From positions 310,001 to 374,000 of the forward strand of contig NZ_LR130575.1 of NCBI RefSeq assembly GCF_900625025.1: a DNA stretch of 64,000 bases, given 5' to 3'. Positions 1 to 64,000 of the stretch are shown piece by piece. The notes under the pieces were generated by a model. The model worked only from the letters and a program-made list of their open reading frames with translations. It was not told the origin of the DNA and searched no databases. This stretch comes from Lachnoclostridium sp. Marseille-P6806. GTDB lineage: Bacteria; Bacillota; Clostridia; Lachnospirales; Lachnospiraceae. The position numbers were made by a program, and so were the translations under genes. Each line of letters starts with the position of its first letter. The stretch's first letter is position 1.

Positions 1-1217
1 CGGATCAGGGACACCGGGTCACGGTGATCGAAAAGAATGAGAAAGCCGGGAAAAAGATTTACATTACCGGCAAGGGTCGCTGCAATCTCACCAATGACTG
101 CAGCACGGAAGATTTTTTTGATCGTGTGGTGCGGAATCCTAAATTTTTATACAGCAGTGTGTACGGCTTTGACCACGAGGCGGTGAAGCGTTTTTTTGAT
201 GAAAACGGCTGCCCTGTGAAGACGGAGCGGGGACTCCGGGTATTCCCGGCTTCCGATCACGCCTGTGATGTGACGGACGCTCTGATGCGGCATTTGAAGA
301 GAAAGCGGGTGTCCGTGCGCTTTCATACGCCGGCGCAGAATCTTGCCGTGGAGGCGGAGAACGGGGCTCGAAAGAAAATCACGGGCGTCTGCCTCGGGGA
401 CGGAAGTGTTCTCCCGGCAGACAGTGTCATTTTATGCACCGGAGGCCTGTCCTATCCCTCAACCGGTTCTACCGGCGACGGCCACCGCATGGCGGCAGAG
501 GCGGGGCACGATATTACACCATGTCTGCCCTCGCTGGTCCCGATGGAGACGGCGGAACGCTGGCCTCTTGAGCTGCAGGGGCTCTCATTGAAAAATGTCT
601 CTGTCTCTATCCGGCCTCTGGAATCGGAGGCGGAGAGCGACGGAGGGAAAAAGCGCCGCCCCGTCTATTCTGGCTTCGGTGAAATGCTCTTTACACATTT
701 CGGACTCAGCGGTCCGCTGATTCTGACCGGTTCCGCGAACTGTAACTTTTCGCAGTATCCGGGCGGCTTCCGGCTTCTGATCGATCTCAAGCCTGCGGTT
801 TCACAGGAAGAGCTTGAGAGCCGGATCCGGTCGCTTATTGAGGAGGCGCCGGAGCGTCGCTTTTCCAATGCAGTCGCCGGACTGTTCCCCCTGCGTCTCC
901 GGGATGCGGCGGTGCAGCTCTCCGGGATTTCGCCGGAAAGGGCAGCGAAGAGCATACAGGCGGGTGAGATACGGGCGTTTACCGCGCTGTTGAAGAGCAT
1001 ACCGCTCACACTCCGGGGGAACAGGGGGTTCCGCGAGGCGATTGTCACGCGGGGCGGCGTCAGTGTGCGGGAGGTCGATCCCTCCACCATGGAATCCAGA
1101 CTTGTCCGCGGGCTCTTTTTTGCCGGTGAAATTCTGGATGTCGACGCGGTGACCGGGGGCTTCAATCTGCAGATTGCATGGTCGACCGGACATCTTGCGG
1201 GAGAGAGCGTGCGGTAA
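1..1217 (+). CDS. NAD(P)/FAD-dependent oxidoreductase, HI0933/BaiN (YhiN) family, 5'-truncated
   Basis: The reading frame is open from base 3 to the stop at 1217, so the gene starts before the window. The N-terminal dinucleotide-binding glycines are missing, but the strand ending in VTVIEKNEKAGKK is present, followed by the family signature GKGRCNLTN. The C-terminus carries a GEILDVDAVTGGFNLQIAWSTG block, typical of the FAD-contacting end of this family. The family is flavin-dependent and cytosolic, and the substrate is usually unknown. A second member lies at 49337-50596. Only 37 bases separate this stop from cmk, so the two are probably co-transcribed. The internal GTG at 24 is not a credible start because coding sequence continues upstream of it. 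Confidence 0.85.
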   Translation, partial: DQGHRVTVIEKNEKAGKKIYITGKGRCNLTNDCSTEDFFDRVVRNPKFLYSSVYGFDHEAVKRFFDENGCPVKTERGLRVFPASDHACDVTDALMRHLKRKRVSVRFHTPAQNLAVEAENGARKKITGVCLGDGSVLPADSVILCTGGLSYPSTGSTGDGHRMAAEAGHDITPCLPSLVPMETAERWPLELQGLSLKNVSVSIRPLESEAESDGGKKRRPVYSGFGEMLFTHFGLSGPLILTGSANCNFSQYPGGFRLLIDLKPAVSQEELESRIRSLIEEAPERRFSNAVAGLFPLRLRDAAVQLSGISPERAAKSIQAGEIRAFTALLKSIPLTLRGNRGFREAIVTRGGVSVREVDPSTMESRLVRGLFFAGEILDVDAVTGGFNLQIAWSTGHLAGESVR

Positions 1218-1234
1218 AAAGGACGGCGCAGCGC

Positions 1235-1257
1235 CGCTTGTTTATGGAGGAAATATG
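1235..1257 (+). repeat. possible degenerate copy of the RBS-linked repeat, before cmk
   Basis: CGCTTGTTTATGGAGGAAAT followed by ATG resembles the 3' half of the repeat (CGCTTCGGCATGGAGGATT) and especially the copy at 47490. The 5' half is not recognisable, so this may be chance similarity around a good Shine-Dalgarno. Confidence 0.35.
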
Positions 1258-1938
1258 GCGTTCAGTATTGCGATTGACGGACCTGCGGGCGCGGGGAAAA
1301 GCACCATTGCAAGGCGGGTGGCGCGGCAGCTCGGCTTCATTTATGTGGATACCGGGGCGATGTACCGGGCAATGGCGGTGTTTCTTCTCCGGAGGGGAAT
1401 TTCACCGGAGAACGCGGAGGCGATCGGAAAGGCCTGCGGTGAGGCGGATATTTCCATCTGTTATCAGGATGGAGAACAGATAGTTCTTCTGAACGGGGAA
1501 AATGTCAATCCGCTGCTCCGCACGGAGCAGGCCGGCAATATGGCATCTGCCAGCAGTGTGAATCCCTCTGTCAGGGAGAAGCTCGTCGAGCTCCAGCAGA
1601 AGCTCGCTGCGAAGACGGATGTCGTCATGGACGGGCGGGATATCGGCACGGTCGTTCTTCGGGGTGCGGACTGCAAGATCTATATGACGGCCAGTGTGGA
1701 GGTGCGGGCCGCCCGGCGTGCGGCGGAGCTCCTCGCCAAGGGGGAGCCGGCGGACACCGCTGCCATCGGACGGGACATTGCCGCTCGGGATCACCGGGAC
1801 ATGACCCGGGAAACTTCTCCGCTCCGGCAGGCGGAGGATGCGGTGTATCTTGATACCTCGGATATGACGATCGAGGAGGTCTCGGATCGTATCATCGCCG
1901 TATTTCGGGAAAAGACCGGAGCCTCACAGAAAGGATAA
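1255..1938 (+). CDS. cmk: cytidylate kinase
   Basis: A 227-residue protein of normal family length that phosphorylates CMP and dCMP to the diphosphates using ATP. It begins MAFSIAIDGPAGAGKST, with the P-loop in the first 17 residues. This is followed by the YVDTGAMYRA substrate loop, the DGRDIGTVV motif and the ARDHRDMTRETSPL segment near the C-terminus. ATG 1255 is chosen because GGAGG lies at 1246-1250. An in-frame upstream extension exists inside the previous gene but has no family homology. The order cmk-ispH-rpsA is common in Clostridia. The ribosome-binding region resembles the tail of the window's dispersed repeat. Confidence 0.95.
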   Translation: MAFSIAIDGPAGAGKSTIARRVARQLGFIYVDTGAMYRAMAVFLLRRGISPENAEAIGKACGEADISICYQDGEQIVLLNGENVNPLLRTEQAGNMASASSVNPSVREKLVELQQKLAAKTDVVMDGRDIGTVVLRGADCKIYMTASVEVRAARRAAELLAKGEPADTAAIGRDIAARDHRDMTRETSPLRQAEDAVYLDTSDMTIEEVSDRIIAVFREKTGASQKG

Positions 1939-1940
1939 TA

Positions 1941-1985
1941 GCGCGTTCTTCGCTGGGGAACGCTTCGGCATGGAGGATTATTATG
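1941..1985 (+). repeat. RBS-linked intercistronic repeat, copy before ispH
   Basis: CGCTTCGGCATGGAGGATTA at 1961-1980 ends two bases before the ispH ATG and contains its Shine-Dalgarno. The 5' arm differs from the full-length copies. Here GCGTTC (1943-1948) can pair with GAACGC (1958-1963), giving a different hairpin in the same place. Confidence 0.75.
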
Positions 1986-2849
1986 AAAAAACCGCATTAT
2001 CAGGTGATCACGGCCGAGTCGGCAGGGTTCTGCTTCGGCGTGCAGAAGGCGGTGGATGCGGTCTGCAAGGAAATTGCCCGCGGAGAGAAAATTCACACCT
2101 ACGGCCCGATTATTCACAACGAAAGAGTGGTGTCCGATTTTGAAAAAAAGGGCGTCCGCGTTGTGGAAACGCCGGAGGAAATCGACGGACTCACAGGGGG
2201 AACGCTTGTGATCCGGTCGCATGGGGTTTCCAAGGAGCGTTTTGAACAGATACAGAGCAGCAGAGTGCGCTGCATCGATGCAACCTGCCCCTTTGTCAAG
2301 CGGATTCACCGTATTGTGGAGGAGGAGAGCGCAAAGGGGGCGCAGATCGTCATTATAGGAAACGCGGGACATCCGGAGGTCGAGGGAATCATGGGATGGT
2401 CCTCCACGCCGGCGGCTGTCATCGGGAAAGCGGAGGAGGCGGAAAGCTACCGCGGGGATCCGGAAAGACCAGTGTGCGTTGTTTCGCAGACGACGTTTCA
2501 GGTCGAAAAATTCAATGAACTTATTGCTATTTTGCAGAAACGACGTTACAATATGAGTATTGTCAATACCATCTGTAATGCGACGCGGGAGCGTCAGGAA
2601 GAGGCCCGCAGGATCGCGAAGATCGCAGATGTAATGATCGTTATAGGTGGGAGGACAAGTTCCAATTCTGCAAAGCTGTATGAGATTTGCAGAAAGGAAT
2701 GCCCGAACACTTTTTTCATACAGACGGTAGAAGACCTTGCTCTGGAACTGACCGGAGAGGAAAAGGTGATTGGCATTACCGCAGGGGCATCGACCCCAAA
2801 AAATATCATTGAGGAGGTTCAAAATCATGTCCGAGATGGAAAATTTTGA
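1983..2849 (+). CDS. ispH: 4-hydroxy-3-methylbut-2-enyl diphosphate reductase
   Basis: A 288-residue IspH (LytB), the last enzyme of the MEP isoprenoid pathway. It reduces HMBPP to IPP and DMAPP with a [4Fe-4S] cluster. The three expected cluster cysteines are visible: Cys17 (AGFCFGV), Cys102 (DATCPFV) and Cys198 (NTICNAT). The HGV, GHPEV and TTFQ motifs are also present. The start is fixed by GGAGG at 1972-1976 inside a repeat copy. The last 23 bases overlap rpsA, which starts at 2827 in another frame. In many Clostridia these two proteins are fused, but here they are separate and overlapping. Confidence 0.95.
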   Translation: MKKPHYQVITAESAGFCFGVQKAVDAVCKEIARGEKIHTYGPIIHNERVVSDFEKKGVRVVETPEEIDGLTGGTLVIRSHGVSKERFEQIQSSRVRCIDATCPFVKRIHRIVEEESAKGAQIVIIGNAGHPEVEGIMGWSSTPAAVIGKAEEAESYRGDPERPVCVVSQTTFQVEKFNELIAILQKRRYNMSIVNTICNATRERQEEARRIAKIADVMIVIGGRTSSNSAKLYEICRKECPNTFFIQTVEDLALELTGEEKVIGITAGASTPKNIIEEVQNHVRDGKF

Positions 2850-3975
2850 ACAGATGCTGAATGAGTCATTCAGGACAATTCGCAACGGAGAGGTCGTAGA
2901 AGGCAAGATTATCGACGTCAAGCCGGAAGAGGCCGTACTGAACATCAATTACAAGTCCGACGGTATTCTTACGCGCAGCGAATATAGCACCGACCATTCG
3001 CTTGACCTGACAACCAAGCTGAATGTCGGGGATTCTCTCGAGGTCAAGATCATCAAGGTCAATGACGGTGACGGGCAGGTTCTTCTGTCCTACCGGAGAC
3101 TGGCGGCCGACCGCGGCAACAAGCGCATCGAGGAGGCCTACAACAGCAAGGAAGTGCTCACGGCGAAAGTCGAGCAGGTGCTTTCCGGCGGCCTGAGCGT
3201 CAGCGTGGACGGCGTCCGCGTATTCATTCCGGCGTCTCTTGTTTCCGATACCTATGAGAAAGATCTCACAAAGTATCAGGATCAGGATATTCAGTTTGTG
3301 ATCACCGAGTACAATCCGCACAGACGCAGATACATCGGCGACCGCAAGCAGCTTCTGCTTGCAGAGAGAGCGGAGCTTCAGAAGAAGCTCTTTGCGACGA
3401 TTCAGCCCGGCGATGTCGTCGAGGGCACGGTCAAGAACATCACTGATTTCGGTGCGTTCGTTGATCTGGGTGGCGCCGACGGCCTGCTTCATATCTCCGA
3501 GATGAGCTGGGGCCGTGTCGAGAATCCGAAGAAGGTCTTCAAGGTCGGCGAGAAGCTGAGAGTTCTGATCAAGGATATTCAGGGCACGAAGATCGCGCTG
3601 TCCCTCAAGTTTCCCGATGAGAATCCGTGGGCGGGCGCCGCAGAGAAGTATGCGGCGGGCAATGTTGTGACCGGAAGAGTGGCGAGAATGACCGATTTCG
3701 GCGCGTTCATCGAGCTGGAGCCTGGTATCGATGCCCTGCTTCATGTCTCTCAAATCGCGAGAGAGCATATCGAGAAGCCCTCGGATGTGCTTCGCACCGG
3801 CGACGAGGTCACGGCGAAGATCGTGGAATTCAACGAGGCCGAGAACAAGATCAGCCTTTCTGTCAAAGCGCTGCTTCAGGACGAGGAGCGCCGCAGCAGA
3901 AGAAATGATATGGATGCGGATGTTGTTTCGGTCGACGTCGAGGCGGCGATTGCGGCGCAGAGCGACGAAAAATAA
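2827..3975 (+). CDS. rpsA: 30S ribosomal protein S1-like, four S1 domains
   Basis: A 382-residue protein with four S1/OB RNA-binding repeats, at about residues 16-85, 103-165, 187-257 and 272-340. The last two carry the classic VEGTVKNITDFGAFVDLG and ALLHVSQIA signatures. It probably helps ribosomes engage mRNA. Four repeats is the short Gram-positive form, against six in E. coli. The start ATG 2827 has GAGGAGG at 2812-2818 and lies inside the ispH 3' end. An internal ATG at 2836 is an alternative. The C-terminus is acidic. A strong terminator follows at 4005-4039. Confidence 0.92.
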   Translation: MSEMENFEQMLNESFRTIRNGEVVEGKIIDVKPEEAVLNINYKSDGILTRSEYSTDHSLDLTTKLNVGDSLEVKIIKVNDGDGQVLLSYRRLAADRGNKRIEEAYNSKEVLTAKVEQVLSGGLSVSVDGVRVFIPASLVSDTYEKDLTKYQDQDIQFVITEYNPHRRRYIGDRKQLLLAERAELQKKLFATIQPGDVVEGTVKNITDFGAFVDLGGADGLLHISEMSWGRVENPKKVFKVGEKLRVLIKDIQGTKIALSLKFPDENPWAGAAEKYAAGNVVTGRVARMTDFGAFIELEPGIDALLHVSQIAREHIEKPSDVLRTGDEVTAKIVEFNEAENKISLSVKALLQDEERRSRRNDMDADVVSVDVEAAIAAQSDEK

Positions 3976-4004
3976 TATTTGCACAGTCATTGATTCGTAT
4001 GTTG

Positions 4005-4039
4005 AAAAGGACCCTGCCCCTGCGGCAAGGTCCTTTTTT
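4005..4039 (+). terminator. rho-independent terminator after rpsA, possibly bidirectional
   Basis: GGACCCTGCC, a five-base loop and GGCAAGGTCC form a ten-pair stem with one mismatch, followed by TTTTTT. The left side is preceded by AAAA, so it could also serve the convergent gene at 4065-5183. Confidence 0.85.
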
Positions 4040-4064
4040 GAAGCTGTCCGGAGCTTTTGAGCCT

Positions 4065-5183
4065 TTACCGGCAGCCGTCGATGATATGACGGATGGCGTA
4101 GGCGGCATATTCGGACAGAATGCGGCGGCTTGTCTTGACCTCCGGCGTGAGCTCGAAGAAGAGGGCCGCGCTACGATAATCCTTTTTATAGAACGGCGTC
4201 CGGAAGAGATCCCATTCCGGGAGAAAAGCTCCGGTTTTCCGTGTATAGCAGTTGTCAGGCCGGGCCGGAAACCGGTGCGTCCGGTCGGCGTAGACAGCGA
4301 CGGATTTATGCAGAGCCTGATCCTGCTCCGGGAAGTAGTAGTAATCGTGATAATCGGCGTAAAAATATTTCAGCTCTCCGGAAAAGAGAGGAATCTTGAC
4401 AATTCCCTCCGTTCCGTCTCCGCCCGCCTCCGCCTTGAAAAAGCAGGCGTCCCGGGAGCCGAATACCGGTCTGGGAACGGGAGTCCGGAAACGGAAGCGC
4501 AGGATGACCTCGTCCCGGGATTCTCCGAGATAATCGGTGTACGAGGAGGCCTCCGCGCGATAGACGACCGGGATCTCCTCCGGCAGCGCATCATAGGACA
4601 GCATGGGGATCAGCCTCATAACACCGCGGAGATCCGCCTCGTTGTGTGCAAGAATCGCCTCGAGGAACTGCGGGTTTCGGTCTTTCAGCCAGCTGCTGTG
4701 CATGGCGGCAATATCCCGGCCGCTGGTGCTTTCGGTGCGCCCGGTGCCGAGAAACGCCTCGGCGGTCTGCTGCTTCCCGTCGGTCAGACCGAGAAGATTG
4801 CGGAAGCGCGCTGCAGTCCGGTAGATATCGACGGAGCGCATCGCCGTGAAAGGATCCGGCATGCCGCAGCGCAGAGCGTGCTCCCGCAGGAAAGGCAGGT
4901 CAAATTTCTGACCGTTGTAGTGGACGAGCGTCCGCCTGTCTGCTGCAAGAGAACAGAATCCGGATAGGAGCAGAGGCTCCTCCTCCGGGGAATCCGCAAA
5001 AAACTGAACCAGTTCGCCGTTTTTTCCGTCGGAATGGAAGATGATGCAGCCGATCAGAAATACGGAGTGATTCCGTGCGCTGAGACCGGTCGTCTCAATA
5101 TCGAAAATCATGAGCTCCTCCGGAGAGCTGGAGACCGGGCGCAGATCCGGAACAGAATCGATGGTCTTGCGAATGGTGCGCAT
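4065..5183 (-). CDS. ribonuclease H-like (YprB-type) exonuclease domain protein
   Basis: A 372-residue protein whose first half carries an RNase H-fold 3'-5' exonuclease domain. LMIFDIETTGL supplies the first two acidic residues, VHYNGQKFDLPFL supplies ExoII, and HNEADLRGV supplies the C-terminal acidic motif. This matches the YprB/COG3359 family, predicted to be a DEDD-type nuclease. The C-terminal 150 residues have no function I recognise. GAGGT upstream of ATG 5183 serves as Shine-Dalgarno. The gene is monocistronic, converges on rpsA and diverges from rnfC. Its substrate cannot be told from sequence. Confidence 0.75.
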   Translation of the reverse strand: MRTIRKTIDSVPDLRPVSSSPEELMIFDIETTGLSARNHSVFLIGCIIFHSDGKNGELVQFFADSPEEEPLLLSGFCSLAADRRTLVHYNGQKFDLPFLREHALRCGMPDPFTAMRSVDIYRTAARFRNLLGLTDGKQQTAEAFLGTGRTESTSGRDIAAMHSSWLKDRNPQFLEAILAHNEADLRGVMRLIPMLSYDALPEEIPVVYRAEASSYTDYLGESRDEVILRFRFRTPVPRPVFGSRDACFFKAEAGGDGTEGIVKIPLFSGELKYFYADYHDYYYFPEQDQALHKSVAVYADRTHRFPARPDNCYTRKTGAFLPEWDLFRTPFYKKDYRSAALFFELTPEVKTSRRILSEYAAYAIRHIIDGCR

Positions 5184-5343
5184 AGCTTACCTCATTTCGT
5201 GGTGTTGTTTCATTTCTTCGTGCTGTTTGTTTTGCAGCATGGTTTTATGATGCTGTGCTTACGAAATACATATTTCAATTCATTTTAACATATCCGTGAC
5301 AGAGACGGCGCGCGATATATCGGTACAAAACCGTCGGCCGGTA

Positions 5344-5352
5344 TGATACAAT
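5344..5352 (+). promoter_or_regulatory. possible extended -10 promoter for rnfC
   Basis: TGATACAAT matches an extended -10 element, with no clear -35 upstream. It is the best candidate in the 258-base divergent gap 5184-5441. The rest of that gap is AT-rich leader DNA in which I see no gene. Confidence 0.4.
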
Positions 5353-5441
5353 ATGGAGCGCGGACCGGCAGTTTTTTGCCGTGCATGCCGCAGCTTGCGC
5401 GGGGCCTGAGACAGACGGCGCCGCGGACGATGAGGACGACT

Positions 5442-6791
5442 ATGGCGATCGGAACCTTTCGCGGAGGAATTCATCCCTATGACGGCAAGGAGCTGTCCCG
5501 GCACACCAGAATCCGGACGGTGGTGCCGCACAGCGATATTGTCGTGTTTCCTCTGAAACAGCATATGGGACGGCCCGCGGTTCCGGTGGTGGCACCCGGT
5601 GATCCGGTGCTCACCGGGCAGAGGATCGCCAAGGCGGACGGCGAATTTTCGGCGGATCTTCACGCCTCCGTATCCGGGGTCGTCACGGCGATCCGGGACT
5701 TTCACGTCGCGGGGGGAGGAACGGAGCGCAGCATCATCATCCGCAACGACGGGCGCTTCAGCGAGATTCCCTATCCGGAGCCGCGCCGCTTCGAGGAGCT
5801 GACGGACGCCGTCATTATCCGCGCGGTAAAGCAGGCCGGAATTGTCGGCATGGGCGGAGCGGGACTTCCCTCCCATATCAAGCTCTCTCCCGAGCATCCG
5901 GAGCAGATCGACTATGTGATCGCCAACTGCGTGGAATGCGAGCCGTATATGACCTCCGATTACCGGCGTATGGTCGAGAATCCCGGCAAGCTCATCAACG
6001 GCCTGCGGATTGTGCTTAAGGTATTCCCGCGGGCGAGAGGGATCCTTGCGATCGACGAGCAGCTCCGGGATGTGATTCGGGAGCTCCGCAGCATTACCCG
6101 GGATGATCCGCGGATTTATGTAAAGCGGGTTCAGACCAAGTATCCGCAGGGCTCCGAGCGGCAGCTGATCTATGCGGTCACCGGGCGCACGCTGAACGGA
6201 AAAATGCTGCCCTCCGACATCGGCTGCATCGTTCATAATGTGGATACGCTGGTGGCGGTTAATCAGGCGGTCATGCTGTATGAGCCTCTCCTCACGAGAC
6301 TGATCACCGTATCGGGGGACTGCGTCGCGAAGCCGGGGAATTTCCGCGTCCGCATCGGCATGAGCTACGACGAGCTGATCGAGAGGGCGGGCGGCTTTGT
6401 GCGGGAGCCGGCGCTGATTCTGGACGGAGGAACCATGACGGGGCGGCGCATCAGAGATCTTCATGTGCCGGTCACGAAAATGAGCTCACAGATCGTGGCG
6501 CTGTCAAGAGACCGGGCAGAGGTGATGCGGGAGACCGCCTGCAGCCGCTGCGCCAGATGCGTCGAGGCCTGCCCGAATCATCTGGTCCCGATCCAGCTGC
6601 TGCGCGATGCGGAGCGTCAGAATGAGGATGCGTTCATCACGCACAACGGGCTGGAATGCTGTCAGTGCCAGAGCTGCAGCTACATCTGTCCCTCCAAGCT
6701 TCCGCTGTCCCTGCGGATCACGGAGATGAGAGAGAGCATTGTTTCCCGGCCGGAAAAGGCGGGAGATTACAGCAGGAGATTGTTCGGATGA
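5442..6791 (+). CDS. rnfC: Rnf electron transport complex subunit C
   Basis: A 449-residue RnfC, the NADH- and ferredoxin-side peripheral subunit of the ion-pumping Rnf complex. It has the N-terminal GTFRGGIHP motif, the nucleotide/flavin-binding GMGGAGLPSHIKL loop, and two ferredoxin-type CxxCxxCxxxCP clusters near the C-terminus (CSRCARCVEACP and CCQCQSCSYICP). ATG 5442 is chosen because the family starts here and TGAGGA lies just upstream. A longer open frame to 5343 lacks homology. The gene overlaps rnfD by ATGA. The other subunits (G, E, A, B) that normally follow are absent, because the operon runs into thrC. Confidence 0.9.
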   Translation: MAIGTFRGGIHPYDGKELSRHTRIRTVVPHSDIVVFPLKQHMGRPAVPVVAPGDPVLTGQRIAKADGEFSADLHASVSGVVTAIRDFHVAGGGTERSIIIRNDGRFSEIPYPEPRRFEELTDAVIIRAVKQAGIVGMGGAGLPSHIKLSPEHPEQIDYVIANCVECEPYMTSDYRRMVENPGKLINGLRIVLKVFPRARGILAIDEQLRDVIRELRSITRDDPRIYVKRVQTKYPQGSERQLIYAVTGRTLNGKMLPSDIGCIVHNVDTLVAVNQAVMLYEPLLTRLITVSGDCVAKPGNFRVRIGMSYDELIERAGGFVREPALILDGGTMTGRRIRDLHVPVTKMSSQIVALSRDRAEVMRETACSRCARCVEACPNHLVPIQLLRDAERQNEDAFITHNGLECCQCQSCSYICPSKLPLSLRITEMRESIVSRPEKAGDYSRRLFG

Positions 6792-7912
6792 CAGAGGTCA
6801 GGCCCTTTACCAAATCAGCGAATACCACGATGGGAATGATGTTCCTTGTGCTGCTGGCGCTGCTCCCGCCGGCCGGGGCGGGGATCTTTCATTACGGCGC
6901 CCGCGCGGCCCTGATCATGGGAATCTCCACGCTGACGGCGGTCCTCTGCGAGCTGCTCTGGGAGCTGCTTCTGCGCAGGCCGGTCACGGTGAATGACTAT
7001 TCCGCGGCGGTCAGCGGCCTGATTCTGGGGATGATTCTCCCCCCTTCGGTTCCTCTGTATTTTCCCGTGCTCGGAAGCGCGGCGGGAATGCTGCTTGCAA
7101 AGCTCCCGTTCGGAGGGATCGGGCGAAATCTTCTGAACCCGGCCATGACGGGAAAGCTTCTTCTACTGCTGCTGTTCCGGGATGCAATGAACGATTTTTC
7201 CGTATCCGGAGAGGAAGCGCTTACGCCGCTCAGGCAGCTTGCCGGAGGGGACGCGGTCTCTCTTTCCGATATGCTGACCGGAAATACGGCGGCGTGCATC
7301 GGCACGGGCAGCACCGCTGCCGTTCTTGTGACGGCGGCTTTTCTGCTCCTGACCGGGATCACGGATCTGATGATTCCGATGGGCAGCTTTATGAGCTTTA
7401 CGCTTCTTATGATTCTTTTCGGCAACAACGGCTGGAATCCGGTATTTCTCGCGGTGCAGTATATGGGCGGTGCATTTCTGTTCACGGTCTTTGTCATGGC
7501 GCAGGATTATTCCACCCGTCCGCTGACCAGAAAGGGCCGGTTTCTGTACGGCTGCGGCCTCGGCGCGGGGATCGCGGTCCTCCGTCTTTTCGGATATGCG
7601 GAGCAGGCGGCGGTATCCGCTCTTGCGGTGATGAATCTGACGGTTCCGTTTCTGGATGCGCACACCATGCCGCGGCCTTTCGGGATCCGGCAGAGCCCTA
7701 TGGAGACGCGGCGGATCCGGAGGCGCGACCGCCGGGCTCTGCTCAGAAAGAGGCGGGTCCGGGCGGAGCTTCCGGAGGACGATTTCGATTCCGATATTCT
7801 GGAATCCGATATCGGCGTCTCTTTTGAAGACGCGGAGGAGGTCCGGATGAAAGCGGAGGAGTCTGTCCGGGACGGCGCGGAGCAGGCGGCATGGCAGGAG
7901 AAACACGAATAG
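6788..7912 (+). CDS. rnfD: Rnf electron transport complex subunit D
   Basis: A 374-residue polytopic membrane protein. It has the hydrophobic profile of RnfD/NqrB, the motif NLLNPAMTGK and an EALTPL segment placing Thr146 where RnfD carries covalently bound FMN. The family is usually about 310-330 residues. The excess is a charged C-terminal tail of about 65 residues, with runs of Arg and then Asp/Glu, probably cytosolic. The start overlaps the rnfC stop (ATGA), indicating translational coupling. No rnfG, rnfE, rnfA or rnfB follows. Confidence 0.88.
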   Translation: MTEVRPFTKSANTTMGMMFLVLLALLPPAGAGIFHYGARAALIMGISTLTAVLCELLWELLLRRPVTVNDYSAAVSGLILGMILPPSVPLYFPVLGSAAGMLLAKLPFGGIGRNLLNPAMTGKLLLLLLFRDAMNDFSVSGEEALTPLRQLAGGDAVSLSDMLTGNTAACIGTGSTAAVLVTAAFLLLTGITDLMIPMGSFMSFTLLMILFGNNGWNPVFLAVQYMGGAFLFTVFVMAQDYSTRPLTRKGRFLYGCGLGAGIAVLRLFGYAEQAAVSALAVMNLTVPFLDAHTMPRPFGIRQSPMETRRIRRRDRRALLRKRRVRAELPEDDFDSDILESDIGVSFEDAEEVRMKAEESVRDGAEQAAWQEKHE

Positions 7913-7933
7913 CAAACGAATGTGAGGAAAGCG

Positions 7934-9421
7934 ATGAAAGAAATTCTCTATCGAAGCACAAGGGGCGCCGCGGCGCCGGTCACGGCATCGCAGGCGATTC
8001 TTCAGGGGCTCGCCGGGGACGGAGGGCTGTTCGTTCCGGCAGAGCTTCCCCGGTTTGACCGTTCGCTTGAGGAATTTGCCGCCATGGACTATCAGGAAAC
8101 GGCCTATCAGGTGATGAAGCTGTTCCTCACGGACTACACGGAGGCGGAGCTGCGCTCGTGTATTGCAGGAGCCTATGACAGCCGTTTCGATACGCCGGAG
8201 ATCGCCCCGCTCGCAGAGGCGGACGGAGCCTATTACCTCGAGCTGTTTCATGGCAGGACGATCGCGTTCAAGGATATGGCGCTCTCGATTCTTCCGCATC
8301 TGATGATCACGGCGGCGAAGAAAAATCATGACGGCAGGGAGATTGTGATTCTCACCGCAACCAGCGGCGATACCGGCAAGGCGGCGCTCGAGGGCTTTGC
8401 GGATGTCCCCGGGACCAAAATTCTTGTGTTCTATCCGAAAGACGGCGTTTCGGCGATTCAGAAGCGTCAGATGATTACGCAGAAAGGAGACAATACCTGC
8501 GTTGTCGGGATCGAGGGGAATTTTGACGATGCGCAGACCAGCGTGAAGAAAATGTTCACGGATCCCGTGCTGCGCGTAGCGCTCGAAAAGAACGGCTACC
8601 ATTTTTCTTCGGCCAATTCCATCAACATCGGCCGCCTCGTCCCGCAGATCGTCTACTATGTCCACGCGTATTCCACACTGCTCCGCGAGGGCAGGATCCG
8701 CGCCGGAGAGGAGATCAACGTCGTTGTTCCCACCGGAAATTTCGGCAATATTCTGGCCGCCTATTACGCGAAGCGGCTGGGGCTCCCGCTGCACCGGCTG
8801 ATCTGCGCTTCCAATGAAAACAAGGTGCTGTTCGATTTTTTCCGGACGGGAAGCTATGACCGGAACCGGCCGTTTGTTCTGACCTCCTCCCCGTCCATGG
8901 ACATCCTGATCTCGAGCAATCTGGAGCGCCTTATCTACCATATTGCGGGTGATGATGCAAAGGTGAATGCGGCCCTCATGCGGGAGCTCTCGGAAAAAGG
9001 GAGTTACTCCATTACGGAGTCCATGCAGGGGAAGCTGGAGGAATTTTGGGGCGGCTACGCCGGAGAGCGGGAGACGGCGGAGGCTATTTCGTCGCTCTAT
9101 GAGAAAACCGGCTATGTCATCGATCCGCATACGGCGGTCGCCCGTCATGTGTACGGGCTTTATACTGCGGAGACGGGGGATCCCCGGCCGGCGGTGATCG
9201 CGGCGACGGCCAGTCCGTTCAAATTTGAATCGTCCGTCATGCGGGCGCTGGGACAGCCGGAGGCGCAGACGGATCTCGATATGGCGGACGCGCTGGCAGC
9301 GCTCGCCAATGTTCCGGTTCCGGAGGCGGTGGAAAGCCTCAGGGATGCCGAGGTTCGCCATACGGCGGTCTGCTCCCGCGACAGAATGGAGGCGGGGCTG
9401 CGCCGGTTTCTCGGGCTCTGA
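7934..9421 (+). CDS. thrC: threonine synthase
   Basis: A 495-residue PLP enzyme converting O-phosphohomoserine to threonine. It has the family N-terminus LYRSTRG, the PLP lysine in TIAFKDMAL (Lys113), and the phosphate-binding TATSGDTGKAALEGF and VVPTGNFGNILA segments. ATG 7934 is preceded by GTGAGGA. An in-frame GTG at 7922 is less likely because it precedes the Shine-Dalgarno. The gene follows rnfD after 21 bases and is probably read through from it, although the functions are unrelated. Confidence 0.95.
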   Translation: MKEILYRSTRGAAAPVTASQAILQGLAGDGGLFVPAELPRFDRSLEEFAAMDYQETAYQVMKLFLTDYTEAELRSCIAGAYDSRFDTPEIAPLAEADGAYYLELFHGRTIAFKDMALSILPHLMITAAKKNHDGREIVILTATSGDTGKAALEGFADVPGTKILVFYPKDGVSAIQKRQMITQKGDNTCVVGIEGNFDDAQTSVKKMFTDPVLRVALEKNGYHFSSANSINIGRLVPQIVYYVHAYSTLLREGRIRAGEEINVVVPTGNFGNILAAYYAKRLGLPLHRLICASNENKVLFDFFRTGSYDRNRPFVLTSSPSMDILISSNLERLIYHIAGDDAKVNAALMRELSEKGSYSITESMQGKLEEFWGGYAGERETAEAISSLYEKTGYVIDPHTAVARHVYGLYTAETGDPRPAVIAATASPFKFESSVMRALGQPEAQTDLDMADALAALANVPVPEAVESLRDAEVRHTAVCSRDRMEAGLRRFLGL

Positions 9422-9430
9422 CCCGTTTTC

Positions 9431-9474
9431 GGAACGCTTATCGCACAAGGTTCTTTGGCATGGAGGCTGCCATG
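9431..9474 (+). repeat. RBS-linked intercistronic repeat, copy after thrC
   Basis: TCGCACAAGG (9441-9450) followed by TTCTTTGGCATGGAGG (9451-9466) matches both halves of the repeat with a few changes. It supplies the Shine-Dalgarno for ATG 9472. Confidence 0.65.
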
Positions 9475-9819
9475 AATGCATTCAATTATGTACTGATCGC
9501 GGCGGGTGCGTACGTGCTCTACGCCGCCGTCATTTTGAAGACGCGGGGAAAAATCACCAAAAATCTGATGCTGTCCCCCGGCGTGTCGGAGAACATGATC
9601 GGCGACAGGGAGGGCTTTGCCCGTTATATGTTCCCCCGGACGGCCGTGCTGGGCGCGGCCGTGGCTTTCGCAGGCGGCTGGGATGTTGTCTTCCCGGGGG
9701 TGGCCGGAACCGGACAGATCGAGCTCGCCGTCATCGCGGTGTTTACGATTCTCCTGATACGGTATCTCAGAGCTGTCAAAAAAGCGGAAAAACGCTTTGC
9801 GAATCGCAGAAAGGACTGA
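9472..9819 (+). CDS. small membrane protein, unknown function
   Basis: A 115-residue protein with three predicted membrane segments (about residues 5-24, 55-75 and 88-106) and a polar loop containing KNLMLSPGVSENMIGDREGF between the first two. I do not recognise the family. ATG 9472 is preferred over ATG 9460, which lies inside the repeat's GGCATGGAGG motif and upstream of the Shine-Dalgarno. It sits between thrC and an aminopeptidase, four bases before the latter, which suggests co-translation. It lacks a signal peptide and obvious catalytic residues. Confidence 0.65.
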   Translation: MNAFNYVLIAAGAYVLYAAVILKTRGKITKNLMLSPGVSENMIGDREGFARYMFPRTAVLGAAVAFAGGWDVVFPGVAGTGQIELAVIAVFTILLIRYLRAVKKAEKRFANRRKD

Positions 9820-9823
9820 TTTC

Positions 9824-11665
9824 ATGAACACGCATATCGAGCGACTTGACGCGCTGCGCGCCCGGATGAGGGAGCAGGGCGTTCACTACTATATGATCCC
9901 CACCTCGGACTTTCACAATTCCGAGTATTCCGCGGATTACTTCAAGGAGAGAGAGTTTTTTTCCAATTTCAGCGGCTCGAACGGAACGCTTGTCGTCGGG
10001 GCGGACGGCTGGGCGGGGCTCTGGACGGACGGACGTTACTGGATACAGGCGGAAAATGAAATGCGTGGAAACGGCATAGAGCTCTTTAAGATGCAGGAGC
10101 CGGGTGTTCCCACGATCCCCGAGTATCTGCGGCAGAATATGAAACGGGGAGAGGTTCTCGGTTTTGACGGGCGCTGCATCAGCAAGCAGGAGGGGACGTC
10201 TCTGGCGGAGCTTCTTGCGCAGGCGGGGGCCTCTGTCTGCGGAGAGAGAGATTTGGGAGACGCGGTCTGGACGGACCGCCCGGCGCTCCCCTGCCACCCG
10301 ATGTTCCGCCTTGGCGATGAGCAGGCGGGAGAGAGCTTTTCCCACAAGCTTGCGCGGCTCCGGGAGAAAATGGAGGAGAAAGGCTGCCGCTACTATGTCG
10401 CTTCCCGTCTGGACGATCTGATGTGGATTACCAATTTCCGCGGAAACGATGTGGAATACAACCCGGTGGCGCTCAGCTACGGCTTCTTTTCTGACAAGGA
10501 GGCGCATCTCTTTGTACAGGAGGCCGAGCTTACGGAGGAGATTCGCTCCGCGGCGGAAGAAAGCGGTCTTGCGCTGCACCCCTATGAATCGTTTGCGGAT
10601 TTCCTGAAGACATACCGCTATCAGGGCAGGGTGCTTCTGGATCCCGCTTCGGTCAGCTACACGCTGTATCTTGCACTGTGCGAGGGGCTTGGCGATAAGG
10701 ACGCCGTGACGGAGGCGGACAGCCCCATCGAATGGATGAAAGCCGTCAAGAACCGGACGGAGCAGAAGAACATCCGGGATATATACCGGGAGGATTCCGC
10801 CGCGGTCTGCCGTTTCATTTACTGGCTCACGCAGGAGGCGGATATTGAAGCGCTGACGGAGCTCGATGCCGCGGAACATATGGATGGCCTGCGCCGGCAG
10901 ATCCCGGATTTCATCGAGCTGTCCTTTGGCACGATTTCGGCCTACGGACCGAATGCGGCGATGATGCACTATGAGCCGTCCGAGGGACATTGCGCAAGGC
11001 TTGAGCGGAAAGGAATGCTGCTCATCGACTGCGGTGGCACCTATCTGCGCGGCACGACGGACGTCACCCGGACCATGGCGCTGGGGCCGGTGACGGAGGA
11101 TATGAAGCGCTCGTATACCCTGACGGCGGCAGGAAACTTAGCGCTGCTGAATGCGGTCTTCATGGAGGGCTGCACCGGGCGGAATCTCGATATTCTCGCG
11201 AGGGAACCGCTCTGGAGAACCGGGAGCGACTACAAGTGCGGCACCGGTCACGGCATCGGCTATGTCCTGAATGTTCATGAAGGGCCGCAGAATATCCGCT
11301 GGCGCGCCTCGAAAGGGCCTGACACTGTGGCGCTTGTGCCCGGCATGGTCGTTTCGGACGAGCCGGGCGTCTACCGGGAGGGCGAATACGGGATCCGGAT
11401 TGAGACGATTCTTCTGTGCACCGAGGACAGAAAAACCTCCGACGGCCGGTTCTATCGCTTTGATCCGCTGACCTTTGTCCCTCTGGACCGCAGTCTGATC
11501 GACCCGCGGTATCTCAGCGACCGCGAGCTTTCGTGGCTGAACGGGTACCATCGGCGCTGCCGGGAGGAGATGAGCCGGTACCTGTCCGGCGCGGAGCTCG
11601 CGTGGCTGAACGCCGCCACGGAGGAGATCCGGCCTGTTGTGATTCCGGATGGGAGCGTGCTATAA
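9824..11665 (+). CDS. pepP: Xaa-Pro aminopeptidase P, M24 family
   Basis: A 613-residue metallopeptidase with two creatinase-like N-terminal domains and a C-terminal pita-bread catalytic domain, the length expected of the aminopeptidase P2 type. Metal ligands appear in order: LIDCGGTYLRGTTDVTRT (two Asp), GTGHGIGYVLNVHEGP (His) and VSDEPGVYREGEYGIRIE (two Glu). It removes N-terminal residues preceding proline. ATG 9824 has AAGGA upstream. An earlier frame start at 9797 falls in the previous gene. The terminal TATAA of its stop region doubles as the -10 box of the downstream 6S RNA candidate. Confidence 0.92.
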   Translation: MNTHIERLDALRARMREQGVHYYMIPTSDFHNSEYSADYFKEREFFSNFSGSNGTLVVGADGWAGLWTDGRYWIQAENEMRGNGIELFKMQEPGVPTIPEYLRQNMKRGEVLGFDGRCISKQEGTSLAELLAQAGASVCGERDLGDAVWTDRPALPCHPMFRLGDEQAGESFSHKLARLREKMEEKGCRYYVASRLDDLMWITNFRGNDVEYNPVALSYGFFSDKEAHLFVQEAELTEEIRSAAEESGLALHPYESFADFLKTYRYQGRVLLDPASVSYTLYLALCEGLGDKDAVTEADSPIEWMKAVKNRTEQKNIRDIYREDSAAVCRFIYWLTQEADIEALTELDAAEHMDGLRRQIPDFIELSFGTISAYGPNAAMMHYEPSEGHCARLERKGMLLIDCGGTYLRGTTDVTRTMALGPVTEDMKRSYTLTAAGNLALLNAVFMEGCTGRNLDILAREPLWRTGSDYKCGTGHGIGYVLNVHEGPQNIRWRASKGPDTVALVPGMVVSDEPGVYREGEYGIRIETILLCTEDRKTSDGRFYRFDPLTFVPLDRSLIDPRYLSDRELSWLNGYHRRCREEMSRYLSGAELAWLNAATEEIRPVVIPDGSVL

Positions 11666-11666
11666 T
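11637..11666 (+). promoter_or_regulatory. promoter for the 6S RNA candidate
   Basis: TTGTGA (11637-11642), an 18-base spacer and a perfect TATAAT (11661-11666). The -10 box contains the aminopeptidase stop codon TAA (11663-11665). Predicted start is near 11672, exactly where the RNA's closing stem begins. Confidence 0.75.
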
Positions 11667-11670
11667 ATCG

Positions 11671-11862
11671 TTGCCTGGGGTGTTCGATAACTCCTGTGTT
11701 TTTGAACCTACATTACTTTAAACGGGATTTCAATATTGCTGCCGCGGCTGTCACGCCTTCGGCCTCCGGGCTATGGGAGAGGAAGACAAAAACGACGCTG
11801 TGATAACCCACCTGGCAGAACTGCTAGGAGTCAAGAGCAGGAAGCGGCACATCCGGGCTTTG
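11671..11862 (+). ncRNA. ssrS: 6S RNA (SsrS) candidate
   Basis: About 190 bases with the layout of 6S RNA, which mimics an open promoter and binds sigma-70 RNA polymerase. GCCTGGGGTGT (11673-11683) pairs with ACATCCGGGC (11849-11858), with one bulged G, as the closing stem. The stretch TTTTGAACCTACATTACTTT near the 5' side and the GCAGAACTGC / AGAGCAGGAAGCGGC segments near the 3' side resemble clostridial 6S RNAs as I remember them. A dedicated promoter ends just upstream. There is no convincing protein in the interval. The assignment rests on recalled sequence and the closing stem, not on a covariance search. Confidence 0.7.
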
Positions 11863-11884
11863 CAGTCATTTTTATACATAAAAA

Positions 11885-12169
11885 GGCAGAGATGGTGTTC
11901 GGGAACCGTCTTCTCCGCAGAGAGCGGATCTCATGGGCTGAAAGGATCCGCGGAGTAAGAGGCTGTTCTTATTTTCGCACCGGAGCTGCGCAGGGGAACT
12001 TCTTTTTACCGGAAAGAACAGTAGTCTGCGACGTGAGCACGCGTGAGCGGCATTGAGTGTCTGCGGCGGAGGAAGCGCTTTCCGCTCGGCAGAAATCGGG
12101 GTGGTACCGCGGAATTGATTTTTCGTCCCCTTGGACAGAGCTCTCGGGCTGCTGTCCGGGGGCTTTTTT
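11885..12169 (+). promoter_or_regulatory. T-box riboswitch leader of pheST
   Basis: The leader contains the T-box core GGGGTGGTACCGCG (12098-12111), which pairs with the tRNA acceptor end. Upstream it has the stem I signatures AGAGAGCGGATC and GGCTGAAAGGATCC (11919-11949). Two UUC triplets on the 3' side of stem I (11966-11968 and 11973-11975) are candidate specifier codons, and both read phenylalanine, matching pheS. A terminator follows. By family knowledge, uncharged tRNA-Phe stabilises the antiterminator and allows pheST transcription. Confidence 0.9.
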
Positions 12170-12170
12170 A
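12125..12170 (+). terminator. T-box-controlled terminator
   Basis: GTCCCCTTGGACAG and CTGTCCGGGGGC form a stem with a small bulge, followed by TTTTTT. It competes with the antiterminator formed by the T-box core just upstream. Confidence 0.85.
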
Positions 12171-12227
12171 TGCTCCGGGCGCCCGGACGTCGGTGTCGTC
12201 TGCGGAATACAGGCGGGAAAGGAAAAC

Positions 12228-13277
12228 ATGGCAGATTTAAGTGGGCTTAAGGAACGTGTCCGGGAGATCCGGAACGAGATACTGAGCAGCTCGGGCGCTC
12301 TGGAATCCTCCAGAGCGGCCTATGAGAAGCGCAAGGAATTTCTGGATTCCAAAAAGGGAAAGATCGGACAGCTGATGAAAGAGATGCGCGAGGTGCCGGC
12401 GGAGCAGCGCGCGGAATACGGTCAGATGGTCAACGAGCTCAAGCAGTGGGCAGCGCAGCGCTTTGAAGAGATCGACCGCAGCATGAAAGAAAAGGAGCTG
12501 GCGATCCGATGCAGGGCAGAGGCAATCGACGTCACGGAGCCGGCGGTCAAAGCGCTTCCGGGACGTCTCCATCCCGTCACGCAGGTGAGGGAGGAGCTGA
12601 TCGATGTGTTCGCCTCGATGGGCTTTGAGGTCTATGAAGGGCGCGAGATCGAGACGGAATACTATAATTTCACCGCGCTGAACACGCCGCAGGATCATCC
12701 GGCGAGAGACATGCAGGACACCTTTTATCTTTCTCCTGAATTTCTTCTCCGGACGCAGACCTCTGCGGGGCAGATTCATGTCATGGAGACAAAGAGGCCG
12801 CCGATCAAGATCCTGTCCCCCGGCCGCGTTTTCCGCTCGGACGACGACGCCACGCATTCCCCCATGTTTCATCAGATGGAGGGACTGGTCGTCGACCGGC
12901 ATATCACGCTCGGAGATCTCAAGGGGATGCTCGATACCTTTGTGAAGAAAATGTACGGAGAGGACGCGGTGACGCGGCTTCGGCCGTCGTATTTCCCGTT
13001 CACGGAACCCTCCGTCGAGGTAGATGTGAGCTGCTTTGCCTGCGGCGGAAAGGGCTGCGCTCTGTGCAAGGGAACCGGCTGGATCGAGGTGCTGGGCGCC
13101 GGAATTGTCAACCGCAGAGTGCTGGAAAACTGCGGCATCGATCCGGAGGAGTACAGCGGACTGGCGTTCGGCATCGGTCTTGAGCGAATCGCGATGCTCA
13201 AATACGGAATCGGAAACATCAAGCTTCTGTTTGAGTCGGACCTGCAGGTGCTGAATCAGATCGGAGATCAGGAATGA
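12228..13277 (+). CDS. pheS: phenylalanyl-tRNA synthetase alpha subunit
   Basis: A 349-residue class II synthetase catalytic subunit. It has an N-terminal coiled-coil arm for tRNA, motif 2 around [20 protein letters not shown] and motif 3 [16 protein letters not shown]. The Cys-rich insertion [17 protein letters not shown] is usual for bacterial PheS. It forms an alpha2-beta2 tetramer with PheT and charges tRNA-Phe. ATG 12228 follows GGAAAGGA. The T-box leader immediately upstream explains its regulation by tRNA-Phe charging. Confidence 0.97.
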
Positions 13278-13299
13278 GAGATCAGGCTGCGAAAAAGCC

Positions 13300-13338
13300 G
13301 CTTCGGATGGAAAGCTGCTTCGGATGGAGGGAAAAATG
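13300..13338 (+). repeat. variant RBS-linked repeat with internal duplication, before pheT
   Basis: GCTTCGGATGGA occurs twice (13300-13311 and 13317-13328). The second is followed by GGGAAAA and ATG 13336. It is the 3' half of the dispersed repeat with one C lost. Confidence 0.5.
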
Positions 13339-15756
13339 TTAGCACCGTTGAGCTGGTTAAAAGATTTTGTGGATATTGATGTGACGCCCGAGGAATTGCA
13401 GGAAAAGCTGTTTTCCTGCGGATTTGAGGTGGAGGAGCTGCGCGAGCTGGGCGCCGAGGTGAGCGGCGTCGTGACAGGGCTTGTGGAGAGCTGCGAGCCG
13501 ATTCCCGACACGCATCTGTATGTGTGCCGCGTGAATGCCGGCGCGCACGGCGTGTTTCAGGTCTGCTGCGGCGCAGACAATGTTGCGGCGGGCAGAAAAT
13601 TTCCGCTGGCGCTGGTCGGTGCACAGGTCATTGAGACGGCAAGGGATCATGTAACGGTCATCGGCACGGCAAAAATTACTAAGGGAAAGCTCCGGGGCTA
13701 CGACTCGGAGGGCATGCTCTGCTCCGGAACGGAGCTCGGTGTCACGGAGGACATGTATCCCGGCGCGGGCTATAACGGGCTGCTGGAGCTCCCGGAGGAC
13801 GCGGAGCCGGGGGCGGATGTAAAGCCCATTCTCGGCCTCGACGACTGGATCTTTGATATCGCGGTCACGGCGAACCGCCCGGACTGTCAGAGCATTCTGG
13901 GCATCGCCCGCGAGGTCGCGGCCGTTCTCGGCAAAAAGCTGCGGATGCCGGCGCTGGATTATACCGAAACCGACGTCCGGAGCGACGGCTTTGACGTCTC
14001 CGTGGAGGCGCCGGAGCTCTGTCCGCGCTACATCGGGCATTACGTGTACGATGTCCGGATCGCCGGGTCGCCGGCATGGATGCGGCGGAGGCTGGCGCTT
14101 GTGGGCCACAGTGCGATTTCCAATATCGTGGATATCACAAACTATGTCCTTACGGAGATCGGACAGCCGATGCACGCGTTCGACAGCCGGTATCTGAGGG
14201 GAAACCGCATTGTCGTCCGCCGGGCTGCGAAGGGGGAGAAAATCGTCACGCTCGACGAAAAGGAATTTGTCCTGAATGATCAGAATCTTGTGATCTGCGA
14301 CGGAGAGGGACCGGTGGCGCTGGCCGGCATCATGGGCGGGCTCCATTCCGGCATCCGGGAGGATACGGAGAGCGTTGTTTTTGAGGCGGCCTGCTTTGCC
14401 CGCGACAACATCCGCAGAACCTCCCGCGCGCTCGGCCAGTCCTCGGATTCCAGTGCGGCGTTCAGCAGGGGAATTTATGAATATACCGCGGAGCTCGGCA
14501 TGCGCCGCGCGCTTCATCTCATCGAGGAGCTCGGAGCTGGAAAGATTTCCGCGACCCATGAGGACAAGAGCGCCGGCTGCCTGCCGAAGTCCCGCAGCAT
14601 GGAGGCGAGTCTCGAAAAAATATGCGGCGTTCTCGGCATTGCCGTGCCGGAGCGGGAGATTATTCGCATCCTCACAGACCTTGATATGAAGCCCGAGCTG
14701 CAGGGAGACCGGCTGACGATACAAATACCTCCCTACCGCGAGGATATGGAGGCCTATCCGGATATCGCGGAGGAGATCATACGCATGTATGGCTATGATC
14801 ATGTGGAGAGCACGTTCCTGCGGGAGGCGCAGGTCACCATGGGCGGACGGAATCCGCGCCAGAAGACGGAGCTTAAGCTGAAGCGCATGCTCTGCGCGGC
14901 GGGAGCCTGTGAGTGCATGCATTATTCGTTCTTTTCTCCGTCGGATCTGGAGCTGCTTGCTCTGCCGGAGGAGGCGCCGGAGCGCCGCGCCATCGGGATC
15001 GTCAACCCGATCAATGAGGATCTGTCTCTCATGCGGACGACGCTGATCCCGCAGATGATCCGCGCGATTTCCCGGAATCAGAAAAAGGCGACGCTCGAAG
15101 GACGCCTCTTTGAAATGGCGAACCGCTTTGAGCCGAAGAACCTGCCTCTTTCGGAATATCCGGAGGAGAAGCCGGCGCTGGCCATCGGAATCTGGGGAGA
15201 ACAGGAGAGCTTCTTTACGCTCAAGGGGCTCACGGAAACCGTGGCGGACACGCTGCTTCTCCATTTTTCCTATGAACCGGCAGGGCGTTCATTCCTCCAT
15301 CCCGGCCGCTCGGCAAGGATACTGTGCGAGGGCGAGGAGGTCGGCTGTCTCGGTCAGCTCGCCTATCCGATCGGCGAAGAGACGGATATGAGGGTCCCCG
15401 CGTATCTGGCAGAGCTGGATCTCGACCGGATCTCGAAATGGTACGGAAAGCCCGCGCGCTTCCGCCCCCTGCCGAAGTTTCCGGAGGAGAAGCGGGATCT
15501 TGCGCTGGTGATGGAAAAAAACGTGCGTTGCGGAGAAGTCGAGGAGGTGATCCGGAGCGCCTGCCGCTTCGTCACGGATGTGCGGCTGTTTGACGTCTAC
15601 GAGGGACTGCCGATTCCGCCCTCCATGAAGTCCATGGCTTTTACCGTGACCTTTACCCCCGAAGAGGAGGCATTCGGCGCGGATACCGTCGACGGCTATG
15701 TGAACAAAATACTCAAGAAGCTGAAATTTACCATGGGAATCGAGCTTCGGAGCTGA
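13336..15756 (+). CDS. pheT: phenylalanyl-tRNA synthetase beta subunit
   Basis: An 806-residue beta subunit with the standard order: N-terminal tRNA-binding (EMAP-like) domain at about residues 40-150, B3/B4 editing domain with GQPMHAFD, B5 domain, catalytic-like core and a C-terminal ferredoxin-fold anticodon-binding domain ending in FTMGIELR. It edits mischarged Tyr-tRNA-Phe. ATG 13336 (MLAPLSWLKDFVDID) is preferred over ATG 13324, because the latter is the ATG inside the GGATGGAGG Shine-Dalgarno motif and cannot use it. Confidence 0.96.
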   Translation: MLAPLSWLKDFVDIDVTPEELQEKLFSCGFEVEELRELGAEVSGVVTGLVESCEPIPDTHLYVCRVNAGAHGVFQVCCGADNVAAGRKFPLALVGAQVIETARDHVTVIGTAKITKGKLRGYDSEGMLCSGTELGVTEDMYPGAGYNGLLELPEDAEPGADVKPILGLDDWIFDIAVTANRPDCQSILGIAREVAAVLGKKLRMPALDYTETDVRSDGFDVSVEAPELCPRYIGHYVYDVRIAGSPAWMRRRLALVGHSAISNIVDITNYVLTEIGQPMHAFDSRYLRGNRIVVRRAAKGEKIVTLDEKEFVLNDQNLVICDGEGPVALAGIMGGLHSGIREDTESVVFEAACFARDNIRRTSRALGQSSDSSAAFSRGIYEYTAELGMRRALHLIEELGAGKISATHEDKSAGCLPKSRSMEASLEKICGVLGIAVPEREIIRILTDLDMKPELQGDRLTIQIPPYREDMEAYPDIAEEIIRMYGYDHVESTFLREAQVTMGGRNPRQKTELKLKRMLCAAGACECMHYSFFSPSDLELLALPEEAPERRAIGIVNPINEDLSLMRTTLIPQMIRAISRNQKKATLEGRLFEMANRFEPKNLPLSEYPEEKPALAIGIWGEQESFFTLKGLTETVADTLLLHFSYEPAGRSFLHPGRSARILCEGEEVGCLGQLAYPIGEETDMRVPAYLAELDLDRISKWYGKPARFRPLPKFPEEKRDLALVMEKNVRCGEVEEVIRSACRFVTDVRLFDVYEGLPIPPSMKSMAFTVTFTPEEEAFGADTVDGYVNKILKKLKFTMGIELRS

Positions 15757-15800
15757 TTCCCGCTGCGATTGATCTGTACACAAAGAAAGGGGCAAAGAAA

Positions 15801-17234
15801 ATGGACCGGATGAACGTATGGATGACCTATGATCTTGCAATGCAGAAAGCCTGCTATGATTTTGCAGAGCGCTATAAGAAGTTTCTCAGCGAGGGAAAGA
15901 CGGAGCGCGAAGTCGTCGATCTCGTTGTGAACGAGGTGGAGGCAAAGGGATTTGTCGAGCTTGGCCGCGCCGCCGCGAAGGGCAGGAAGCTGAAGCCGGG
16001 AGATACGGTTTACAGCGTATGGATGAACAAATCCATTGTCCTGTTCCGCATCGGCAGCGAGCCGCTGGAGAACGGTCTCAATATCCTCGGCGCGCATATC
16101 GACTCCCCGCGCATCGACGTCAAGCAGAATCCGATGTATGAGGCGGGCGGCTTTTCCCTCATGGACACGCATTACTACGGAGGGATCAAAAAGTATCAGT
16201 TCGTCGCGATGCCTCTTGCCATTCACGGCGTCGTGGTGAAGAAGAGCGGAGAGACCGTCGTCCTTAATATCGGAGAGGATGAAGACGATCCGGTGTTCTT
16301 CGTCTCGGATCTGCTGATTCATCTTGCGCAGGAGCAGATGGAGAAAAAGGCGGGCAAGGTCATAGAGGGCGAGGCTCTTGATATCATCGTCGGGAACAAG
16401 CCGCTCATCATCGACGCAAAGAGCACGGCCGGCAGCAAGAACAAGAAAGCGCCGGCAAAGGATGCGGTTAAGGACGCCGTTCTCGCAATTCTGAAAGACA
16501 GCTACGGCTTTGAGGAAAAGGACTTCGAGTCCGCCGAGCTGGAGATCGTCCCGGCGGGAAAGGCGAGGGATGCCGGCTTTGACAGGAGTATGGTGCTGGG
16601 CTACGGGCACGACGACCGTGTGTGCGCCTATCCCTCTCTGGAGGCGCTGATCGACACCCCAGACGTGTCCCGCACCAGCGTGTGCCTTCTCGTGGACAAG
16701 GAGGAGATCGGTTCTGTCGGCGCGACGGGGATGCAGTCCCGCTTCTTTGAAAACGCGCTGGCGGAGCTCATGAACCTCACCGGCGAATACAGCGAGCTGA
16801 AGCTCCGCCGCTGCCTTGCGAACAGCTGCATGCTCTCGAGCGATGTATCGAGTGCCTATGATCCCAGCTACGCATCGAGCTTTGACGAGAAGAACGTCGC
16901 GTACCTCGGCCGCGGCATGGTGTTCAACAAGTTCACCGGTTCGCGCGGAAAATCAGGCTCCAACGATGCCAATGCGGAGTATATCGCCCACCTGCGCAGC
17001 ATTCTGGAGGCGGCGGATATCCAGACCCAGACGGCCGAGCTCGGCAAGGTGGATCTGGGCGGCGGCGGAACCATCGCCTATATTCTGGCGCTCTACGGCA
17101 TGAACGTCATCGACAGCGGCGTTCCGGTCCTCAACATGCACGCGCCCTTTGAGGCGATCAGTAAGGCGGATCTCTATGAGGCGTACCGCGGGTACTGCGA
17201 GTTTCTTAAAAGCTGCTCCATGCGGAACGAGTGA
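15801..17234 (+). CDS. M18 family aminopeptidase
   Basis: A 477-residue zinc aminopeptidase of the aspartyl-aminopeptidase/ApeA type. Metal and catalytic segments are visible: LGAHIDSPRID near residue 95, the LVDKEEIGSVGATG block with the catalytic and bridging acidic residues, and the C-terminal NMHAPFEAISKADLYEAY with the last His ligand. It releases N-terminal residues from peptides in the cytosol. GAAAGGGG precedes ATG 15801. It lies between pheT and queA, and its stop is six bases from the queA start. Confidence 0.92.
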   Translation: MDRMNVWMTYDLAMQKACYDFAERYKKFLSEGKTEREVVDLVVNEVEAKGFVELGRAAAKGRKLKPGDTVYSVWMNKSIVLFRIGSEPLENGLNILGAHIDSPRIDVKQNPMYEAGGFSLMDTHYYGGIKKYQFVAMPLAIHGVVVKKSGETVVLNIGEDEDDPVFFVSDLLIHLAQEQMEKKAGKVIEGEALDIIVGNKPLIIDAKSTAGSKNKKAPAKDAVKDAVLAILKDSYGFEEKDFESAELEIVPAGKARDAGFDRSMVLGYGHDDRVCAYPSLEALIDTPDVSRTSVCLLVDKEEIGSVGATGMQSRFFENALAELMNLTGEYSELKLRRCLANSCMLSSDVSSAYDPSYASSFDEKNVAYLGRGMVFNKFTGSRGKSGSNDANAEYIAHLRSILEAADIQTQTAELGKVDLGGGGTIAYILALYGMNVIDSGVPVLNMHAPFEAISKADLYEAYRGYCEFLKSCSMRNE

Positions 17235-17240
17235 GCCTCG

Positions 17241-18311
17241 ATGATGATGCAGAACAATAACAATATCCCTGCGGTTCCGGCAGGCTATTCCACGGCGGAT
17301 TATGCCTTTGATCTGCCAAAGGAGCTGATCGCGCAGGATCCGTATGCCCGGAGAGACGAGGCGAGGCTCCTTTGCCTCCGCCGTGAGAGCGGCGCTCTGG
17401 AGCATCGGATCTTCCGCGATGTCATCGACTATCTGAATCCCGGAGAGACGCTGGTTCTCAACAATACGAGAGTGATACCGGCGCGTCTTCTCGGGGCCAA
17501 GGCGGACACCGGCGCGGCGGCGGAGCTCCTTTTGCTGAAGCGCCGTTCGGGCGATGTGTGGGAGACGCTGGTCCGCCCCGGGAAAAAGCTCCGTCCCGGC
17601 GCGCGGGTCGTCTTCGGAGACGGGCGCCTCACGGCGGAAATTCTCGATGTGATGGAGGAGGGAAACCGCCTCGCGCGTTTTCAGTACGAGGGCATCTTTG
17701 AGGAGGTGCTGGATCAGCTCGGAGAGATGCCGCTTCCTCCCTACATCACGCACCGGCTCGAAAATCCCGCCATGTACAATACCGTGTACGCGAAATACGA
17801 CGGCTCTGCCGCCGCGCCGACAGCGGGGCTCCATTTCACGGAGGAGCTGCTGGACAGGATTCGCGCAAAGGGCGTGAATATCGTCTATGTCACGCTTCAT
17901 GTGGGGCTCGGCACGTTCCGTCCGGTCAAGGTGGACGACGTGCGGGAACATCACATGCACACGGAGTGGTATAAGGTTGCGCCGGAGGCGGCCGGACTCA
18001 TCAATCGCACACGGGCGGCGGGCAGGCGCGTCATCTGCGTCGGCACCACGAGCTGCCGGACCGTGGAGAGCGCGGCCGGAGAGGACGGCATGGTGCGCGC
18101 CGGAGCCGATAACACATCTATTTTTATCTATCCCGGCTACCGTTTCCGGGTCATGGACGGGCTCATCACCAATTTCCATCTGCCGGAATCGACGCTGATC
18201 ATGCTGGTCTCGGCCTTTGCCGGGCGCGAAGCCGTGCTGAACGCGTACCGGACGGCCGTGGAGCAGCGCTATCACTTTTTCAGCTTCGGGGATGCGATGC
18301 TGATACTCTGA
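17241..18311 (+). CDS. queA: S-adenosylmethionine:tRNA ribosyltransferase-isomerase
   Basis: A 356-residue QueA, which builds epoxyqueuosine at the wobble base of GUN anticodons. Landmarks are [10 protein letters not shown], the ARLL segment, [10 protein letters not shown], the GLHFTEELL motif and the C-terminal [13 protein letters not shown]. The start is one of three tandem ATG codons at 17241, 17244 and 17247, with only a weak purine stretch upstream, so the exact initiator is uncertain. Its 3' end overlaps the convergent aroA by 32 bases. The partner Tgt is encoded far downstream at 61520. Confidence 0.93.
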
Positions 18312-19608
18312 GCGAGGCCATATCCGCAAAAAAATCCGGATAGCTTATGGCGACGCAGCGTTCGTTGTCGAGCGTTGTTTCGCCCTCCGCAATGAGCGAG
18401 GCGACGGCAAAGCTCATGGCGATACGGTGGTCGTCCCGGCAGCGGATCAGAGCGCCGGAGAGGGGACGTCCGCCCTCGATGATCATGCCGTCGGCGGCGG
18501 CTTCGGCCCGGCAGCCCATGGAAAGAAGATTTTCCGTGACGGAGGCGATGCGGTCCGATTCCTTGACACGGAGCTCGGCTGCGTCGTGGATGACGGTTTG
18601 CCCCTCCGCGGCTGCGGCCGCCACGGCAATGACCGGAAGCTCGTCGATGAGCGTCGGGATGAGCTCTCCCTCAATCACTGTCCCATGGAGCGCGCTGTGC
18701 CGGACCAGAAGATCGCAGACCGGTTCGCCTCCGCTGTTTCTTTCATTCAGCGCGGTGATATCGCCGCCCATGCGGCGGAGTACTTCGAGGATGCCGCTGC
18801 GGGTCGGGTTCACGCCGATATTTTTAAGAAGCAGCTCGGAGCCGGGAACGAGGAGGGCCGCCGTGATGAAATAGGCGGCGGAGGAAATGTCTCCGGGAAC
18901 CTCTATATCCCGGGTGGAGAGCCGGTCCGCCGGCTCGATGGTGATGTAAAAGCCATCCTCCCGGCGCTCGGTCGTCACCGAAGCGCCGAGCGCCTGCAGC
19001 ATACGCTCGGAGTGATCGCGGGACAGTGCGGGCTCTATGACCGTGGAGGCGCCGTCCGCGTAGAGACCGGCGCAGAGCACGGCGGACTTGACCTGCGCCG
19101 AGGCGACGGAAGAGCGCCATGTGATTCCGTGCAGGGGCGAGCCGGAGATGCGGAGCGGGGCGCAGTTTTCCTGTCTGAGGCCGACAATTTCCGCGCCCAT
19201 CTGCGTCAGCGGCTCGATCACGCGGCGCATGGGCCTGCGGCAGATCGACTCGTCTCCGGAGAGAATGGTGGTAAACGGCTGGGCTGCGAGGACACCGCAG
19301 AGGATACGGGTGGTTGTCCCGCTGTTTCCGGTAAAGAGCTCCTGCGGATCGGAGGAGGGAAGCAGACCGTGCAGCCCTCGACCGAAGACTGTGACCTCGC
19401 CGGAGCCTCTGTCTGCCTCGATCGCGATGCCGAGCCTCCGGAAGCAGTCGATGGTCGAGAGGCAGTCCGCTCCGCTCAGAAAATTCATGATGCGCGTCCT
19501 GCCGTCTGCGAGCGCGCCGAAGATGACCGCGCGGTGCGAGACGGATTTGTCTCCGGGGACGGACAGCCCGCCCCGCAGAGGAGAAGCAGCTTTCTGAAGT
19601 CTTATCAT
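18280..19608 (-). CDS. aroA: 3-phosphoshikimate 1-carboxyvinyltransferase (EPSP synthase)
   Basis: A 442-residue enzyme of the shikimate pathway joining PEP to shikimate-3-phosphate. It has the family motifs [10 protein letters not shown] near the N-terminus, [10 protein letters not shown], and [10 protein letters not shown] with [11 protein letters not shown] near the C-terminus. The reading frame is open upstream through the repeat element (which would read PRRECFGM), so the start is uncertain among ATGs at 19620, 19614 and 19608. I chose 19608 because the other repeat-linked genes start at that distance and GGTGAT sits just upstream. It follows tyrA in one operon and overlaps queA convergently. 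Confidence 0.93.
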
Positions 19609-19652
19609 AATCATCACCATGCCGAAGCACTCCCGGCGAGGCACGCGCCGCA
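19606..19652 (-). repeat. RBS-linked intercistronic repeat, copy before aroA
   Basis: Read on the minus strand it runs GGCGCGTGCCTCGCC, then GGGAGTGCTTCGGCATGG, then TGATGATT before the ATG. It is the only copy on the minus strand and is oriented with its gene. GGTGAT replaces GGAGGA as Shine-Dalgarno. Confidence 0.8.
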
Positions 19653-19726
19653 GGCACCCCGCGCCGAGGTTTTGCGGCTGCGGTGGGGGTTGTTTGGCTT
19701 CGGGACAAACAGCCGTGTGAAATGTA

Positions 19727-20830
19727 CTATGCCGTGAAGCGAAAGTTCTGTCCGGACAGAAGCTCCTTTGCCTGCTCCATCCCCTCCCGGGTGTGGAATT
19801 CCAGCGTCAGGACGCCCTCCTGATATTCCCGGCTGTGCACAATGCCGAGGTTTTTGATGTTGATGTCCTTTTCGGCGATGAGGCCGGTGACCTCCGCGAT
19901 GGCATGCGGCCTGTCGGGAATGCTGATGTGAAGCGCAAAGCTCTGCATGATGGGGCCGCTGCAGCTTCCGAAAAAGCTGTCCCGGTATTCCCTCGCCCCG
20001 TCAAAAAGCCGGAAGAGAGCGTCGTCGTCTCTGTCTGCAATGTTTTCTCTGGCCTGTGCGAGTTCTGCGATATAGCGATCCAGCAGGGGCAGTATGCTGT
20101 CCCTGTTGGAGAGACAGATCTGCTGCCACATGACGGGGGAGGAGGATGAAATTCTGGTGATGTCCTTAAACCCCCCGGCCGCGATCATCTTCATGATGCC
20201 GTCCGGCGTGTCGGCATCACGGACAAGGTTGACCAGCGCGGCGGAAACGATGTGCGGCAGATGGCTCACCGCGGCGGTGGCATAGTCGTGCAGCTCCTCC
20301 GGAAGAACCAGCGGGAGCGCGCCGAGCGACTGCACGAGCTCCCGCAAAAGCCGGCGTTTTTCCTCCGGCACGGCGGGCTCCGGCGTGAGGATATAATATG
20401 CGTTTTCAAGAAGCTCCGCCCGGGAGTTCCGATATTTGGTCCGTTCGCTCCCCGTCATGGGATGCCCGCCGATAAACTGCTTTTCCAGCCCCGCGTCGCG
20501 GACGGCGCGGTGGATATCCGTCTTGACGCTGCCGATATCGGTCAGTATCGCGTCCGGGGAGAGATACGGCAGAATCGCTGCAACATTCTCTTCATTGCAG
20601 CGGACCGGCGCGCAGAGGAATATGACGTCGCAGTCGGCAAAGCGTTCATCCGGAGAGGCGGCCGCCGCATCGGCTACGCCGTCCGCGAGCGCCTCGTCAA
20701 GCGAGCTTCTGCTCGGATTGCAGGCGATGATGCGAGCATCCGGGTGACAGCGGCGTATCGCCTTTGCGATGGAGCCGCCGATCAGTCCCAGTCCGATGAA
20801 GCCGTAAGTATTTCCGCTGCGTTCCGGCAT
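19727..20830 (-). CDS. tyrA: prephenate dehydrogenase with ACT domain
   Basis: A 367-residue NAD(P)-dependent prephenate dehydrogenase of tyrosine synthesis. The N-terminal GFIGLGLIGGSIAKAI is the Rossmann loop. HPMTGSERTKY carries the substrate-binding His, and AAVSHLPHIVSAAL the second helical motif. From about residue 300 an ACT domain (ALHISIPDRPHAIAEVTGL) suggests feedback control by an amino acid. ATG 20830 has GGAGGG upstream, and a longer open frame to 20854 has no homology. It is the first gene of a tyrA-aroA unit with its own strong promoter. Confidence 0.94.
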   Translation of the reverse strand: MPERSGNTYGFIGLGLIGGSIAKAIRRCHPDARIIACNPSRSSLDEALADGVADAAAASPDERFADCDVIFLCAPVRCNEENVAAILPYLSPDAILTDIGSVKTDIHRAVRDAGLEKQFIGGHPMTGSERTKYRNSRAELLENAYYILTPEPAVPEEKRRLLRELVQSLGALPLVLPEELHDYATAAVSHLPHIVSAALVNLVRDADTPDGIMKMIAAGGFKDITRISSSSPVMWQQICLSNRDSILPLLDRYIAELAQARENIADRDDDALFRLFDGAREYRDSFFGSCSGPIMQSFALHISIPDRPHAIAEVTGLIAEKDINIKNLGIVHSREYQEGVLTLEFHTREGMEQAKELLSGQNFRFTA

Positions 20831-20876
20831 GCTTTCCCTCCAAAAAATGAGCAATAAAAATATTCGGAAATCCGAT

Positions 20877-20912
20877 TTTTCAATTCTCTTTTCTGATTTT
20901 CAGTTCTCTTTT
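20877..20912 (-). repeat. paired 16-bp direct repeats in the tyrA leader
   Basis: Two 16-base units (20877-20892 and 20897-20912), identical but for one base and set 20 bp apart, span the end of the -10 box and the predicted transcript start. They look like a pair of operator half-sites, although AT-rich chance repeats are possible. Confidence 0.45.
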
Positions 20913-20940
20913 GTATATCACTTTAACGCGGTAAAGTCAA
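20912..20940 (-). promoter_or_regulatory. promoter of tyrA-aroA
   Basis: On the minus strand TTGACT (20940-20935), 17 bases, then TATACA (20917-20912). It lies in the 345-base divergent gap 20831-21175, which otherwise holds the opposite promoter and leader DNA and no gene. Confidence 0.75.
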
Positions 20941-21059
20941 TGCCGGAGGCCGTGTGCCGAGGGAAACTCCCATGAGATCGGAGGAGCACTTTTTGTATGA
21001 ATTGATGAGCCTTGCTTTTCACCACGGGCCGGACATGACGTGAATATGCATAATATTAC

Positions 21060-21088
21060 TTGTCTGCGGGATATTATTTTAGTAGAAT
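21060..21088 (+). promoter_or_regulatory. promoter of the EF-G-like gene
   Basis: TTGTCT (21060-21065), a 17-base spacer and TAGAAT (21083-21088), about 90 bases before the start codon. Confidence 0.6.
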
Positions 21089-21175
21089 ATCCTCATGGGC
21101 CTGCCGCAGGAACCGGCCGTTGCCGGATGAATGCCGCGGAAAGTGCTCAATTTCAGCGACTGGAGGAAAGTCATC

Positions 21176-23269
21176 ATGAAAGTGTACACCACAGACAGGA
21201 TACGGAATGTCGTACTGCTGGGCCACGGCAGCGCCGGCAAGACGACGCTCTGCGAGGCGATGTGCTATCTGGCGGGAGTGACGTCCAGAATGGGGAAGAT
21301 TGCCGACGGAAATACGGTCAGCGATTTCAATAAGTTGGAGCAGAAGCGCGGCATCTCCATCAACACCTCGGTCATTCCTCTGGAGTGGAATGATTATAAG
21401 ATCAATATTCTTGATACCCCCGGTTATTTCGATTTTGTCGGAGAGGTGGAGCAGGCACTCAGCGTCGCCGACGCGGCGATCATCGTCGTCTCCGGCAAGG
21501 ACGGCGTGCAGGTCGGCACGGAAAAGGCATGGGAGCTCTGTGAGAAGTTCCATCTGCCCCGTATGTTCTTTGTGACGGAAATGGATATCGACAGCGCCTC
21601 CTACCGCGAGGTGGTCGAGGCTCTGACGGCGGCCTACGGAAAGAAAATCGCACCGTTCAATCTTCCGATCCGCGAGAATGAACAGCTGGCGGGCTATGTC
21701 AACGTCATTCAGGAAAAAGGCTTCCGCTATGAGGGAAAGGATGCCGTCCCCTGCGACGTGCCCGATTACAGCGTGCAGTACATGAACGACTACCGCGACA
21801 CGCTGATGGAGGCGGTCGCCGAGACCTCCGAGGAGTTCATGGACCGCTATTTTTCGGGCGAGACCTTTTCCGAGGCTGAGATCCGCTCGGCGGTCCGCGG
21901 CAACATACTCGACGGCTCGATCGTGCCGGTGGAGATGGGCTCGGGCATCGAGTGCAAGGGCGTCTACACGCTGCTCGACGACATCGTGAAATATCTTCCG
22001 TCGGCGGAATCGCGCAAGATGAACGGCATCAATCTCAAGACCAATGAGATTTTTGAGGCGAATTTCGATTTTGCCAAGGCGAAGACAGCGTTCATTTTCA
22101 AGACGATTGTCGACCCGTTTATCGGCCGTTATTCACTCATTAAAGTCCGCTCCGGCGTCTTCAAGACCGACGATCTCGTCTACAATTCCCGTACCGGCGA
22201 GGAAGCGAGAATCGGCAAGCTCTTTGTCCTTATGGGGAACAAATCCTCCGAGGTTTCCGAGCTTCACGCCGGCGATCTGGGCGCGCTGGCGAAGTTCGGC
22301 GACGCCATGACAGGGGATACGCTCTCCACCAAGGCGGTCCCCGTACAGTATGCGCCGATGGATCTTTCGACGCCCTATACCTATATCCGCTACCGCGCGA
22401 AGAACAAGGACGAGATCGACAAGGTTCAGCAGGCTCTCGGGAAGCTGATGGCCGAGGATCCGACGTTCCGGGCGGTCAACGATTCGGAGAACCGTCAGAC
22501 CCTGCTGTACGGCATCGGCGATCTGCAGCTCGACGTCGTCCGTGAGCGCCTGAAAGAGGAGTACCGTGTGGAAATCGAGACGGAGCGGCCCAAGGTGGCG
22601 TTCCGCGAGACGATACGAAAGACATCGGACGTCGAATACAAATATAAGAAGCAGACCGGCGGCCACGGCCAGTACGGACATGTCAAAATGAAATTCAGCC
22701 CCTCCGGAAATCTGGACGAGCCCTATGAGTTCGATGAAGAGGTGGTGGGCGGCTCCGTCCCGAAGAACTTCTTCCCGGCGGTGGAAAAGGGCATTGCCGA
22801 TTCGGTGGAGCGCGGGCCTCTGGCGGCGTATCCCGTGGTCGGCGTCCGGGCCGTTCTGTACGACGGCTCCTATCATCCGGTGGATTCCTCGGAGATGGCG
22901 TTCAAGACAGCGGCGAGACAGGCATTCAAGCAGGGCTTTATGGAAGCGGGTCCGGTTCTGATGGAGCCGATCGTGAGTCTCCATGTGACGATACCGGACA
23001 GCTATACCGGCGACGTCATGGGCGACCTCAACAAGCGCCGCGGCCGTGTCCTCGGCATGACGCCGGTGGCGGGCGGCAGGCAGACCATCGACGCCGATGT
23101 TCCGCAGATGGAGCTGTTTGATTACTGCACCGTGCTGCGTTCCATGACGGGAGGACGGGGCGACTACGCCTACGAATTCTCAAGATACGAGCAGGCCCCC
23201 TCGGAGATACAGACCGCGGAGGTGGCGGCGAGAGCGGCCAAGGTGGCGGAGGGCTACGCGGAGGACTGA
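21176..23269 (+). CDS. elongation factor G-like GTPase
   Basis: A 697-residue translational GTPase with EF-G domain order. It has the P-loop GHGSAGKTTL, switch I around EQKRGISINTS and the switch II motif DTPGYFDF. The domain II-V architecture ends in a domain IV block GGSVPKNFFPAVEKGI and a domain V carrying GDVMGDLNKRRGRVLGM. The divergent switch and HGSAGKT loop place it with the EF-G paralogs (FusA2/EF-G-like) rather than the canonical factor, whose gene normally sits in the str operon. Its exact role is therefore not certain. ATG 21176 is preceded by GGAGGAAAG. A terminator follows at 23341. Confidence 0.85.
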   Translation: MKVYTTDRIRNVVLLGHGSAGKTTLCEAMCYLAGVTSRMGKIADGNTVSDFNKLEQKRGISINTSVIPLEWNDYKINILDTPGYFDFVGEVEQALSVADAAIIVVSGKDGVQVGTEKAWELCEKFHLPRMFFVTEMDIDSASYREVVEALTAAYGKKIAPFNLPIRENEQLAGYVNVIQEKGFRYEGKDAVPCDVPDYSVQYMNDYRDTLMEAVAETSEEFMDRYFSGETFSEAEIRSAVRGNILDGSIVPVEMGSGIECKGVYTLLDDIVKYLPSAESRKMNGINLKTNEIFEANFDFAKAKTAFIFKTIVDPFIGRYSLIKVRSGVFKTDDLVYNSRTGEEARIGKLFVLMGNKSSEVSELHAGDLGALAKFGDAMTGDTLSTKAVPVQYAPMDLSTPYTYIRYRAKNKDEIDKVQQALGKLMAEDPTFRAVNDSENRQTLLYGIGDLQLDVVRERLKEEYRVEIETERPKVAFRETIRKTSDVEYKYKKQTGGHGQYGHVKMKFSPSGNLDEPYEFDEEVVGGSVPKNFFPAVEKGIADSVERGPLAAYPVVGVRAVLYDGSYHPVDSSEMAFKTAARQAFKQGFMEAGPVLMEPIVSLHVTIPDSYTGDVMGDLNKRRGRVLGMTPVAGGRQTIDADVPQMELFDYCTVLRSMTGGRGDYAYEFSRYEQAPSEIQTAEVAARAAKVAEGYAED

Positions 23270-23340
23270 TCCGATCCGGTGCGGCCGGGCGGAAATATCG
23301 CGAAATCCCGAAATATCGGAAAAACCTGAATGGATACAGG

Positions 23341-23372
23341 GGAGCGGACCGGGCGACCGGCCCGCTCCTTTT
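23341..23372 (+). terminator. rho-independent terminator after the EF-G-like gene
   Basis: GGAGCGG (23341-23347) pairs with CCGCTCC (23362-23368), with a GC-rich interior and a short TTTT tail. Imperfect direct repeats of CCGCGG-ACTCCGGC follow (about 23374-23391 and 23410-23428). Confidence 0.7.
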
Positions 23373-23431
23373 GCCGCGGAACTCCGGCGGATGTCGGCGG
23401 GGCGTCTGCCGCGGGACTCCGGCCGGAATAA

Positions 23432-23460
23432 TTGACACCGCCCGGATGGGTGGTTAGAAT
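23432..23460 (+). promoter_or_regulatory. promoter of leuS
   Basis: TTGACA (23432-23437), 17-base spacer, TAGAAT (23455-23460). The bases CCGGAATAATTGAC around the -35 box also occur at the yebC promoter. No T-box core is visible before leuS. Confidence 0.8.
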
Positions 23461-23504
23461 GAAATGAATTGCTGTATCTATAATATCCCGCATGGAGGCT
23501 GGAA

Positions 23505-25907
23505 ATGACGGAACCATATAATCATCTGGAAATTGAGGAGAAATGGCGCAGAAACTGGGAGGAAAACCCGGTCAATGTAAATGACGGCAAAAAGTCCAAA
23601 TATTACTGTCTGGACATGTTTCCGTATCCCTCCGGCGCAGGACTCCACGTCGGTCACTGGAGAGGCTATGTGATCTCGGATGTGTGGAGCCGCTATCAGC
23701 TCATGCATGGGAAGTATGTGATCCATCCGATGGGCTGGGATGCGTTTGGCCTGCCTGCGGAAAACTATGCGATCAAAACCGGTCAGCACCCCTCTGTTTC
23801 CACGGCGGCGAATATTGCGGGCATTAAGAAGCAGGTAAAGCAGATCGGCGCCATCTATGACTGGGATATGGAGCTGAACACGACGGATCCCGCGTTTTAC
23901 CGGTGGACGCAGTGGATTTTTGTCCAGATGTTCAAAAAAGGACTCGCCTACGAAAAGGAAATGCCCCTCAACTGGTGTCCAAACTGCAAGGCGGTTCTGG
24001 CCAACGAGGAGGTTGTAAACGGGAAATGCGAGCGCTGCGGCGCGGAGGTCACCAAAAAGAATCTGCGCCAGTGGATGCTGAAGATTACGGCCTATGCGGA
24101 TCGGCTCCTCGAGGGCCTCGATTCTCTCGACTGGCCGGACAAGGTCAAGAAGATGCAGAGCGAATGGATCGGCCGCTCCTACGGGGCGGAGGTGAACTTT
24201 GGTCTTGCGGGCCGGGAGGAGAGCATCACGGTTTATACGACCCGTCCCGATACGCTCTGGGGAGCGACCTTTATGGTGCTCTCGCCCGAGCATGCACTGG
24301 TGCCCGTCATTACCTCTCCGGAGCAGACAGCGGCGGTCGAGGCTTACTGCGCGGATGCGGCGAATAAATCGAACGTCGACCGCGTGCAGGCCAAGGACAA
24401 GACCGGCGTGTGGACCGGCGCGTATGCGGTCAATCCTCTGAACAATGCAAAAGTTCCGGTGTGGATCTCGGATTATGTGCTTGCCGATTACGGTACAGGC
24501 GCAATCATGTGCGTTCCGGCGCACGATGAGCGGGACTGGGATTTTGCAAAGAAATTTGATCTGCCGATCATTCCCGTCATCAGCCCTGACGGAAACGATA
24601 TGCAGAATATAACGGAGCCCTATGTCACGGCGGTCGGGACGATGATCAATTCCGGAAGCTGGAACGGCATGAAGTCCGAGAAGCTCAAAAAAGAGGCTCC
24701 TGCAATAATTGAAAAGCTGGGCTATGGAAAGAAGACGGTAAATTACAAGCTGCGCGACTGGGTGTTTTCCCGGCAGCGCTACTGGGGCGAGCCGATCCCG
24801 ATCATTCACTGTCCTCACTGCGGGGCCGTGCCGGTGCCGGAGGATCAGCTTCCCGTCATGCTTCCGAACGTAGAATCCTACCAGCCCACCGACAATGGGG
24901 AATCGCCGCTCGCGGCCATCGATGACTGGGTCAACACGACCTGCCCCTGCTGCGGCGCGCCGGCGAAGCGGGAGACCAACACCATGCCCCAGTGGGCGGG
25001 CTCCTCGTGGTATTTCCTGCGCTATGTGGACGCGCACAATGAGGATGCTCTGGTCAGCCGGGAAAAGGCCGATGCCTTTCTTCCGGTAGACATGTATATC
25101 GGCGGTGTGGAGCACGCGGTGCTTCATCTCCTGTATTCGAGATTCTACACGAAATTCCTGCATGATATCGGAGCGCTTGACTTTGACGAGCCGTTCCAGC
25201 GGCTGTTCAATCAGGGCATGATCCTCGGACCCAAGGGAATCAAAATGTCGAAATCGCTTGGCAACGTCGTCTCGCCGGACGATATGATCCGCGATTACGG
25301 CTGTGATTCGCTGCGGATGTACGAGCTTTTTATCGGCCCGCCGCAGCAGGACGCGGCATGGGACGACCGCGGAATCGACGGCGTGAACCGTTTCCTCCGC
25401 CGCTTCTGGAATCTGTGCGGCGAGCAGTACGCGCAGGATTATCCCGAGACAGCGGAGACGCTGCGGATCCGCAACGGTCTGATCGCGGATATCACGGACC
25501 GGCTGACGCGCTTTAATCTCAATACCGCCGTATCGGCCTTTATGGAATGCACAAATCGCATGGCGGCTGCCGGCAACATGGACAGGAAGACGCTCCGCAC
25601 GGCCGCGCAGCTCATTGCTCCCTTTGCTCCGCATATCGGCGAGGAGCTGTGGCAGAGGATGGGAGGAACCGACTCTGTATTTCACAGCCGCTGGCCTGAG
25701 GCGGATCTCGAGGCGATTCGGGAGGATGTGAAAGAGATTGCGGTTCAGGTGAACGGAAAGCTCCGCGGAAAGATCACGATTCCGGTGGATATGGCAAAGG
25801 AGGAGGTCATCGCAGAAGCCCGAAGAGAGCTCGACGACCGCCTGACGGGAACCGTTGTCAAGGAAATTTATGTTCCCGGAAAGATCGTCAATATTGTTGT
25901 AAAGTAA
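23505..25907 (+). CDS. leuS: leucyl-tRNA synthetase
   Basis: An 800-residue class I synthetase. HIGH appears as HVGHW within [13 protein letters not shown], and KMSKS within [10 protein letters not shown]. Between them lie the zinc-binding Cys motif ([15 protein letters not shown] with CERCG), the CP1 editing domain ([21 protein letters not shown]), and a second Cys cluster near CPHCG / CPCCG. It ends with the small C-terminal domain [11 protein letters not shown] and [14 protein letters not shown]. It charges tRNA-Leu. GGAGG precedes ATG 23505. It has its own promoter and terminator, so it is a single-gene unit. Confidence 0.97.
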
Positions 25908-25952
25908 AATTTTCTTTTTAGAAATAAGAGATAAAGGAAAAAGAGATAAAGA

Positions 25953-25998
25953 AAAGGCTGACAGAGAAACGCGGAAAAGCGAATCTGTCGGCCTTTCT
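25953..25998 (+). terminator. terminator after leuS
   Basis: AAAGGCTGACAGA (25953-25965) pairs with TCTGTCGGCCTTT (25984-25996) as a 13-base-pair stem with one G-T pair and an 18-base loop. The T-run is short and sits in the stem base. It ends four bases before the next -35 box. Confidence 0.7.
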
Positions 25999-26001
25999 GA
26001 C

Positions 26002-26030
26002 TTGACGGGATATGTTCCTGTGTATACAAT
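26002..26030 (+). promoter_or_regulatory. promoter of the Re-citrate synthase/gntR/icd group
   Basis: TTGACG (26002-26007), 17-base spacer, TACAAT (26025-26030). The transcript leader of about 100 bases includes the 28-bp palindrome at 26094. Confidence 0.7.
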
Positions 26031-26093
26031 AATACAAAAGTGGGTGGAGACGCTGCCGGAGCGTATGTCGTTCCGGGAATGCGCCGTGAAAGA

Positions 26094-26121
26094 GTTGCAG
26101 TGCGGCATGCCGCACTGCAAC
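26094..26121 (+). promoter_or_regulatory. perfect 28-bp palindrome just before the RBS
   Basis: The half-site GTTGCAGTGCGGCA (26094-26107) is followed immediately by its exact reverse complement (26108-26121), with no spacer. The Shine-Dalgarno GGGAGGA starts one or two bases later. It could be a dimeric-regulator operator, perhaps for the GntR protein encoded two genes on, or an RNA hairpin affecting translation. Confidence 0.75.
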
Positions 26122-26138
26122 AGGGAGGATTCGGATAT

Positions 26139-27551
26139 ATGCACAGAGATGCGGATGCTTTTGAGAACCGTCCGGTAACCATGAACCGCAGCAACCATCT
26201 GCTCTCCATCGAAGAGCACATGTACATCCTTGACGACGTCAAAAAGCCGAACGTGTTCCGGAATATGTTTCCCTATGAGGAGATTCCCAAGATCCCGTTC
26301 AACGACCGCATCGTCCCGCACAACATGCCGGAGGATATCTGGATCACGGATACGACATTCCGCGACGGCCAGCAGTCGAGAGCGCCGTACTCCACGGAGC
26401 AGATCGTCCATATCTACGATGAGCTGCACCGGCTCGGCGGTCCGAACGGCATGATACGGGCGTCGGAATTTTTTCTGTACAGCAAAAAGGACCGGGACGC
26501 CGTTTACCGCTGCATGGAGAGGGGCTACCGCTATCCCGAGGTGACCAGCTGGATCCGCGCGAGCGAGGAGGATTTCCGGCTTGTCCGGGAGATCGGCATG
26601 AAAGAGACGGGGATTCTGGTTTCCTGCTCGGATTACCACATCTTTCTGAAGCTGAAGATGACGAGGCGGCAGGCGATGGAGCACTATCTGACCATTATCC
26701 GCGACTGCCTCGAGCAGGGCATCAGCCCCCGCTGTCATATGGAGGATATCACGCGGGCGGATATCTACGGCTATGTCGTGCCGTTCTGCCTTGAGCTGAT
26801 GAAGCTGCAGGAGGAGTACAAAATTCCGGTCAAGATCCGCGCCTGCGATACCATGGGCTACGGCGTGAACTATCCCGGCGCCGTGATTCCGCGTTCTGTG
26901 CCGGGCATCATCTACGCGATCCATACGCACGCCGGTGTGCCCAACGAGCAGATCGAGTGGCACGGACACAATGATTTTTACAAGGCGGTCGTCAACTCCT
27001 CGACGGCTTGGCTGTACGGCTGCTGCGGGGTCAACACCTCGCTCTTCGGAATCGGCGAGCGCACCGGCAACACGCCGCTGGAGGCCATGGTGTTTGAGTA
27101 CGCGCAGTTCAAGGGCGGCCTGAACGGCATGGACACGACGGTCATCACGGATCTCGCGCAGTATTACGAGAAAGAGATCGGCTATCCGATCCCGCCGATG
27201 ACGCCGTTTGTCGGAAAAAACTTCAATGTGACAAGAGCCGGCATTCACGCGGACGGCCTGCTCAAGAACGAGGAGATTTACAATGTATTCGATACGGACA
27301 AATTTCTGAAGCGCCCTCCGGTCGCGGCGGTCTCGAATACCTCGGGACTGGCCGGGGTGGCGCTCTGGATCAACAACAATTACAGTCTGCCGGAGGAACG
27401 GCAGGTGAGCAAGTCCGACGCGCTGGTCAGGCGCGTAAAGGAGTGGGTCGACGACCAGTATGCGGGCGGCCGTGTGACGGTGCTGACCGATGCGGAGCTG
27501 CAGATTGTGGTCGATGCCTGCGCAAGGGAGCTCGGCGTGGAGCTGGTCTGA
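26139..27551 (+). CDS. isopropylmalate/homocitrate synthase-family enzyme, probable Re-citrate synthase
   Basis: A 470-residue DRE-TIM metallolyase with the family signature DTTFRDGQQS near residue 70, the metal-binding WHGHNDFY, and GVNTSLFGIGERTGNTPLEAMVFEY. No LeuA-type C-terminal regulatory (dimerisation) domain is evident at this length. The family includes 2-isopropylmalate, homocitrate and Re-type citrate synthases. The neighbour two genes down is NADP-isocitrate dehydrogenase, so condensation of acetyl-CoA with oxaloacetate to citrate is the best guess. Isopropylmalate synthase remains possible. ATG 26139 has GGGAGGA upstream. A longer frame to 26040 crosses the palindrome and is non-homologous. 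Confidence 0.75.
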   Translation: MHRDADAFENRPVTMNRSNHLLSIEEHMYILDDVKKPNVFRNMFPYEEIPKIPFNDRIVPHNMPEDIWITDTTFRDGQQSRAPYSTEQIVHIYDELHRLGGPNGMIRASEFFLYSKKDRDAVYRCMERGYRYPEVTSWIRASEEDFRLVREIGMKETGILVSCSDYHIFLKLKMTRRQAMEHYLTIIRDCLEQGISPRCHMEDITRADIYGYVVPFCLELMKLQEEYKIPVKIRACDTMGYGVNYPGAVIPRSVPGIIYAIHTHAGVPNEQIEWHGHNDFYKAVVNSSTAWLYGCCGVNTSLFGIGERTGNTPLEAMVFEYAQFKGGLNGMDTTVITDLAQYYEKEIGYPIPPMTPFVGKNFNVTRAGIHADGLLKNEEIYNVFDTDKFLKRPPVAAVSNTSGLAGVALWINNNYSLPEERQVSKSDALVRRVKEWVDDQYAGGRVTVLTDAELQIVVDACARELGVELV

Positions 27552-27581
27552 GCGGCAGGAAAAGCAGGAGAAGAAAGAGCG

Positions 27582-28343
27582 ATGCGGGAATATAATGTAA
27601 AAAATGAGGTTTCGGACAGGTATTCGCTCCGGGGACGGGTCTTTACCCGTATCCGGGAGGATATTCTGAACGGAAAATACCAGGAGCATGAAGAGCTGAA
27701 AGAGCTTGCGATCGGCGAGGAGATGGGAGTTTCCCGCACGCCGGTCCGCGAGGCGTTCCGCCAGCTCGAGCTGGAGGGTCTGATTCAGATCATTCCCAAC
27801 CGGGGAGCATACGTCACCGGAATCAGCGCAAAGGATGTCCGGGATATCTACATGATACGCTCCCGGCTCGAGGGGCTGTGCGCGCGCTGGGCCACCGTCA
27901 ATATCACAGGGGAGCAGCTCGATGAGATGGAGGAGAACGTCTATCTTGCGGAATTTCATGCCGGAAAAGGGCATATGGATCAGATCACGGAGTTGGACAA
28001 TCGTTTTCATCATATTATGTATGATGCCTGCGGCTCCAAGATGCTCCAGCATCTTCTGATCGACTATCACCAGTATGTGCAGCGCGTCCGGAAGAAGACC
28101 CTCTCGACCGTCTCTCGCAGCACCGAGTCCAATAAGGAGCACCGGGCCCTGATGGAGGCGATCCGGGCGGGAAACGCCGATCTCGCGGAACGGCTGGCCC
28201 ATGAGCATATGCTGAACGCTTACGCCAATATGGAGCGCAGCGGGCTTCTGGACGCGGTCGGAGAGAGCACGCCTGCCGGTGAGAAAAGGAAGAGCGGAAC
28301 AGGAAAGCAGGACACAGCTCAGGATAGCGATTCCGGAGAGTAA
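27582..28343 (+). CDS. GntR family transcriptional regulator, FCD subfamily
   Basis: A 253-residue regulator. It has an N-terminal winged helix (about residues 10-80) with the GntR signature VSRTPVREAFRQLELEGLIQIIPNRGAYV, and a C-terminal all-helical FCD ligand-binding domain with the metal/ligand residues of the type LDNRFHHIMYDACG and EHRALMEAIRAGNADLAERLAHEHM. The last 25 residues are a polar tail. It sits between the citrate-synthase-like gene and icd, so it probably controls this group in response to a carboxylate. That is inference. AGGAGAAG precedes ATG 27582. Confidence 0.88.
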   Translation: MREYNVKNEVSDRYSLRGRVFTRIREDILNGKYQEHEELKELAIGEEMGVSRTPVREAFRQLELEGLIQIIPNRGAYVTGISAKDVRDIYMIRSRLEGLCARWATVNITGEQLDEMEENVYLAEFHAGKGHMDQITELDNRFHHIMYDACGSKMLQHLLIDYHQYVQRVRKKTLSTVSRSTESNKEHRALMEAIRAGNADLAERLAHEHMLNAYANMERSGLLDAVGESTPAGEKRKSGTGKQDTAQDSDSGE

Positions 28344-28379
28344 ACTTTCCTGAGAACAGATTTCCCGAATGGAGGAGCT

Positions 28380-29600
28380 ATGGACAAGACAGGAACAAAA
28401 ATAGCGATGAAGACGCCGCTCGTCGAGATGGACGGCGATGAGATGACCCGAGTGATCTGGAGAATGATCAAGGAGGATCTCCTCCTGCCTTATATCGATC
28501 TCCGGACGGAATACTATGATCTGGGGCTGCCGCACCGGGACGAGACGGACGATCAGGTCACGGCGGACTCCGCCGAGGCGGCGAAGAAATACGGCGTTGC
28601 CGTGAAATGCGCCACCATCACTCCGAATGACGCGAGAGTGAAAGAGTACGGGCTGAAAAAGATGTACAAAAGCCCGAACGGTACGATCCGTGCCGCTCTT
28701 GACGGCACCGTATTCCGCGCGCCGATTCTCGTAAAGGGCATTGAGCCGTATGTCCGGAGCTGGAAAAAGCCGATCACGCTTGCTCGCCACGCCTACGGAG
28801 ACATCTACCGGAATACGGAGCTGCGCGTGCCGGGACCCGGCCGGGCGGAGCTGGTATTCACCGGAGCAGACGGACACGAAGTCCGTCAGCCTGTCTTTGA
28901 TTTTGCGGAGGCCGGCGTGATTCAGGGAATGCACAACCGCGATTCCTCCATCGAGAGCTTTGCGCGCGCCTGCTTCCGCTACGCGATCTCTGTCCGGGAA
29001 GATCTCTGGTTTTCGACCAAGGACACGATATCCAAGATCTATGACGGCCGGTTCCGCGATGTGTTCCAGTCGCTTTATGAGAGGGAATACCGGGAGGAGA
29101 TGGACCGCATCGGAACAAAATATTTCTACACCCTGATCGATGATGCCGTGGCGCGCGTGATCCGTTCCGAGGGCGGCTTTGTCTGGGCTTTGAAGAATTA
29201 TGACGGCGATGTGATGAGCGACATGATGGCGGCGGCGTTCGGCTCCCTTGCCATGATGACCTCGATCCTCGTGAGTCCTGACGGCGTTTATGAATACGAG
29301 GCGGCTCACGGGACGGTGCAGCGCCATTACTACAAATACCAGAAAGGCGAACCGACCAGCACCAATTCGGTGGCCACAATTTACGCGTGGACCGGCGCGC
29401 TCCGGAAGCGGGGAGAACTGGATGCGATCCCGGAGCTGATTCGTTTTGCCGATGCGCTTGACGCCGCCGTGTTGGAGACCATCGAATCGGGCCGCATGAC
29501 GGGAGACCTCGCGTCGATATCCACGATCCCGGATGCAAAGGTGCTCGGGACGGAGGAGTTTATTCTGGCTGTGCGTGATACGCTGGAGCGGAAGCTCTGA
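28380..29600 (+). CDS. icd: isocitrate dehydrogenase, NADP-dependent (eukaryote-like class)
   Basis: A 406-residue enzyme beginning [27 protein letters not shown], characteristic of the homodimeric class shared with eukaryotic NADP-IDH. It contains the substrate loop [20 protein letters not shown], the metal-binding [19 protein letters not shown] and the cofactor-binding [30 protein letters not shown]. It oxidises isocitrate to 2-oxoglutarate and supplies NADPH. GGAGGAGCT immediately precedes ATG 28380. It converges on the ABC-F gene with only seven bases between stops, and I see no separate terminator. Confidence 0.93.
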
Positions 29601-29607
29601 GGGCCGC

Positions 29608-31623
29608 TTACTCCTCCTGAAGCTCCTCCCACTCTTCATAGAGGCCGGAAAGCTCCGCCTCATTTTCATCCCGCTCTTTCTGAAGACGGGAGAGCAGGAC
29701 AAGGTCTGTGCCGTTTTCTGCCATTTCTTCGTCGATTTTCCCGTTCCGGGCTTCGAGCTCCGCGATGCGCTCCTCGCATTGCCGGAGCTCGTTCTGTCTC
29801 CTGCGGAGCCGGGCCTGTTCTTCTTTCTGCGCTTTCCAGTCCTGCGCGGCGGCGCCTCCCTCCGCGGCGCCGCAGGAGAGGGAGGCCGTGCCCGGGCTTC
29901 CCGACGCTTTGGCATCTCTTCCGGGGACGTCCGTCATCCCCGTGACGGCAGCGCCGGCCTTTGCAAGAAGCGCATGTTCCACCTCGGCGGATTTTTCCAG
30001 ATAAAAGTCATAATTGCCGAAATAGCAGGCGGGCGGCTCCGCATCGCTGTGTCCCGGATAGTCCAGCACAACCCCGCGGGTGAGAGAGAGGATGCGGCTC
30101 GCCGTCCGGTTGATGAAATACCGGTCGTGGGACACATAGAACACGGTGCCCTCATAGGAATTCAGTGCGTTTTCAAGAACCTCCCTGGATACCATATCAA
30201 GATGGTTTGTCGGCTCGTCGAGAATCAGGAAATTGCACTGGCTGAGCATCAGCTTGGCCAGCGAGACACGGCCCTTTTCCCCGCCGGAGAGCGCAGAAAT
30301 CTGTTTGAATACTTCCTCTCCGGTAAAGAGAAATGCGGCGAGGAGGTTCCGGATCTGCGTGTTTGTCATGTCCGGATAGGCAAAGGCGATCTCCTCAAAG
30401 ACCGTGTTCCTGTCGTTCAGAACATGGTGCTCTTGGTCGTAGTAGCCGATGTGGACATTGACGCCGGTTCGGATGAGCCCCTCAAGAGGAGCAAGCAGAC
30501 CGTTGATCAGGCGCAGCAGCGTTGTTTTGCCGCTCCCGTTGTCTCCGATCAGTGCGACATGCTCTCCGCGGCGGATATCAAAGGAACTATTCCGGAAAAG
30601 CGTGTTGTCCCCGAACGCCATTCCCAGCTCCTCGATATGAAGCACGTCGCGGCCGCTCTGAATGCAGGGCTTTAATGTAAAGCGCATCTTGTCGCTTACT
30701 TCCTGCGGGCGGTCGAGCACCTCCATCTTTTCCAGCAGCTTTTCCCTCGATTCCGCGCGGCGGATCGATTTTTCCCGGTTGAATTGCCGAAGCTTGCTGA
30801 TAACCTCCTCCTGACGGCGGATCTCCGCCTGATTGTTCAGCCATGCGTGCATCTGCTCCTCGCGCAGCTTTTTCTTCCTCTCTGCGTAGGAGGAATAGTT
30901 CCCGGAAAAAACCATGGAATGCGTATGATCAAGCTCAATGACCTTGGTGACGATGCGGTCAAGGAAATACCGGTCGTGGGAGACGATGAGGACGGCGCTC
31001 TTCGACGACAGGAGAAAGCTCTCCAGCCAGCGTATGCTGGCCATGTCAAGGTGATTTGTCGGCTCGTCGAGGATGATGAGATCTGGGCGCTGGAGGAGGA
31101 GCTTTCCCAGCGCAACGCGGGTTTTCTGTCCCCCCGAAAGCGTCGAGATGCCCTGATCCTGTTCCTCCCCGGAAAAGCCCAGTCCGTTCAGCACCGCGTT
31201 TACCTCGCCGCGCCAGCCGTAGCCGTTTTCGTTCCGGAACTGATCCTGCAGCAAAAGATATTCGTTCATAAGAGAATCCAGATCCGCGCCGGACACCTGC
31301 GCCATGCGGGCTTCATATTCCGTGAGCCGCCGCTCCATATCGATGACCGGCTGCTTTACCGCGGTGAGCTCCTCCCGCACCGTGTGTCCGGAATCGACGT
31401 TCTGCCTCTGCGCGAGATAGCCGACGCTCAGATCCCTGACGCGGGAGACCGTGCCGGAATCCGGCTCCAGCTCGCCCAGAAGAATCTTAAGAAGCGTGGT
31501 TTTTCCGGCGCCGTTGATGCCGATTATGGCGGCCTTTTCTCCTTTTTCGAGCTGAAAGCTGACATCCTGAAGAACCGGCTTCTCAAGAAATGCTTTATGG
31601 ATATGATGTGTTGCGAGAATCAT
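29608..31623 (-). CDS. ABC-F family ATPase
   Basis: A 671-residue soluble protein with two ABC domains and no membrane segments. The first has Walker A GINGAGKTT, signature STLSGGQKTRVALG and a LDEPTNHLD Walker B. The second has GDNGSGKTT, SALSGGEKGRVSLA and LDEPTNHLD. The interdomain linker is charged and helical. A C-terminal coiled coil (RRRQNELRQCEERIAELEARN and on) follows a Gly/Ala-rich stretch. ABC-F proteins act on the ribosome as translation factors or antibiotic protectors. This one resembles the YdiF/Uup type, but the subgroup cannot be fixed by eye. It diverges from rex. Confidence 0.88.
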   Translation of the reverse strand: MILATHHIHKAFLEKPVLQDVSFQLEKGEKAAIIGINGAGKTTLLKILLGELEPDSGTVSRVRDLSVGYLAQRQNVDSGHTVREELTAVKQPVIDMERRLTEYEARMAQVSGADLDSLMNEYLLLQDQFRNENGYGWRGEVNAVLNGLGFSGEEQDQGISTLSGGQKTRVALGKLLLQRPDLIILDEPTNHLDMASIRWLESFLLSSKSAVLIVSHDRYFLDRIVTKVIELDHTHSMVFSGNYSSYAERKKKLREEQMHAWLNNQAEIRRQEEVISKLRQFNREKSIRRAESREKLLEKMEVLDRPQEVSDKMRFTLKPCIQSGRDVLHIEELGMAFGDNTLFRNSSFDIRRGEHVALIGDNGSGKTTLLRLINGLLAPLEGLIRTGVNVHIGYYDQEHHVLNDRNTVFEEIAFAYPDMTNTQIRNLLAAFLFTGEEVFKQISALSGGEKGRVSLAKLMLSQCNFLILDEPTNHLDMVSREVLENALNSYEGTVFYVSHDRYFINRTASRILSLTRGVVLDYPGHSDAEPPACYFGNYDFYLEKSAEVEHALLAKAGAAVTGMTDVPGRDAKASGSPGTASLSCGAAEGGAAAQDWKAQKEEQARLRRRQNELRQCEERIAELEARNGKIDEEMAENGTDLVLLSRLQKERDENEAELSGLYEEWEELQEE

Positions 31624-31688
31624 GAAAAAATACCGTTTCCTTTCAAGCCGGCGGGCTTCTGATCGGGCCGGCGTGCGTTCTGCATCCT

Positions 31689-31717
31689 AATGTACATGCT
31701 GCACTCCGGGGTGTCAA
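31689..31717 (-). promoter_or_regulatory. promoter of the ABC-F gene
   Basis: On the minus strand TTGACA (31717-31712), 17 bases, TACATT (31694-31689). It lies five bases from the rex operator/promoter in the divergent gap. Confidence 0.65.
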
Positions 31718-31722
31718 ACACA

Positions 31723-31751
31723 TTGACAACAATTTAACAGACGATTATACT
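31723..31751 (+). promoter_or_regulatory. rex promoter overlapping a Rex-like operator
   Basis: TTGACA (31723-31728), 17-base spacer, TATACT (31746-31751). TTGACAACAATTTAACAG (31723-31740) matches the known Rex box TTGTTAANNNNTTAACAA at 11 of 14 fixed positions and covers the -35 element, suggesting autorepression relieved by NADH. Confidence 0.65.
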
Positions 31752-31799
31752 AATTGTCAGGAAAATCGGCACAGTTTCACCGGACGGAGGGTTCGCACG

Positions 31800-32444
31800 T
31801 TGGATGAAAAAGAGATTTCACAGGCGGTCATCGGACGGCTTCCGCGGTACTACCGCTATCTGGGCGAACTTAGGAGCGAGGGGACCGAGAGGATATCCTC
31901 GCGGGAGCTGAGCCGGCTGATGCATGTCACGGCCTCGCAGATCCGTCAGGATTTCAATAATTTCGGAGGCTTCGGCCAGCAGGGCTACGGCTATAACGTG
32001 GAATATCTCTATCAGGAAATCGGGAAGATTCTCGGACTGGATAAGCTCCACAATCTGATCCTTATCGGAGCCGGAAAACTGGGACAGGCGCTGGTCAATT
32101 ATATGAATTACCGGAACAGAGGCTTTATTTTCCGCGGTGCGTTTGACGTGGGCGAGTCTGTCGTGGGGCGCAGCATCGGTTCGGTGCAGGTCTATCCCAT
32201 GGAGAAAATGGAGGCCTTTATCCGGAGCCATGATATTGACATCGCCGTTCTCACTGTGCCGAAGACGGAGGCTGCCGCCATTGCGGAGAGGCTCGTGAAA
32301 TGCAATATCAAGGCGATCTGGAACTTTGCGCATACCGATCTCCCGGTTCCGGAAACCATTCAGGTGGAAAATGTTCATCTGTCGGACAGCCTCATGAAGC
32401 TGTCCTACAATCTGCATCGTTTTGAGAACGAGGGCGGAAAATGA
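31800..32444 (+). CDS. rex: redox-sensing transcriptional repressor Rex
   Basis: A 214-residue repressor that senses the NADH/NAD+ ratio. It has an N-terminal winged helix (about residues 5-75: SRELSRLMHVTASQIRQDFNNFG) and a Rossmann NAD(H)-binding domain starting at LILIGAGKLGQALVNY. A domain-swapped C-terminal helix lies near LMKLSYNLHRFEN. The initiator is TTG at 31800, preceded by GGAGGG nine bases upstream. The nearby ATG 31804 is out of frame. The gene overlaps by ATGA an upstream in-frame extension of nnrE. In anaerobes Rex controls fermentation and redox genes. Confidence 0.93.
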   Translation: MDEKEISQAVIGRLPRYYRYLGELRSEGTERISSRELSRLMHVTASQIRQDFNNFGGFGQQGYGYNVEYLYQEIGKILGLDKLHNLILIGAGKLGQALVNYMNYRNRGFIFRGAFDVGESVVGRSIGSVQVYPMEKMEAFIRSHDIDIAVLTVPKTEAAAIAERLVKCNIKAIWNFAHTDLPVPETIQVENVHLSDSLMKLSYNLHRFENEGGK

Positions 32445-32548
32445 ACCGGCGAACCGGGCGGGGGAGAGCTTCTGCGGCAGAAAAAACGTGTCTGTCTGCG
32501 GCGGCTCTCCTTTTTCACACAGGAGCGGAGAGCGGGACGGAGCGGCTT

Positions 32549-34216
32549 ATGGAATATTTACTGAGCGGAACAGAGATGAGCGCAGCCGATCAATATACGC
32601 AGAACGTCATCGGCATCCCCGGCATGGTTCTGATGGAAAGGGCGGCGCTGGCGACGGCGGAGGAGATCGCCGCAAGGCTTCCCGCGAAGAGGCAGGGCCG
32701 GCGCAGCAGAGTATGGATCGCTGCGGGCGGCGGAAGCAACGGGGGCGACGGTCTTGCCGTCGGACGTCTCCTCTTAGAGCGTGGATATGAGGTGAGCATT
32801 ACCGTGCTTCGCAGCGGAGGGCCGCCGGGCTCTCTCTTTGAAAGACAGCGGCGTATTCTTGCGCAGCTTTGCATCCCCTGCGGGAGGGCGGATGCCGAAA
32901 CACTGGATGGGATTCCGGCAGGCGTTCCGGACGCTGTGGTGGACGCCATATTCGGTACGGGCTTTTCGCGGACGCCGGCGGGTCTGGCTGCTGCCATGAT
33001 CGAAGCCGTGAACGAGTGCAGAGAGCGGGGCGCAGTGGTGTTTGCCGTCGACATTCCCTCCGGCGTCCGTGCCGGAAACGGAGAAATTCCCGGGGCGGCA
33101 GTACAGGCCGATATCACGGTTACCTATGGCTTTCGCAAGCTCGGGCAGCTTCTCTATCCCGGCGCCTCTGCCTGCGGAGAGGTGATACTCCGCGATATCG
33201 GCATTCCCGGGGCGGCGGTCCGCGGCGTGACGGAGGACGGGCGGCCCGGCGGCCGAAGCGTTCAGCCGTGCTTTACCATGGATCGGCAGGATATTTCCGC
33301 CCTCCTGCTGCGGCGAGGAGATTTTCACAAGGGAAATTACGGAAAAGTGCTGTTTCTTGCGGGGAGCAGAGGCATGGCGGGCGCCGCGCTTCTCTGTGCC
33401 GCAGCGGCGTTTCGTTCCGGCGCGGGCATGGTGAGGCTCGTCACGCCGGAGGAGAACCGGGCTGTCCTGCAGGCGGCTCTCCCGGAGGCGACGCTTCACA
33501 GCTACGACGGCAAAATAGGCAGGAGCCGCGAGGCAAGAGAGCGCTTCTATGAGGCGCTGCGTGAGGATGTTGACTGGGCGGACTGCATCGCGGCCGGACC
33601 GGGAATCGGAAGAAACGAGGTGTCAGCCAAAGCGCTCCGTGCTATACTGGAGCTCGTGGATGAACCGGCCTTTTCCGGCAAAACGCTGGTGGCGGATGCG
33701 GATGCCCTGTATTTTCTTGCGTCCGACCCGGGGCTTTTTTCACTCCTTGCGCAGCGGCCGGAATCGGTCTCGCTGATTCTTACGCCTCATCCGGGGGAAT
33801 ATGCCGCGCTGACGGGCCGGGATATTTCCGAGGCCGCGGCGTACGGGGACGCCGGGGAAGAAGCGCTGGTCTCACAGCTCCATGCCGTTCTGGTGCGCAA
33901 GAATGCAAGAACACGGATCACGGAGGAGAAGGGCGGACGATTTCTTGTCTCCGCGGGGAACGACGGCATGGCGACCGCCGGCTCGGGAGATGTTCTCTCC
34001 GGAATTACTGCGGCGGTCTGCGCAAGGCTTCGTCAGCTGGCCGGAAACGGCAGACCGGACGATATGCTGCCCGCGGAATTTAACGGCAGCCGCGCGTTTG
34101 CCGCAGCCTGCGCCGCGGCGCAGCTTCATGCGCTTGCCGGAGATGCCGCCGCGGAGCGCCTCGGAAGAGATTTCATGAAAGCGGGAGATATTGCCGAGTC
34201 ACTGAGAGTATGGTAA
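32549..34216 (+). CDS. nnr: bifunctional NAD(P)H-hydrate epimerase / ADP-dependent NAD(P)HX dehydratase
   Basis: A 555-residue YjeF-type repair enzyme. The N-terminal epimerase domain (about residues 1-220) starts MEYLLSGTEMSAADQYT and contains AGGGSNGGDGLAVGRLL. The C-terminal kinase-like dehydratase domain has HKGNYGKVLFLAGSRGMAGAALLCA and the nucleotide-binding GNDGMATAGSGDVLSGI. Together they recover NAD(P)H from its hydrated form. I chose ATG 32549 because homology starts there. An in-frame ATG at 32441 overlaps the rex stop and would add 36 low-complexity residues, so translational coupling from rex is a real alternative. Confidence 0.9.
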   Translation: MEYLLSGTEMSAADQYTQNVIGIPGMVLMERAALATAEEIAARLPAKRQGRRSRVWIAAGGGSNGGDGLAVGRLLLERGYEVSITVLRSGGPPGSLFERQRRILAQLCIPCGRADAETLDGIPAGVPDAVVDAIFGTGFSRTPAGLAAAMIEAVNECRERGAVVFAVDIPSGVRAGNGEIPGAAVQADITVTYGFRKLGQLLYPGASACGEVILRDIGIPGAAVRGVTEDGRPGGRSVQPCFTMDRQDISALLLRRGDFHKGNYGKVLFLAGSRGMAGAALLCAAAAFRSGAGMVRLVTPEENRAVLQAALPEATLHSYDGKIGRSREARERFYEALREDVDWADCIAAGPGIGRNEVSAKALRAILELVDEPAFSGKTLVADADALYFLASDPGLFSLLAQRPESVSLILTPHPGEYAALTGRDISEAAAYGDAGEEALVSQLHAVLVRKNARTRITEEKGGRFLVSAGNDGMATAGSGDVLSGITAAVCARLRQLAGNGRPDDMLPAEFNGSRAFAAACAAAQLHALAGDAAAERLGRDFMKAGDIAESLRVW

Positions 34217-35391
34217 TTGCTATGATACACAACGAACATCGGAGGATCCGCGCGGTCGTGGATCTGGATGCTTTGCGCTATAATATGGAGAGTATGCACC
34301 GGCGTCTTGCGCCGGGCACAAAGATTGCCGCCGTCATTAAGGCGGACGGCTACGGCTGCGGCGCGGTGCCGGTCGCACGGGCGATCGACGATCTGCCGTA
34401 CCTCTGGGGATACTGCACCGCCACGATTGAGGAGGCGGAGCTTCTCCGGAAAAGCGGAATCAGACGGCCGGTTCTTCTTCTGGGCTACGTCTTTCCCTTC
34501 TGCTATACCCAGCTTGCTCTCGAGGAAATCCGTCCCTCCGTATTCCGGGAGGATATGCTGGAGGAGCTGCGCGGCGCGGCGGAAAAGGCGGGGAGAACCA
34601 TACGGATCTTTATCGCCGTGGATACCGGCATGACCCGGATCGGGATCCGTCCGGACGACAGCGGGCTTGCCTTTGTGCGGAAAGCCGCCGAAACGCCGGA
34701 GCTTGCAATTGAGGGGATTTTCACGCATTTTGCACGGGCCGATGAGGCTGACAAGACGAGCGCCCTGCAGCAGCTTGCGCGCTTCAATGCGTTTACCGGA
34801 CGGATCGAGCGGGAGCTTGGCCTCCGCATACCGATCCGCACCTGCTCCAACAGCGCCGGTATTCTGGATCTGCCGGAGGCGAATCTTGATATGGTGCGGG
34901 CCGGCGTCACGATGTATGGCCTGTGGCCCTCGGAGGCGGTGTCGAGAGCTGCCGCGCCTCTCATGCCCGTGATGTCGCTCTATTCCTCCGTGGTCTATGT
35001 TCAGACGGTTCCGGAGGGAACGCCCGTAAGCTACGGCGGAACCTTTGTCACGGAAAAAGAGACGCGCATCGCGACGATCTCGGCGGGATATGACGACGGC
35101 TATGCGAGATCCCTTTCAGGGCGCGGAGCGTATGTGCTGATCCGCGGGAAGAGGGCGCCGGTTCTCGGGAGAATCTGCATGGATCAGTTCATGGCGGATG
35201 TCACGGATATTCCGCGGGTCTGCGAGGGAGACACCGTCACGCTGATCGGGCGGGACGGGGACGAGCAGATTACGATGGAGCAGCTCGGCGATCTCTCCGG
35301 GCGCTTCAATTACGAGTTCCAGTGCTGCATCAGCAAACGGGTTCCCCGGGTCTATCTTCGGGACGGCCGCATCCTGCCCTCCCCGGAATAA
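34210..35391 (+). CDS. alr: alanine racemase
   Basis: A 393-residue PLP enzyme making D-alanine for peptidoglycan. Lys44 in AAVIKADGYGCGAV is the PLP lysine. The alpha/beta barrel continues through DTGMTRIGIR, GIFTHFARAD and NSAGILD. The C-terminal beta domain holds ISAGYDDGYAR (catalytic Tyr region) and GRICMDQFMADVT. ATG 34210 overlaps the nnr stop, and ATG 34222 (MIHNEHRRIRAVVD) is an equally good start. The yebC -35 box begins one base after its stop codon. Confidence 0.94.
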   Translation: MVIAMIHNEHRRIRAVVDLDALRYNMESMHRRLAPGTKIAAVIKADGYGCGAVPVARAIDDLPYLWGYCTATIEEAELLRKSGIRRPVLLLGYVFPFCYTQLALEEIRPSVFREDMLEELRGAAEKAGRTIRIFIAVDTGMTRIGIRPDDSGLAFVRKAAETPELAIEGIFTHFARADEADKTSALQQLARFNAFTGRIERELGLRIPIRTCSNSAGILDLPEANLDMVRAGVTMYGLWPSEAVSRAAAPLMPVMSLYSSVVYVQTVPEGTPVSYGGTFVTEKETRIATISAGYDDGYARSLSGRGAYVLIRGKRAPVLGRICMDQFMADVTDIPRVCEGDTVTLIGRDGDEQITMEQLGDLSGRFNYEFQCCISKRVPRVYLRDGRILPSPE

Positions 35392-35421
35392 TTGACTGCG
35401 GGAGCGGCGCAGTGCTATAAT
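35392..35421 (+). promoter_or_regulatory. promoter of yebC
   Basis: TTGACT (35392-35397), 18-base spacer, perfect TATAAT (35416-35421), beginning directly after the alr stop codon. Confidence 0.8.
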
Positions 35422-35479
35422 TTCCGGGTTCATAAGATCGCGGACGATCTGTATTCCACGAAAGAGGTGTGAGGTTTTT

Positions 35480-36220
35480 ATGTCAGGACATTCCAAATTT
35501 GCGAACATCAAGCATAAAAAAGAAAAGAACGATGCGGCGAAGGGCAAAATCTTTACCATTATCGGCAGGGAAATCGCTGTCGCGGTCAAGGAGGGAGGCC
35601 CGGATCCGAGCAACAATTTCAAGCTCGCTCAGGTGATTCAGAAAGCCAAGGCCAACAATGTTCCCAATGACACCATCGAGCGCGGCATCAAAAAGGCCGC
35701 CGGCGATACGGACGGCGTCAATTATCAGGTGAACACCTACGAGGGCTACGGGCCAAGCGGCGTCGCCATCATTGTGGAGACGCTGACCGACAATGCGAAC
35801 CGCACGGCCTCCGATGTACGCGCAGCCTTTACCAAGGGCGGCGGAAATGTCGGAACGCCCGGCTGCGTTTCCTATATGTTCGACCGAAAAGGACAGATCA
35901 TCATTGACCGCGAGGAATGTGATCTCTCTGCGGACGAGCTGTTCATGATCGTCGCGGAGGCCGGTGCGGACGACATCAGCGAGGAAGAGGATTCCATTGA
36001 AATTCTGACCTCGCCGGAGGCGTTTGAGGAAGTGAGCCGCGCGCTGGAGGCGGAGAATATTCCGTCCGTCTCTGCCGAAATCACCATGATCCCCCAGAAC
36101 TATGTGGACCTTGCGGACGAGACCGCGGTGAAAGGGATGCGGCGGATCCTTGATAATCTGGATGATTCCGACGACGTGCAGAACGTGTATCACAACTGGA
36201 ACGAACCCGAGGAGGACTGA
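35480..36220 (+). CDS. yebC: YebC/PmpR family protein
   Basis: A 246-residue member of the YebC family, which begins MSGHSKFANIKHKKEKNDAAKGK and continues with FTIIGREIAVAVKEGG. The central ERGIKKA and YEGYGPSG blocks and the C-terminal domain ending in VYHNWNEPEED are typical. Members were described as DNA-binding regulators. Some recent work places family members on the ribosome in relief of proline-rich stalling, so I leave the role open. AGAGGTGTGAGG precedes ATG 35480. Confidence 0.92.
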   Translation: MSGHSKFANIKHKKEKNDAAKGKIFTIIGREIAVAVKEGGPDPSNNFKLAQVIQKAKANNVPNDTIERGIKKAAGDTDGVNYQVNTYEGYGPSGVAIIVETLTDNANRTASDVRAAFTKGGGNVGTPGCVSYMFDRKGQIIIDREECDLSADELFMIVAEAGADDISEEEDSIEILTSPEAFEEVSRALEAENIPSVSAEITMIPQNYVDLADETAVKGMRRILDNLDDSDDVQNVYHNWNEPEED

Positions 36221-36347
36221 TCCGGTTTCTTGGCGGCATGCTTCATATGATTTGTCCGCGGCGGACAGGCACCGGGCAGACGGCGTTTTCACAAACGGAG
36301 CCGTCGATGCCGGAACGGCCCCGGAATACAATGACCGGATTTTCTCC

Positions 36348-36376
36348 GGAAATCCCCTCAGGGCACGGGGATTTCC
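36348..36376 (+). other. perfect inverted repeat (RNA hairpin) without T-run
   Basis: GGAAATCCCC (36348-36357), nine-base loop, GGGGATTTCC (36367-36376). No U-tract follows, so it is not a standard terminator. It lies 43 bases before the next start codon, within the 198-base gap 36221-36418, in which I see nothing else. Confidence 0.6.
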
Positions 36377-36418
36377 CGCAGAGGTCCGGCATTGCTGTAT
36401 ACAGGAGGATCGACAGTC

Positions 36419-36787
36419 ATGGAAGAGGAGACGAAAGATACGTTTCCCGGCGCAGACCATAAGGCTGGTGAAGACCGGAAAACGGACGGTGCCGCCACAG
36501 AATATACCGAATATGAAAAAATTCCGCCGGAGGTGCTCACCGTCGACCGGCTGATCGGCGCGCGTTTCGATGTCGGGCAGAGAGAGGCGCAGAAACCGGA
36601 AAGTGAAAACGGCGGACCGATCGTCAATCCGCTTCCGGAGCCGGTCCGGATCTCCCGCGGCCGCATGGAGTTTGACCATCCGGATGCGGCGGGGGCCGGT
36701 GCGCCGTCCGGGAACGGTGCGCCGGTCACGGAACCTGCGTTTACATTCGATGTGGATATCGAAGACGGTGACGATTTCGATATCTGA
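36419..36787 (+). CDS. small acidic protein upstream of ftsK, unknown
   Basis: A 122-residue, strongly acidic protein with no membrane segment. It has a KIPPEVLTVDRLIGARFDVG core flanked by low-complexity tails, ending in DVDIEDGDDFDI. I recognise no family. The start ATG 36419 has AGGAGGA 10 bases upstream, which supports expression. Third-position GC bias fits a real gene. It precedes ftsK with only the repeat element between them, so the two are probably co-transcribed. It may be disordered. Confidence 0.6.
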   Translation: MEEETKDTFPGADHKAGEDRKTDGAATEYTEYEKIPPEVLTVDRLIGARFDVGQREAQKPESENGGPIVNPLPEPVRISRGRMEFDHPDAAGAGAPSGNGAPVTEPAFTFDVDIEDGDDFDI

Positions 36788-36799
36788 TAAGGAGTGCCT

Positions 36800-36846
36800 T
36801 TCGGCGCGTGCCTCGCATAAGGCGCTTCGGCATGGGGATTATTATG
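36800..36846 (+). repeat. RBS-linked intercistronic repeat, copy before ftsK
   Basis: Full-length copy: GGCGCGTGCCTCGCA, TAAGGC, GCTTCGGCATGGGGATT, then ATTATG. The ATG inside GGCATGG lies in frame with ftsK, which lengthens its apparent open frame. Confidence 0.85.
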
Positions 36847-39800
36847 GCAACAGGCAGTCAGAACAACCGAAAGAAAAACGGAACAGCGGGGAGCCGCTCC
36901 GGCGCCTCCCGCAGCCGGAGCACGGTCTCGGGGAGAAAGACCTCCGGGAGCCGGAGTGCCGCCGGAAAAGCAGCCCGCCAGAGCGCCGGCTCCCGGAGCT
37001 CCCGCCGGACGGCCGGCACACGGAGTGCCTCTGCCGCTCCGCGCCGCAGTGCGTCCGCCGGACAGAGGGGACAGGGGACTTTTTCTTCGGAGGGCATGCT
37101 GCCCCGTGAGGATCTCATTCTCATTTTTCTGCTGGCAGGCATGATCTTTCTTTTCTTTGCCAATTTCGGCCGGATGGGAGTGGTCGGCAATGCCGTCAGC
37201 GGCTTTTTTTTCGGTCTGTTCGGTTTCTCTCAGTACCTGCTGCCGGTTTTTGTTTTTGTGCTCGCGGCATTCTGGTTTTCCAACCGGGGGCATGAGCAAA
37301 TCGTGCGGAAGATCGTCTGCCTTGTCGTTCTGTTTCTTTGCTTCGGCATCGCCTGCGAGCTGATGAGCGGAGCTCTTCCGGATGCGGTCAGCTACCGCGC
37401 CGCGGAGATCTATAAGCGCTGCAGCACCGGAAAAAGCGGCGGCGGCGTCATCGCGGGCTCGCTCGCCTTTGCTCTGTATCGGATGCTCCGCACCGCGGGA
37501 ACGGTGCTCATCATGATTGCCGTGGTTCTGGTCTGCTCCGTGCTGCTGAGCGGCCGCTCCCTGGTCGAGCTTTTGCAGCCGGATTACCGCGAGCCGGACG
37601 AACGGCGCTATGAGGTTTATGAAGAGGAGGACGCCGGAGACTGGAGCGGTGAGGATGGGCCGGAGAGCTTCCCCCGGGCGGAGGACGGCTCTGCGGAAGA
37701 AGATCGCCGCGGACGGGAGCGCATGAAGGAGGATCGGAGACACCGGCAGGAGGAAGAAGATCTCGCCTATGAGGAAATGCTCCGCCGCCGCGAGGCGTCC
37801 CGCAGGGAGCGGAGACGCCGGCAGGAGGAAGAACGCTTTCAGCGAGAACAGGAATGGGCGGAGCAGCGGCGCAGGGAAGAGGAGGATGCAAGACGCCGCG
37901 CGGAGGAACTCAGGATTGCCGAGGAAAATGAGAGAGAGCTGGCCCGCATCCGCGCGGAGGAGGCCGAGAATGAGCGTGTGCTCCGGAAAGTGGCCCGATA
38001 CAGCGGCTCTCTGACCGAGACGACGCTGACGGAAGAGACGTCGGAGGCAGAACCGGTACGGGAGGCTTCGGACGCGGGAGCTGCCGGAGCAGCCGGGGCG
38101 GCTGTGCTGGCGGCAGGTGCTGCGGGCGTCTTGGCGGAACAGACGACGGTGCATGCGGCCGGGCGGCAGCCGGCGGGATATTTTACCGGCAATGACCTCC
38201 ATGAAATTACGGTAAGAGGCGCGGATTATACGAAAATTACAGTGAGAGAGGATCTCGGCAGGACCGGTGATGCGCCGTCCGCGCAGAGCTTTTCCGGGAT
38301 CGGCGTCACGGTGCCTGAGGAAACCTCGCCGGATTATACCTCCGGGGAATTTGCGGACCGCATCATCCGCCATGCCGCGGAGGATGTCGGCGTCATGACA
38401 CCGGCGGATACTGTACCGGAGAACGTCCCGGATACAGAGGCAACGCTGTCTGCTGAGGGAGAATCGGAGAGTGCGCCGTCTGCCGCCGAAGAATTAGAGG
38501 CTCTGGAGCAGATTCAGATCGAGAGAGAGCGGGCAGAGAGCAAAGGCGCGGCTTCATCTGTGGGCGTATCTCACAATTCACCGGCCCCGGCAGGGCATGC
38601 CGGTGCTTCCGGATCCGGTGCGCTGTCTGCCGCCGCGGCCCCTGAGGTGAAAAAAGTGCGGCCGCCCTATATCCTCCCTCCGCTCACGCTCCTCAAAGAA
38701 GGGGATCACGCCCGGAATCCGGAATCGGACCGGGAGCTTCAGGAAACGGCTCTCCGTCTTCAGAACACGCTCAAGACGTTCGGTGTGGACGTGACCATTC
38801 CGCAGGTCAGTCAGGGCCCTGCCGTCACCCGCTATGAGCTGCTCCCGGCGCAGGGCGTCAAGGTCAGCCGCATCGTCTCTTTGCAGGACGACATCAAGCT
38901 GAATCTCGCCGCGGCGGACATTCGTATTGAAGCTCCGATTCCCGGCAAGGCCGCCATCGGCATTGAGGTTCCGAACCGCAGCATCCGCGCAGTGGCCCTC
39001 CGGGATCTTCTGGAGGCCGATCCGTACCGGAGCTTCCGGGGAAAGCTCGCCTTTGCCGTGGGCAAGGACATCGGTGGAAACGTCATTGTCTCGGATATTG
39101 CCAAAATGCCGCATATGCTGATTGCCGGCTCTACCGGCTCCGGAAAGTCGGTATGTATCAACACGCTCATTATGAGCATTCTTTTCCGGTATTCTCCGGA
39201 GAATGTCAAGCTCATCATGATCGATCCGAAAATTGTGGAGCTCACGGTCTACAACGGGATTCCGCATCTGCTGCTTCCGGTCGTCACCGACCCGAAAAAA
39301 GCGTCCTCGGCGCTCCAGTGGGCTGTACAGGAAATGACAGACCGCTACCGCCGGTTTGCGGAGAACGGCGTGCGTGATCTCAAGGGCTACAATGGGCTGG
39401 CAAAGGAGGGGGATGATCTCTCTGTCGAATACCTGCCCCAGATTGTGATTATCGTCGATGAGCTGGCGGATCTGATGATGGTGTCCGCCAAGGAAGTGGA
39501 GGATTCCATCTGCCGTCTGGCCCAGCTTGCGCGTGCCGCAGGGATCCACCTCATCATTGCGACGCAGCGGCCGTCGGTGGACGTCATTACGGGACTGATC
39601 AAGGCGAACATGCCGAGCCGCGTCGCATTTGCCGTTTCCAGCGGTGTGGATTCCCGGACGATTCTTGATATGTACGGCGCGGAAAAGCTTCTCGGCAAGG
39701 GCGACATGCTGTTTTATCCACAGGGCTATCCCAAACCGGCCCGGGTGCAGGGAGCCTTTGTCTCCGACCGGGAGGTGCAGGATGTCGTAAATTACATAAA

Positions 39801-40149
39801 ATATCATAATCCTGCCTACGTCACCGATATGGGCGAGGTGGAGCGGAAGATCGCTTCTCTTCAGAGCGGTCAGGATACCGGCGCTTCCGGCGGCCTCGGC
39901 GAGGCCGCTGCGGGCGGACCGGAGATCGACGAGCACTTTGTCGAGGCGGGCTATCTTATTATTGACAAGCAGAAAGCCTCGATCGGCATGCTTCAGCGCG
40001 TCTATAAAATCGGCTTCAACCGCGCGGCGCGCATCATGGATCAGCTGAGCGACGCCGGCGTCGTGAGCGGCGAGGAGGGCACCAAGGCCCGGACCGTTCT
40101 GATGTCGCGCAGTGATTTTGAAAGCTATATTGAAGAAAACGGGATATAA
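36844..40149 (+). CDS. ftsK: DNA translocase FtsK/SpoIIIE
   Basis: A 1101-residue membrane-anchored chromosome pump. An Arg/Ser-rich basic N-terminus of about 80 residues is followed by four membrane segments (about residues 90-240) and a very long Glu/Arg-rich linker with coiled-coil character and an Ala-rich stretch. The motor domain has Walker A AGSTGSGKS at residues 761-769 and Walker B IVIIVDELADLMMV. A C-terminal gamma winged-helix domain (IGMLQRVYKIGFNRAARIMDQL) follows for recognising oriented sequences. It moves DNA through the division septum. ATG 36844 is chosen over 36808, which lies within the repeat. Confidence 0.95.
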   Translation: MATGSQNNRKKNGTAGSRSGASRSRSTVSGRKTSGSRSAAGKAARQSAGSRSSRRTAGTRSASAAPRRSASAGQRGQGTFSSEGMLPREDLILIFLLAGMIFLFFANFGRMGVVGNAVSGFFFGLFGFSQYLLPVFVFVLAAFWFSNRGHEQIVRKIVCLVVLFLCFGIACELMSGALPDAVSYRAAEIYKRCSTGKSGGGVIAGSLAFALYRMLRTAGTVLIMIAVVLVCSVLLSGRSLVELLQPDYREPDERRYEVYEEEDAGDWSGEDGPESFPRAEDGSAEEDRRGRERMKEDRRHRQEEEDLAYEEMLRRREASRRERRRRQEEERFQREQEWAEQRRREEEDARRRAEELRIAEENERELARIRAEEAENERVLRKVARYSGSLTETTLTEETSEAEPVREASDAGAAGAAGAAVLAAGAAGVLAEQTTVHAAGRQPAGYFTGNDLHEITVRGADYTKITVREDLGRTGDAPSAQSFSGIGVTVPEETSPDYTSGEFADRIIRHAAEDVGVMTPADTVPENVPDTEATLSAEGESESAPSAAEELEALEQIQIERERAESKGAASSVGVSHNSPAPAGHAGASGSGALSAAAAPEVKKVRPPYILPPLTLLKEGDHARNPESDRELQETALRLQNTLKTFGVDVTIPQVSQGPAVTRYELLPAQGVKVSRIVSLQDDIKLNLAAADIRIEAPIPGKAAIGIEVPNRSIRAVALRDLLEADPYRSFRGKLAFAVGKDIGGNVIVSDIAKMPHMLIAGSTGSGKSVCINTLIMSILFRYSPENVKLIMIDPKIVELTVYNGIPHLLLPVVTDPKKASSALQWAVQEMTDRYRRFAENGVRDLKGYNGLAKEGDDLSVEYLPQIVIIVDELADLMMVSAKEVEDSICRLAQLARAAGIHLIIATQRPSVDVITGLIKANMPSRVAFAVSSGVDSRTILDMYGAEKLLGKGDMLFYPQGYPKPARVQGAFVSDREVQDVVNYIKYHNPAYVTDMGEVERKIASLQSGQDTGASGGLGEAAAGGPEIDEHFVEAGYLIIDKQKASIGMLQRVYKIGFNRAARIMDQLSDAGVVSGEEGTKARTVLMSRSDFESYIEENGI

Positions 40150-40175
40150 ATCAGACGGACAGGAGAGCGACCGGT

Positions 40176-41024
40176 ATGGCAGAGATCATCGACGGAAAGA
40201 AAACAGCGCAGAGCATCAAGGACGAGCTGAGAGCGCGGACAGAGGAGCTGCGGAAACAGGGAAGAGAGGCGACGCTGGCGGTTGTGCTTGTCGGCAGAGA
40301 CCTCGCGTCGGCGGGATATGTCCGCAACAAGAAAAAGGCATGTGAATACTGTGGCATCCGTTCCCTGTCCTATGAGCTGCCCGAGACGACCTCCGAGCAG
40401 GAGCTGCTCTCCCTCATTGCCGGTCTGAATGCGGATCCGGCGGTGAACGGGATTCTGGTACAGCTTCCGCTGCCTCTCCACATGAATGCACAGAAAGTGA
40501 TCGAAGCGATTTCTCCGGCAAAGGATGTCGACGGATTTCATCCGCAGAGCGTCGGCGCGCTCAGCATCGGTCTTCCCGGCTACCGCTCCTGTACTCCTGC
40601 GGGGATCATAGAGCTGCTTCGGCGCTATCATATCGCGATGGCCGGCAAGGAGTGCGTTATCGTCGGGCGCAGCAACATTGTCGGCAAGCCGATGGCCATG
40701 TTGATGCTGCGGGAAGACGCCACCGTCACGATCGCGCATTCAAAGACGGCCGACCTCGCGGCGGTAACGCGGAGGGCCGATATTCTGATTGTCGCGGTGG
40801 GGAAGGCCGGACTGATTGAGAAGAAGCATGTGAAGCCGGGCGCCGTGGTGATTGACTGCGGAATGAACCGGGACCCGGACGGGACGCTGTGCGGCGATGT
40901 GAATTTTGCCGAGGTGGAGGAGCTCTGCTCCGCCATTACGCCGGTTCCCGGCGGCGTAGGACCGATGACCATCGCCATGCTGATGTCGAACTGTCTGGAC
41001 TCGCTGGCGCTGCAGAGACACTGA
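40176..41024 (+). CDS. folD: bifunctional methylenetetrahydrofolate dehydrogenase/cyclohydrolase
   Basis: A 282-residue FolD that interconverts methylene-THF and 10-formyl-THF with NADP. Motifs are VGRDLASAGYVRNKKKACEYCGI with the catalytic Tyr and Lys, VQLPLPLHM, the signature PAKDVDGFHP, and the Rossmann motif VIVGRSNIVGKPMAMLML, with the closing PVPGGVGPMTIAML. The usual DPAS of the substrate loop reads DLAS here, a minor change. It lies 26 bases after ftsK and three before the next gene, so the genes appear to be one transcript. Confidence 0.95.
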   Translation: MAEIIDGKKTAQSIKDELRARTEELRKQGREATLAVVLVGRDLASAGYVRNKKKACEYCGIRSLSYELPETTSEQELLSLIAGLNADPAVNGILVQLPLPLHMNAQKVIEAISPAKDVDGFHPQSVGALSIGLPGYRSCTPAGIIELLRRYHIAMAGKECVIVGRSNIVGKPMAMLMLREDATVTIAHSKTADLAAVTRRADILIVAVGKAGLIEKKHVKPGAVVIDCGMNRDPDGTLCGDVNFAEVEELCSAITPVPGGVGPMTIAMLMSNCLDSLALQRH

Positions 41025-41027
41025 GCT

Positions 41028-42461
41028 ATGAAATGTCCGAATTGCGGGGAAGAGATCCCCGAGGGAAAACTTTTATGCGAAAGCTGCGGCCATGAGATCG
41101 CCATTGTTCCGGAATATGATACCGTAGAACAGAAGATTTCTGAGAACATGACGCGCATCACGGAGGCGATCGCACGGCAGGAGGCGGCGGAAAGCAGAAG
41201 ACAGAAGCTCCTCGAGGAAAAGGAACGCAGACACCGCCGCCTGATCCGCATGGAGACGGCAGCCATTGTTTTTCTGCTCCTTTTCGCCGCGGGAACCGGC
41301 ACGGTTCTCTATTTTCGCCTGCATTCGCAGTCCTATTATGTCGGAGAGGCCTACAAGGCATCACGCCGCGGAGAGAACGACCGGGCGGCGGAGCTGATCG
41401 ACCGGGCGGTTTCTCTTGAGACGGAGCCCGCCGCGGCTCTCATCATGGAAAAGGCGGATTATCAGCTTCGCGCCGGGCGCTTTGAGGCGGCGGCGGAAAC
41501 GCTGAAAGCGCTGATTGCCGATCAGGAGGGGGCGCTGTCGGAGGATGAGCTTCACAGAGCCTATGAAGCCCTGATCGATATTTATGCCGCACAGAACCGA
41601 TACCGTGAGATTGCGGCGCTTCTGGCGGAGAGCAGAGAGAGCATCCGTGAGCTTTTTCCGGATTATCTGGTGTCCCCTCCGATCTTTGATGCGCCGGAGG
41701 GAGAATACGAGGATATTCTGTATCTGTCTCTCAGGACGGAATGCACCGGCTCTATTTTCTATACGACAGACGGCTCAGAACCTACCGCGGAGGATCACCT
41801 GTATCAGGAGCCGCTTCTCCTGACGGAGGGTGAATATTCCATCGCTGCCGTCGCCGTCAACCGCTACGGTGTATACAGCGACGCCGTGACCATGCACTAT
41901 GAGGTGGGGACGGCCGTTCCGGATGCCCCGGAGGTGACGACGCGCTCCGGAGGCTACACCTCGCCCACGCTGATCACGGTCAGTCCGCCGTCTTTCGGAA
42001 CCGTTTACTACACGACGGACGGATCGGACCCCACCGGGGAATCGGAAGAATACACCGACCCCATCGTCATGCCGGCCGGAAGCTCGTTCTATCGCTTCGC
42101 AGTCATCGCGGAGAGCGGGGCGAGCAGCGATATCGTCGAGAGACGCTATGAATTTCAGCCCAGCGGAAATCTGTCGATTGAGGAGGGGCCGAACTACATC
42201 CTTGTCGCGATGATACGGAGCGGAGAGGTTGTGGATACCGTCGGCACCATCCGGGACGGCAGCGCGCGCTACGCCTATTATTATAAGGGGCTGAAAACCA
42301 TCGGAAATTACGGCAATTTTTATATTTATTCCGAGATTCTCGTGGATGCCGCCGGGAGCAGTGCGGAAACCGGCAGAAAATTCGCGGTGAATCTGACCAA
42401 CAAAACGGTCAATCTGTACGATGACAGCGGCGGAAAGGCGGTGCTCACACCATTGGGATAA
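41028..42461 (+). CDS. zinc-ribbon membrane protein with TPR-like and chitobiase-C-like repeats
   Basis: A 477-residue protein. Residues 1-25 form a zinc ribbon (CPNCGEEIPEGKLLCESCG). A charged helix follows, then a single membrane segment (about residues 77-98) and a helical TPR-like stretch. After it come two beta repeats with the motif FYTTDGSEPT / YYTTDGSDPTGES, which match the chitobiase C-terminal-like (CHB_HEX_C) fold. The topology implies a cytosolic ribbon and an extracellular domain. I do not know the function. It may bind cell wall or act as an envelope sensor. It sits between folD and nfnA in the same direction. Confidence 0.75.
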   Translation: MKCPNCGEEIPEGKLLCESCGHEIAIVPEYDTVEQKISENMTRITEAIARQEAAESRRQKLLEEKERRHRRLIRMETAAIVFLLLFAAGTGTVLYFRLHSQSYYVGEAYKASRRGENDRAAELIDRAVSLETEPAAALIMEKADYQLRAGRFEAAAETLKALIADQEGALSEDELHRAYEALIDIYAAQNRYREIAALLAESRESIRELFPDYLVSPPIFDAPEGEYEDILYLSLRTECTGSIFYTTDGSEPTAEDHLYQEPLLLTEGEYSIAAVAVNRYGVYSDAVTMHYEVGTAVPDAPEVTTRSGGYTSPTLITVSPPSFGTVYYTTDGSDPTGESEEYTDPIVMPAGSSFYRFAVIAESGASSDIVERRYEFQPSGNLSIEEGPNYILVAMIRSGEVVDTVGTIRDGSARYAYYYKGLKTIGNYGNFYIYSEILVDAAGSSAETGRKFAVNLTNKTVNLYDDSGGKAVLTPLG

Positions 42462-42556
42462 TGATTGCATTGCATCGATTCCCCGAATCATCTAATATAT
42501 AGAAAATGCGATTTCTGCATAGGAGAACCCGCCGGGACGGCGGGAGGAGAGGACGT

Positions 42557-43438
42557 ATGTACAGAATTCTGGAAAAGGAAAAGCTGTCGGCCAACATTTA
42601 TCGTATGCTTCTGGAGGCCCCCCGCGTCGCAGAGAACGCGCTGCCCGGTCAGTTTCTGATCGTCCGCGTGGATGAGAACGGTGAGCGCATTCCGCTTACC
42701 ATCTGCGATTATGATTCCGAGAAGGGAGCGGTCGAGATTGTATTTCAGCCCATCGGCAGCGACACCCTCCGCATGAGCGAGCTGGAGCCGGGAGACAGCT
42801 TTCACGATGTTGTCGGCCCGCTCGGCAGGCCGTCCGAGCTCACGGAAATCGATCCGGAGAAGCTGAAAAAAATGAAAATCCTCTTTGTCGCCGGCGGCGT
42901 CGGCACGGCGCCTGTCTACCCTCAGCTGAAATGGCTGAAGGAGCACGGTGTTCTGGCCGATGCCATTGAGGGTGCAAAGTCAAAGGATATTGTCATCATG
43001 GAGGAGAAAATGAGTTCGGTGGCGGGAAATCTGTATATCACCACCGACGACGGCTCCTACGGCAGAAGCGGCATGGTGACCAAGGTGATTCAGGATCTGT
43101 ACGACGAGGGGAAGCGCTATGATCTGTGCGTCGCCATCGGTCCGATGATCATGATGAAATTTGTCTGCAAGCTGACGGAGCAGCTCGGAATCCCCACCAC
43201 GGTCAGCATGAACCCGATTATGGTGGACGGAACGGGCATGTGCGGCGCCTGCCGTCTTATGGTGGACGGAGAGGTGAAGTTCGCCTGCGTTGACGGCCCG
43301 GAATTTGACGGCTTCAAGGTTGACTTCGATCAGGCCATGCAGCGAATGAAGCTGTACAAATCCGAAGAGGGACGGGCCATGCTCGAGGCCGAAGAGGGAG
43401 ATACGCATCACGGCGGCTGCGGCATCTGCACCGCCTGA
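42557..43438 (+). CDS. nfnA: ferredoxin:NADP+ oxidoreductase subunit alpha (NfnA-like)
   Basis: A 293-residue FAD/NAD-binding protein of the PyrK/HydG (sulfide dehydrogenase-like) family. It has the flavin domain LPGQFLIVRVDE and RIPLTICDYD, an NAD domain around VAGGVGTAPVYPQLKWL, and a C-terminal [2Fe-2S] site with three cysteines (GMCGACRLM, FACVDG). Three cysteines plus an aspartate is the arrangement known for NfnA. It is followed by an NfnB-like gene, so the pair probably bifurcates electrons between NADPH, NADH and ferredoxin. GGAGGAGAGG precedes ATG 42557. A longer frame to 42506 has no homology. Confidence 0.85.
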   Translation: MYRILEKEKLSANIYRMLLEAPRVAENALPGQFLIVRVDENGERIPLTICDYDSEKGAVEIVFQPIGSDTLRMSELEPGDSFHDVVGPLGRPSELTEIDPEKLKKMKILFVAGGVGTAPVYPQLKWLKEHGVLADAIEGAKSKDIVIMEEKMSSVAGNLYITTDDGSYGRSGMVTKVIQDLYDEGKRYDLCVAIGPMIMMKFVCKLTEQLGIPTTVSMNPIMVDGTGMCGACRLMVDGEVKFACVDGPEFDGFKVDFDQAMQRMKLYKSEEGRAMLEAEEGDTHHGGCGICTA

Positions 43439-43514
43439 CGGCAGCGGCTTTAGCGGGCGATTTGTGCCTTGATGCAGACGCCCTTGACCGCAGCCGCAGA
43501 ATCCGCGCAGGCGA

Positions 43515-43565
43515 TTTTGCGGCGCGTGCCTCATATAAAACGCTTCGGCATGGAGGATTCATATG
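43515..43565 (+). repeat. RBS-linked intercistronic repeat, copy before nfnB
   Basis: TTTTGCGGCGCGTGCCTC, then ATATAAAA, then CGCTTCGGCATGGAGGATTC and ATATG. The outer arms TGCC/GGCA are kept while the inner stem is lost. Confidence 0.85.
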
Positions 43566-44954
43566 GATATGATGAAGAAAGTACCGGTCCGCGAGCAGGA
43601 TCCCGCGGTGAGGGCTGCCAATTTCGAGGAGGTATGTCTCGGCTACAATAAGGAAGAAGCGCAGGCGGAGGCTCTCCGCTGCCTGCAGTGCCCGAAGCCG
43701 CTGTGCGTGCAGGGCTGCCCGGTGAGCATCAACATTCCCGGGTTTATTGCGAAAATAAAGGAGGATGATATCCCGGGGGCCTACGCGGTCATCGGGGAAT
43801 CCTCGACGCTTCCGGCGGTCTGCGGACGTGTCTGTCCGCAGGAGACCCAGTGTGAGGGCCGCTGCGTCCGCGGCATCCGCGGCGAGGCGGTCTCCATCGG
43901 CAAGCTGGAGCGCTATGTGGCGGACACCGCCCGCGTCATGGGCGTGAGGCCGGAGGGAGCAAAGGAAAAAAGGAGTCAGAACGTTGCGGTGATCGGCTCC
44001 GGCCCTGCAGGTCTTGCTTGCGCCTCCGATCTCGCGAAGCTCGGCTACGGCGTGACGATCTTTGAAGCGCTGCACAAGGCCGGGGGCGTTCTGAGCTACG
44101 GCATTCCGGAGTTTCGTCTTCCCAAGGAGAAAGTCGTCGACAGGGAGATCGAGAATGTGAAATCTCTCGGCGTCGTCATCGAGACGAACGTCATCATCGG
44201 CAAATCGGTCACCATCGACGAGCTGATGGAAAAAGAGGGGTTTGACGCGGTGTTCATCGGCTCCGGAGCGGGACTCCCCAAGTTCATGCACATTCCCGGA
44301 GAACAGGCGCTGGGGGTGTTCTCCGCCAATGAGTATCTGACCCGGAGCAATCTGATGCACGCCTATGAGAAAGGCTCCCGCACACCGATTTACCGGGCGA
44401 AGAAAGCGGTTGTCGTCGGAGGCGGAAACGTGGCGATGGATGCGGCGAGAACGGCGCGCCGTCTGGGTGCCGAGGTTCATATCGTATACCGCCGCGGCGA
44501 GGAGGAGCTCCCCGCACGCCGGGAGGAGGTCGGACATGCCAAAGAAGAGGGCATTATCTTTGACCTGCTGAACAATCCGGTGGAAATTCTGACCGATGAA
44601 AACGGCTGGGTGAACGGCGTGAAGTGCATCCGCATGGAGCTCGGCGAACCGGATGCCTCCGGCAGACGGAGTCCCGTCGCGGTCCCCGGCTCGGAATTTG
44701 TCATCGACTGCGACTGTGTGATCATGTCGCTTGGAACCTCGCCGAATCCCCTGATCTCCTCTACAACAAAGGGACTGGATGTCACAAAGCGCGGCGGCCT
44801 TGTGACAAACGAGGAAAATGAAATGACGACCCGCGAGGGCGTGTTTGCCGGCGGCGACGCCGTGACCGGGGCGGCGACGGTGATCCTCGCCATGGGCGCG
44901 GGACGCAAGGCGGCCAGAGGCATTGACGAATATCTGCGGAAACGGAACGCATAA
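43563..44954 (+). CDS. nfnB: ferredoxin:NADP+ oxidoreductase subunit beta (NfnB), glutamate synthase small subunit-like
   Basis: A 463-residue iron-sulfur flavoprotein. N-terminal cysteines CLQCPKPLCVQGCPV and CGRVCPQETQCEGRCVRG bind two [4Fe-4S] clusters. Next come the FAD motif VAVIGSGPAGLACASDL, the NADPH motif VVVGGGNVAMDAARTA, and a C-terminal GDAVTGAATVILAMGAGRKAA. Proteins of this type are often annotated gltA, but with nfnA next door and no large glutamate synthase subunit, the NfnAB reading is better. ATG 43563 is set by GGAGG in the repeat. The stop is 67 bases before the next gene. Confidence 0.87.
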   Translation: MDMMKKVPVREQDPAVRAANFEEVCLGYNKEEAQAEALRCLQCPKPLCVQGCPVSINIPGFIAKIKEDDIPGAYAVIGESSTLPAVCGRVCPQETQCEGRCVRGIRGEAVSIGKLERYVADTARVMGVRPEGAKEKRSQNVAVIGSGPAGLACASDLAKLGYGVTIFEALHKAGGVLSYGIPEFRLPKEKVVDREIENVKSLGVVIETNVIIGKSVTIDELMEKEGFDAVFIGSGAGLPKFMHIPGEQALGVFSANEYLTRSNLMHAYEKGSRTPIYRAKKAVVVGGGNVAMDAARTARRLGAEVHIVYRRGEEELPARREEVGHAKEEGIIFDLLNNPVEILTDENGWVNGVKCIRMELGEPDASGRRSPVAVPGSEFVIDCDCVIMSLGTSPNPLISSTTKGLDVTKRGGLVTNEENEMTTREGVFAGGDAVTGAATVILAMGAGRKAARGIDEYLRKRNA

Positions 44955-44965
44955 CGGGCAGGCGG

Positions 44966-45024
44966 TTTTACGGCGCGTGCCTCGCACAGGGTGGCACAGG
45001 GTGCTTCGGCATGGAGGATTTATG
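44966..45024 (+). repeat. RBS-linked intercistronic repeat with tandem duplication, copy before the zinc-ribbon gene
   Basis: TTTTACGGCGCGTGCCTC, then GCACAGGGTG twice (44984-44993 and 44994-45003), then CTTCGGCATGGAGGATTT and ATG 45022. The duplication enlarges the hairpin loop and leaves both arms intact. Confidence 0.85.
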
Positions 45025-45729
45025 TGGTGTCCCAAATGTCGCAATGAGTATCGGGATGGAATCGTGAAATGTGCCGACTGCGGCTGCGATCTCGTGGAAT
45101 CTCTCGAGGAATATGACCGCGCCGCGCAGGTGCAGGAGCCGGAGAGGGAGGAACGGGAGGAGGCCGATCCTGTATCCGGAACGGAAACTTCACCCGAAGC
45201 TGCCTCTTCGGAGAAGCAGGCTGCGCGGACTTTTGCCTATCACAACAGCATGGAGCGGGCAGAGGAAAACAAATCCTCCGCCTATGCTCTGCTCAGCGTC
45301 GGGAGCCTCGGCTTTCTCATGGTGCTTCTCCTCTATTTTGACCATTTGCCGTTTTTCCGTGTGAGCGGCTGGAACCGCTATCTCGTCTGCGGCGTCATGG
45401 GCGCGATGTTCATTTTGTTCCTTGTCATGGGTGTCGTTTCGATGCGCTCGGTGCGAGGACTTTGCAGACAGGCGGAATCCGAGCGGTCGCTCGAGGACGA
45501 GATCACACGCTGGTGCCGCGATAACCTTGACGCCGCAGGGATTGACACCGCCCTCACGGAAGAACTGCAGGAGCTCCCCGAGGAGCAGAAATATTTTGCA
45601 AGAACCGCGTATATGAAGCGCTTCATCAATGAAAAATTTGTGGGCCTCGAGGAGAGCTTCATCGAATATTTTATCGACGGCTATTATGCGTCGCTGTTCG
45701 GAGAGACGGAAGATACCCAGGAGGAATAA
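45022..45729 (+). CDS. zinc-ribbon membrane protein, unknown function
   Basis: A 235-residue protein starting MWCPKCRNEYRDGIVKCADCGCDL, a zinc ribbon. An acidic linker is followed by two membrane segments (about residues 92-117 and 124-147), and a cytosolic C-terminal domain of about 85 acidic, helical residues. I recognise no specific family. Small ribbon-plus-TM proteins of this kind are common in Clostridia and lack assigned roles. ATG 45022 is set by the repeat's GGAGG. An in-frame extension to 44923 overlaps nfnB and is rejected. Confidence 0.75.
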   Translation: MWCPKCRNEYRDGIVKCADCGCDLVESLEEYDRAAQVQEPEREEREEADPVSGTETSPEAASSEKQAARTFAYHNSMERAEENKSSAYALLSVGSLGFLMVLLLYFDHLPFFRVSGWNRYLVCGVMGAMFILFLVMGVVSMRSVRGLCRQAESERSLEDEITRWCRDNLDAAGIDTALTEELQELPEEQKYFARTAYMKRFINEKFVGLEESFIEYFIDGYYASLFGETEDTQEE

Positions 45730-45753
45730 CCCCGGCGGGAGGATGAGACGGAT

Positions 45754-45940
45754 TTGAATGTTGACGTGATCGCCGTGGGCAGGCTCCGCGAGCGTTTTTA
45801 TCAGGAGGCGGAACGGATACGGAAGTTCTACCGGAACGGCAGCGTTCGTATCCGTTCCGCATCAGCTGATGCGCGTAATTCTTCTGGAACAGATTTACCG
45901 CTCATTCCGGATCCTCCGGGGCGAGCCTTACCATAAATAA
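45754..45940 (+). pseudogene. rlmH: rlmH remnant with internal deletion
   Basis: The frame from TTG 45754 reads [25 protein letters not shown], the N-terminus of the 23S rRNA pseudouridine-1915 N3-methyltransferase RlmH. In the frame two bases on, about 45845-45940 reads [20 protein letters not shown] and then [10 protein letters not shown] with a stop, the exact family C-terminus. The roughly 100 central residues with the SAM-binding trefoil knot glycines are missing. RlmH is usually about 159 residues. GGGAGGATGAG still precedes the start. It is either a real internal deletion or an assembly error at this point. Confidence 0.85.
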
Positions 45941-45973
45941 CGGGACGCACGCGGTGCGGAGGATTGACAGCAG

Positions 45974-47005
45974 GTGACAGAAAAACTGGTTTTGCCGATA
46001 TCGGCGCAGGAAGATATTTTTGGCAGCCGGGATGCTTATCTCCGCCGTCTGGAGCGTGAGCTCGGCGTGACGGTGGTTCTCCGGGACGGCTTTGTGAGCG
46101 TGAGCGGAGAGGAGACGGGCGTGCGCACGGCGCTTCGCATCATGGAACAGCTCGCGGGGATCTCGATGAACGGATCGGATATTGACGAACAGAAAATCGA
46201 TTATGCGCTCGAGATGAAGAGCGAAGAGCGGGAAGAAAATGTGCTGGAGCGGATCGATCGCACGGTCATCTGCCGGACGGTGAGCGGCAGGCCGGTAAAG
46301 CCCAAGACGCTCGGACAGGAAGAGTATATCGAAGCGATCCGGAATCATATGATCACCTTTGCCGGCGGTCCGGCCGGAACCGGGAAAACCTTTCTTGCCA
46401 TGGCCATGGCGATCACGGCCTTTCAGGCAGGAGAGGTGCAGCGCATCATCCTGACCCGGCCCGCCATTGAGGCGGGAGAGAAGCTGGGCTTTCTCCCCGG
46501 CGACCTGCAGCAGAAAATCGATCCCTACCTGCGTCCCCTCTACGACGCGCTGTTTCAGATTATGGGGGCGGAGAATTTTCAGCGCAATCAGGAAAAGGGA
46601 CTGATCGAGGTCGCGCCTCTTGCCTATATGCGCGGCCGGACGCTGGACAACGCCTATGTGATTCTGGACGAGGCGCAGAACACGACGCCGGAGCAGATGA
46701 AAATGTTCCTCACCCGTCTGGGCTTCGGATCCAAGGCGATCATCACCGGCGATCCCACGCAGAAAGATCTTTCGCCGTCTGTCCCGTCGGGCTTTGAGAT
46801 CGCGGAGCGCGTCCTGAAGAACGTCGAGGGGATCCGCTTCTGCACGCTCACTGCGCGGGATGTGGTCCGTCATCCTCTGGTGCAGAAAATCGTCAAGGCC
46901 TATGAGGACTACGACAGCCGCGAGGTAAGGAGCAGACAGCATGAAAAAGCCCGTCATGAAAAAGCTTGTCATGAATACGGAAATAGACGTCGGTCAGCGC
47001 TTTGA
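45974..47005 (+). CDS. PhoH-like ATPase
   Basis: A 343-residue protein starting at GTG 45974. The N-terminal 100 residues hold a KH-like stretch. The ATPase domain has Walker A FAGGPAGTGKTFLA, the RPAIEAGEKLGFLPGD block and Walker B NAYVILDEAQNTTPEQMKMFLTRLG, all typical of PhoH/PhoL. In many bacteria phoH sits just before ybeY and is linked to RNA metabolism, as here. The C-terminus (residues after RSRQHEK) is generated by a short tandem repeat and overlaps ybeY by 65 bases. Confidence 0.92.
   Translation: MTEKLVLPISAQEDIFGSRDAYLRRLERELGVTVVLRDGFVSVSGEETGVRTALRIMEQLAGISMNGSDIDEQKIDYALEMKSEEREENVLERIDRTVICRTVSGRPVKPKTLGQEEYIEAIRNHMITFAGGPAGTGKTFLAMAMAITAFQAGEVQRIILTRPAIEAGEKLGFLPGDLQQKIDPYLRPLYDALFQIMGAENFQRNQEKGLIEVAPLAYMRGRTLDNAYVILDEAQNTTPEQMKMFLTRLGFGSKAIITGDPTQKDLSPSVPSGFEIAERVLKNVEGIRFCTLTARDVVRHPLVQKIVKAYEDYDSREVRSRQHEKARHEKACHEYGNRRRSAL
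46941..46970 (+). repeat. 15-bp tandem repeat at the ybeY start
   Basis: ATGAAAAAGCCCGTC (46941-46955) is followed by ATGAAAAAGCTTGTC (46956-46970) and then ATGAATACGG, giving three in-frame candidate starts for ybeY and a repetitive PhoH tail. Confidence 0.85.
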
Positions 47006-47489
47006 TTTTTCTCTGAAGATCGTTGCGCGGCAGGTGATCCGGGAAGCGCTCAGAGAGGAGAGCTGCCCCTTTGACTGCGAGATTTCTCTTGTCGTCACGG
47101 GGGATGAGACGATTCGGGAATATAACCGGACATTCCGGGGGATAGACCGGGAGACGGACGTTCTGTCCTTTCCGGCGCTGTGCTTTGACGCCCCGGCTGA
47201 TTTTGACAGTGCGGCGGAGGTCGCGGCAGACTGTATCGATCCGGACAACGGCTGCGTCGTTCTGGGGGATATCGTCGTCAATGCGTGCCGCGTGCGCTCA
47301 CAGGCGCAGGAGTACGGACACAGCGAAAAACGTGAATTTGCTTTTCTTGTGGCGCACAGTATGATGCACCTGTTCGGCTACGATCACGAGACGCCGGAGG
47401 AGGCGGAACGGATGGAGCAGCGTCAGGAGGCGGTTCTCGCTTCGCTCGGCATCCGGCGCGGGGAGGCTCCGGCAGCTCCCGGCTGCTGA
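46941..47489 (+). CDS. ybeY: endoribonuclease YbeY
   Basis: A 182-residue metal-dependent endoribonuclease for rRNA maturation and ribosome quality control. The zinc site HSMMHLFGYDH, with the H-x3-H-x5-H pattern, is at the C-terminal third. YNRTFRGIDRETDVLSFP and LGDIVVNACRV are family blocks. ATG 46941 has AAGGAG nine to fourteen bases upstream. ATGs at 46956 and 46971 are also possible. It overlaps phoH by 65 bases and is followed by a flippase-like gene after a short repeat copy. Confidence 0.93.
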   Translation: MKKPVMKKLVMNTEIDVGQRFDFSLKIVARQVIREALREESCPFDCEISLVVTGDETIREYNRTFRGIDRETDVLSFPALCFDAPADFDSAAEVAADCIDPDNGCVVLGDIVVNACRVRSQAQEYGHSEKREFAFLVAHSMMHLFGYDHETPEEAERMEQRQEAVLASLGIRRGEAPAAPGC

Positions 47490-47517
47490 AAACGCTTCAT
47501 TATGGAGGATTGAGATG
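47490..47517 (+). repeat. short RBS-linked repeat copy before the flippase-like gene
   Basis: AACGCTTCATTATGGAGGAT, then TGAG, then ATG 47515. Only the 3' half of the repeat is present, starting right at the ybeY stop. Confidence 0.55.
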
Positions 47518-49155
47518 ATGATAAAGAGGACAATGCGCGGCGCCCGGAATGGCATGGCTCTCTGCACAGCCGTATTCTTTGCTGCTGCGGCGTCATTCTG
47601 CCTTGTCCGCATTCCTCTCTATTCTCTGCTCGGTCCGGAGGGAACCGCCTATATCATCCCCGGCATGGAGCTGTTTGCTCTTTTTTATGCCGCGTTTGTA
47701 AGCACCGGTGCGCTCACGGCCCGTCGTATGGTAAGAACACGGCGTCTCCGCGGACGTTTTTCCTCCATTCCCCGCGTGCTGAAAACAGTGCGCTTTCCCA
47801 CGCTGATCGCGGGACTTGTCCTGACGCTTCTGTGTCTTGCCGGCTGCCGTGTGCTGGCCGCCGCGGCAGGGGCAAATTTTGATCTCTACCTGCTGTTTGT
47901 CGCGCTTTCTCCCGCCTTTCTGTTTCTTTCCCTGACGGGTATACTTCGGGGCTATGAGGAGGCCATGCTTTCCTTTCGCGTTTCGGTTATCTGCACCATC
48001 GCGGAGGCGGCGCTCCGCATCGCGCTGATGCTTCTGTTTGGAAAGCTCTGCTTCGATTACGGGACAAAAGCGGCGGCGCTTCTTCGGAATCCCTCGGTGG
48101 CGCCGCTCTACGGAGCCGCGGGCGCGGCGGCGGGACTCTCTGCGGCGTCGCTCCTCACGCTCCTCCTGTGGCTCTTCTGCCACCGCATCACCGGACAGCT
48201 CATCCGGGGGTATCTCGCGGAGCATGAGGACACTCGAACGGAGCAGGAGAGCGACCGGAGCATCCGCCGGGCCTACTGGTCCTCGTTTCTTCTCACGTCC
48301 GCGGCGCTTCTGTTCCTTGCGGCTCCGGTGCTTGCCGACTATCGGCTGAGCTTTTATTTTGCGCAGATCAGCGATCCGGAGACGGGCGCTCTCTGGGCCT
48401 CCTATTACAGCAAAACCCTCTCCATTGTATTTGCTGCCGTCTTTATTCTGCTGATCCCTTTTGTTACCTATCCGGCAAAGCTCGGAGGACAGATGACGGA
48501 CCAGAACCTGCGCGAATTTCGCAGAGGCTTCGGCATGGTGATGCGGCTTCTCAGCTATGTGCTGATGCCGGTATCTTTCTTTTTCATTGCCGCGGCCCGC
48601 ATTCTGACGGCCGTTGGCTACGGAATTGACGACAGCGCGGCAGAGGTCACGCTGGAATGGAGCGGGCCTGCCGTTCTTTTTTTCGGAACTGCTCTTTTTC
48701 TCGTCATGCTATGCCTCTCGACCCATGATATCCGCTGCATCCTGATTGCCGTCATTCCCTCCTTTGTGCTTCAGACAGGCCTATTCATTCTCCTCGCCCG
48801 CGCTGGGATTTCGCCGGAGCTGGCGGGCGCGGTTTCTTTTCTTGTATTCAGCGTTCTCCTCTGCCTCCTCCTGATGGTGCAGCTCCGGAGCGGAACTCTG
48901 CGCAGGAACCGCTGGGCGAGAGAGGCGGTGCTGGCCGCGATCTGTGCCGTGCTGGCCGCTATTCCGGTATTTCTTGCCGGGGACTATCTCTATGAGCATA
49001 TCGGAGCGGCGCCGGCCCTCCTCGTGCTGGCCGCCGTTTATCTGGCCGCCTATGTTCTTTTGACGATCTTTCTGCGGGTCTGCGATCTGCGCGAGCTGCA
49101 TCGGATCCCCGGCGGGGATATCATCGTGATGCTTTTCTATCTGTTCGGTAGATAG
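47515..49155 (+). CDS. polysaccharide/lipid flippase-like membrane protein (MATE/MVF superfamily)
   Basis: A 546-residue protein with about 13-14 membrane segments spread over its whole length and an N-terminal Arg-rich cytosolic start. The pattern (TM1 with polar GMALCTAVF, a repeated SLTGILRGYEEAML-like loop after TM4) resembles the SpoVB/MurJ-type oligosaccharidyl-lipid flippases rather than transporters with nucleotide-binding sites. The likely substrate is a lipid-linked sugar, but this is inference from family resemblance. ATG 47515 or 47518 follows GGAGGA. It ends the run phoH-ybeY-flippase. Confidence 0.7.
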   Translation: MMIKRTMRGARNGMALCTAVFFAAAASFCLVRIPLYSLLGPEGTAYIIPGMELFALFYAAFVSTGALTARRMVRTRRLRGRFSSIPRVLKTVRFPTLIAGLVLTLLCLAGCRVLAAAAGANFDLYLLFVALSPAFLFLSLTGILRGYEEAMLSFRVSVICTIAEAALRIALMLLFGKLCFDYGTKAAALLRNPSVAPLYGAAGAAAGLSAASLLTLLLWLFCHRITGQLIRGYLAEHEDTRTEQESDRSIRRAYWSSFLLTSAALLFLAAPVLADYRLSFYFAQISDPETGALWASYYSKTLSIVFAAVFILLIPFVTYPAKLGGQMTDQNLREFRRGFGMVMRLLSYVLMPVSFFFIAAARILTAVGYGIDDSAAEVTLEWSGPAVLFFGTALFLVMLCLSTHDIRCILIAVIPSFVLQTGLFILLARAGISPELAGAVSFLVFSVLLCLLLMVQLRSGTLRRNRWAREAVLAAICAVLAAIPVFLAGDYLYEHIGAAPALLVLAAVYLAAYVLLTIFLRVCDLRELHRIPGGDIIVMLFYLFGR

Positions 49156-49176
49156 CCGCCGCGGAGGTTAGTTAGT

Positions 49177-49288
49177 GTGAAAAATCACGTTGATGCGATG
49201 ATTTGCTCCGTGAGCGAAACGTGCTGTTACGTAGTGAGAAGGCATGAGCCGCAGAGCGGCTCGGCAGCCTGCGCGCCGGCGCAGGGTG
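49177..49288 (+). other. cluster of hairpins in the gap before the second HI0933-type gene
   Basis: In the 181-base gap 49156-49336 there are GTGA-AAAA-TCAC (49177-49188), GAGCCGC-AGA-GCGGCTC (49246-49262) and CCTGCGC-GCCG-GCGCAGG (49268-49285), followed by the repeat hairpin. None has a U-run. A structured leader or processing region is possible. I see no gene here. Confidence 0.5.
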
Positions 49289-49289
49289 C

Positions 49290-49339
49290 TTTTACGGCGC
49301 GTGCCTCGCACAAAGTGCTTCGGCATGGGGATTGCTATG
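49290..49339 (+). repeat. RBS-linked intercistronic repeat, archetype copy
   Basis: It forms the cleanest hairpin. CGTGCC (49300-49305) pairs with GGCATG (49322-49327). Inner stem GCAC/GTGC (49308-49311 and 49315-49318) has loop AAA and an internal loop TC/TTC. GGGG of the Shine-Dalgarno starts at the last base of the hairpin. Confidence 0.9.
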
Positions 49340-50596
49340 ACCAAGTATGATACAGAGCCTGTGATCGCTGTGATCGGCGGGGGAGCGGCGGGGTGCATGG
49401 CGGCGGCAAAGGCCGCGGAATGCCCCGGTGTCCGGGTAATTGTCTTTGACCGCAATGAGCAGCCCTGCCGCAAAATCAGCGCCTCCGGGAACGGACGCTG
49501 CAATATCTCCAACGAGTATTTCCCCGAGGACTGTTACTATTCCTCCGGATGCTTTGACCGGGAAAAACGGCTGCAGCACTTCCCGCCGCAGAAACTTCTT
49601 TCCTTTTTTGTCTCCGAGGGAGTCTATTTTCACTCGCGGAACGGATATCTCTATCCCCGGACGGATCAGGCGGCCACGATTTCCTCGGCGCTTCTTCGGA
49701 TACTGCGGGACCGGGGCGTCGTGCTCCGGTCCTCCTGCGGGGTCAGCGGGCTTACGCGGGAGGCGGCGGGCGGCTTTCTGTTGCGGATGCAGAGCGGGGA
49801 GACCGTGTCTGCGGACCGTGTCGTTCTGGCCTCGGGGGGAGCGGCCGCTCCGCAGCTCGGCGGGACGCCGGACGGCTATGAATTCAGCCGGGCACTGGGA
49901 CATCGCATCATTTCGCCGATTCCTGCGCTTACCTCTCTTGTCATCAGAGAATCCACGAAAGCGGCCTCCGGCGTCCGCGCCTTTGCTGCCGTCACGCTGC
50001 TGGAGTCTTCGCAGAAGCCGCGTGTCCTCCGCCGGGAGGAGGGCGAGCTGCAGATCGGAAACGGCGTGTTCTCCGGGATTCCCGTCTTTCAGCTCAGCCG
50101 TCTCGCCGGGCGCGCTCTTGAGGAGGGAAGAAAAGCGGCGCTGTGCGTTGACTTTCTTCCTGAATTTGCGCCGGAGACGTGGGAAAGAGAACGCGCGCGG
50201 CGGCTCGTTCTCGCTGCAGAAAACCGGATGCTCCGCGAGCTCACGGACGGACTGGTTCACCCGAAAATATGCGCGCTCATCGCCGGGCACTGTGGACTTA
50301 CCGCAGAAAACAAGACCGGACGGCTCTCCGAAAAAACACTGCGGCAGTTTCTTGACAGACTTCGCGATGATCGCTATGAAATCACGGGAACCGGGAGCTT
50401 CCGCGAGGCGCAGGTCACGGCGGGAGGCGTCTGTCTGGAGGAGATCGGAGAGGATTTTTCGTCCCTTTGCTGCCCCGGCCTTTATCTGGCCGGAGAGCTG
50501 CTGGATGTGGACGGTATCTGCGGCGGCTACAATCTGACCTTTGCCATGTGCAGCGGCGCCGCCGCCGGTATGGCGGCCGCCGCTTCCCTCGGCTGA
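49337..50596 (+). CDS. NAD(P)/FAD-dependent oxidoreductase, HI0933/BaiN family
   Basis: A 419-residue flavoprotein with the complete N-terminal FAD loop VIAVIGGGAAGCMAAAKAA, the family signature KISASGNGRCNISNE, a middle insertion domain and the C-terminal GELLDVDGICGGYNLTFAMCSG. It is a paralog of the truncated gene at 1-1217. The substrate is unknown; one relative, BaiN, acts on bile acids, but that cannot be transferred from similarity alone. ATG 49337 follows the repeat's GGGG. A frame open to 49244 has no homology. The next gene starts 24 bases after its stop. Confidence 0.88.
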   Translation: MTKYDTEPVIAVIGGGAAGCMAAAKAAECPGVRVIVFDRNEQPCRKISASGNGRCNISNEYFPEDCYYSSGCFDREKRLQHFPPQKLLSFFVSEGVYFHSRNGYLYPRTDQAATISSALLRILRDRGVVLRSSCGVSGLTREAAGGFLLRMQSGETVSADRVVLASGGAAAPQLGGTPDGYEFSRALGHRIISPIPALTSLVIRESTKAASGVRAFAAVTLLESSQKPRVLRREEGELQIGNGVFSGIPVFQLSRLAGRALEEGRKAALCVDFLPEFAPETWERERARRLVLAAENRMLRELTDGLVHPKICALIAGHCGLTAENKTGRLSEKTLRQFLDRLRDDRYEITGTGSFREAQVTAGGVCLEEIGEDFSSLCCPGLYLAGELLDVDGICGGYNLTFAMCSGAAAGMAAAASLG

Positions 50597-50622
50597 ACGC
50601 TTCGGCATGGAGGAGTCATATG
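50591..50622 (+). repeat. short RBS-linked repeat copy before the COG2509-type gene
   Basis: ACGCTTCGGCATGGAGGA (50597-50614), then GTCAT and ATG 50620. The copy begins at the stop of the preceding gene and lacks the 5' arm. Confidence 0.75.
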
Positions 50623-52332
50623 CTTCTTTTATCACAGCTCCGTCTCGAGTGCGGACACGCGCCCGGGGCATTGGAACGCAAGCTCCGCCGGACGCTCCGT
50701 CTTGCAAAATCCGATCCGCTTTCTTTCCGGATTCACCGTCATTCCCTCGACTGCCGGAAAAAGCCGCTTATTTTTGACGTCTATTCCGTTGTGCTCTCGC
50801 TTTCTTCCGCACAGGAGAAACGGCTCCTTGACCGGAAACTCCCCGGACTGAGGGAATATCATGAAAAGCCGTATTCCCCTCCCGTCCCCGGACAGGAGCC
50901 GCTGCCTGAGCGTCCCGTCGTCGTCGGCTTCGGCCCCGCCGGCATTTTCGCCGGGCTGATTCTGGCGCAGCATGGCTATCAGCCTCTCATTCTGGAACGG
51001 GGGAAGAGTATGGAGGAGCGCTGCCGGGATGTGGAGCGCTTCTGGAAGACCGGAGAGCTTGATCCCGGCTCCAACATCCAGTTCGGCGAGGGCGGTGCCG
51101 GCACGTTTTCCGACGGCAAGCTGAATACGCTGGTGAACGACAGGGACGGACGGGAGGACTTCATCCTCCGGGCCTTTGCGGAGGCCGGCGCGCCCGGGGA
51201 CATTCTCTTTGAAAGTAAACCGCATATCGGCACGGATATTCTGCGCGACGTCATCCGGACGCTGCGCGGCAGAATCATCCGGCTGGGAGGAGAAATCCGC
51301 TTCGGCGCCGCCGTCACCGCGCTGGAAGAAAAAAACGGCTGTCTCTCCGGCGTCGTCGTGAACGGCAGCGAGCGCATCCCGGCCTCCGCCGTGATTCTCG
51401 CACCGGGGCACAGCGCAAGGGATACCTTTGAGGAGCTGCTCCGCGAGGGAATCACGATGCAGGCCAAGGATTTTGCCGTCGGCTTCCGCGTGGCGCATCC
51501 GCAGCGGCTCATCGACGCCGATCAGTACGGCACGGCGGATCCGGAAGCGCTCCGCGCAAAACGGCTCCCGCCGTCGTCCTATAAGCTGACGGAGCGTCTG
51601 CGCTCCGGCCGCGGCATATATTCTTTCTGCATGTGTCCCGGCGGCTACGTCGTAAACGCCTCCTCGGAGCCGGGACTCCTCGCGGTCAACGGAATGAGCT
51701 ATCACGGACGGGACAGCGGACGGGCGAACAGCGCCATCGTCATGACGGTATCGGCCGCGGATTACGGAGAGGACAGTCCGCTGGCCGGCATGGCGTTCCA
51801 GCGAAAGCTGGAGAGGGCCTGCCATGAGCTCGGCGGGGGCCGTATCCCGGCGGAGCGCTTCTCGGATTTTGCGCGGCACACGCCATCCCCGGAGCCGCTT
51901 CCGGAAGAGCTCTGCATCAAGGGCGCGTTCTGCGCGGCACCGCTGGATCGTCTTCTCCCGGAGCCTCTGACAGAGGACTTTCTCGAGGGTATGCGTGCGT
52001 TCGACCGGCGCATGCCCGGCTTTGCCGGAAAAGACGCCTTTGTGATCGGTCTTGAGAGCCGGACGAGCTCGCCGGTGCGCATTCCCCGAGGAGAGACGAT
52101 GGAGGCCTCGCTGCGAGGGCTTTATCCCTGCGGCGAGGGCGCCGGCTATGCGGGAGGAATCATGTCTGCCGCCATGGACGGCATGCGAATTGCCGAGGCC
52201 GTCATCCGAAAATATGCGCCCCCGCAGACACTTTTTCACGGAGGAATTTATGAACCCGAAATTGCTTTCCCATCACGCCGAAAACCTCGCGTACCGCAGC
52301 GAATTAAAGCAGCGGAAAAAAATTGTCGTTAA
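50620..52332 (+). CDS. FAD-dependent dehydrogenase, COG2509 type
   Basis: A 570-residue flavoprotein. An N-terminal domain of about 80 residues (RRTLRLAKSDPLSFRIHRHSLDCRKKP) precedes the FAD-binding VVVGFGPAGIFAGLILAQ. It continues with GEGGAGTFSDGKLNTLV, FCMCPGGYVVNASSE and the C-terminal GAGYAGGIMSAAMDGMRIAEAV. This is the uncharacterised dehydrogenase family COG2509, with no known substrate. The C-terminus runs 83 bases into proB. The last 25 residues look non-conserved, so the overlap may reflect a drifted stop codon. Confidence 0.85.
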   Translation: MLLLSQLRLECGHAPGALERKLRRTLRLAKSDPLSFRIHRHSLDCRKKPLIFDVYSVVLSLSSAQEKRLLDRKLPGLREYHEKPYSPPVPGQEPLPERPVVVGFGPAGIFAGLILAQHGYQPLILERGKSMEERCRDVERFWKTGELDPGSNIQFGEGGAGTFSDGKLNTLVNDRDGREDFILRAFAEAGAPGDILFESKPHIGTDILRDVIRTLRGRIIRLGGEIRFGAAVTALEEKNGCLSGVVVNGSERIPASAVILAPGHSARDTFEELLREGITMQAKDFAVGFRVAHPQRLIDADQYGTADPEALRAKRLPPSSYKLTERLRSGRGIYSFCMCPGGYVVNASSEPGLLAVNGMSYHGRDSGRANSAIVMTVSAADYGEDSPLAGMAFQRKLERACHELGGGRIPAERFSDFARHTPSPEPLPEELCIKGAFCAAPLDRLLPEPLTEDFLEGMRAFDRRMPGFAGKDAFVIGLESRTSSPVRIPRGETMEASLRGLYPCGEGAGYAGGIMSAAMDGMRIAEAVIRKYAPPQTLFHGGIYEPEIAFPSRRKPRVPQRIKAAEKNCR

Positions 52333-53146
52333 GGTCGGCTCGTCCTCCCTGCTTCATGCGGAGACCGGGCGGATGGATTACCGGCAGATCGATATGCTGA
52401 CGCGGGAGCTTTCCAATATCAAGAACGGAGGGCGGGAGGTCATTCTGGTATCCTCCGGAGCCACGGCCGTAGGCCGGGAGGTGATTCATTTTGACCGCCG
52501 GGATCCCATGGACGACAGCCGCATCACGTTCAAGCAGGCCTGCGCCGCCATCGGGCAGGCACGGCTGATGATGATTTATCAGAAGTTTTTCAGCGACTAC
52601 AATCAGATCGCCGGGCAGGTGCTCATGACGAAGAACACCGTCACGAACGTGCTCAGCAATTACAATATCCGGAACACCTTTGCAGAGCTCCTGCGGCTCG
52701 GCGTCGTCCCGATCGTCAACGAGAACGATTCGGTGGCGACCTACGAATATTCTGTCGGAGATAATGACCATCTCTCTGCAATGGTCTGTTCGCTGGTCGG
52801 CGCCGACCTGCTGATTCTTCTGTCGGACATCGAGGGGCTCTACACGGACGATCCGCGCCGTTCGAGCAATGCCGAATTCATTGAATACGTGGACAATCTG
52901 ACGGAGGAAATGTTGCAGATGGGAAAGGGTTCCACCGGCAGCGAGAGCGGTACGGGCGGCATGAGCACCAAGCTTAGCGCCGCGCAGATCGCCACAAAGA
53001 GCGGCTGCGATATGGTGATCGCCAGCAGCCGCGATCTGCATATTCTCGATGACATCATGGAGGGGAAAAATGTGGGAACGCTGTTCCGAAGCAGAAAGGA
53101 CCCGGATTTTGATCTGCGGGAATATATCGAGGCAACCATGGACTGA
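52250..53146 (+). CDS. proB: glutamate 5-kinase
   Basis: A 298-residue amino acid kinase, first step of proline synthesis. After about 23 extra residues it reads KKIVVKVGSSSLL, then VSSGATAVGREVI, VLMTKNTVTN, FAELLRLGVVPIVNENDSVAT and the Gly-rich GTGGMSTKLSAAQIATKSG. The length indicates the form lacking a C-terminal PUA domain. ATG 52250 has GGAGGAATTT immediately upstream, inside the 3' end of the preceding gene. The next step, ProA, is encoded two genes on, with a folate enzyme between them. Confidence 0.94.
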   Translation: MNPKLLSHHAENLAYRSELKQRKKIVVKVGSSSLLHAETGRMDYRQIDMLTRELSNIKNGGREVILVSSGATAVGREVIHFDRRDPMDDSRITFKQACAAIGQARLMMIYQKFFSDYNQIAGQVLMTKNTVTNVLSNYNIRNTFAELLRLGVVPIVNENDSVATYEYSVGDNDHLSAMVCSLVGADLLILLSDIEGLYTDDPRRSSNAEFIEYVDNLTEEMLQMGKGSTGSESGTGGMSTKLSAAQIATKSGCDMVIASSRDLHILDDIMEGKNVGTLFRSRKDPDFDLREYIEATMD

Positions 53147-53192
53147 CAGGGCGGAAGAGCAGGACACCGCGGAAAAGCAGAATGCCGGCAGG

Positions 53193-53792
53193 ATGGAGGA
53201 ACGGAAGCGGCTCCGGCGCCGCATGAAGCAGCTTCGCAGCGCCATGGCTCCGGAAGAGCGTGAGAGAGCGGACCGGCAGATTTTCTTTCATCTGCAGGAG
53301 CTGGAGGCATACCGCTCCGCCCGCATCATTCTGAGCTATATCAGCATCGGCGCCGAGGCGGACACGCGGGCCGTTATCAGGAAAGCACTGGCAGAGGGCA
53401 GAACGGTCTGCTGCCCGGTTTCAGACACCCTTGTCCGCGGAGAGGCCGGAATCATGCGCTTTTACCGGATTGAGAATCCGGATGCGCTGCGGCCCGGCGT
53501 ATTCGGGATCCCGGAGCCGGAGCCCGATTCCGCCGGGGAACTGCGGCCCGAGACGCTCCGGAGTGCAGAGCGGCAGGAGCTCCTGATGCTCATGCCGGGG
53601 CTCGCCTTTGACCCGGATCGGAACCGCATCGGCTTCGGCGGAGGCTATTACGACCGCTATCTTCGGGAGCACGGGCCGCTGCCGACTGCGGCTCTGGCCT
53701 ATGCCGGACAGATCGTTCCCCATATCCCGGTGCTGCCGCACGACCGGCGTCCGGACTGCATCATCACGGAAAACGGCGTGATCGGCCCGTGA
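53193..53792 (+). CDS. 5-formyltetrahydrofolate cyclo-ligase family protein
   Basis: A 199-residue enzyme of the MTHFS family, which returns 5-formyl-THF to the folate pool with ATP. It has an N-terminal KRLRRRMKQLRSAM helix, a central PGLAFDPDRNRIGFGGGYYDRYL with the Gly/Tyr-rich active loop, and a C-terminal ALAYAGQIVPHIPVLPHDRRPDCIITE. ATG 53193 (MEERKRLRRR) fits the family start but has only AGG directly before it. A longer frame to 53049 overlaps proB. Its location between proB and proA suggests one transcript. Confidence 0.88.
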   Translation: MEERKRLRRRMKQLRSAMAPEERERADRQIFFHLQELEAYRSARIILSYISIGAEADTRAVIRKALAEGRTVCCPVSDTLVRGEAGIMRFYRIENPDALRPGVFGIPEPEPDSAGELRPETLRSAERQELLMLMPGLAFDPDRNRIGFGGGYYDRYLREHGPLPTAALAYAGQIVPHIPVLPHDRRPDCIITENGVIGP

Positions 53793-53824
53793 TTTCCCGA
53801 AATTTCTGTATGGAGGTATTCAGC

Positions 53825-55084
53825 ATGACGACTCGTACGAGTGATATCAGGCAGTTATGTCAGAGAGCGAAGAGAGCCTCCGCCGAGGTGCAGCAGCTCC
53901 CCGCAGAGAAAAAGAACGCGGTTCTTCTGCGCGCTGCGGAGCTGCTCTGCGCGGAGAGCGGGAAAATTCTGGAAGAAAACCGCGCCGATCTGACGCGGGG
54001 ACGCGAAAACAATATGCCGCAGGGACTTCTCGACCGTCTCGCGCTCGACCGCGGACGCATCGAGGGTATTGCCGAGGGACTGCGGCAGGTCGCGGCGCTG
54101 GAGGACCCCATCGGCGAGGTGCTGGAGGAATATGAACGCCCCAGCGGGATCCGGATCCGCAAGGTGCGCGTTCCTCTCGGCGTGATCGGCATCATCTACG
54201 AGAGCCGGCCGAATGTGACGGCGGATGCCTTTGCGCTCTGCTTCAAGTCGGGAAATACTGTCATTTTGAAAGGCGGGAGCGATGCGCTCTGCTCCAACCG
54301 CTGTCTGACCGGCATTCTCAGGGAAGCGCTCGCGGCGGAGGGCGTCACGGAGGACGCCGTGAACCTCATTGCATCGACGGACCGGGCGGACACGGCGGAG
54401 TTTCTGACCATGCGCGGCGAGGTGGACGTCCTCATTCCCCGCGGCAGCGCCGGCCTCATCCGTTTTGTCACGGAAAATTCCCGCATCCCTGTCATCGAGA
54501 CGGGAGCGGGAAACTGTCATATCTATGTTGACAGGGATGCGGATATCCAAAAGGCAATCCCGATCATCGTGAACGCCAAGACGCAGCGTATTGGCGTCTG
54601 CAATGCGGCGGAGTCACTGGTGGTGCACTGCGGCATCATGGACCGTTTTCTCCCCCTGCTCTCGGAGAGCATGCGGGAGCACGGCGTCCGGCTTCGCGCG
54701 GACGCTCCCTCAGCGGCATTTCTGCCGGATTCGCAGCCTGCGACGGAGGAGGACTTCCGTGCGGAATATCTTGATTATATCCTCTCCGTAAAAACCGCGG
54801 GCAGCATCGAGGAGGCCATCGCCCATATCAACCGCTGTCATACGGGGCATTCCGACTGCATCGTCACGGAAAATCCGGAGGCGGCGGAGCGGTTCCTGCG
54901 CGAGGTCGATTCAGCCTGCGTCTATCACAATGCCTCCACCCGCTTCACGGACGGCTTTGAATTCGGTTTCGGAGCGGAGATCGGCATCTCGACGCAGAAG
55001 CTCCACGCCCGGGGGCCGATGGGACTGCGGGAGCTCACCTCCTGCAAATATCTGATCCGCGGAGACGGAACCATACGGAAGTAA
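53825..55084 (+). CDS. proA: glutamate-5-semialdehyde dehydrogenase (gamma-glutamyl phosphate reductase)
   Basis: A 419-residue NADPH enzyme, second step of proline synthesis. The catalytic Cys is in KTQRIGVCNAAESLVVH. RVPLGVIGIIYESRPNVTADAFALC and LIPRGSAGLIRFVTENS are family blocks. The C-terminus GFEFGFGAEIGISTQKLHARGPMGL is typical. ATG 53825 is preceded by GGAGGTATTC. An in-frame ATG at 53789 is less supported. It is the last gene of the 49337-55084 run and converges on the polyamine transporter with a 26-base gap, in which no terminator stands out. Confidence 0.96.
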   Translation: MTTRTSDIRQLCQRAKRASAEVQQLPAEKKNAVLLRAAELLCAESGKILEENRADLTRGRENNMPQGLLDRLALDRGRIEGIAEGLRQVAALEDPIGEVLEEYERPSGIRIRKVRVPLGVIGIIYESRPNVTADAFALCFKSGNTVILKGGSDALCSNRCLTGILREALAAEGVTEDAVNLIASTDRADTAEFLTMRGEVDVLIPRGSAGLIRFVTENSRIPVIETGAGNCHIYVDRDADIQKAIPIIVNAKTQRIGVCNAAESLVVHCGIMDRFLPLLSESMREHGVRLRADAPSAAFLPDSQPATEEDFRAEYLDYILSVKTAGSIEEAIAHINRCHTGHSDCIVTENPEAAERFLREVDSACVYHNASTRFTDGFEFGFGAEIGISTQKLHARGPMGLRELTSCKYLIRGDGTIRK

Positions 55085-55110
55085 AATGAAATGTGTCGGC
55101 GTGAAGCGGT

Positions 55111-56997
55111 TCAGTATGATTTCAGCCGGATCCAGAGATCGTTGTAGTACCGGTCCATCGCCTCCCCGAGGTAAGTAAAGGTCTGGAGGTTGTCATACTG
55201 CGAGAGTTCCGGGAACAGCACCGGAGAATTGCGCACCTCTTCATCCTCAATCAGGGCGTGGGCGCCCTCATTCGGGGTGGAGTAATAAATGTAGTCAAAA
55301 TTCATCAGCGCGATCTCTGGACGGCACAGGAAATCAAGGAAGCGGTGCGCGTTTTCCACATGCTCCGCACCGGCCGGGATAACCCATCCGTCGATCCAGA
55401 GATTGGTTCCCTCGCGGGGAATCACATATTCCAGATCCGGATTTTCCTCCTGTGTGTAGAGCGCCTCACCGGAATAGATCACTCCGATCGCCGCTTCTCC
55501 GGCGATCATTTTGTCCCGGACCTCGTCGATCACATAGGCCTGCACCAGCGGCTTTTCTTCCATAAGAGAAGAGAGCGCCGCCTCGAGCTCTGCGGGATCA
55601 GTGGTATTGGAATCTGCGCCGTTCCGGATGAGAGCAACCATGAAAGCGTCGCGGACCGAGTCCTGCATCAGAATATCGTCCTTGTAGCGGGGATTCCAGA
55701 GAATGTCCCAGCTCTCCATATCATCTTCGGGGTCCACCAACGTTTTGTTGTACAGTATTCCGACCGTGCCCCAGCAGTACGGTACGCTGTACCGGTTCCC
55801 CGGGTCGAAAGAGCGCGCCTGCGCCATATATTTTTCGCCGATATACCCGGAAGCATTGGGGAGCAGCATCCAGTCGAGCGGCTGAAGAAGCTGATTCTGA
55901 ATCATTTTCTGTATCATATAATCCGAGGGACAGACAAGATCGTAGCGGGAGGCTCCGGCCGCAACCCGCGGATACATGATTTCGTTTGTCTCAAATTCAT
56001 CGTATACCACCCGAATCCCCGTCTCCTCCTCGAAGAGTTCAATCACGTCCGGATCGATGTATTCTCCCCAGTTGTAGACATAGACCACATTGCTTTCGGA
56101 TGCCTCGGCTCCGGCTTCCTCCCCGGCGCTGCCGCACGCGGTCAGAGAGCAGGCGGATACGGCGAGCCCGGCGACAAGGAATGCCGCAGGCGCAATTTCA
56201 AGGATGCTTCTTCCTCCGGGTGCTTTTTTCCGTCCCGCCTTGCTCCGACTTCCGTTAAGCAGGAGCAGAAGAATCAGAATGACGACGAAGATCAGCGTGG
56301 ACAGCGCATACATCTCGGGCTTGATTCCTTTCCTCACCTCTGTGTAGATCTTGGTCGAGAGCGTATCGACGCCGGCACCCTTTGTGAAGTGCGTGATGAT
56401 GAAATCGTCAATGGACATGGTGAACGCCATCAGCATTCCGGAAATCACTCCGGGCATGAGCTCGGGCAGGACGACGCGGAAAAAGGCCCGGACCGGCGAT
56501 GCCCCAAGATCGAGCGCCGCCTCAAAGTAGCTCTTGTCAAGGGCGGTGAGGCGGGGCATGATGCTGAGAATCACGTAGGGTATATTGAACGTGATGTGCG
56601 CGATCAGAATGGAGCCGTAGCCGAATTTCAGCCCGAAGCTCAAAAAGAGCAGCATCATCGAGATGCCCGTGACAATATCGGCGTTCAGCATGGGAATATT
56701 CGTGACGCCCATGACGGCCCGGCGCGTCCTCCGCTTCATCTGCACGATGGCGAGACAGGCGAGCACGCTGATCACGGTCGCGATCAGCGAGGAGAGGAAC
56801 GCGATCGAAAGCGTGTTGCGGAGCGCCGCCATAATCGATCGGTCCCCGAACATGCTGAGATACCACTGCGTTGTGAAGCCGCCCCAGTGTCCCCTCGATT
56901 TGCTCCGGTTGAACGACTGCACGACCATGACCGCAATCGGCGCATACATAAAAAAGACGATCAGGAAAATATAGACCCGCTTCAGAAATTTTGTCAT
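55111..56997 (-). CDS. potCD: spermidine/putrescine ABC transporter, fused permease (PotC) and binding protein (PotD)
   Basis: A 628-residue fusion. Residues 1-260 form a PotC-type permease with about six membrane segments and the EAA loop EAALDLGASPVRAFFRVVLP (159-178), which docks onto PotA. A hydrophobic segment at about 268-286 ending in SLTAC looks like a lipoprotein signal and probably now acts as a membrane anchor. Residues 303-628 form a PotD-like polyamine-binding protein (VYVYNWGEYIDPDVIELFEEETG). ATG 56997 (MTKFLKRV) follows a short gap after potB. A frame open to 57039 overlaps potB and is rejected. Confidence 0.9.
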   Translation of the reverse strand: MTKFLKRVYIFLIVFFMYAPIAVMVVQSFNRSKSRGHWGGFTTQWYLSMFGDRSIMAALRNTLSIAFLSSLIATVISVLACLAIVQMKRRTRRAVMGVTNIPMLNADIVTGISMMLLFLSFGLKFGYGSILIAHITFNIPYVILSIMPRLTALDKSYFEAALDLGASPVRAFFRVVLPELMPGVISGMLMAFTMSIDDFIITHFTKGAGVDTLSTKIYTEVRKGIKPEMYALSTLIFVVILILLLLLNGSRSKAGRKKAPGGRSILEIAPAAFLVAGLAVSACSLTACGSAGEEAGAEASESNVVYVYNWGEYIDPDVIELFEEETGIRVVYDEFETNEIMYPRVAAGASRYDLVCPSDYMIQKMIQNQLLQPLDWMLLPNASGYIGEKYMAQARSFDPGNRYSVPYCWGTVGILYNKTLVDPEDDMESWDILWNPRYKDDILMQDSVRDAFMVALIRNGADSNTTDPAELEAALSSLMEEKPLVQAYVIDEVRDKMIAGEAAIGVIYSGEALYTQEENPDLEYVIPREGTNLWIDGWVIPAGAEHVENAHRFLDFLCRPEIALMNFDYIYYSTPNEGAHALIEDEEVRNSPVLFPELSQYDNLQTFTYLGEAMDRYYNDLWIRLKSY

Positions 56998-57004
56998 TTC
57001 GTCC

Positions 57005-57823
57005 TCACTTCTCCGGGGCGCGGTCGAGCGCCGCCTCAATGACCATGTTCAGAATAATGAAAATCATCAGAATGATCGAGAGTCCGCTGCCCAGATTCCA
57101 GTCGTAGGCCTGTGTGAACTCCTGCTCGATGATGTTGCCGATGAGCAGGATCTTATTGCCGCCCAGCATCTGACTGATGACAAAGGTCGTCAGCGCGGGG
57201 ATGAACACCATGGTGACGCCGCTCACGATGCCGGGAACGGAGAGGGGCAGAACGACGCGGAGAAAGGTCTGTCTCCGGTCCGCGCCGAGGTCGTGCGCGG
57301 CATGAATGACGCTGTCGTCGATCTTTGCCAGCGCGTTGTAAAGGGGCAGCACCATATACGGCAGAAAATTGTATACCATGCCGATGACGATGGCCTGCGG
57401 CTTATTGATGATGTAGATGGACGGAAGATGCAGGAAACGCAGGATGGTGTTGAGTATTCCCGTCTTTTCCAGTATGGTCTGCCACGCCATGGTGCGCAGG
57501 AGCGTATTCATCCACATCGGAAGAATAAAGAGCAGAACGATAACTGCCGCCCGCCCGGTCTTTTTCTCCGTAAGAATCAGACACAGCGGGTAGGCGATGA
57601 GCAGGCACAGCAGCGTGCTCACGAGGGACAGCGCCATGGAAAGCCCCAGTGATTTCAGATACTCGGGCCTTGTGATGATGGCGATATTGGCAAGGCTCAG
57701 GCGCCCGGCGCCGTCCGTGAAGCCGTACCAGAACACCATGAGGAGCGGCACGACGATGAAAATAACCGCCCAGCTGAGATAGGGCGCCGCAAAGAGCGCG
57801 CGGACTTTATCTGATCTGATCAT
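57005..57823 (-). CDS. potB: spermidine/putrescine ABC transporter permease
   Basis: A 272-residue inner-membrane permease with about six membrane segments. It has the PotB-type N-terminus RALFAAPYLSWAVIFIVVPLLMVFWYGF and the EAA loop (HAAHDLGADRRQTFLRVVLPLSVPGI) in the cytosolic loop before the last helices. ATG 57823 (MIRSDK) overlaps the end of potA by 17 bases, with GAGGAGG about 12 bases upstream on the minus strand. The gene sits between potA and the potCD fusion, so all transporter parts are present in three genes. Confidence 0.92.
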   Translation of the reverse strand: MIRSDKVRALFAAPYLSWAVIFIVVPLLMVFWYGFTDGAGRLSLANIAIITRPEYLKSLGLSMALSLVSTLLCLLIAYPLCLILTEKKTGRAAVIVLLFILPMWMNTLLRTMAWQTILEKTGILNTILRFLHLPSIYIINKPQAIVIGMVYNFLPYMVLPLYNALAKIDDSVIHAAHDLGADRRQTFLRVVLPLSVPGIVSGVTMVFIPALTTFVISQMLGGNKILLIGNIIEQEFTQAYDWNLGSGLSIILMIFIILNMVIEAALDRAPEK

Positions 57824-58898
57824 TTTCCGACACGGCCTCCTCATCCTCTGACGCGGGCTTATTCATGATCTGGATATTGAAAGGATCGACGCCGATCCGG
57901 ACGCGGGTTCCTTCCCCGAACATCCGTGTGGAATGAACCAGCCATTCAAAGCCCCCGGCCATCACGCACATTTCATAGTGCACGCCCTTGAAAATAACAT
58001 CGGTCACCTCGCCGGTAAGCCCTCCGTCCGCTTCCCCGGCGGCGGTGAGCTCCACATCCTCCGGACGGATCACGATATCCACCGGCTGCTCCGTTCCGAA
58101 GCCGGTATCGACGCAGGGAAATTCCTGCCCGAGAATCCGGACAAGACGGTCGCGGATCATCGTCCCGTCGATGATATTGCTGTCGCCGATAAAGTCCGCG
58201 ACAAATGCGTTCTCCGGCTCATTGTAGATGTCCTCGGGAGAACCGATCTGCTGGATATAGCCCTGATTCATGACGACGATGGCGTCGGACATGGTGAGGG
58301 CCTCCTCCTGATCATGCGTCACGTAAATGAACGTGATTCCCAGCTCGTTCTTGAGGCGGATCAGCTCATACTGCATGTCTTGACGGAGCTTGAGATCGAG
58401 TGCGCCGAGCGGCTCGTCGAGCAGAAGAATGCGGGGCTCGTTGACGATGGCCCGCGCAATGGCGACGCGCTGCTGCTGGCCGCCGGAAAGAGAGCTCACG
58501 GAGCGGTGTTCAAGACCCTCAAGGTTCACAAGCTTGAGGGCATAATGAATCTTGTCCTCGATGAAAGCCTTGTCCCGGCCTGCAATTTTCAGTCCGAAAG
58601 CAATGTTCTCCGCCACATCCATATGCGTGAACAGGGCATACTTCTGAAATACTGTGTTCAGCGGACGCTTGTTGGGTGCAAGAGAGGTGATATCCCGGCC
58701 GTCGAGAATGACTCTGCCCGAATCCGGTTTCTCAAAGCCTCCGATGATGCGCAGCGTCGTGGTCTTGCCGCAGCCGCTCGGACCAAGCAGTGTCACGAAT
58801 TCGTTCTCGTGAATCACAAGATTCAGATCGTCGAGAACGGTCTGTCCGTCAAACGCCTTGGAGACATGCTCCAGCCTGATCAGCTCTTTCCTTTCCAA
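57807..58898 (-). CDS. potA: spermidine/putrescine ABC transporter ATP-binding protein
   Basis: A 363-residue ATPase starting at TTG 58898, which is set 11 bases after GAGGAGG on the minus strand and reads MERKELIRLEHVSKAF. Walker A is LLGPSGCGKTTT, the signature LSGGQQQRVAIARAI and Walker B ILLLDEPLGALD. A C-terminal TOBE regulatory domain follows (IVIRPEDVELTAA). An in-frame ATG at 59012 would add 38 basic residues, but it has no Shine-Dalgarno and no homology. It powers the PotB/PotCD importer. The 283-base gap 58899-59181 upstream shows no clear promoter to me. Confidence 0.88.
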   Translation of the reverse strand: MERKELIRLEHVSKAFDGQTVLDDLNLVIHENEFVTLLGPSGCGKTTTLRIIGGFEKPDSGRVILDGRDITSLAPNKRPLNTVFQKYALFTHMDVAENIAFGLKIAGRDKAFIEDKIHYALKLVNLEGLEHRSVSSLSGGQQQRVAIARAIVNEPRILLLDEPLGALDLKLRQDMQYELIRLKNELGITFIYVTHDQEEALTMSDAIVVMNQGYIQQIGSPEDIYNEPENAFVADFIGDSNIIDGTMIRDRLVRILGQEFPCVDTGFGTEQPVDIVIRPEDVELTAAGEADGGLTGEVTDVIFKGVHYEMCVMAGGFEWLVHSTRMFGEGTRVRIGVDPFNIQIMNKPASEDEEAVSENDQIR

Positions 58899-59181
58899 TG
58901 CACTCTTTTCCTCCTCAAGGCTCTTCTGCGCCGCCTTGCGGCCGGCGCGCGAACAAGAAGCCGCTTTCCCCTGCGGCCGCGCTTTTTCTGCGCCCGCGGG
59001 TCTGCGGCGCATTGCATTTATTGTATCGGAAACACTTCCGGATTTCCATGAAAAGTTTCACCGGAAAGACGATTTATGATAAGATGACAAAAGACCGGTC
59101 CTCGCTGCGCAGAGCCGGTTCCCGGCCCCGTATCCGTGCAGGTCCGAAGTGTGGGCGCAGCAGTGCAGTACGAGGGCAGAT

Positions 59182-60315
59182 ATGGCAGAAAAAAACAGGA
59201 GCCTTACAGAAAAAAACGCGGCCCGCAAAGAGGGCCGCATCGCGGACGGCGCGAAATATGTCGCGTACGTTTCCAGCTATACCTCCGCGCAGAAAGACAA
59301 ATTCGGCATCCGCATCTATGACGTGGACATGGAGCGCGGTCTTCTTATTGAAAAGGATCAGGTCGAGATCACCAATTCCTCTTATCTGACGATTTCGCAC
59401 AGCCGGCAGTTTCTCTATTCCATTACGGACGAGGGGGTGGAGAGCTTCCGCATCACGGGCGGAGGGGATCTTGCGTTTATCGGCCGCGCGTCCATCAACG
59501 GAATGCGGGGCTCTTATCTCTCCACGGACTATACGGATCGCTGGCTCTTTGTATCCGGCTATCACGACGGGAAAATCACCGTGCTGCGCATCCGCGAGGA
59601 CGGCTCCGTGGGAGAAATCACGGACGAGGTATATCACAAGGGACTGGGAAGCATCGCCGAGCGCAATTTCCGCCCGCATGTGCAGTGCGTCAAGATGACG
59701 AGGGACAATCGCTTTCTGTGCGCCTGCGACTTGGGACTCGACAACACCAGCGTCTATTCCTTTGATCCGGTTCGCGGCAAAATCCGCCATGTGGACACCA
59801 TCCACAGCGAGCAGGAATCCGCGCCGAGGCACATCAAGTTTTCTCCCAACGGACGCTTTGCGTATATTGTTCATGAGCTCAAGAACGTCATCGACGTCTA
59901 CCGGTACACGCTGGAGCAGAATGACGACCCGGAATTTGAGAAAATTCAGACTATCTCAACGCTGAACGATTATCACGCGAGCAATTCTGCGGCGAGCGCG
60001 CTGAATTTTTCAGAGGATTCCCGATATCTGATCAGCTCCAATGCCGGCGACAACAGCGTCGTCATTTTCCGGATCGATCAGGAGACGGGGCTTCTGCAGC
60101 GTGTGCTGTGCCTGCCGGTCAGCGGCGATTATCCGAAAGACGTGGAGATGTTCCCGGACAACCGCCATCTGGTGTCGCTGAATCACGAGTCGAATACCAT
60201 GACGTTCTTCCGCGTTGATCTGGACAAGGGACTGATCGTCATGTGCGCAAAGGAAATGAAAATCGATCAGCCGAACTGCTGTATTTTCCACCGGCTGACC
60301 GAGGGACAGCAATAA
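59182..60315 (+). CDS. lactonase family (6-phosphogluconolactonase-like) beta-propeller
   Basis: A 377-residue protein with repeated beta-propeller blades (YVAYVSSYTS, LTISHSRQFLYSI, VKMTRDNRFLCACDLG, IKFSPNGRFAYIVHEL, LNFSEDSRYLISSNAGDNSVVIF, VEMFPDNRHLVSLNHESNTM), matching the YbhE/Pgl lactonase family. The family hydrolyses 6-phosphogluconolactone in E. coli, but many members are unassigned. The first 20 residues are basic and non-conserved. ATG 59182 has GAGGG upstream. It diverges from the polyamine transporter and is followed by aroC after 64 bases. Confidence 0.82.
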   Translation: MAEKNRSLTEKNAARKEGRIADGAKYVAYVSSYTSAQKDKFGIRIYDVDMERGLLIEKDQVEITNSSYLTISHSRQFLYSITDEGVESFRITGGGDLAFIGRASINGMRGSYLSTDYTDRWLFVSGYHDGKITVLRIREDGSVGEITDEVYHKGLGSIAERNFRPHVQCVKMTRDNRFLCACDLGLDNTSVYSFDPVRGKIRHVDTIHSEQESAPRHIKFSPNGRFAYIVHELKNVIDVYRYTLEQNDDPEFEKIQTISTLNDYHASNSAASALNFSEDSRYLISSNAGDNSVVIFRIDQETGLLQRVLCLPVSGDYPKDVEMFPDNRHLVSLNHESNTMTFFRVDLDKGLIVMCAKEMKIDQPNCCIFHRLTEGQQ

Positions 60316-60379
60316 AGCGCCCCGCGTCGGGAGCGGGACAACCGGCGGAGTGCCTGTCCGCAGGAGGGAGCAGAACGAT

Positions 60380-61489
60380 ATGGCGGGTTCGGTTTTCGGA
60401 AGCATATTGAAAGTTACGACATGGGGCGAGTCCCACGGCCCTGCGATCGGAGCGGTGCTGGACGGCTTCCCCGCCGGAATGGAGCTCTGTGAGGCGGACA
60501 TCCAGCCTTTTCTCGACAGACGCCGGCCGGGACGGACAGCCGTTTCCACGCCGCGGCGAGAGGACGACAGAGTGGAGCTCCTCTCGGGGGTGTTTGAGGG
60601 AAAAACGACCGGTACTCCCATCTCCATGCTGATCCGCAGCAATGCGCAGCGCTCCGCGGATTACGGCGATCTGAAAGACTGCTTCCGGCCGGGTCACGCG
60701 GATTACGGCTACTATGCGAAATACGGCATCCGCGATTACCGGGGCGGCGGCCGCTCCTCAGGGCGCGAGACGGCGGGGCGCGTGGCAGCCGGTGCCGTTG
60801 CCGCGAAGCTCCTGCGGGAGCTCGGAATCGACCTCTTTGCCTACACCGCCGCCATCGGTCCCGTCGCCGCCGATCCGGCGGCGTTTGACCGCTCACTGAT
60901 TGCGGCGATGCCCACTGCCATGCCTGATGCGGAGGCGAACCGCCGCGCCATGGAATATCTCGCACAGTGCATGGAGGAAAAGGACTCCGCGGGCGGCGTG
61001 ATCGAAGCGGTGATCCGCGGCGTTCCTGCCGGCATCGGCGACCCCGTGTTTGACAAGCTCGACGCAAGGCTCGCGTCGGCCCTCGTCTCCATCGGAGGCG
61101 TCAAGGCCGTCGAGATCGGCGACGGAATGGCGTCGGCCGCCGCAAAGGGCTCTGAAAATAACGATCTATTTATCGCAGACGAGGCCACCGGAGGGATCAC
61201 CGCCGCCTCGAATCACGCCGGCGGCATTCTGGGCGGCATATCCGACGGCTGCGACATTCTTCTCCGCTGCTCCATCAAGCCGACGCCCTCCATCTTCCGC
61301 GAGCAGACGACCGTCGACGAGAGCGGGGCCCCGCGCCGGCTCCTCATCCGCGGCCGCCACGATCCGGTCATTGTACCGCGGGCCGTCGTGGTCGTCGAGG
61401 CTATGTGTGCTCTGACAATACTTGACGCCATGCTCTGCGGCATGAGCGCAAGAGCGGAGGATGTCCGCCGCTTTTACCGCAAAAAGTGA
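60380..61489 (+). CDS. aroC: chorismate synthase
   Basis: A 369-residue FMN-dependent enzyme giving chorismate from EPSP, the product of AroA encoded at 18280. Motifs are VTTWGESHGPAIGAVLDGFPAG near the N-terminus, RPGHADYGYYAKYGIRDYRGGGRSS with the conserved His and Arg, and the C-terminal RHDPVIVPRAVVVVEAM. AGGAGGGAG precedes ATG 60380. An in-frame ATG 60350 lies before the Shine-Dalgarno and is rejected. It is followed by tgt after 30 bases. Confidence 0.96.
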   Translation: MAGSVFGSILKVTTWGESHGPAIGAVLDGFPAGMELCEADIQPFLDRRRPGRTAVSTPRREDDRVELLSGVFEGKTTGTPISMLIRSNAQRSADYGDLKDCFRPGHADYGYYAKYGIRDYRGGGRSSGRETAGRVAAGAVAAKLLRELGIDLFAYTAAIGPVAADPAAFDRSLIAAMPTAMPDAEANRRAMEYLAQCMEEKDSAGGVIEAVIRGVPAGIGDPVFDKLDARLASALVSIGGVKAVEIGDGMASAAAKGSENNDLFIADEATGGITAASNHAGGILGGISDGCDILLRCSIKPTPSIFREQTTVDESGAPRRLLIRGRHDPVIVPRAVVVVEAMCALTILDAMLCGMSARAEDVRRFYRKK

Positions 61490-61519
61490 CAGACCGAAGC
61501 AAATGACAGGAAACGGATT

Positions 61520-62668
61520 ATGGCAGAATATGAGCTTCTGAAAAAAGAAGGGACGGCGAAGCGCGCCCGTTTTCACACCGTACACGGCACGATTGAGACT
61601 CCGGTGTTCATGAATGTGGCGACCTCCGCTGCGATCAAGGGCGGACTCTCCGGCAAAGACTTGGAGAGCATAGACACGCAGGTCATGCTGTGCAATACCT
61701 ATCACCTGCATGTCCGCCCCGGAGACGATGTGGTGTATGATCTGGGCGGCCTGCACAGGATGACGCACTGGAGTCATCCGATTCTCACGGATTCGGGAGG
61801 ATTTCAGGTTTTTTCGCTCTCTGATCTGCGGCGGATCCGGGAGGAGGGAGTCTATTTTCATTCCCATGTCGACGGAAGAAAGCTGTTCATCGGCCCGGAG
61901 CAGAGCATGCAGATTCAGTCTCATCTCGCATCCACCATTGCCATGGCGTTCGACGAGTGCCCGAACAGCCGGGCAGAGCGCCGCTATGTGGAGGATTCGT
62001 TAGCCCGCACGACACGCTGGCTGCGCCGCTGCCGGGCAGAGCTGACACGGCTGAATGTGCTTGAGGAGACGATCAATAAAGAGCAGCTTCTCTTCGGCAT
62101 CAATCAGGGCGCCGTGTTCCATGATATCCGCATCGCACACGCAAAGGAAATCGCGGAGATGGAGCTGGACGGCTATGCGATCGGCGGACTGGCGGTCGGC
62201 GAGACGGCGGAGGAGATGTATTCCGTGATCGAGTCGACGGTGCCGTATCTGCCGGAGAACAGGCCGACCTATCTGATGGGAGTGGGGACGCCGGAGAACA
62301 TCATCGAGGGGGTCGCCCGCGGCATCGACTTTTTCGACTGTGTCTATCCCAGCCGCAACGGCCGGCACGGGAATCTCTATACCAACCGCGGGACGCTCCA
62401 TATCCGGAACAAACGGTATGAGAGAGATCCCAGACCCATTGAGGAGGGCTGTCAGTGCCCGGCCTGCCGGGAGGGGTATTCCCGGGGCTATATCCGCCAT
62501 CTTCTCAAGGCGGAGGAGGCGCTCGGGCTTCGTCTCTGTGTCATGCACAATCTGTTTTTCTACAATGATCTCATGCGCCAGATCCGGGAGGCTCTGGACG
62601 AAGGGCACTTCGCTGCGTTCCGGCGGAAAAAGCTGGACATGCTGGCGCTCGGCGCGGATACTGACTGA
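61520..62668 (+). CDS. tgt: queuine tRNA-ribosyltransferase (tRNA-guanine transglycosylase)
   Basis: A 382-residue TIM-barrel enzyme that swaps guanine 34 for preQ1 in tRNA. LTDSGGFQVFSL carries the base-binding Asp, DFFDCVYPSRNGRHGNLYT the nucleophilic Asp, and CQCPACREGYSRGYIRHLL the zinc ligands. QueA, the next enzyme in queuosine synthesis, is encoded at 17241. In many bacteria tgt is followed by yajC, as here. A small hairpin (62681-62697) without T-run follows the stop. Confidence 0.96.
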   Translation: MAEYELLKKEGTAKRARFHTVHGTIETPVFMNVATSAAIKGGLSGKDLESIDTQVMLCNTYHLHVRPGDDVVYDLGGLHRMTHWSHPILTDSGGFQVFSLSDLRRIREEGVYFHSHVDGRKLFIGPEQSMQIQSHLASTIAMAFDECPNSRAERRYVEDSLARTTRWLRRCRAELTRLNVLEETINKEQLLFGINQGAVFHDIRIAHAKEIAEMELDGYAIGGLAVGETAEEMYSVIESTVPYLPENRPTYLMGVGTPENIIEGVARGIDFFDCVYPSRNGRHGNLYTNRGTLHIRNKRYERDPRPIEEGCQCPACREGYSRGYIRHLLKAEEALGLRLCVMHNLFFYNDLMRQIREALDEGHFAAFRRKKLDMLALGADTD

Positions 62669-62722
62669 GAGCGGCTTCCGTCCGCGATATGCGGACAAAT
62701 GTTCGGCAAAGAAAGAATTGTC

Positions 62723-62752
62723 TTGTCAATGCCGAGCTGCGTGGTGTAATAT
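62723..62752 (+). promoter_or_regulatory. promoter of yajC
   Basis: TTGTCA (62723-62728), 18-base spacer and TAATAT (62747-62752), ending 45 bases before the yajC start. Confidence 0.6.
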
Positions 62753-62797
62753 AGACGCACTGATATTTTCTACTTTGGAAAGGTTGGAGTTACAGCT

Positions 62798-63166
62798 ATG
62801 TTGAATCAGGGAATCCTAATGACGTCGGCGGCAGGCACGGGGAGCATGGGCATTGTATCCATTGTCTACATTGTTCTTATCGTGGCCTTTTTCTATTTCT
62901 TCCTGATCCGTCCCCAGAAGAAAGAGCAGAAGCAGAAAGATGCGCTCCTCTCCACACTGACCATCGGGGACAGCGTCCTCACCACCTCCGGCTTCTACGG
63001 GGTCGTGATCGACATTGCCGACGATACGGTGATCGTGGAATTCGGGAATAACAAAAACTGCCGCATCCCCATGCAGAAAGCCGCGATCGTGCAGGTTGAG
63101 AAGCCGGAGGACGCCGTCGCCGCCGAGGACAAGGCGGACGACAGGAAGTCAAAGGCAAAGAAATGA
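62798..63166 (+). CDS. yajC: preprotein translocase accessory subunit YajC
   Basis: A 122-residue protein with one N-terminal membrane segment (about residues 20-42: VSIVYIVLIVAFFYFFLIRP) followed by the family motif RPQKKEQKQ. A small cytosolic beta domain (LTIGDSVLTTSGFYGVVIDI) and a Lys/Asp-rich tail follow. It associates with SecDF in the Sec pathway. No secD or secF follows. AAGGTTGGAG precedes ATG 62798. Its own promoter and a downstream terminator suggest a single-gene unit. Confidence 0.92.
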   Translation: MLNQGILMTSAAGTGSMGIVSIVYIVLIVAFFYFFLIRPQKKEQKQKDALLSTLTIGDSVLTTSGFYGVVIDIADDTVIVEFGNNKNCRIPMQKAAIVQVEKPEDAVAAEDKADDRKSKAKK

Positions 63167-63202
63167 TCGCTTCATCGGACAGCGTACTGCCCGATGGCGC
63201 AG

Positions 63203-63273
63203 CCGGTGAAAGACCTGTGCAATTCACCGGAACACGCGCATACAGAGGGGGAGGCTGAGAGGCCTCCCCTTTT
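63203..63273 (+). terminator. double hairpin between yajC and leuB
   Basis: CCGGTGAA (63203-63210) pairs with TTCACCGG (63223-63230). A second stem GGGGAGGC/GCCTCCCC (about 63248-63269) is followed by TTTTCT. The second is a terminator. The first could be a competing structure, so attenuation of leuB is possible. No T-box core is present. Confidence 0.75.
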
Positions 63274-63321
63274 CTAAAAAGAATCGTCGCCGGAATTTTC
63301 AAAAAGACAGGAGAGCGCAGC

Positions 63322-64000
63322 ATGGATATGAACATCGCCCGCATCTGCGGGGACGGCATCGGCCCGGAGATCACAGCCGCGGCATCCGGTGTCCTAGGAG
63401 CCATTGCCTTAAAGTACGGACACAGCATCACATATCACGACATTCTGATGGGGGGCTGCTCTATAGACCGGTACGGCGTCCCTCTGACAGAAGAGGCCGT
63501 GCGCACCGCAAAGTCCTGCGGCGCCGTTCTGATGGGATCGATCGGAGGGGACCCGGCGGTTTCTCCGTGGTATCAGCTTCCTCCGGATAAACGGCCGGAG
63601 GCAGGGCTTCTCGCCATCCGCAGAGAGCTCGGCCTCTACGCCAATCTGCGTCCCGCCTATCTGTTCCCCGAGCTTGCAGCCTCCTGTCCTCTGGCGGCAA
63701 GGGACGGAAAACCGCGCAGCTTTGACCTTATCATTGTCCGCGAGCTGACCGGAGGACTCTATTTCGGCGCACGGCGAACGGAAACCGTAAACGGCGTGCT
63801 CACCGCGACGGATACCGCGGTCTACAACGAAAATGAGATCCGCCGCATTATGAAGAGCGCCTTTGAAATCGCCCGCCGGAGACGGAAAAAGGTCACCAGT
63901 GTGGACAAGGCCAATGTCCTTGATACCTCGCGCCTCTGGAGAAAGATCGCCGCGGCGCAGGCCGCGGACTATCCCGACGTGCGCTTTGAGAACATACTGG
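63322..64000 (+). CDS. leuB: 3-isopropylmalate dehydrogenase, 3'-truncated
   Basis: The frame runs open from ATG 63322 to the window end (226 residues seen of about 360). It belongs to the beta-decarboxylating dehydrogenase family, with ICGDGIGPEITA at the start and LLAIRRELGLYANLRPA carrying the substrate arginines. ELTGGLYFGARR is the loop typical of LeuB rather than isocitrate dehydrogenase, and VTSVDKANVLDTSRLWR holds the catalytic lysine. It is the third enzyme of leucine synthesis. CAGGAG precedes the start. The preceding terminator may control it. Confidence 0.9.
   Translation, partial: MDMNIARICGDGIGPEITAAASGVLGAIALKYGHSITYHDILMGGCSIDRYGVPLTEEAVRTAKSCGAVLMGSIGGDPAVSPWYQLPPDKRPEAGLLAIRRELGLYANLRPAYLFPELAASCPLAARDGKPRSFDLIIVRELTGGLYFGARRTETVNGVLTATDTAVYNENEIRRIMKSAFEIARRRRKKVTSVDKANVLDTSRLWRKIAAAQAADYPDVRFENIL

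Follow-up and report, generated by a model that had tools for sequence, protein, structure and literature searches.

Translational riboswitches and other pseudoknots adjacent to a Shine-Dalgarno sequence (SD) carry a conserved, covarying pseudoknot-type pairing beside that SD. In the accounts cited here, the small hairpin-forming repeats BOX, RUP and SPRITE of Streptococcus pneumoniae number 30-125 copies, show little clear connection with gene function and are found preferentially between convergent genes; BOX and RUP are bounded by terminal inverted repeats and accompanied by target duplications (PMC3049150). REP/BIME sequences are described as 20-50 nt long and most often preceded by GTAG (PMC8266576), and IS608 as inserting 3' of a tetranucleotide that is recognised by a guide within the transposon (PMC5934647). 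The TAACTGA direct repeats of marine Beggiatoaceae are present in many copies, mostly no more than several nucleotides upstream of start codons (PMC4679880). The element that we describe is carried in the genomes of some gut bacteria and, compared with these accounts, is like BOX in its modular build but unlike BOX, RUP and SPRITE in that its copies precede start codons, share one orientation and bring the SD with them. As with TAACTGA, the genes behind the copies are unrelated and partly essential; TAACTGA, though, is a short direct repeat in genomes where canonical ribosome-binding sites are rare, whereas the present element brings its own (PMC4679880). It resembles REP/BIME with TnpA-REP as a high-copy, palindromic, extragenic repeat without genes (PMC8266576), and differs from them in its length of about 140 nt, in having no fixed GTAG motif in front of it and in that no RAYT was found in the genome studied. 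Among the listings and passages covered, all from open-licence PMC, the element was not reported.

The intact unit of ~140 nt, which is too short for a protein gene, comprises four hairpins (P0, P1, P2 and P3) followed by an SD, ~6 nt and ATG, with boundaries placed to within a few nucleotides. P0 is a long left hairpin that begins right at the left junction, P1 has a loop complementary to the 7-10 nt preceding the right-hand SD, P2 lies between P1 and the right hairpin, and P3 is the right hairpin, running into GGAGG or GGTGAT. The 18-nt core forms the 3' end of this larger structured element; the preliminary description had captured just the 3' third. Inner inserts are modular, a long-type insert among them. 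Genome G139 has CCTCC at the foot of P3, a motif missing in some lineages, and the left end GTGTG is not conserved across lineages either, the stem being variable (loci L322, L327 and L330; genome G043). A possible start-stop uORF at the left end (GTG TGA) was dismissed, since some copies (L117, L124) and other lineages do not retain it. Inspection by eye revealed no inverted repeat between the two ends. Target-site duplication was not demonstrated, and the SD on either side may belong to the target or to the element.

Copies were located within the window (the whole 64-kb stretch of DNA analysed) with a search model, R1, whose ten training copies from this genome all lie outside the window. 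R1 recovered ten of the eleven positions originally listed at E <= 0.01; position 1235 was unsupported, with only TTTATGGAGGAAATATG present there. On the plus strand, the copy before ispH (LytB; Pfam LYTB) spans 1913-1985, with the core GCTTCGGCATGGAGGATT at 1962-1979 and the start codon at 1983 (E 4e-8). A weak, diverged copy follows at 9430-9474 (+; core at 9452, start probably 9472; E 0.003), and another weak one precedes pheT (Pfam tRNA_synthFbeta) at 13224-13338 (+), where the core-like GCTTCGGATGGAGG lies at 13317 and the start is probably 13336 (E 0.01). The single minus-strand copy, before aroA (EPSP synthase by Pfam), spans 19606-19715 with the start at 19608 (E 2e-17) and retains P1 with the loop CCGAAGC, P2, P3 and an SD of the GGTGAT type. 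Before ftsK/spoIIIE (Pfam), the copy at 36753-36846 (+) has P3, the core at 36824 and the start at 36844 (E 8e-8). A P1 remnant, P2 and P3 are retained before the gltD-like oxidoreductase gene (43454-43565, +; core 43542-43559, start 43563; E 6e-18). The copy at 44961-45026 (+) has P3, a core at 45003-45020 and a start at 45022 (E 6e-6 over 44983-45026), and is also supported by a direct repeat. At 47480-47517 (+) only the core GCTTCATTATGGAGGATT is found (start 47515; E 1e-4). The copy before the HI0933-like gene (49175-49339, +; core at 49317, start 49337; E 1e-8 over 49262-49339) is the only one in the window whose left end can be recognised (GTGTGAAAAATCA at 49175), and it has the long-type inner insert and P3; immediately 5' of its left end, at 49163-49174 (+), the sequence reads as an older SD-like flank, GGAGGTTAGTTA. 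The last copy, at 50551-50622 (+), is again core-only (GCTTCGGCATGGAGGAGT), begins right after the upstream stop codon and precedes a gene for a FAD-dependent protein (Pfam; start 50620; E 8e-7).

Two cores had been described for the repeat. The 3' core GCTTCGGCATGGAGGATT has five window sites at up to 3 mismatches versus 0.11 in shuffled sequence, whereas the 5' core GGCGCGTGCCTCGCA alone, at 3 mismatches, has six versus 6.2 by chance, which is not significant. All ten window copies point with their gene, including the one before aroA, and Pfam assignments confirmed that the ten genes have no common function. By our reading of the ORF table all ten also lie between co-directional genes, as first proposed, but this does not extend to the genome, where a crude ORF test of 55 copies gave 35 co-directional, 17 divergent and 3 absent upstream neighbours. 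Placement between cistrons is borne out in the window, but not for every copy outside it.

Genome-wide counts confirmed a dispersed repeat. The 18-nt core occurs at 131 sites in the 3.13-Mb genome of the window (up to 3 mismatches; reversed control, 3), and the 70 nt upstream of it gave 45 matches; the core was reached in 29 of 30 loci examined. The P1 pattern has 52 sites in this genome (control 1) and 37 in G139 (control 0). When 105 core sites were read, 87 opened an ORF of at least 50 codons with ATG, compared with 4 on the opposite strand, and the core-to-ATG distance was 6 nt in 50 of the 87; the expected bias in strand and distance is therefore present. Among the 18 sites without such an ATG and ORF, five continue into a tandem element and two use another start codon by our own reading. 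No ORF-bearing, autonomous copy was found among 20 fetched P1 sites without a listed core: sixteen had a core and a start, one ran off its contig (L298), two were truncated (L300, L308) and one was a chance match in coding sequence (L303).

An older SD precedes the left end in 21 of 25 copies of G139 (control windows 0-1), in 15 of 23 copies of other genomes (0-3) and, by a strict test, in 14 of 50 copies in the genome of the window (0-4), where the other 36 left flanks are no longer SD-like. GGAGG lies 3-4 nt from the left end in 13 of 17 G139 cases and in 11 of 15 cases from the genome of the window, the full range being 1-7 nt. Taken together, a left end behind an older SD and a right end just before the start codon suggest targeted insertion beyond mere tolerance. 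The earlier idea of a mobile repeat tolerated only where a ribosome-binding site is kept comes close to the data, but tolerance alone is not enough to account for them.

For the two genes compared, orthologous loci in the same genus mostly lack the element. All 18 loci of the gltD-like gene and 14 of 15 pyrB loci had no R1 match in front (32 of 33 for the two genes together; for pyrB, R1 was applied to all 17 loci). Diverged copies do stand before other genes in two genomes of this genus, G018 and G064, the latter also with a core before pyrB. Tandem stacking of copies was observed as well. In G139, 22 distinct copies have a median identity of 92% and a maximum of 99%, compared with 27% in their flanks, a pattern that points to recent spread in this genome.

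Analysis of aligned copies showed covariation in the stems of both P1 and P2 and in the pairing of loop with core. The loop and core of the same copy match over a mean run of 8.2 nt versus 6.1 nt for re-dealt partners, exceeding the maximum of 7.0 among 2000 re-deals. Conservation thus goes beyond a generic SD, as the preliminary description had anticipated. A reading in which there is nothing but a strong SD context, the rest being chance similarity, could draw on the mild enrichment of CGGMATGGAGGA in many relatives too; it is refuted by hairpins far upstream of the SD that recur independently of the core and covary, and we regard its probability as negligible. Wobbles in the loop-core pairing mostly fit the sense strand: 27 hand-picked representatives had 11 G.U cells, no A.C cell and 5 other non-pairs, and 89 copies had 25 G.U (G.T) versus 8 A.C cells. 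The excess of G.U over A.C favours the mRNA-sense strand, and some cells, the 8 A.C cells, fit the other strand.

A covariance model detected the element in at least 25 of 294 genomes of the order and in no other genome among 398 sampled over the phylum. The search for a mobilising enzyme found none. PF01797 is present in G139, G043 and G146 and had no match in the genome of the window (a draft, 96.7% complete), in which neither an IS200/REP-type transposase nor a RAYT-like protein was found; a REP/RAYT origin is therefore not supported for this genome. Among 14 genomes searched, that of the window included, a RAYT-like protein was found in one (G005), whereas the full element had been seen in seven. 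Plasmids yielded no match, and viral contigs matched neither the RAYT-like protein nor the exact P1-core pattern. Three records labelled Bacteriophage carry the element, but in one it precedes an enolase-like ORF and none of the three looked viral by eye, so they are probably bacterial DNA.

We consider it probable, at roughly two in three, that the copies are non-autonomous mobile elements of small size, forming one family within a single bacterial order, and that they insert strand-specifically between the SD and the start codon and return an SD. The unit is small, non-coding and dispersed, and loci without it exist; from these features we infer mobility. The right end would serve as the new SD, so that translation of the struck gene could go on while the old SD decays. 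Core-only sites would be remnants in which the SD was kept under selection and the hairpins were deleted, or they could represent a separate extended SD motif. The loop-core pairing, whether as an RNA pseudoknot or as a contact between the two ends in single-stranded DNA, may be needed for mobility or for a usable new SD. We hold only tentatively, at less than even odds, the more specific proposal of a transposable element with the SD as its landing site, which would find it by base pairing, on the coding strand only, and end in an SD of its own. Pairing in G139 could proceed via the internal anti-SD CCTCC, and insertion would be seamless for the gene and preserve a landing site for a further, tandem copy.

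A different account takes the element for a cis-regulatory RNA, in which the P1 loop and the 5' arm of P3 compete for the core, and a pseudoknot (on) or hairpin (off) switches the SD of many genes; copies would have spread because such control is useful. A putative regulatory role is possible, and the element is like SD-adjacent pseudoknots in its covarying pairing next to the SD. Strong coevolution, a conserved structure with compensatory changes adjoining the expression platform, wobbles favouring the mRNA-sense strand and a location typical of a translational control element all agree with it, as does the CCTCC of the P3 arm in G139, for which the minimum-energy fold gives the right SD as partner and the centroid the left one. 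Unlike riboswitches, however, the element shows no conserved gene association, occurs in high copy number and is absent from most compared orthologous loci; with the ten window genes unrelated and no consistent gene set seen, no conserved regulon emerges. Withholding core and loop in a folding model gave no consistent gain in SD exposure (up in 6 and down in 5 of 14; in another set, up in 7 and down in 5 of 13). No Rfam family exceeded its gathering score, apart from 6S RNA in the window; eight loci searched separately gave six matches at E <= 1, all far under the gathering score (best AS-pc01, 31.5 versus 79 bits). On this evidence we judge the regulatory account unlikely.

A Y1 (HUH) transposase, of either the IS200/IS605 or the REP type, appears improbable as the mover; the SD would be its cleavage site and the right-end anti-SD its guide. 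In line with IS200/IS605 and its non-autonomous derivatives as described, the proposed insertion would be strand-specific and downstream of a short motif retained on the left side, here repeated at the right end, and there are hairpins at both ends and base pairing inside the element; IS608 provides a precedent for a target read by a transposon guide (PMC5934647). In G139, the CCTCC at the base of the right hairpin fits a right guide, and both G139 and G043 have a RAYT-like gene adjoining ftsY (neighbours named by eye). IS200/IS605 elements, however, have guides that pair with the cleavage sites and lie 5' to the foot of each end hairpin, and here the left guide is absent because P0 starts at the junction and leaves no space for one; the target spacing varies over 1-7 nt, CCTCC is not in all lineages, PF01797 had no match in the genome of the window, and the RAYT-like protein was found in only one of the 14 genomes searched. 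Group II introns have a conserved 5' GUGYG, domains 5 and 6, and splicing. We give very little weight to a self-removing intron-like element of the group II or III type that would excise itself from the transcript and thereby bring the old SD back into use. Its left flank is an SD, and its left end GTGTG resembles the 5' end of group II introns, but GTGTG is not conserved in other lineages, inspection by eye revealed no hairpin resembling domain 5, an SD at the right end would be superfluous and old SDs decay in the genome of the window.

If the mobile-element reading is true, the family would be a case of mobile bacterial DNA whose safe-haven strategy is aimed at translation initiation. The gap between SD and start codon lies between two essential signals, and insertions there are expected to be harmful; the proposed mechanism would explain how more than 100 sites, those ahead of ispH, pheT and ftsK included, could be occupied with no obvious damage. 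In each genome, dozens of genes with an exchanged 5' leader would provide a natural set for studying the effects of upstream sequence on translation, and the coevolution of loop and core opens the mechanism to direct mutational tests.

The preliminary description had proposed a dispersed repeat placed directly before start codons. Its 3' core, the 18 nt running into the Shine-Dalgarno (SD) sequence, was found at five sites in the window with ≤3 mismatches (0.11 expected), and the 3.13 Mb source genome (G000), whose contig C2 includes the window, contained 131 sites, compared with 3 for the reversed pattern. A covariance model (R1), whose ten training copies from the source genome all lie outside the window, recovered 10 of the 11 positions proposed for the window. 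The copy placed at 1235 received no support, and the 5' core by itself was not significant.

BLAST searches with the 70 nt upstream of the core yielded 45 matches at E ≤ 1, and 29 of the 30 loci examined continued into a core, the exception being L086 (L114 was counted by its own copy). Leftward extension of the copies gave a unit beginning with GTGTGAAAAATCA and ending with GGCATGGAGGATT, which carries four hairpins, P0 to P3 from left to right. P0 is formed by GTGTGAAAAATCA...TGATTTTTCACAC, P1 by GGCTATTTG, a loop containing CCGAAGC, and CAAATAGCC, and P2 and P3 are the remaining two. In the source genome, the short form measures 141-144 nt from left end to core end, and long forms of about 227 nt carry an additional ~85 nt module at the tip of either P0 or P2; one copy of 314 nt carries both. 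This second structured module, whose hairpins resemble GAGCCGCAAAGCGGCTC and CCTGCGCGCCGGCGCAGG, looks as if it had been inserted into the element, and was present in L012, L013, L016, L025, L136, L313 and, at 49190-49290, the window. Reduced forms, with just 23-59 nt separating left end and core, and core-only sites also exist. Some right ends read GGTGAT instead of GGAGG; GGTGAT matches the 16S 3' end in a different register. Two truncated copies, L300 (contig C81 of G139, a genome from another family of the same order) and L308/L086 (C4:44799 of the source genome), lack a start codon where one is normally found; one of them stops after P1 and one has no right end.

The element is oriented with the gene that follows. 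Among 105 distinct core sites (≤3 mismatches) of the 131, 87 led into an ATG that opens an ORF of ≥50 codons, compared with 4 on the opposite strand, and the GGAGG-to-ATG distance was 6 nt in 50 of these 87. When the other 18 were read by eye, five led into a tandem copy, two had a GTG or TTG start and one was a chance coding match. The cores at L014, L019, L129, L133 and L162, without a start codon and ORF at the expected place, may represent pseudogenes, alternative start codons or copies that have lost their gene. A looser pattern, counted with GTG or TTG also accepted as starts and with chance coding matches left in, preceded a start and ORF at 124 of 149 sites in the source genome and 39 of 48 in G139, compared with 26% of random positions (1401/5480). 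P1 sites without a listed core had a diverged core and start in 16 of the 20 examined. In the window, copies precede ten genes, of which three matched no Pfam family and seven did (ispH, pheT, aroA, ftsK, a gltD-like oxidoreductase and two distinct FAD-dependent proteins); outside the window, copies precede genes for a protein read as PyrB and, judging from the protein starts, for GlmM and LepA. The window also holds a 6S RNA gene (11669-11863; Rfam RF00013, above the gathering score).

The structure of the element covaries. In 29 sequences from nine genomes, two-sided changes occurred in 5/7 P1 pairs and 2/7 pairs between the P1 loop and the core, and 93.8% of cells paired, compared with 87.3% when shuffled and 30-50% when slid; P2 covaries as well. 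Loop-core pairing was complete at 7/7 positions in 77 of 89 copies (51 from the source genome, 26 from G139). In 27 hand-picked representatives it held in 184/189 cells, compared with 165 after shuffling (maximum 180 of 10,000). Non-Watson-Crick cells included 25 G.T and 8 A.C in the 89 copies, and 11 G.U with no A.C in the 27 representatives; each of these tallies points to pairing in the sense strand. Since complementarity had partly guided the placement of some loops, the test was redone on 29 matches aligned by R1, a model without loop-core pairing: the mean complementary run was 8.2 nt, compared with 6.1 for re-dealt partners (maximum of 2000 deals, 7.0), and the weakest rows were L341 (4) and L336 (5). 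Partners included GCTTCGG/CCGAAGC, GCTCCGG/CCGGAGC, GCTCGTC/GACGAGC, GCGTCTGCGG/CCGCAGACGC and CGCTCAGAA/TTCTGAGCG. It is possible that the element acts as a translational switch in which the core pairs with either the P1 loop or an arm of P3, but the folding model gave no consistent change in SD exposure.

We prefer to read the repeat as a non-autonomous mobile element. G139 contained 47 cores at ≤1 mismatch; 22 distinct copies from it, with a median identity of 92% (maximum 99%), lie in unrelated flanks, and several of its contigs start or end within the element. Across the order, R1 detected the element at E ≤ 1e-4 in at least 25 of 294 genomes and at least 17 of 145 genera (genomes ≥90% complete; up to 13 candidates scored per genome, a number that ten genomes reached). 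A phylum-wide sample of 398 genomes, with E ≤ 1e-6, nine candidates scored per genome and strict filters, gave no match except the source genome, and Rfam gave none at the gathering score. Three GenBank records from human faeces labelled Bacteriophage sp. carry the element (MT836788, MT838414 and MT837007; L355, L356 and L357); they are probably bacterial DNA, since one copy precedes an ORF reading as enolase.

At orthologous loci of the same genus, the element is largely absent. No R1 match preceded the orthologous gene of the FNR-gltD-like operon (window 43439-43562) in any of 18 loci, and the nearest relative, G006 (protein 83% identical), has just TGACGCGGAGGAGTATGACA ahead of the ATG. For pyrB, a match was missing from 14 of the 15 same-genus loci and from the two loci of the other family (G139, G043); the pyrB locus of G064 carries a core of a separate type, GCTCCGGAATGGAGG, which R1 matched weakly (E 0.005). 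The 36 same-genus genomes searched with the G000 core had 0-4 sites each at ≤2 mismatches. These results indicate that the G000 type and its copies at these two genes are recent relative to the age of the genus, or else have been lost elsewhere. The genus itself is not free of the element family: a diverged copy lies directly before the FNR gene adjoining the gltD-like gene in G018 (L221:390-526; E 3e-5), and G064 has one before another ORF (L242:371-498, minus strand; E 2e-14) plus one cut at the locus end.

An older SD lies at the left of the element. In sets that retain a few rows with wrong left-end calls, SD-like sequence preceded the left end in 21/25 copies of G139 (0-1 in same-size windows further upstream), 15/23 loci of other genomes (0-3) and 14/50 copies of the source genome (0-4); in tandem copies, the left flank of the next copy is the right end of the preceding one. 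GGAGG stood 3-4 nt from the left end in 13/17 cases in G139 and 11/15 in the source genome, where the natural GGAGG-to-ATG distance peaks at 5-6 (26/67; the G139 sample comprised 6 only). This difference fits insertion ~2 nt upstream of the ATG.

A RAYT-like Y1 transposase gene occupies the same place in G139 and G043 (L207, L208), with neighbours named by eye as ftsY and small biotin-carrier-like genes. This protein was absent from 13 of the 14 genomes searched, including the source genome, in which no PF01797 was found. The right side of the element agrees with IS608 geometry in G139 (CCTCC ahead of the hairpin, GGAGG after), but the left side does not. As a mobile element, the repeat would insert between the SD and the start codon, the SD role would be handed over to its right end, and the old SD and the hairpins would decay after insertion.
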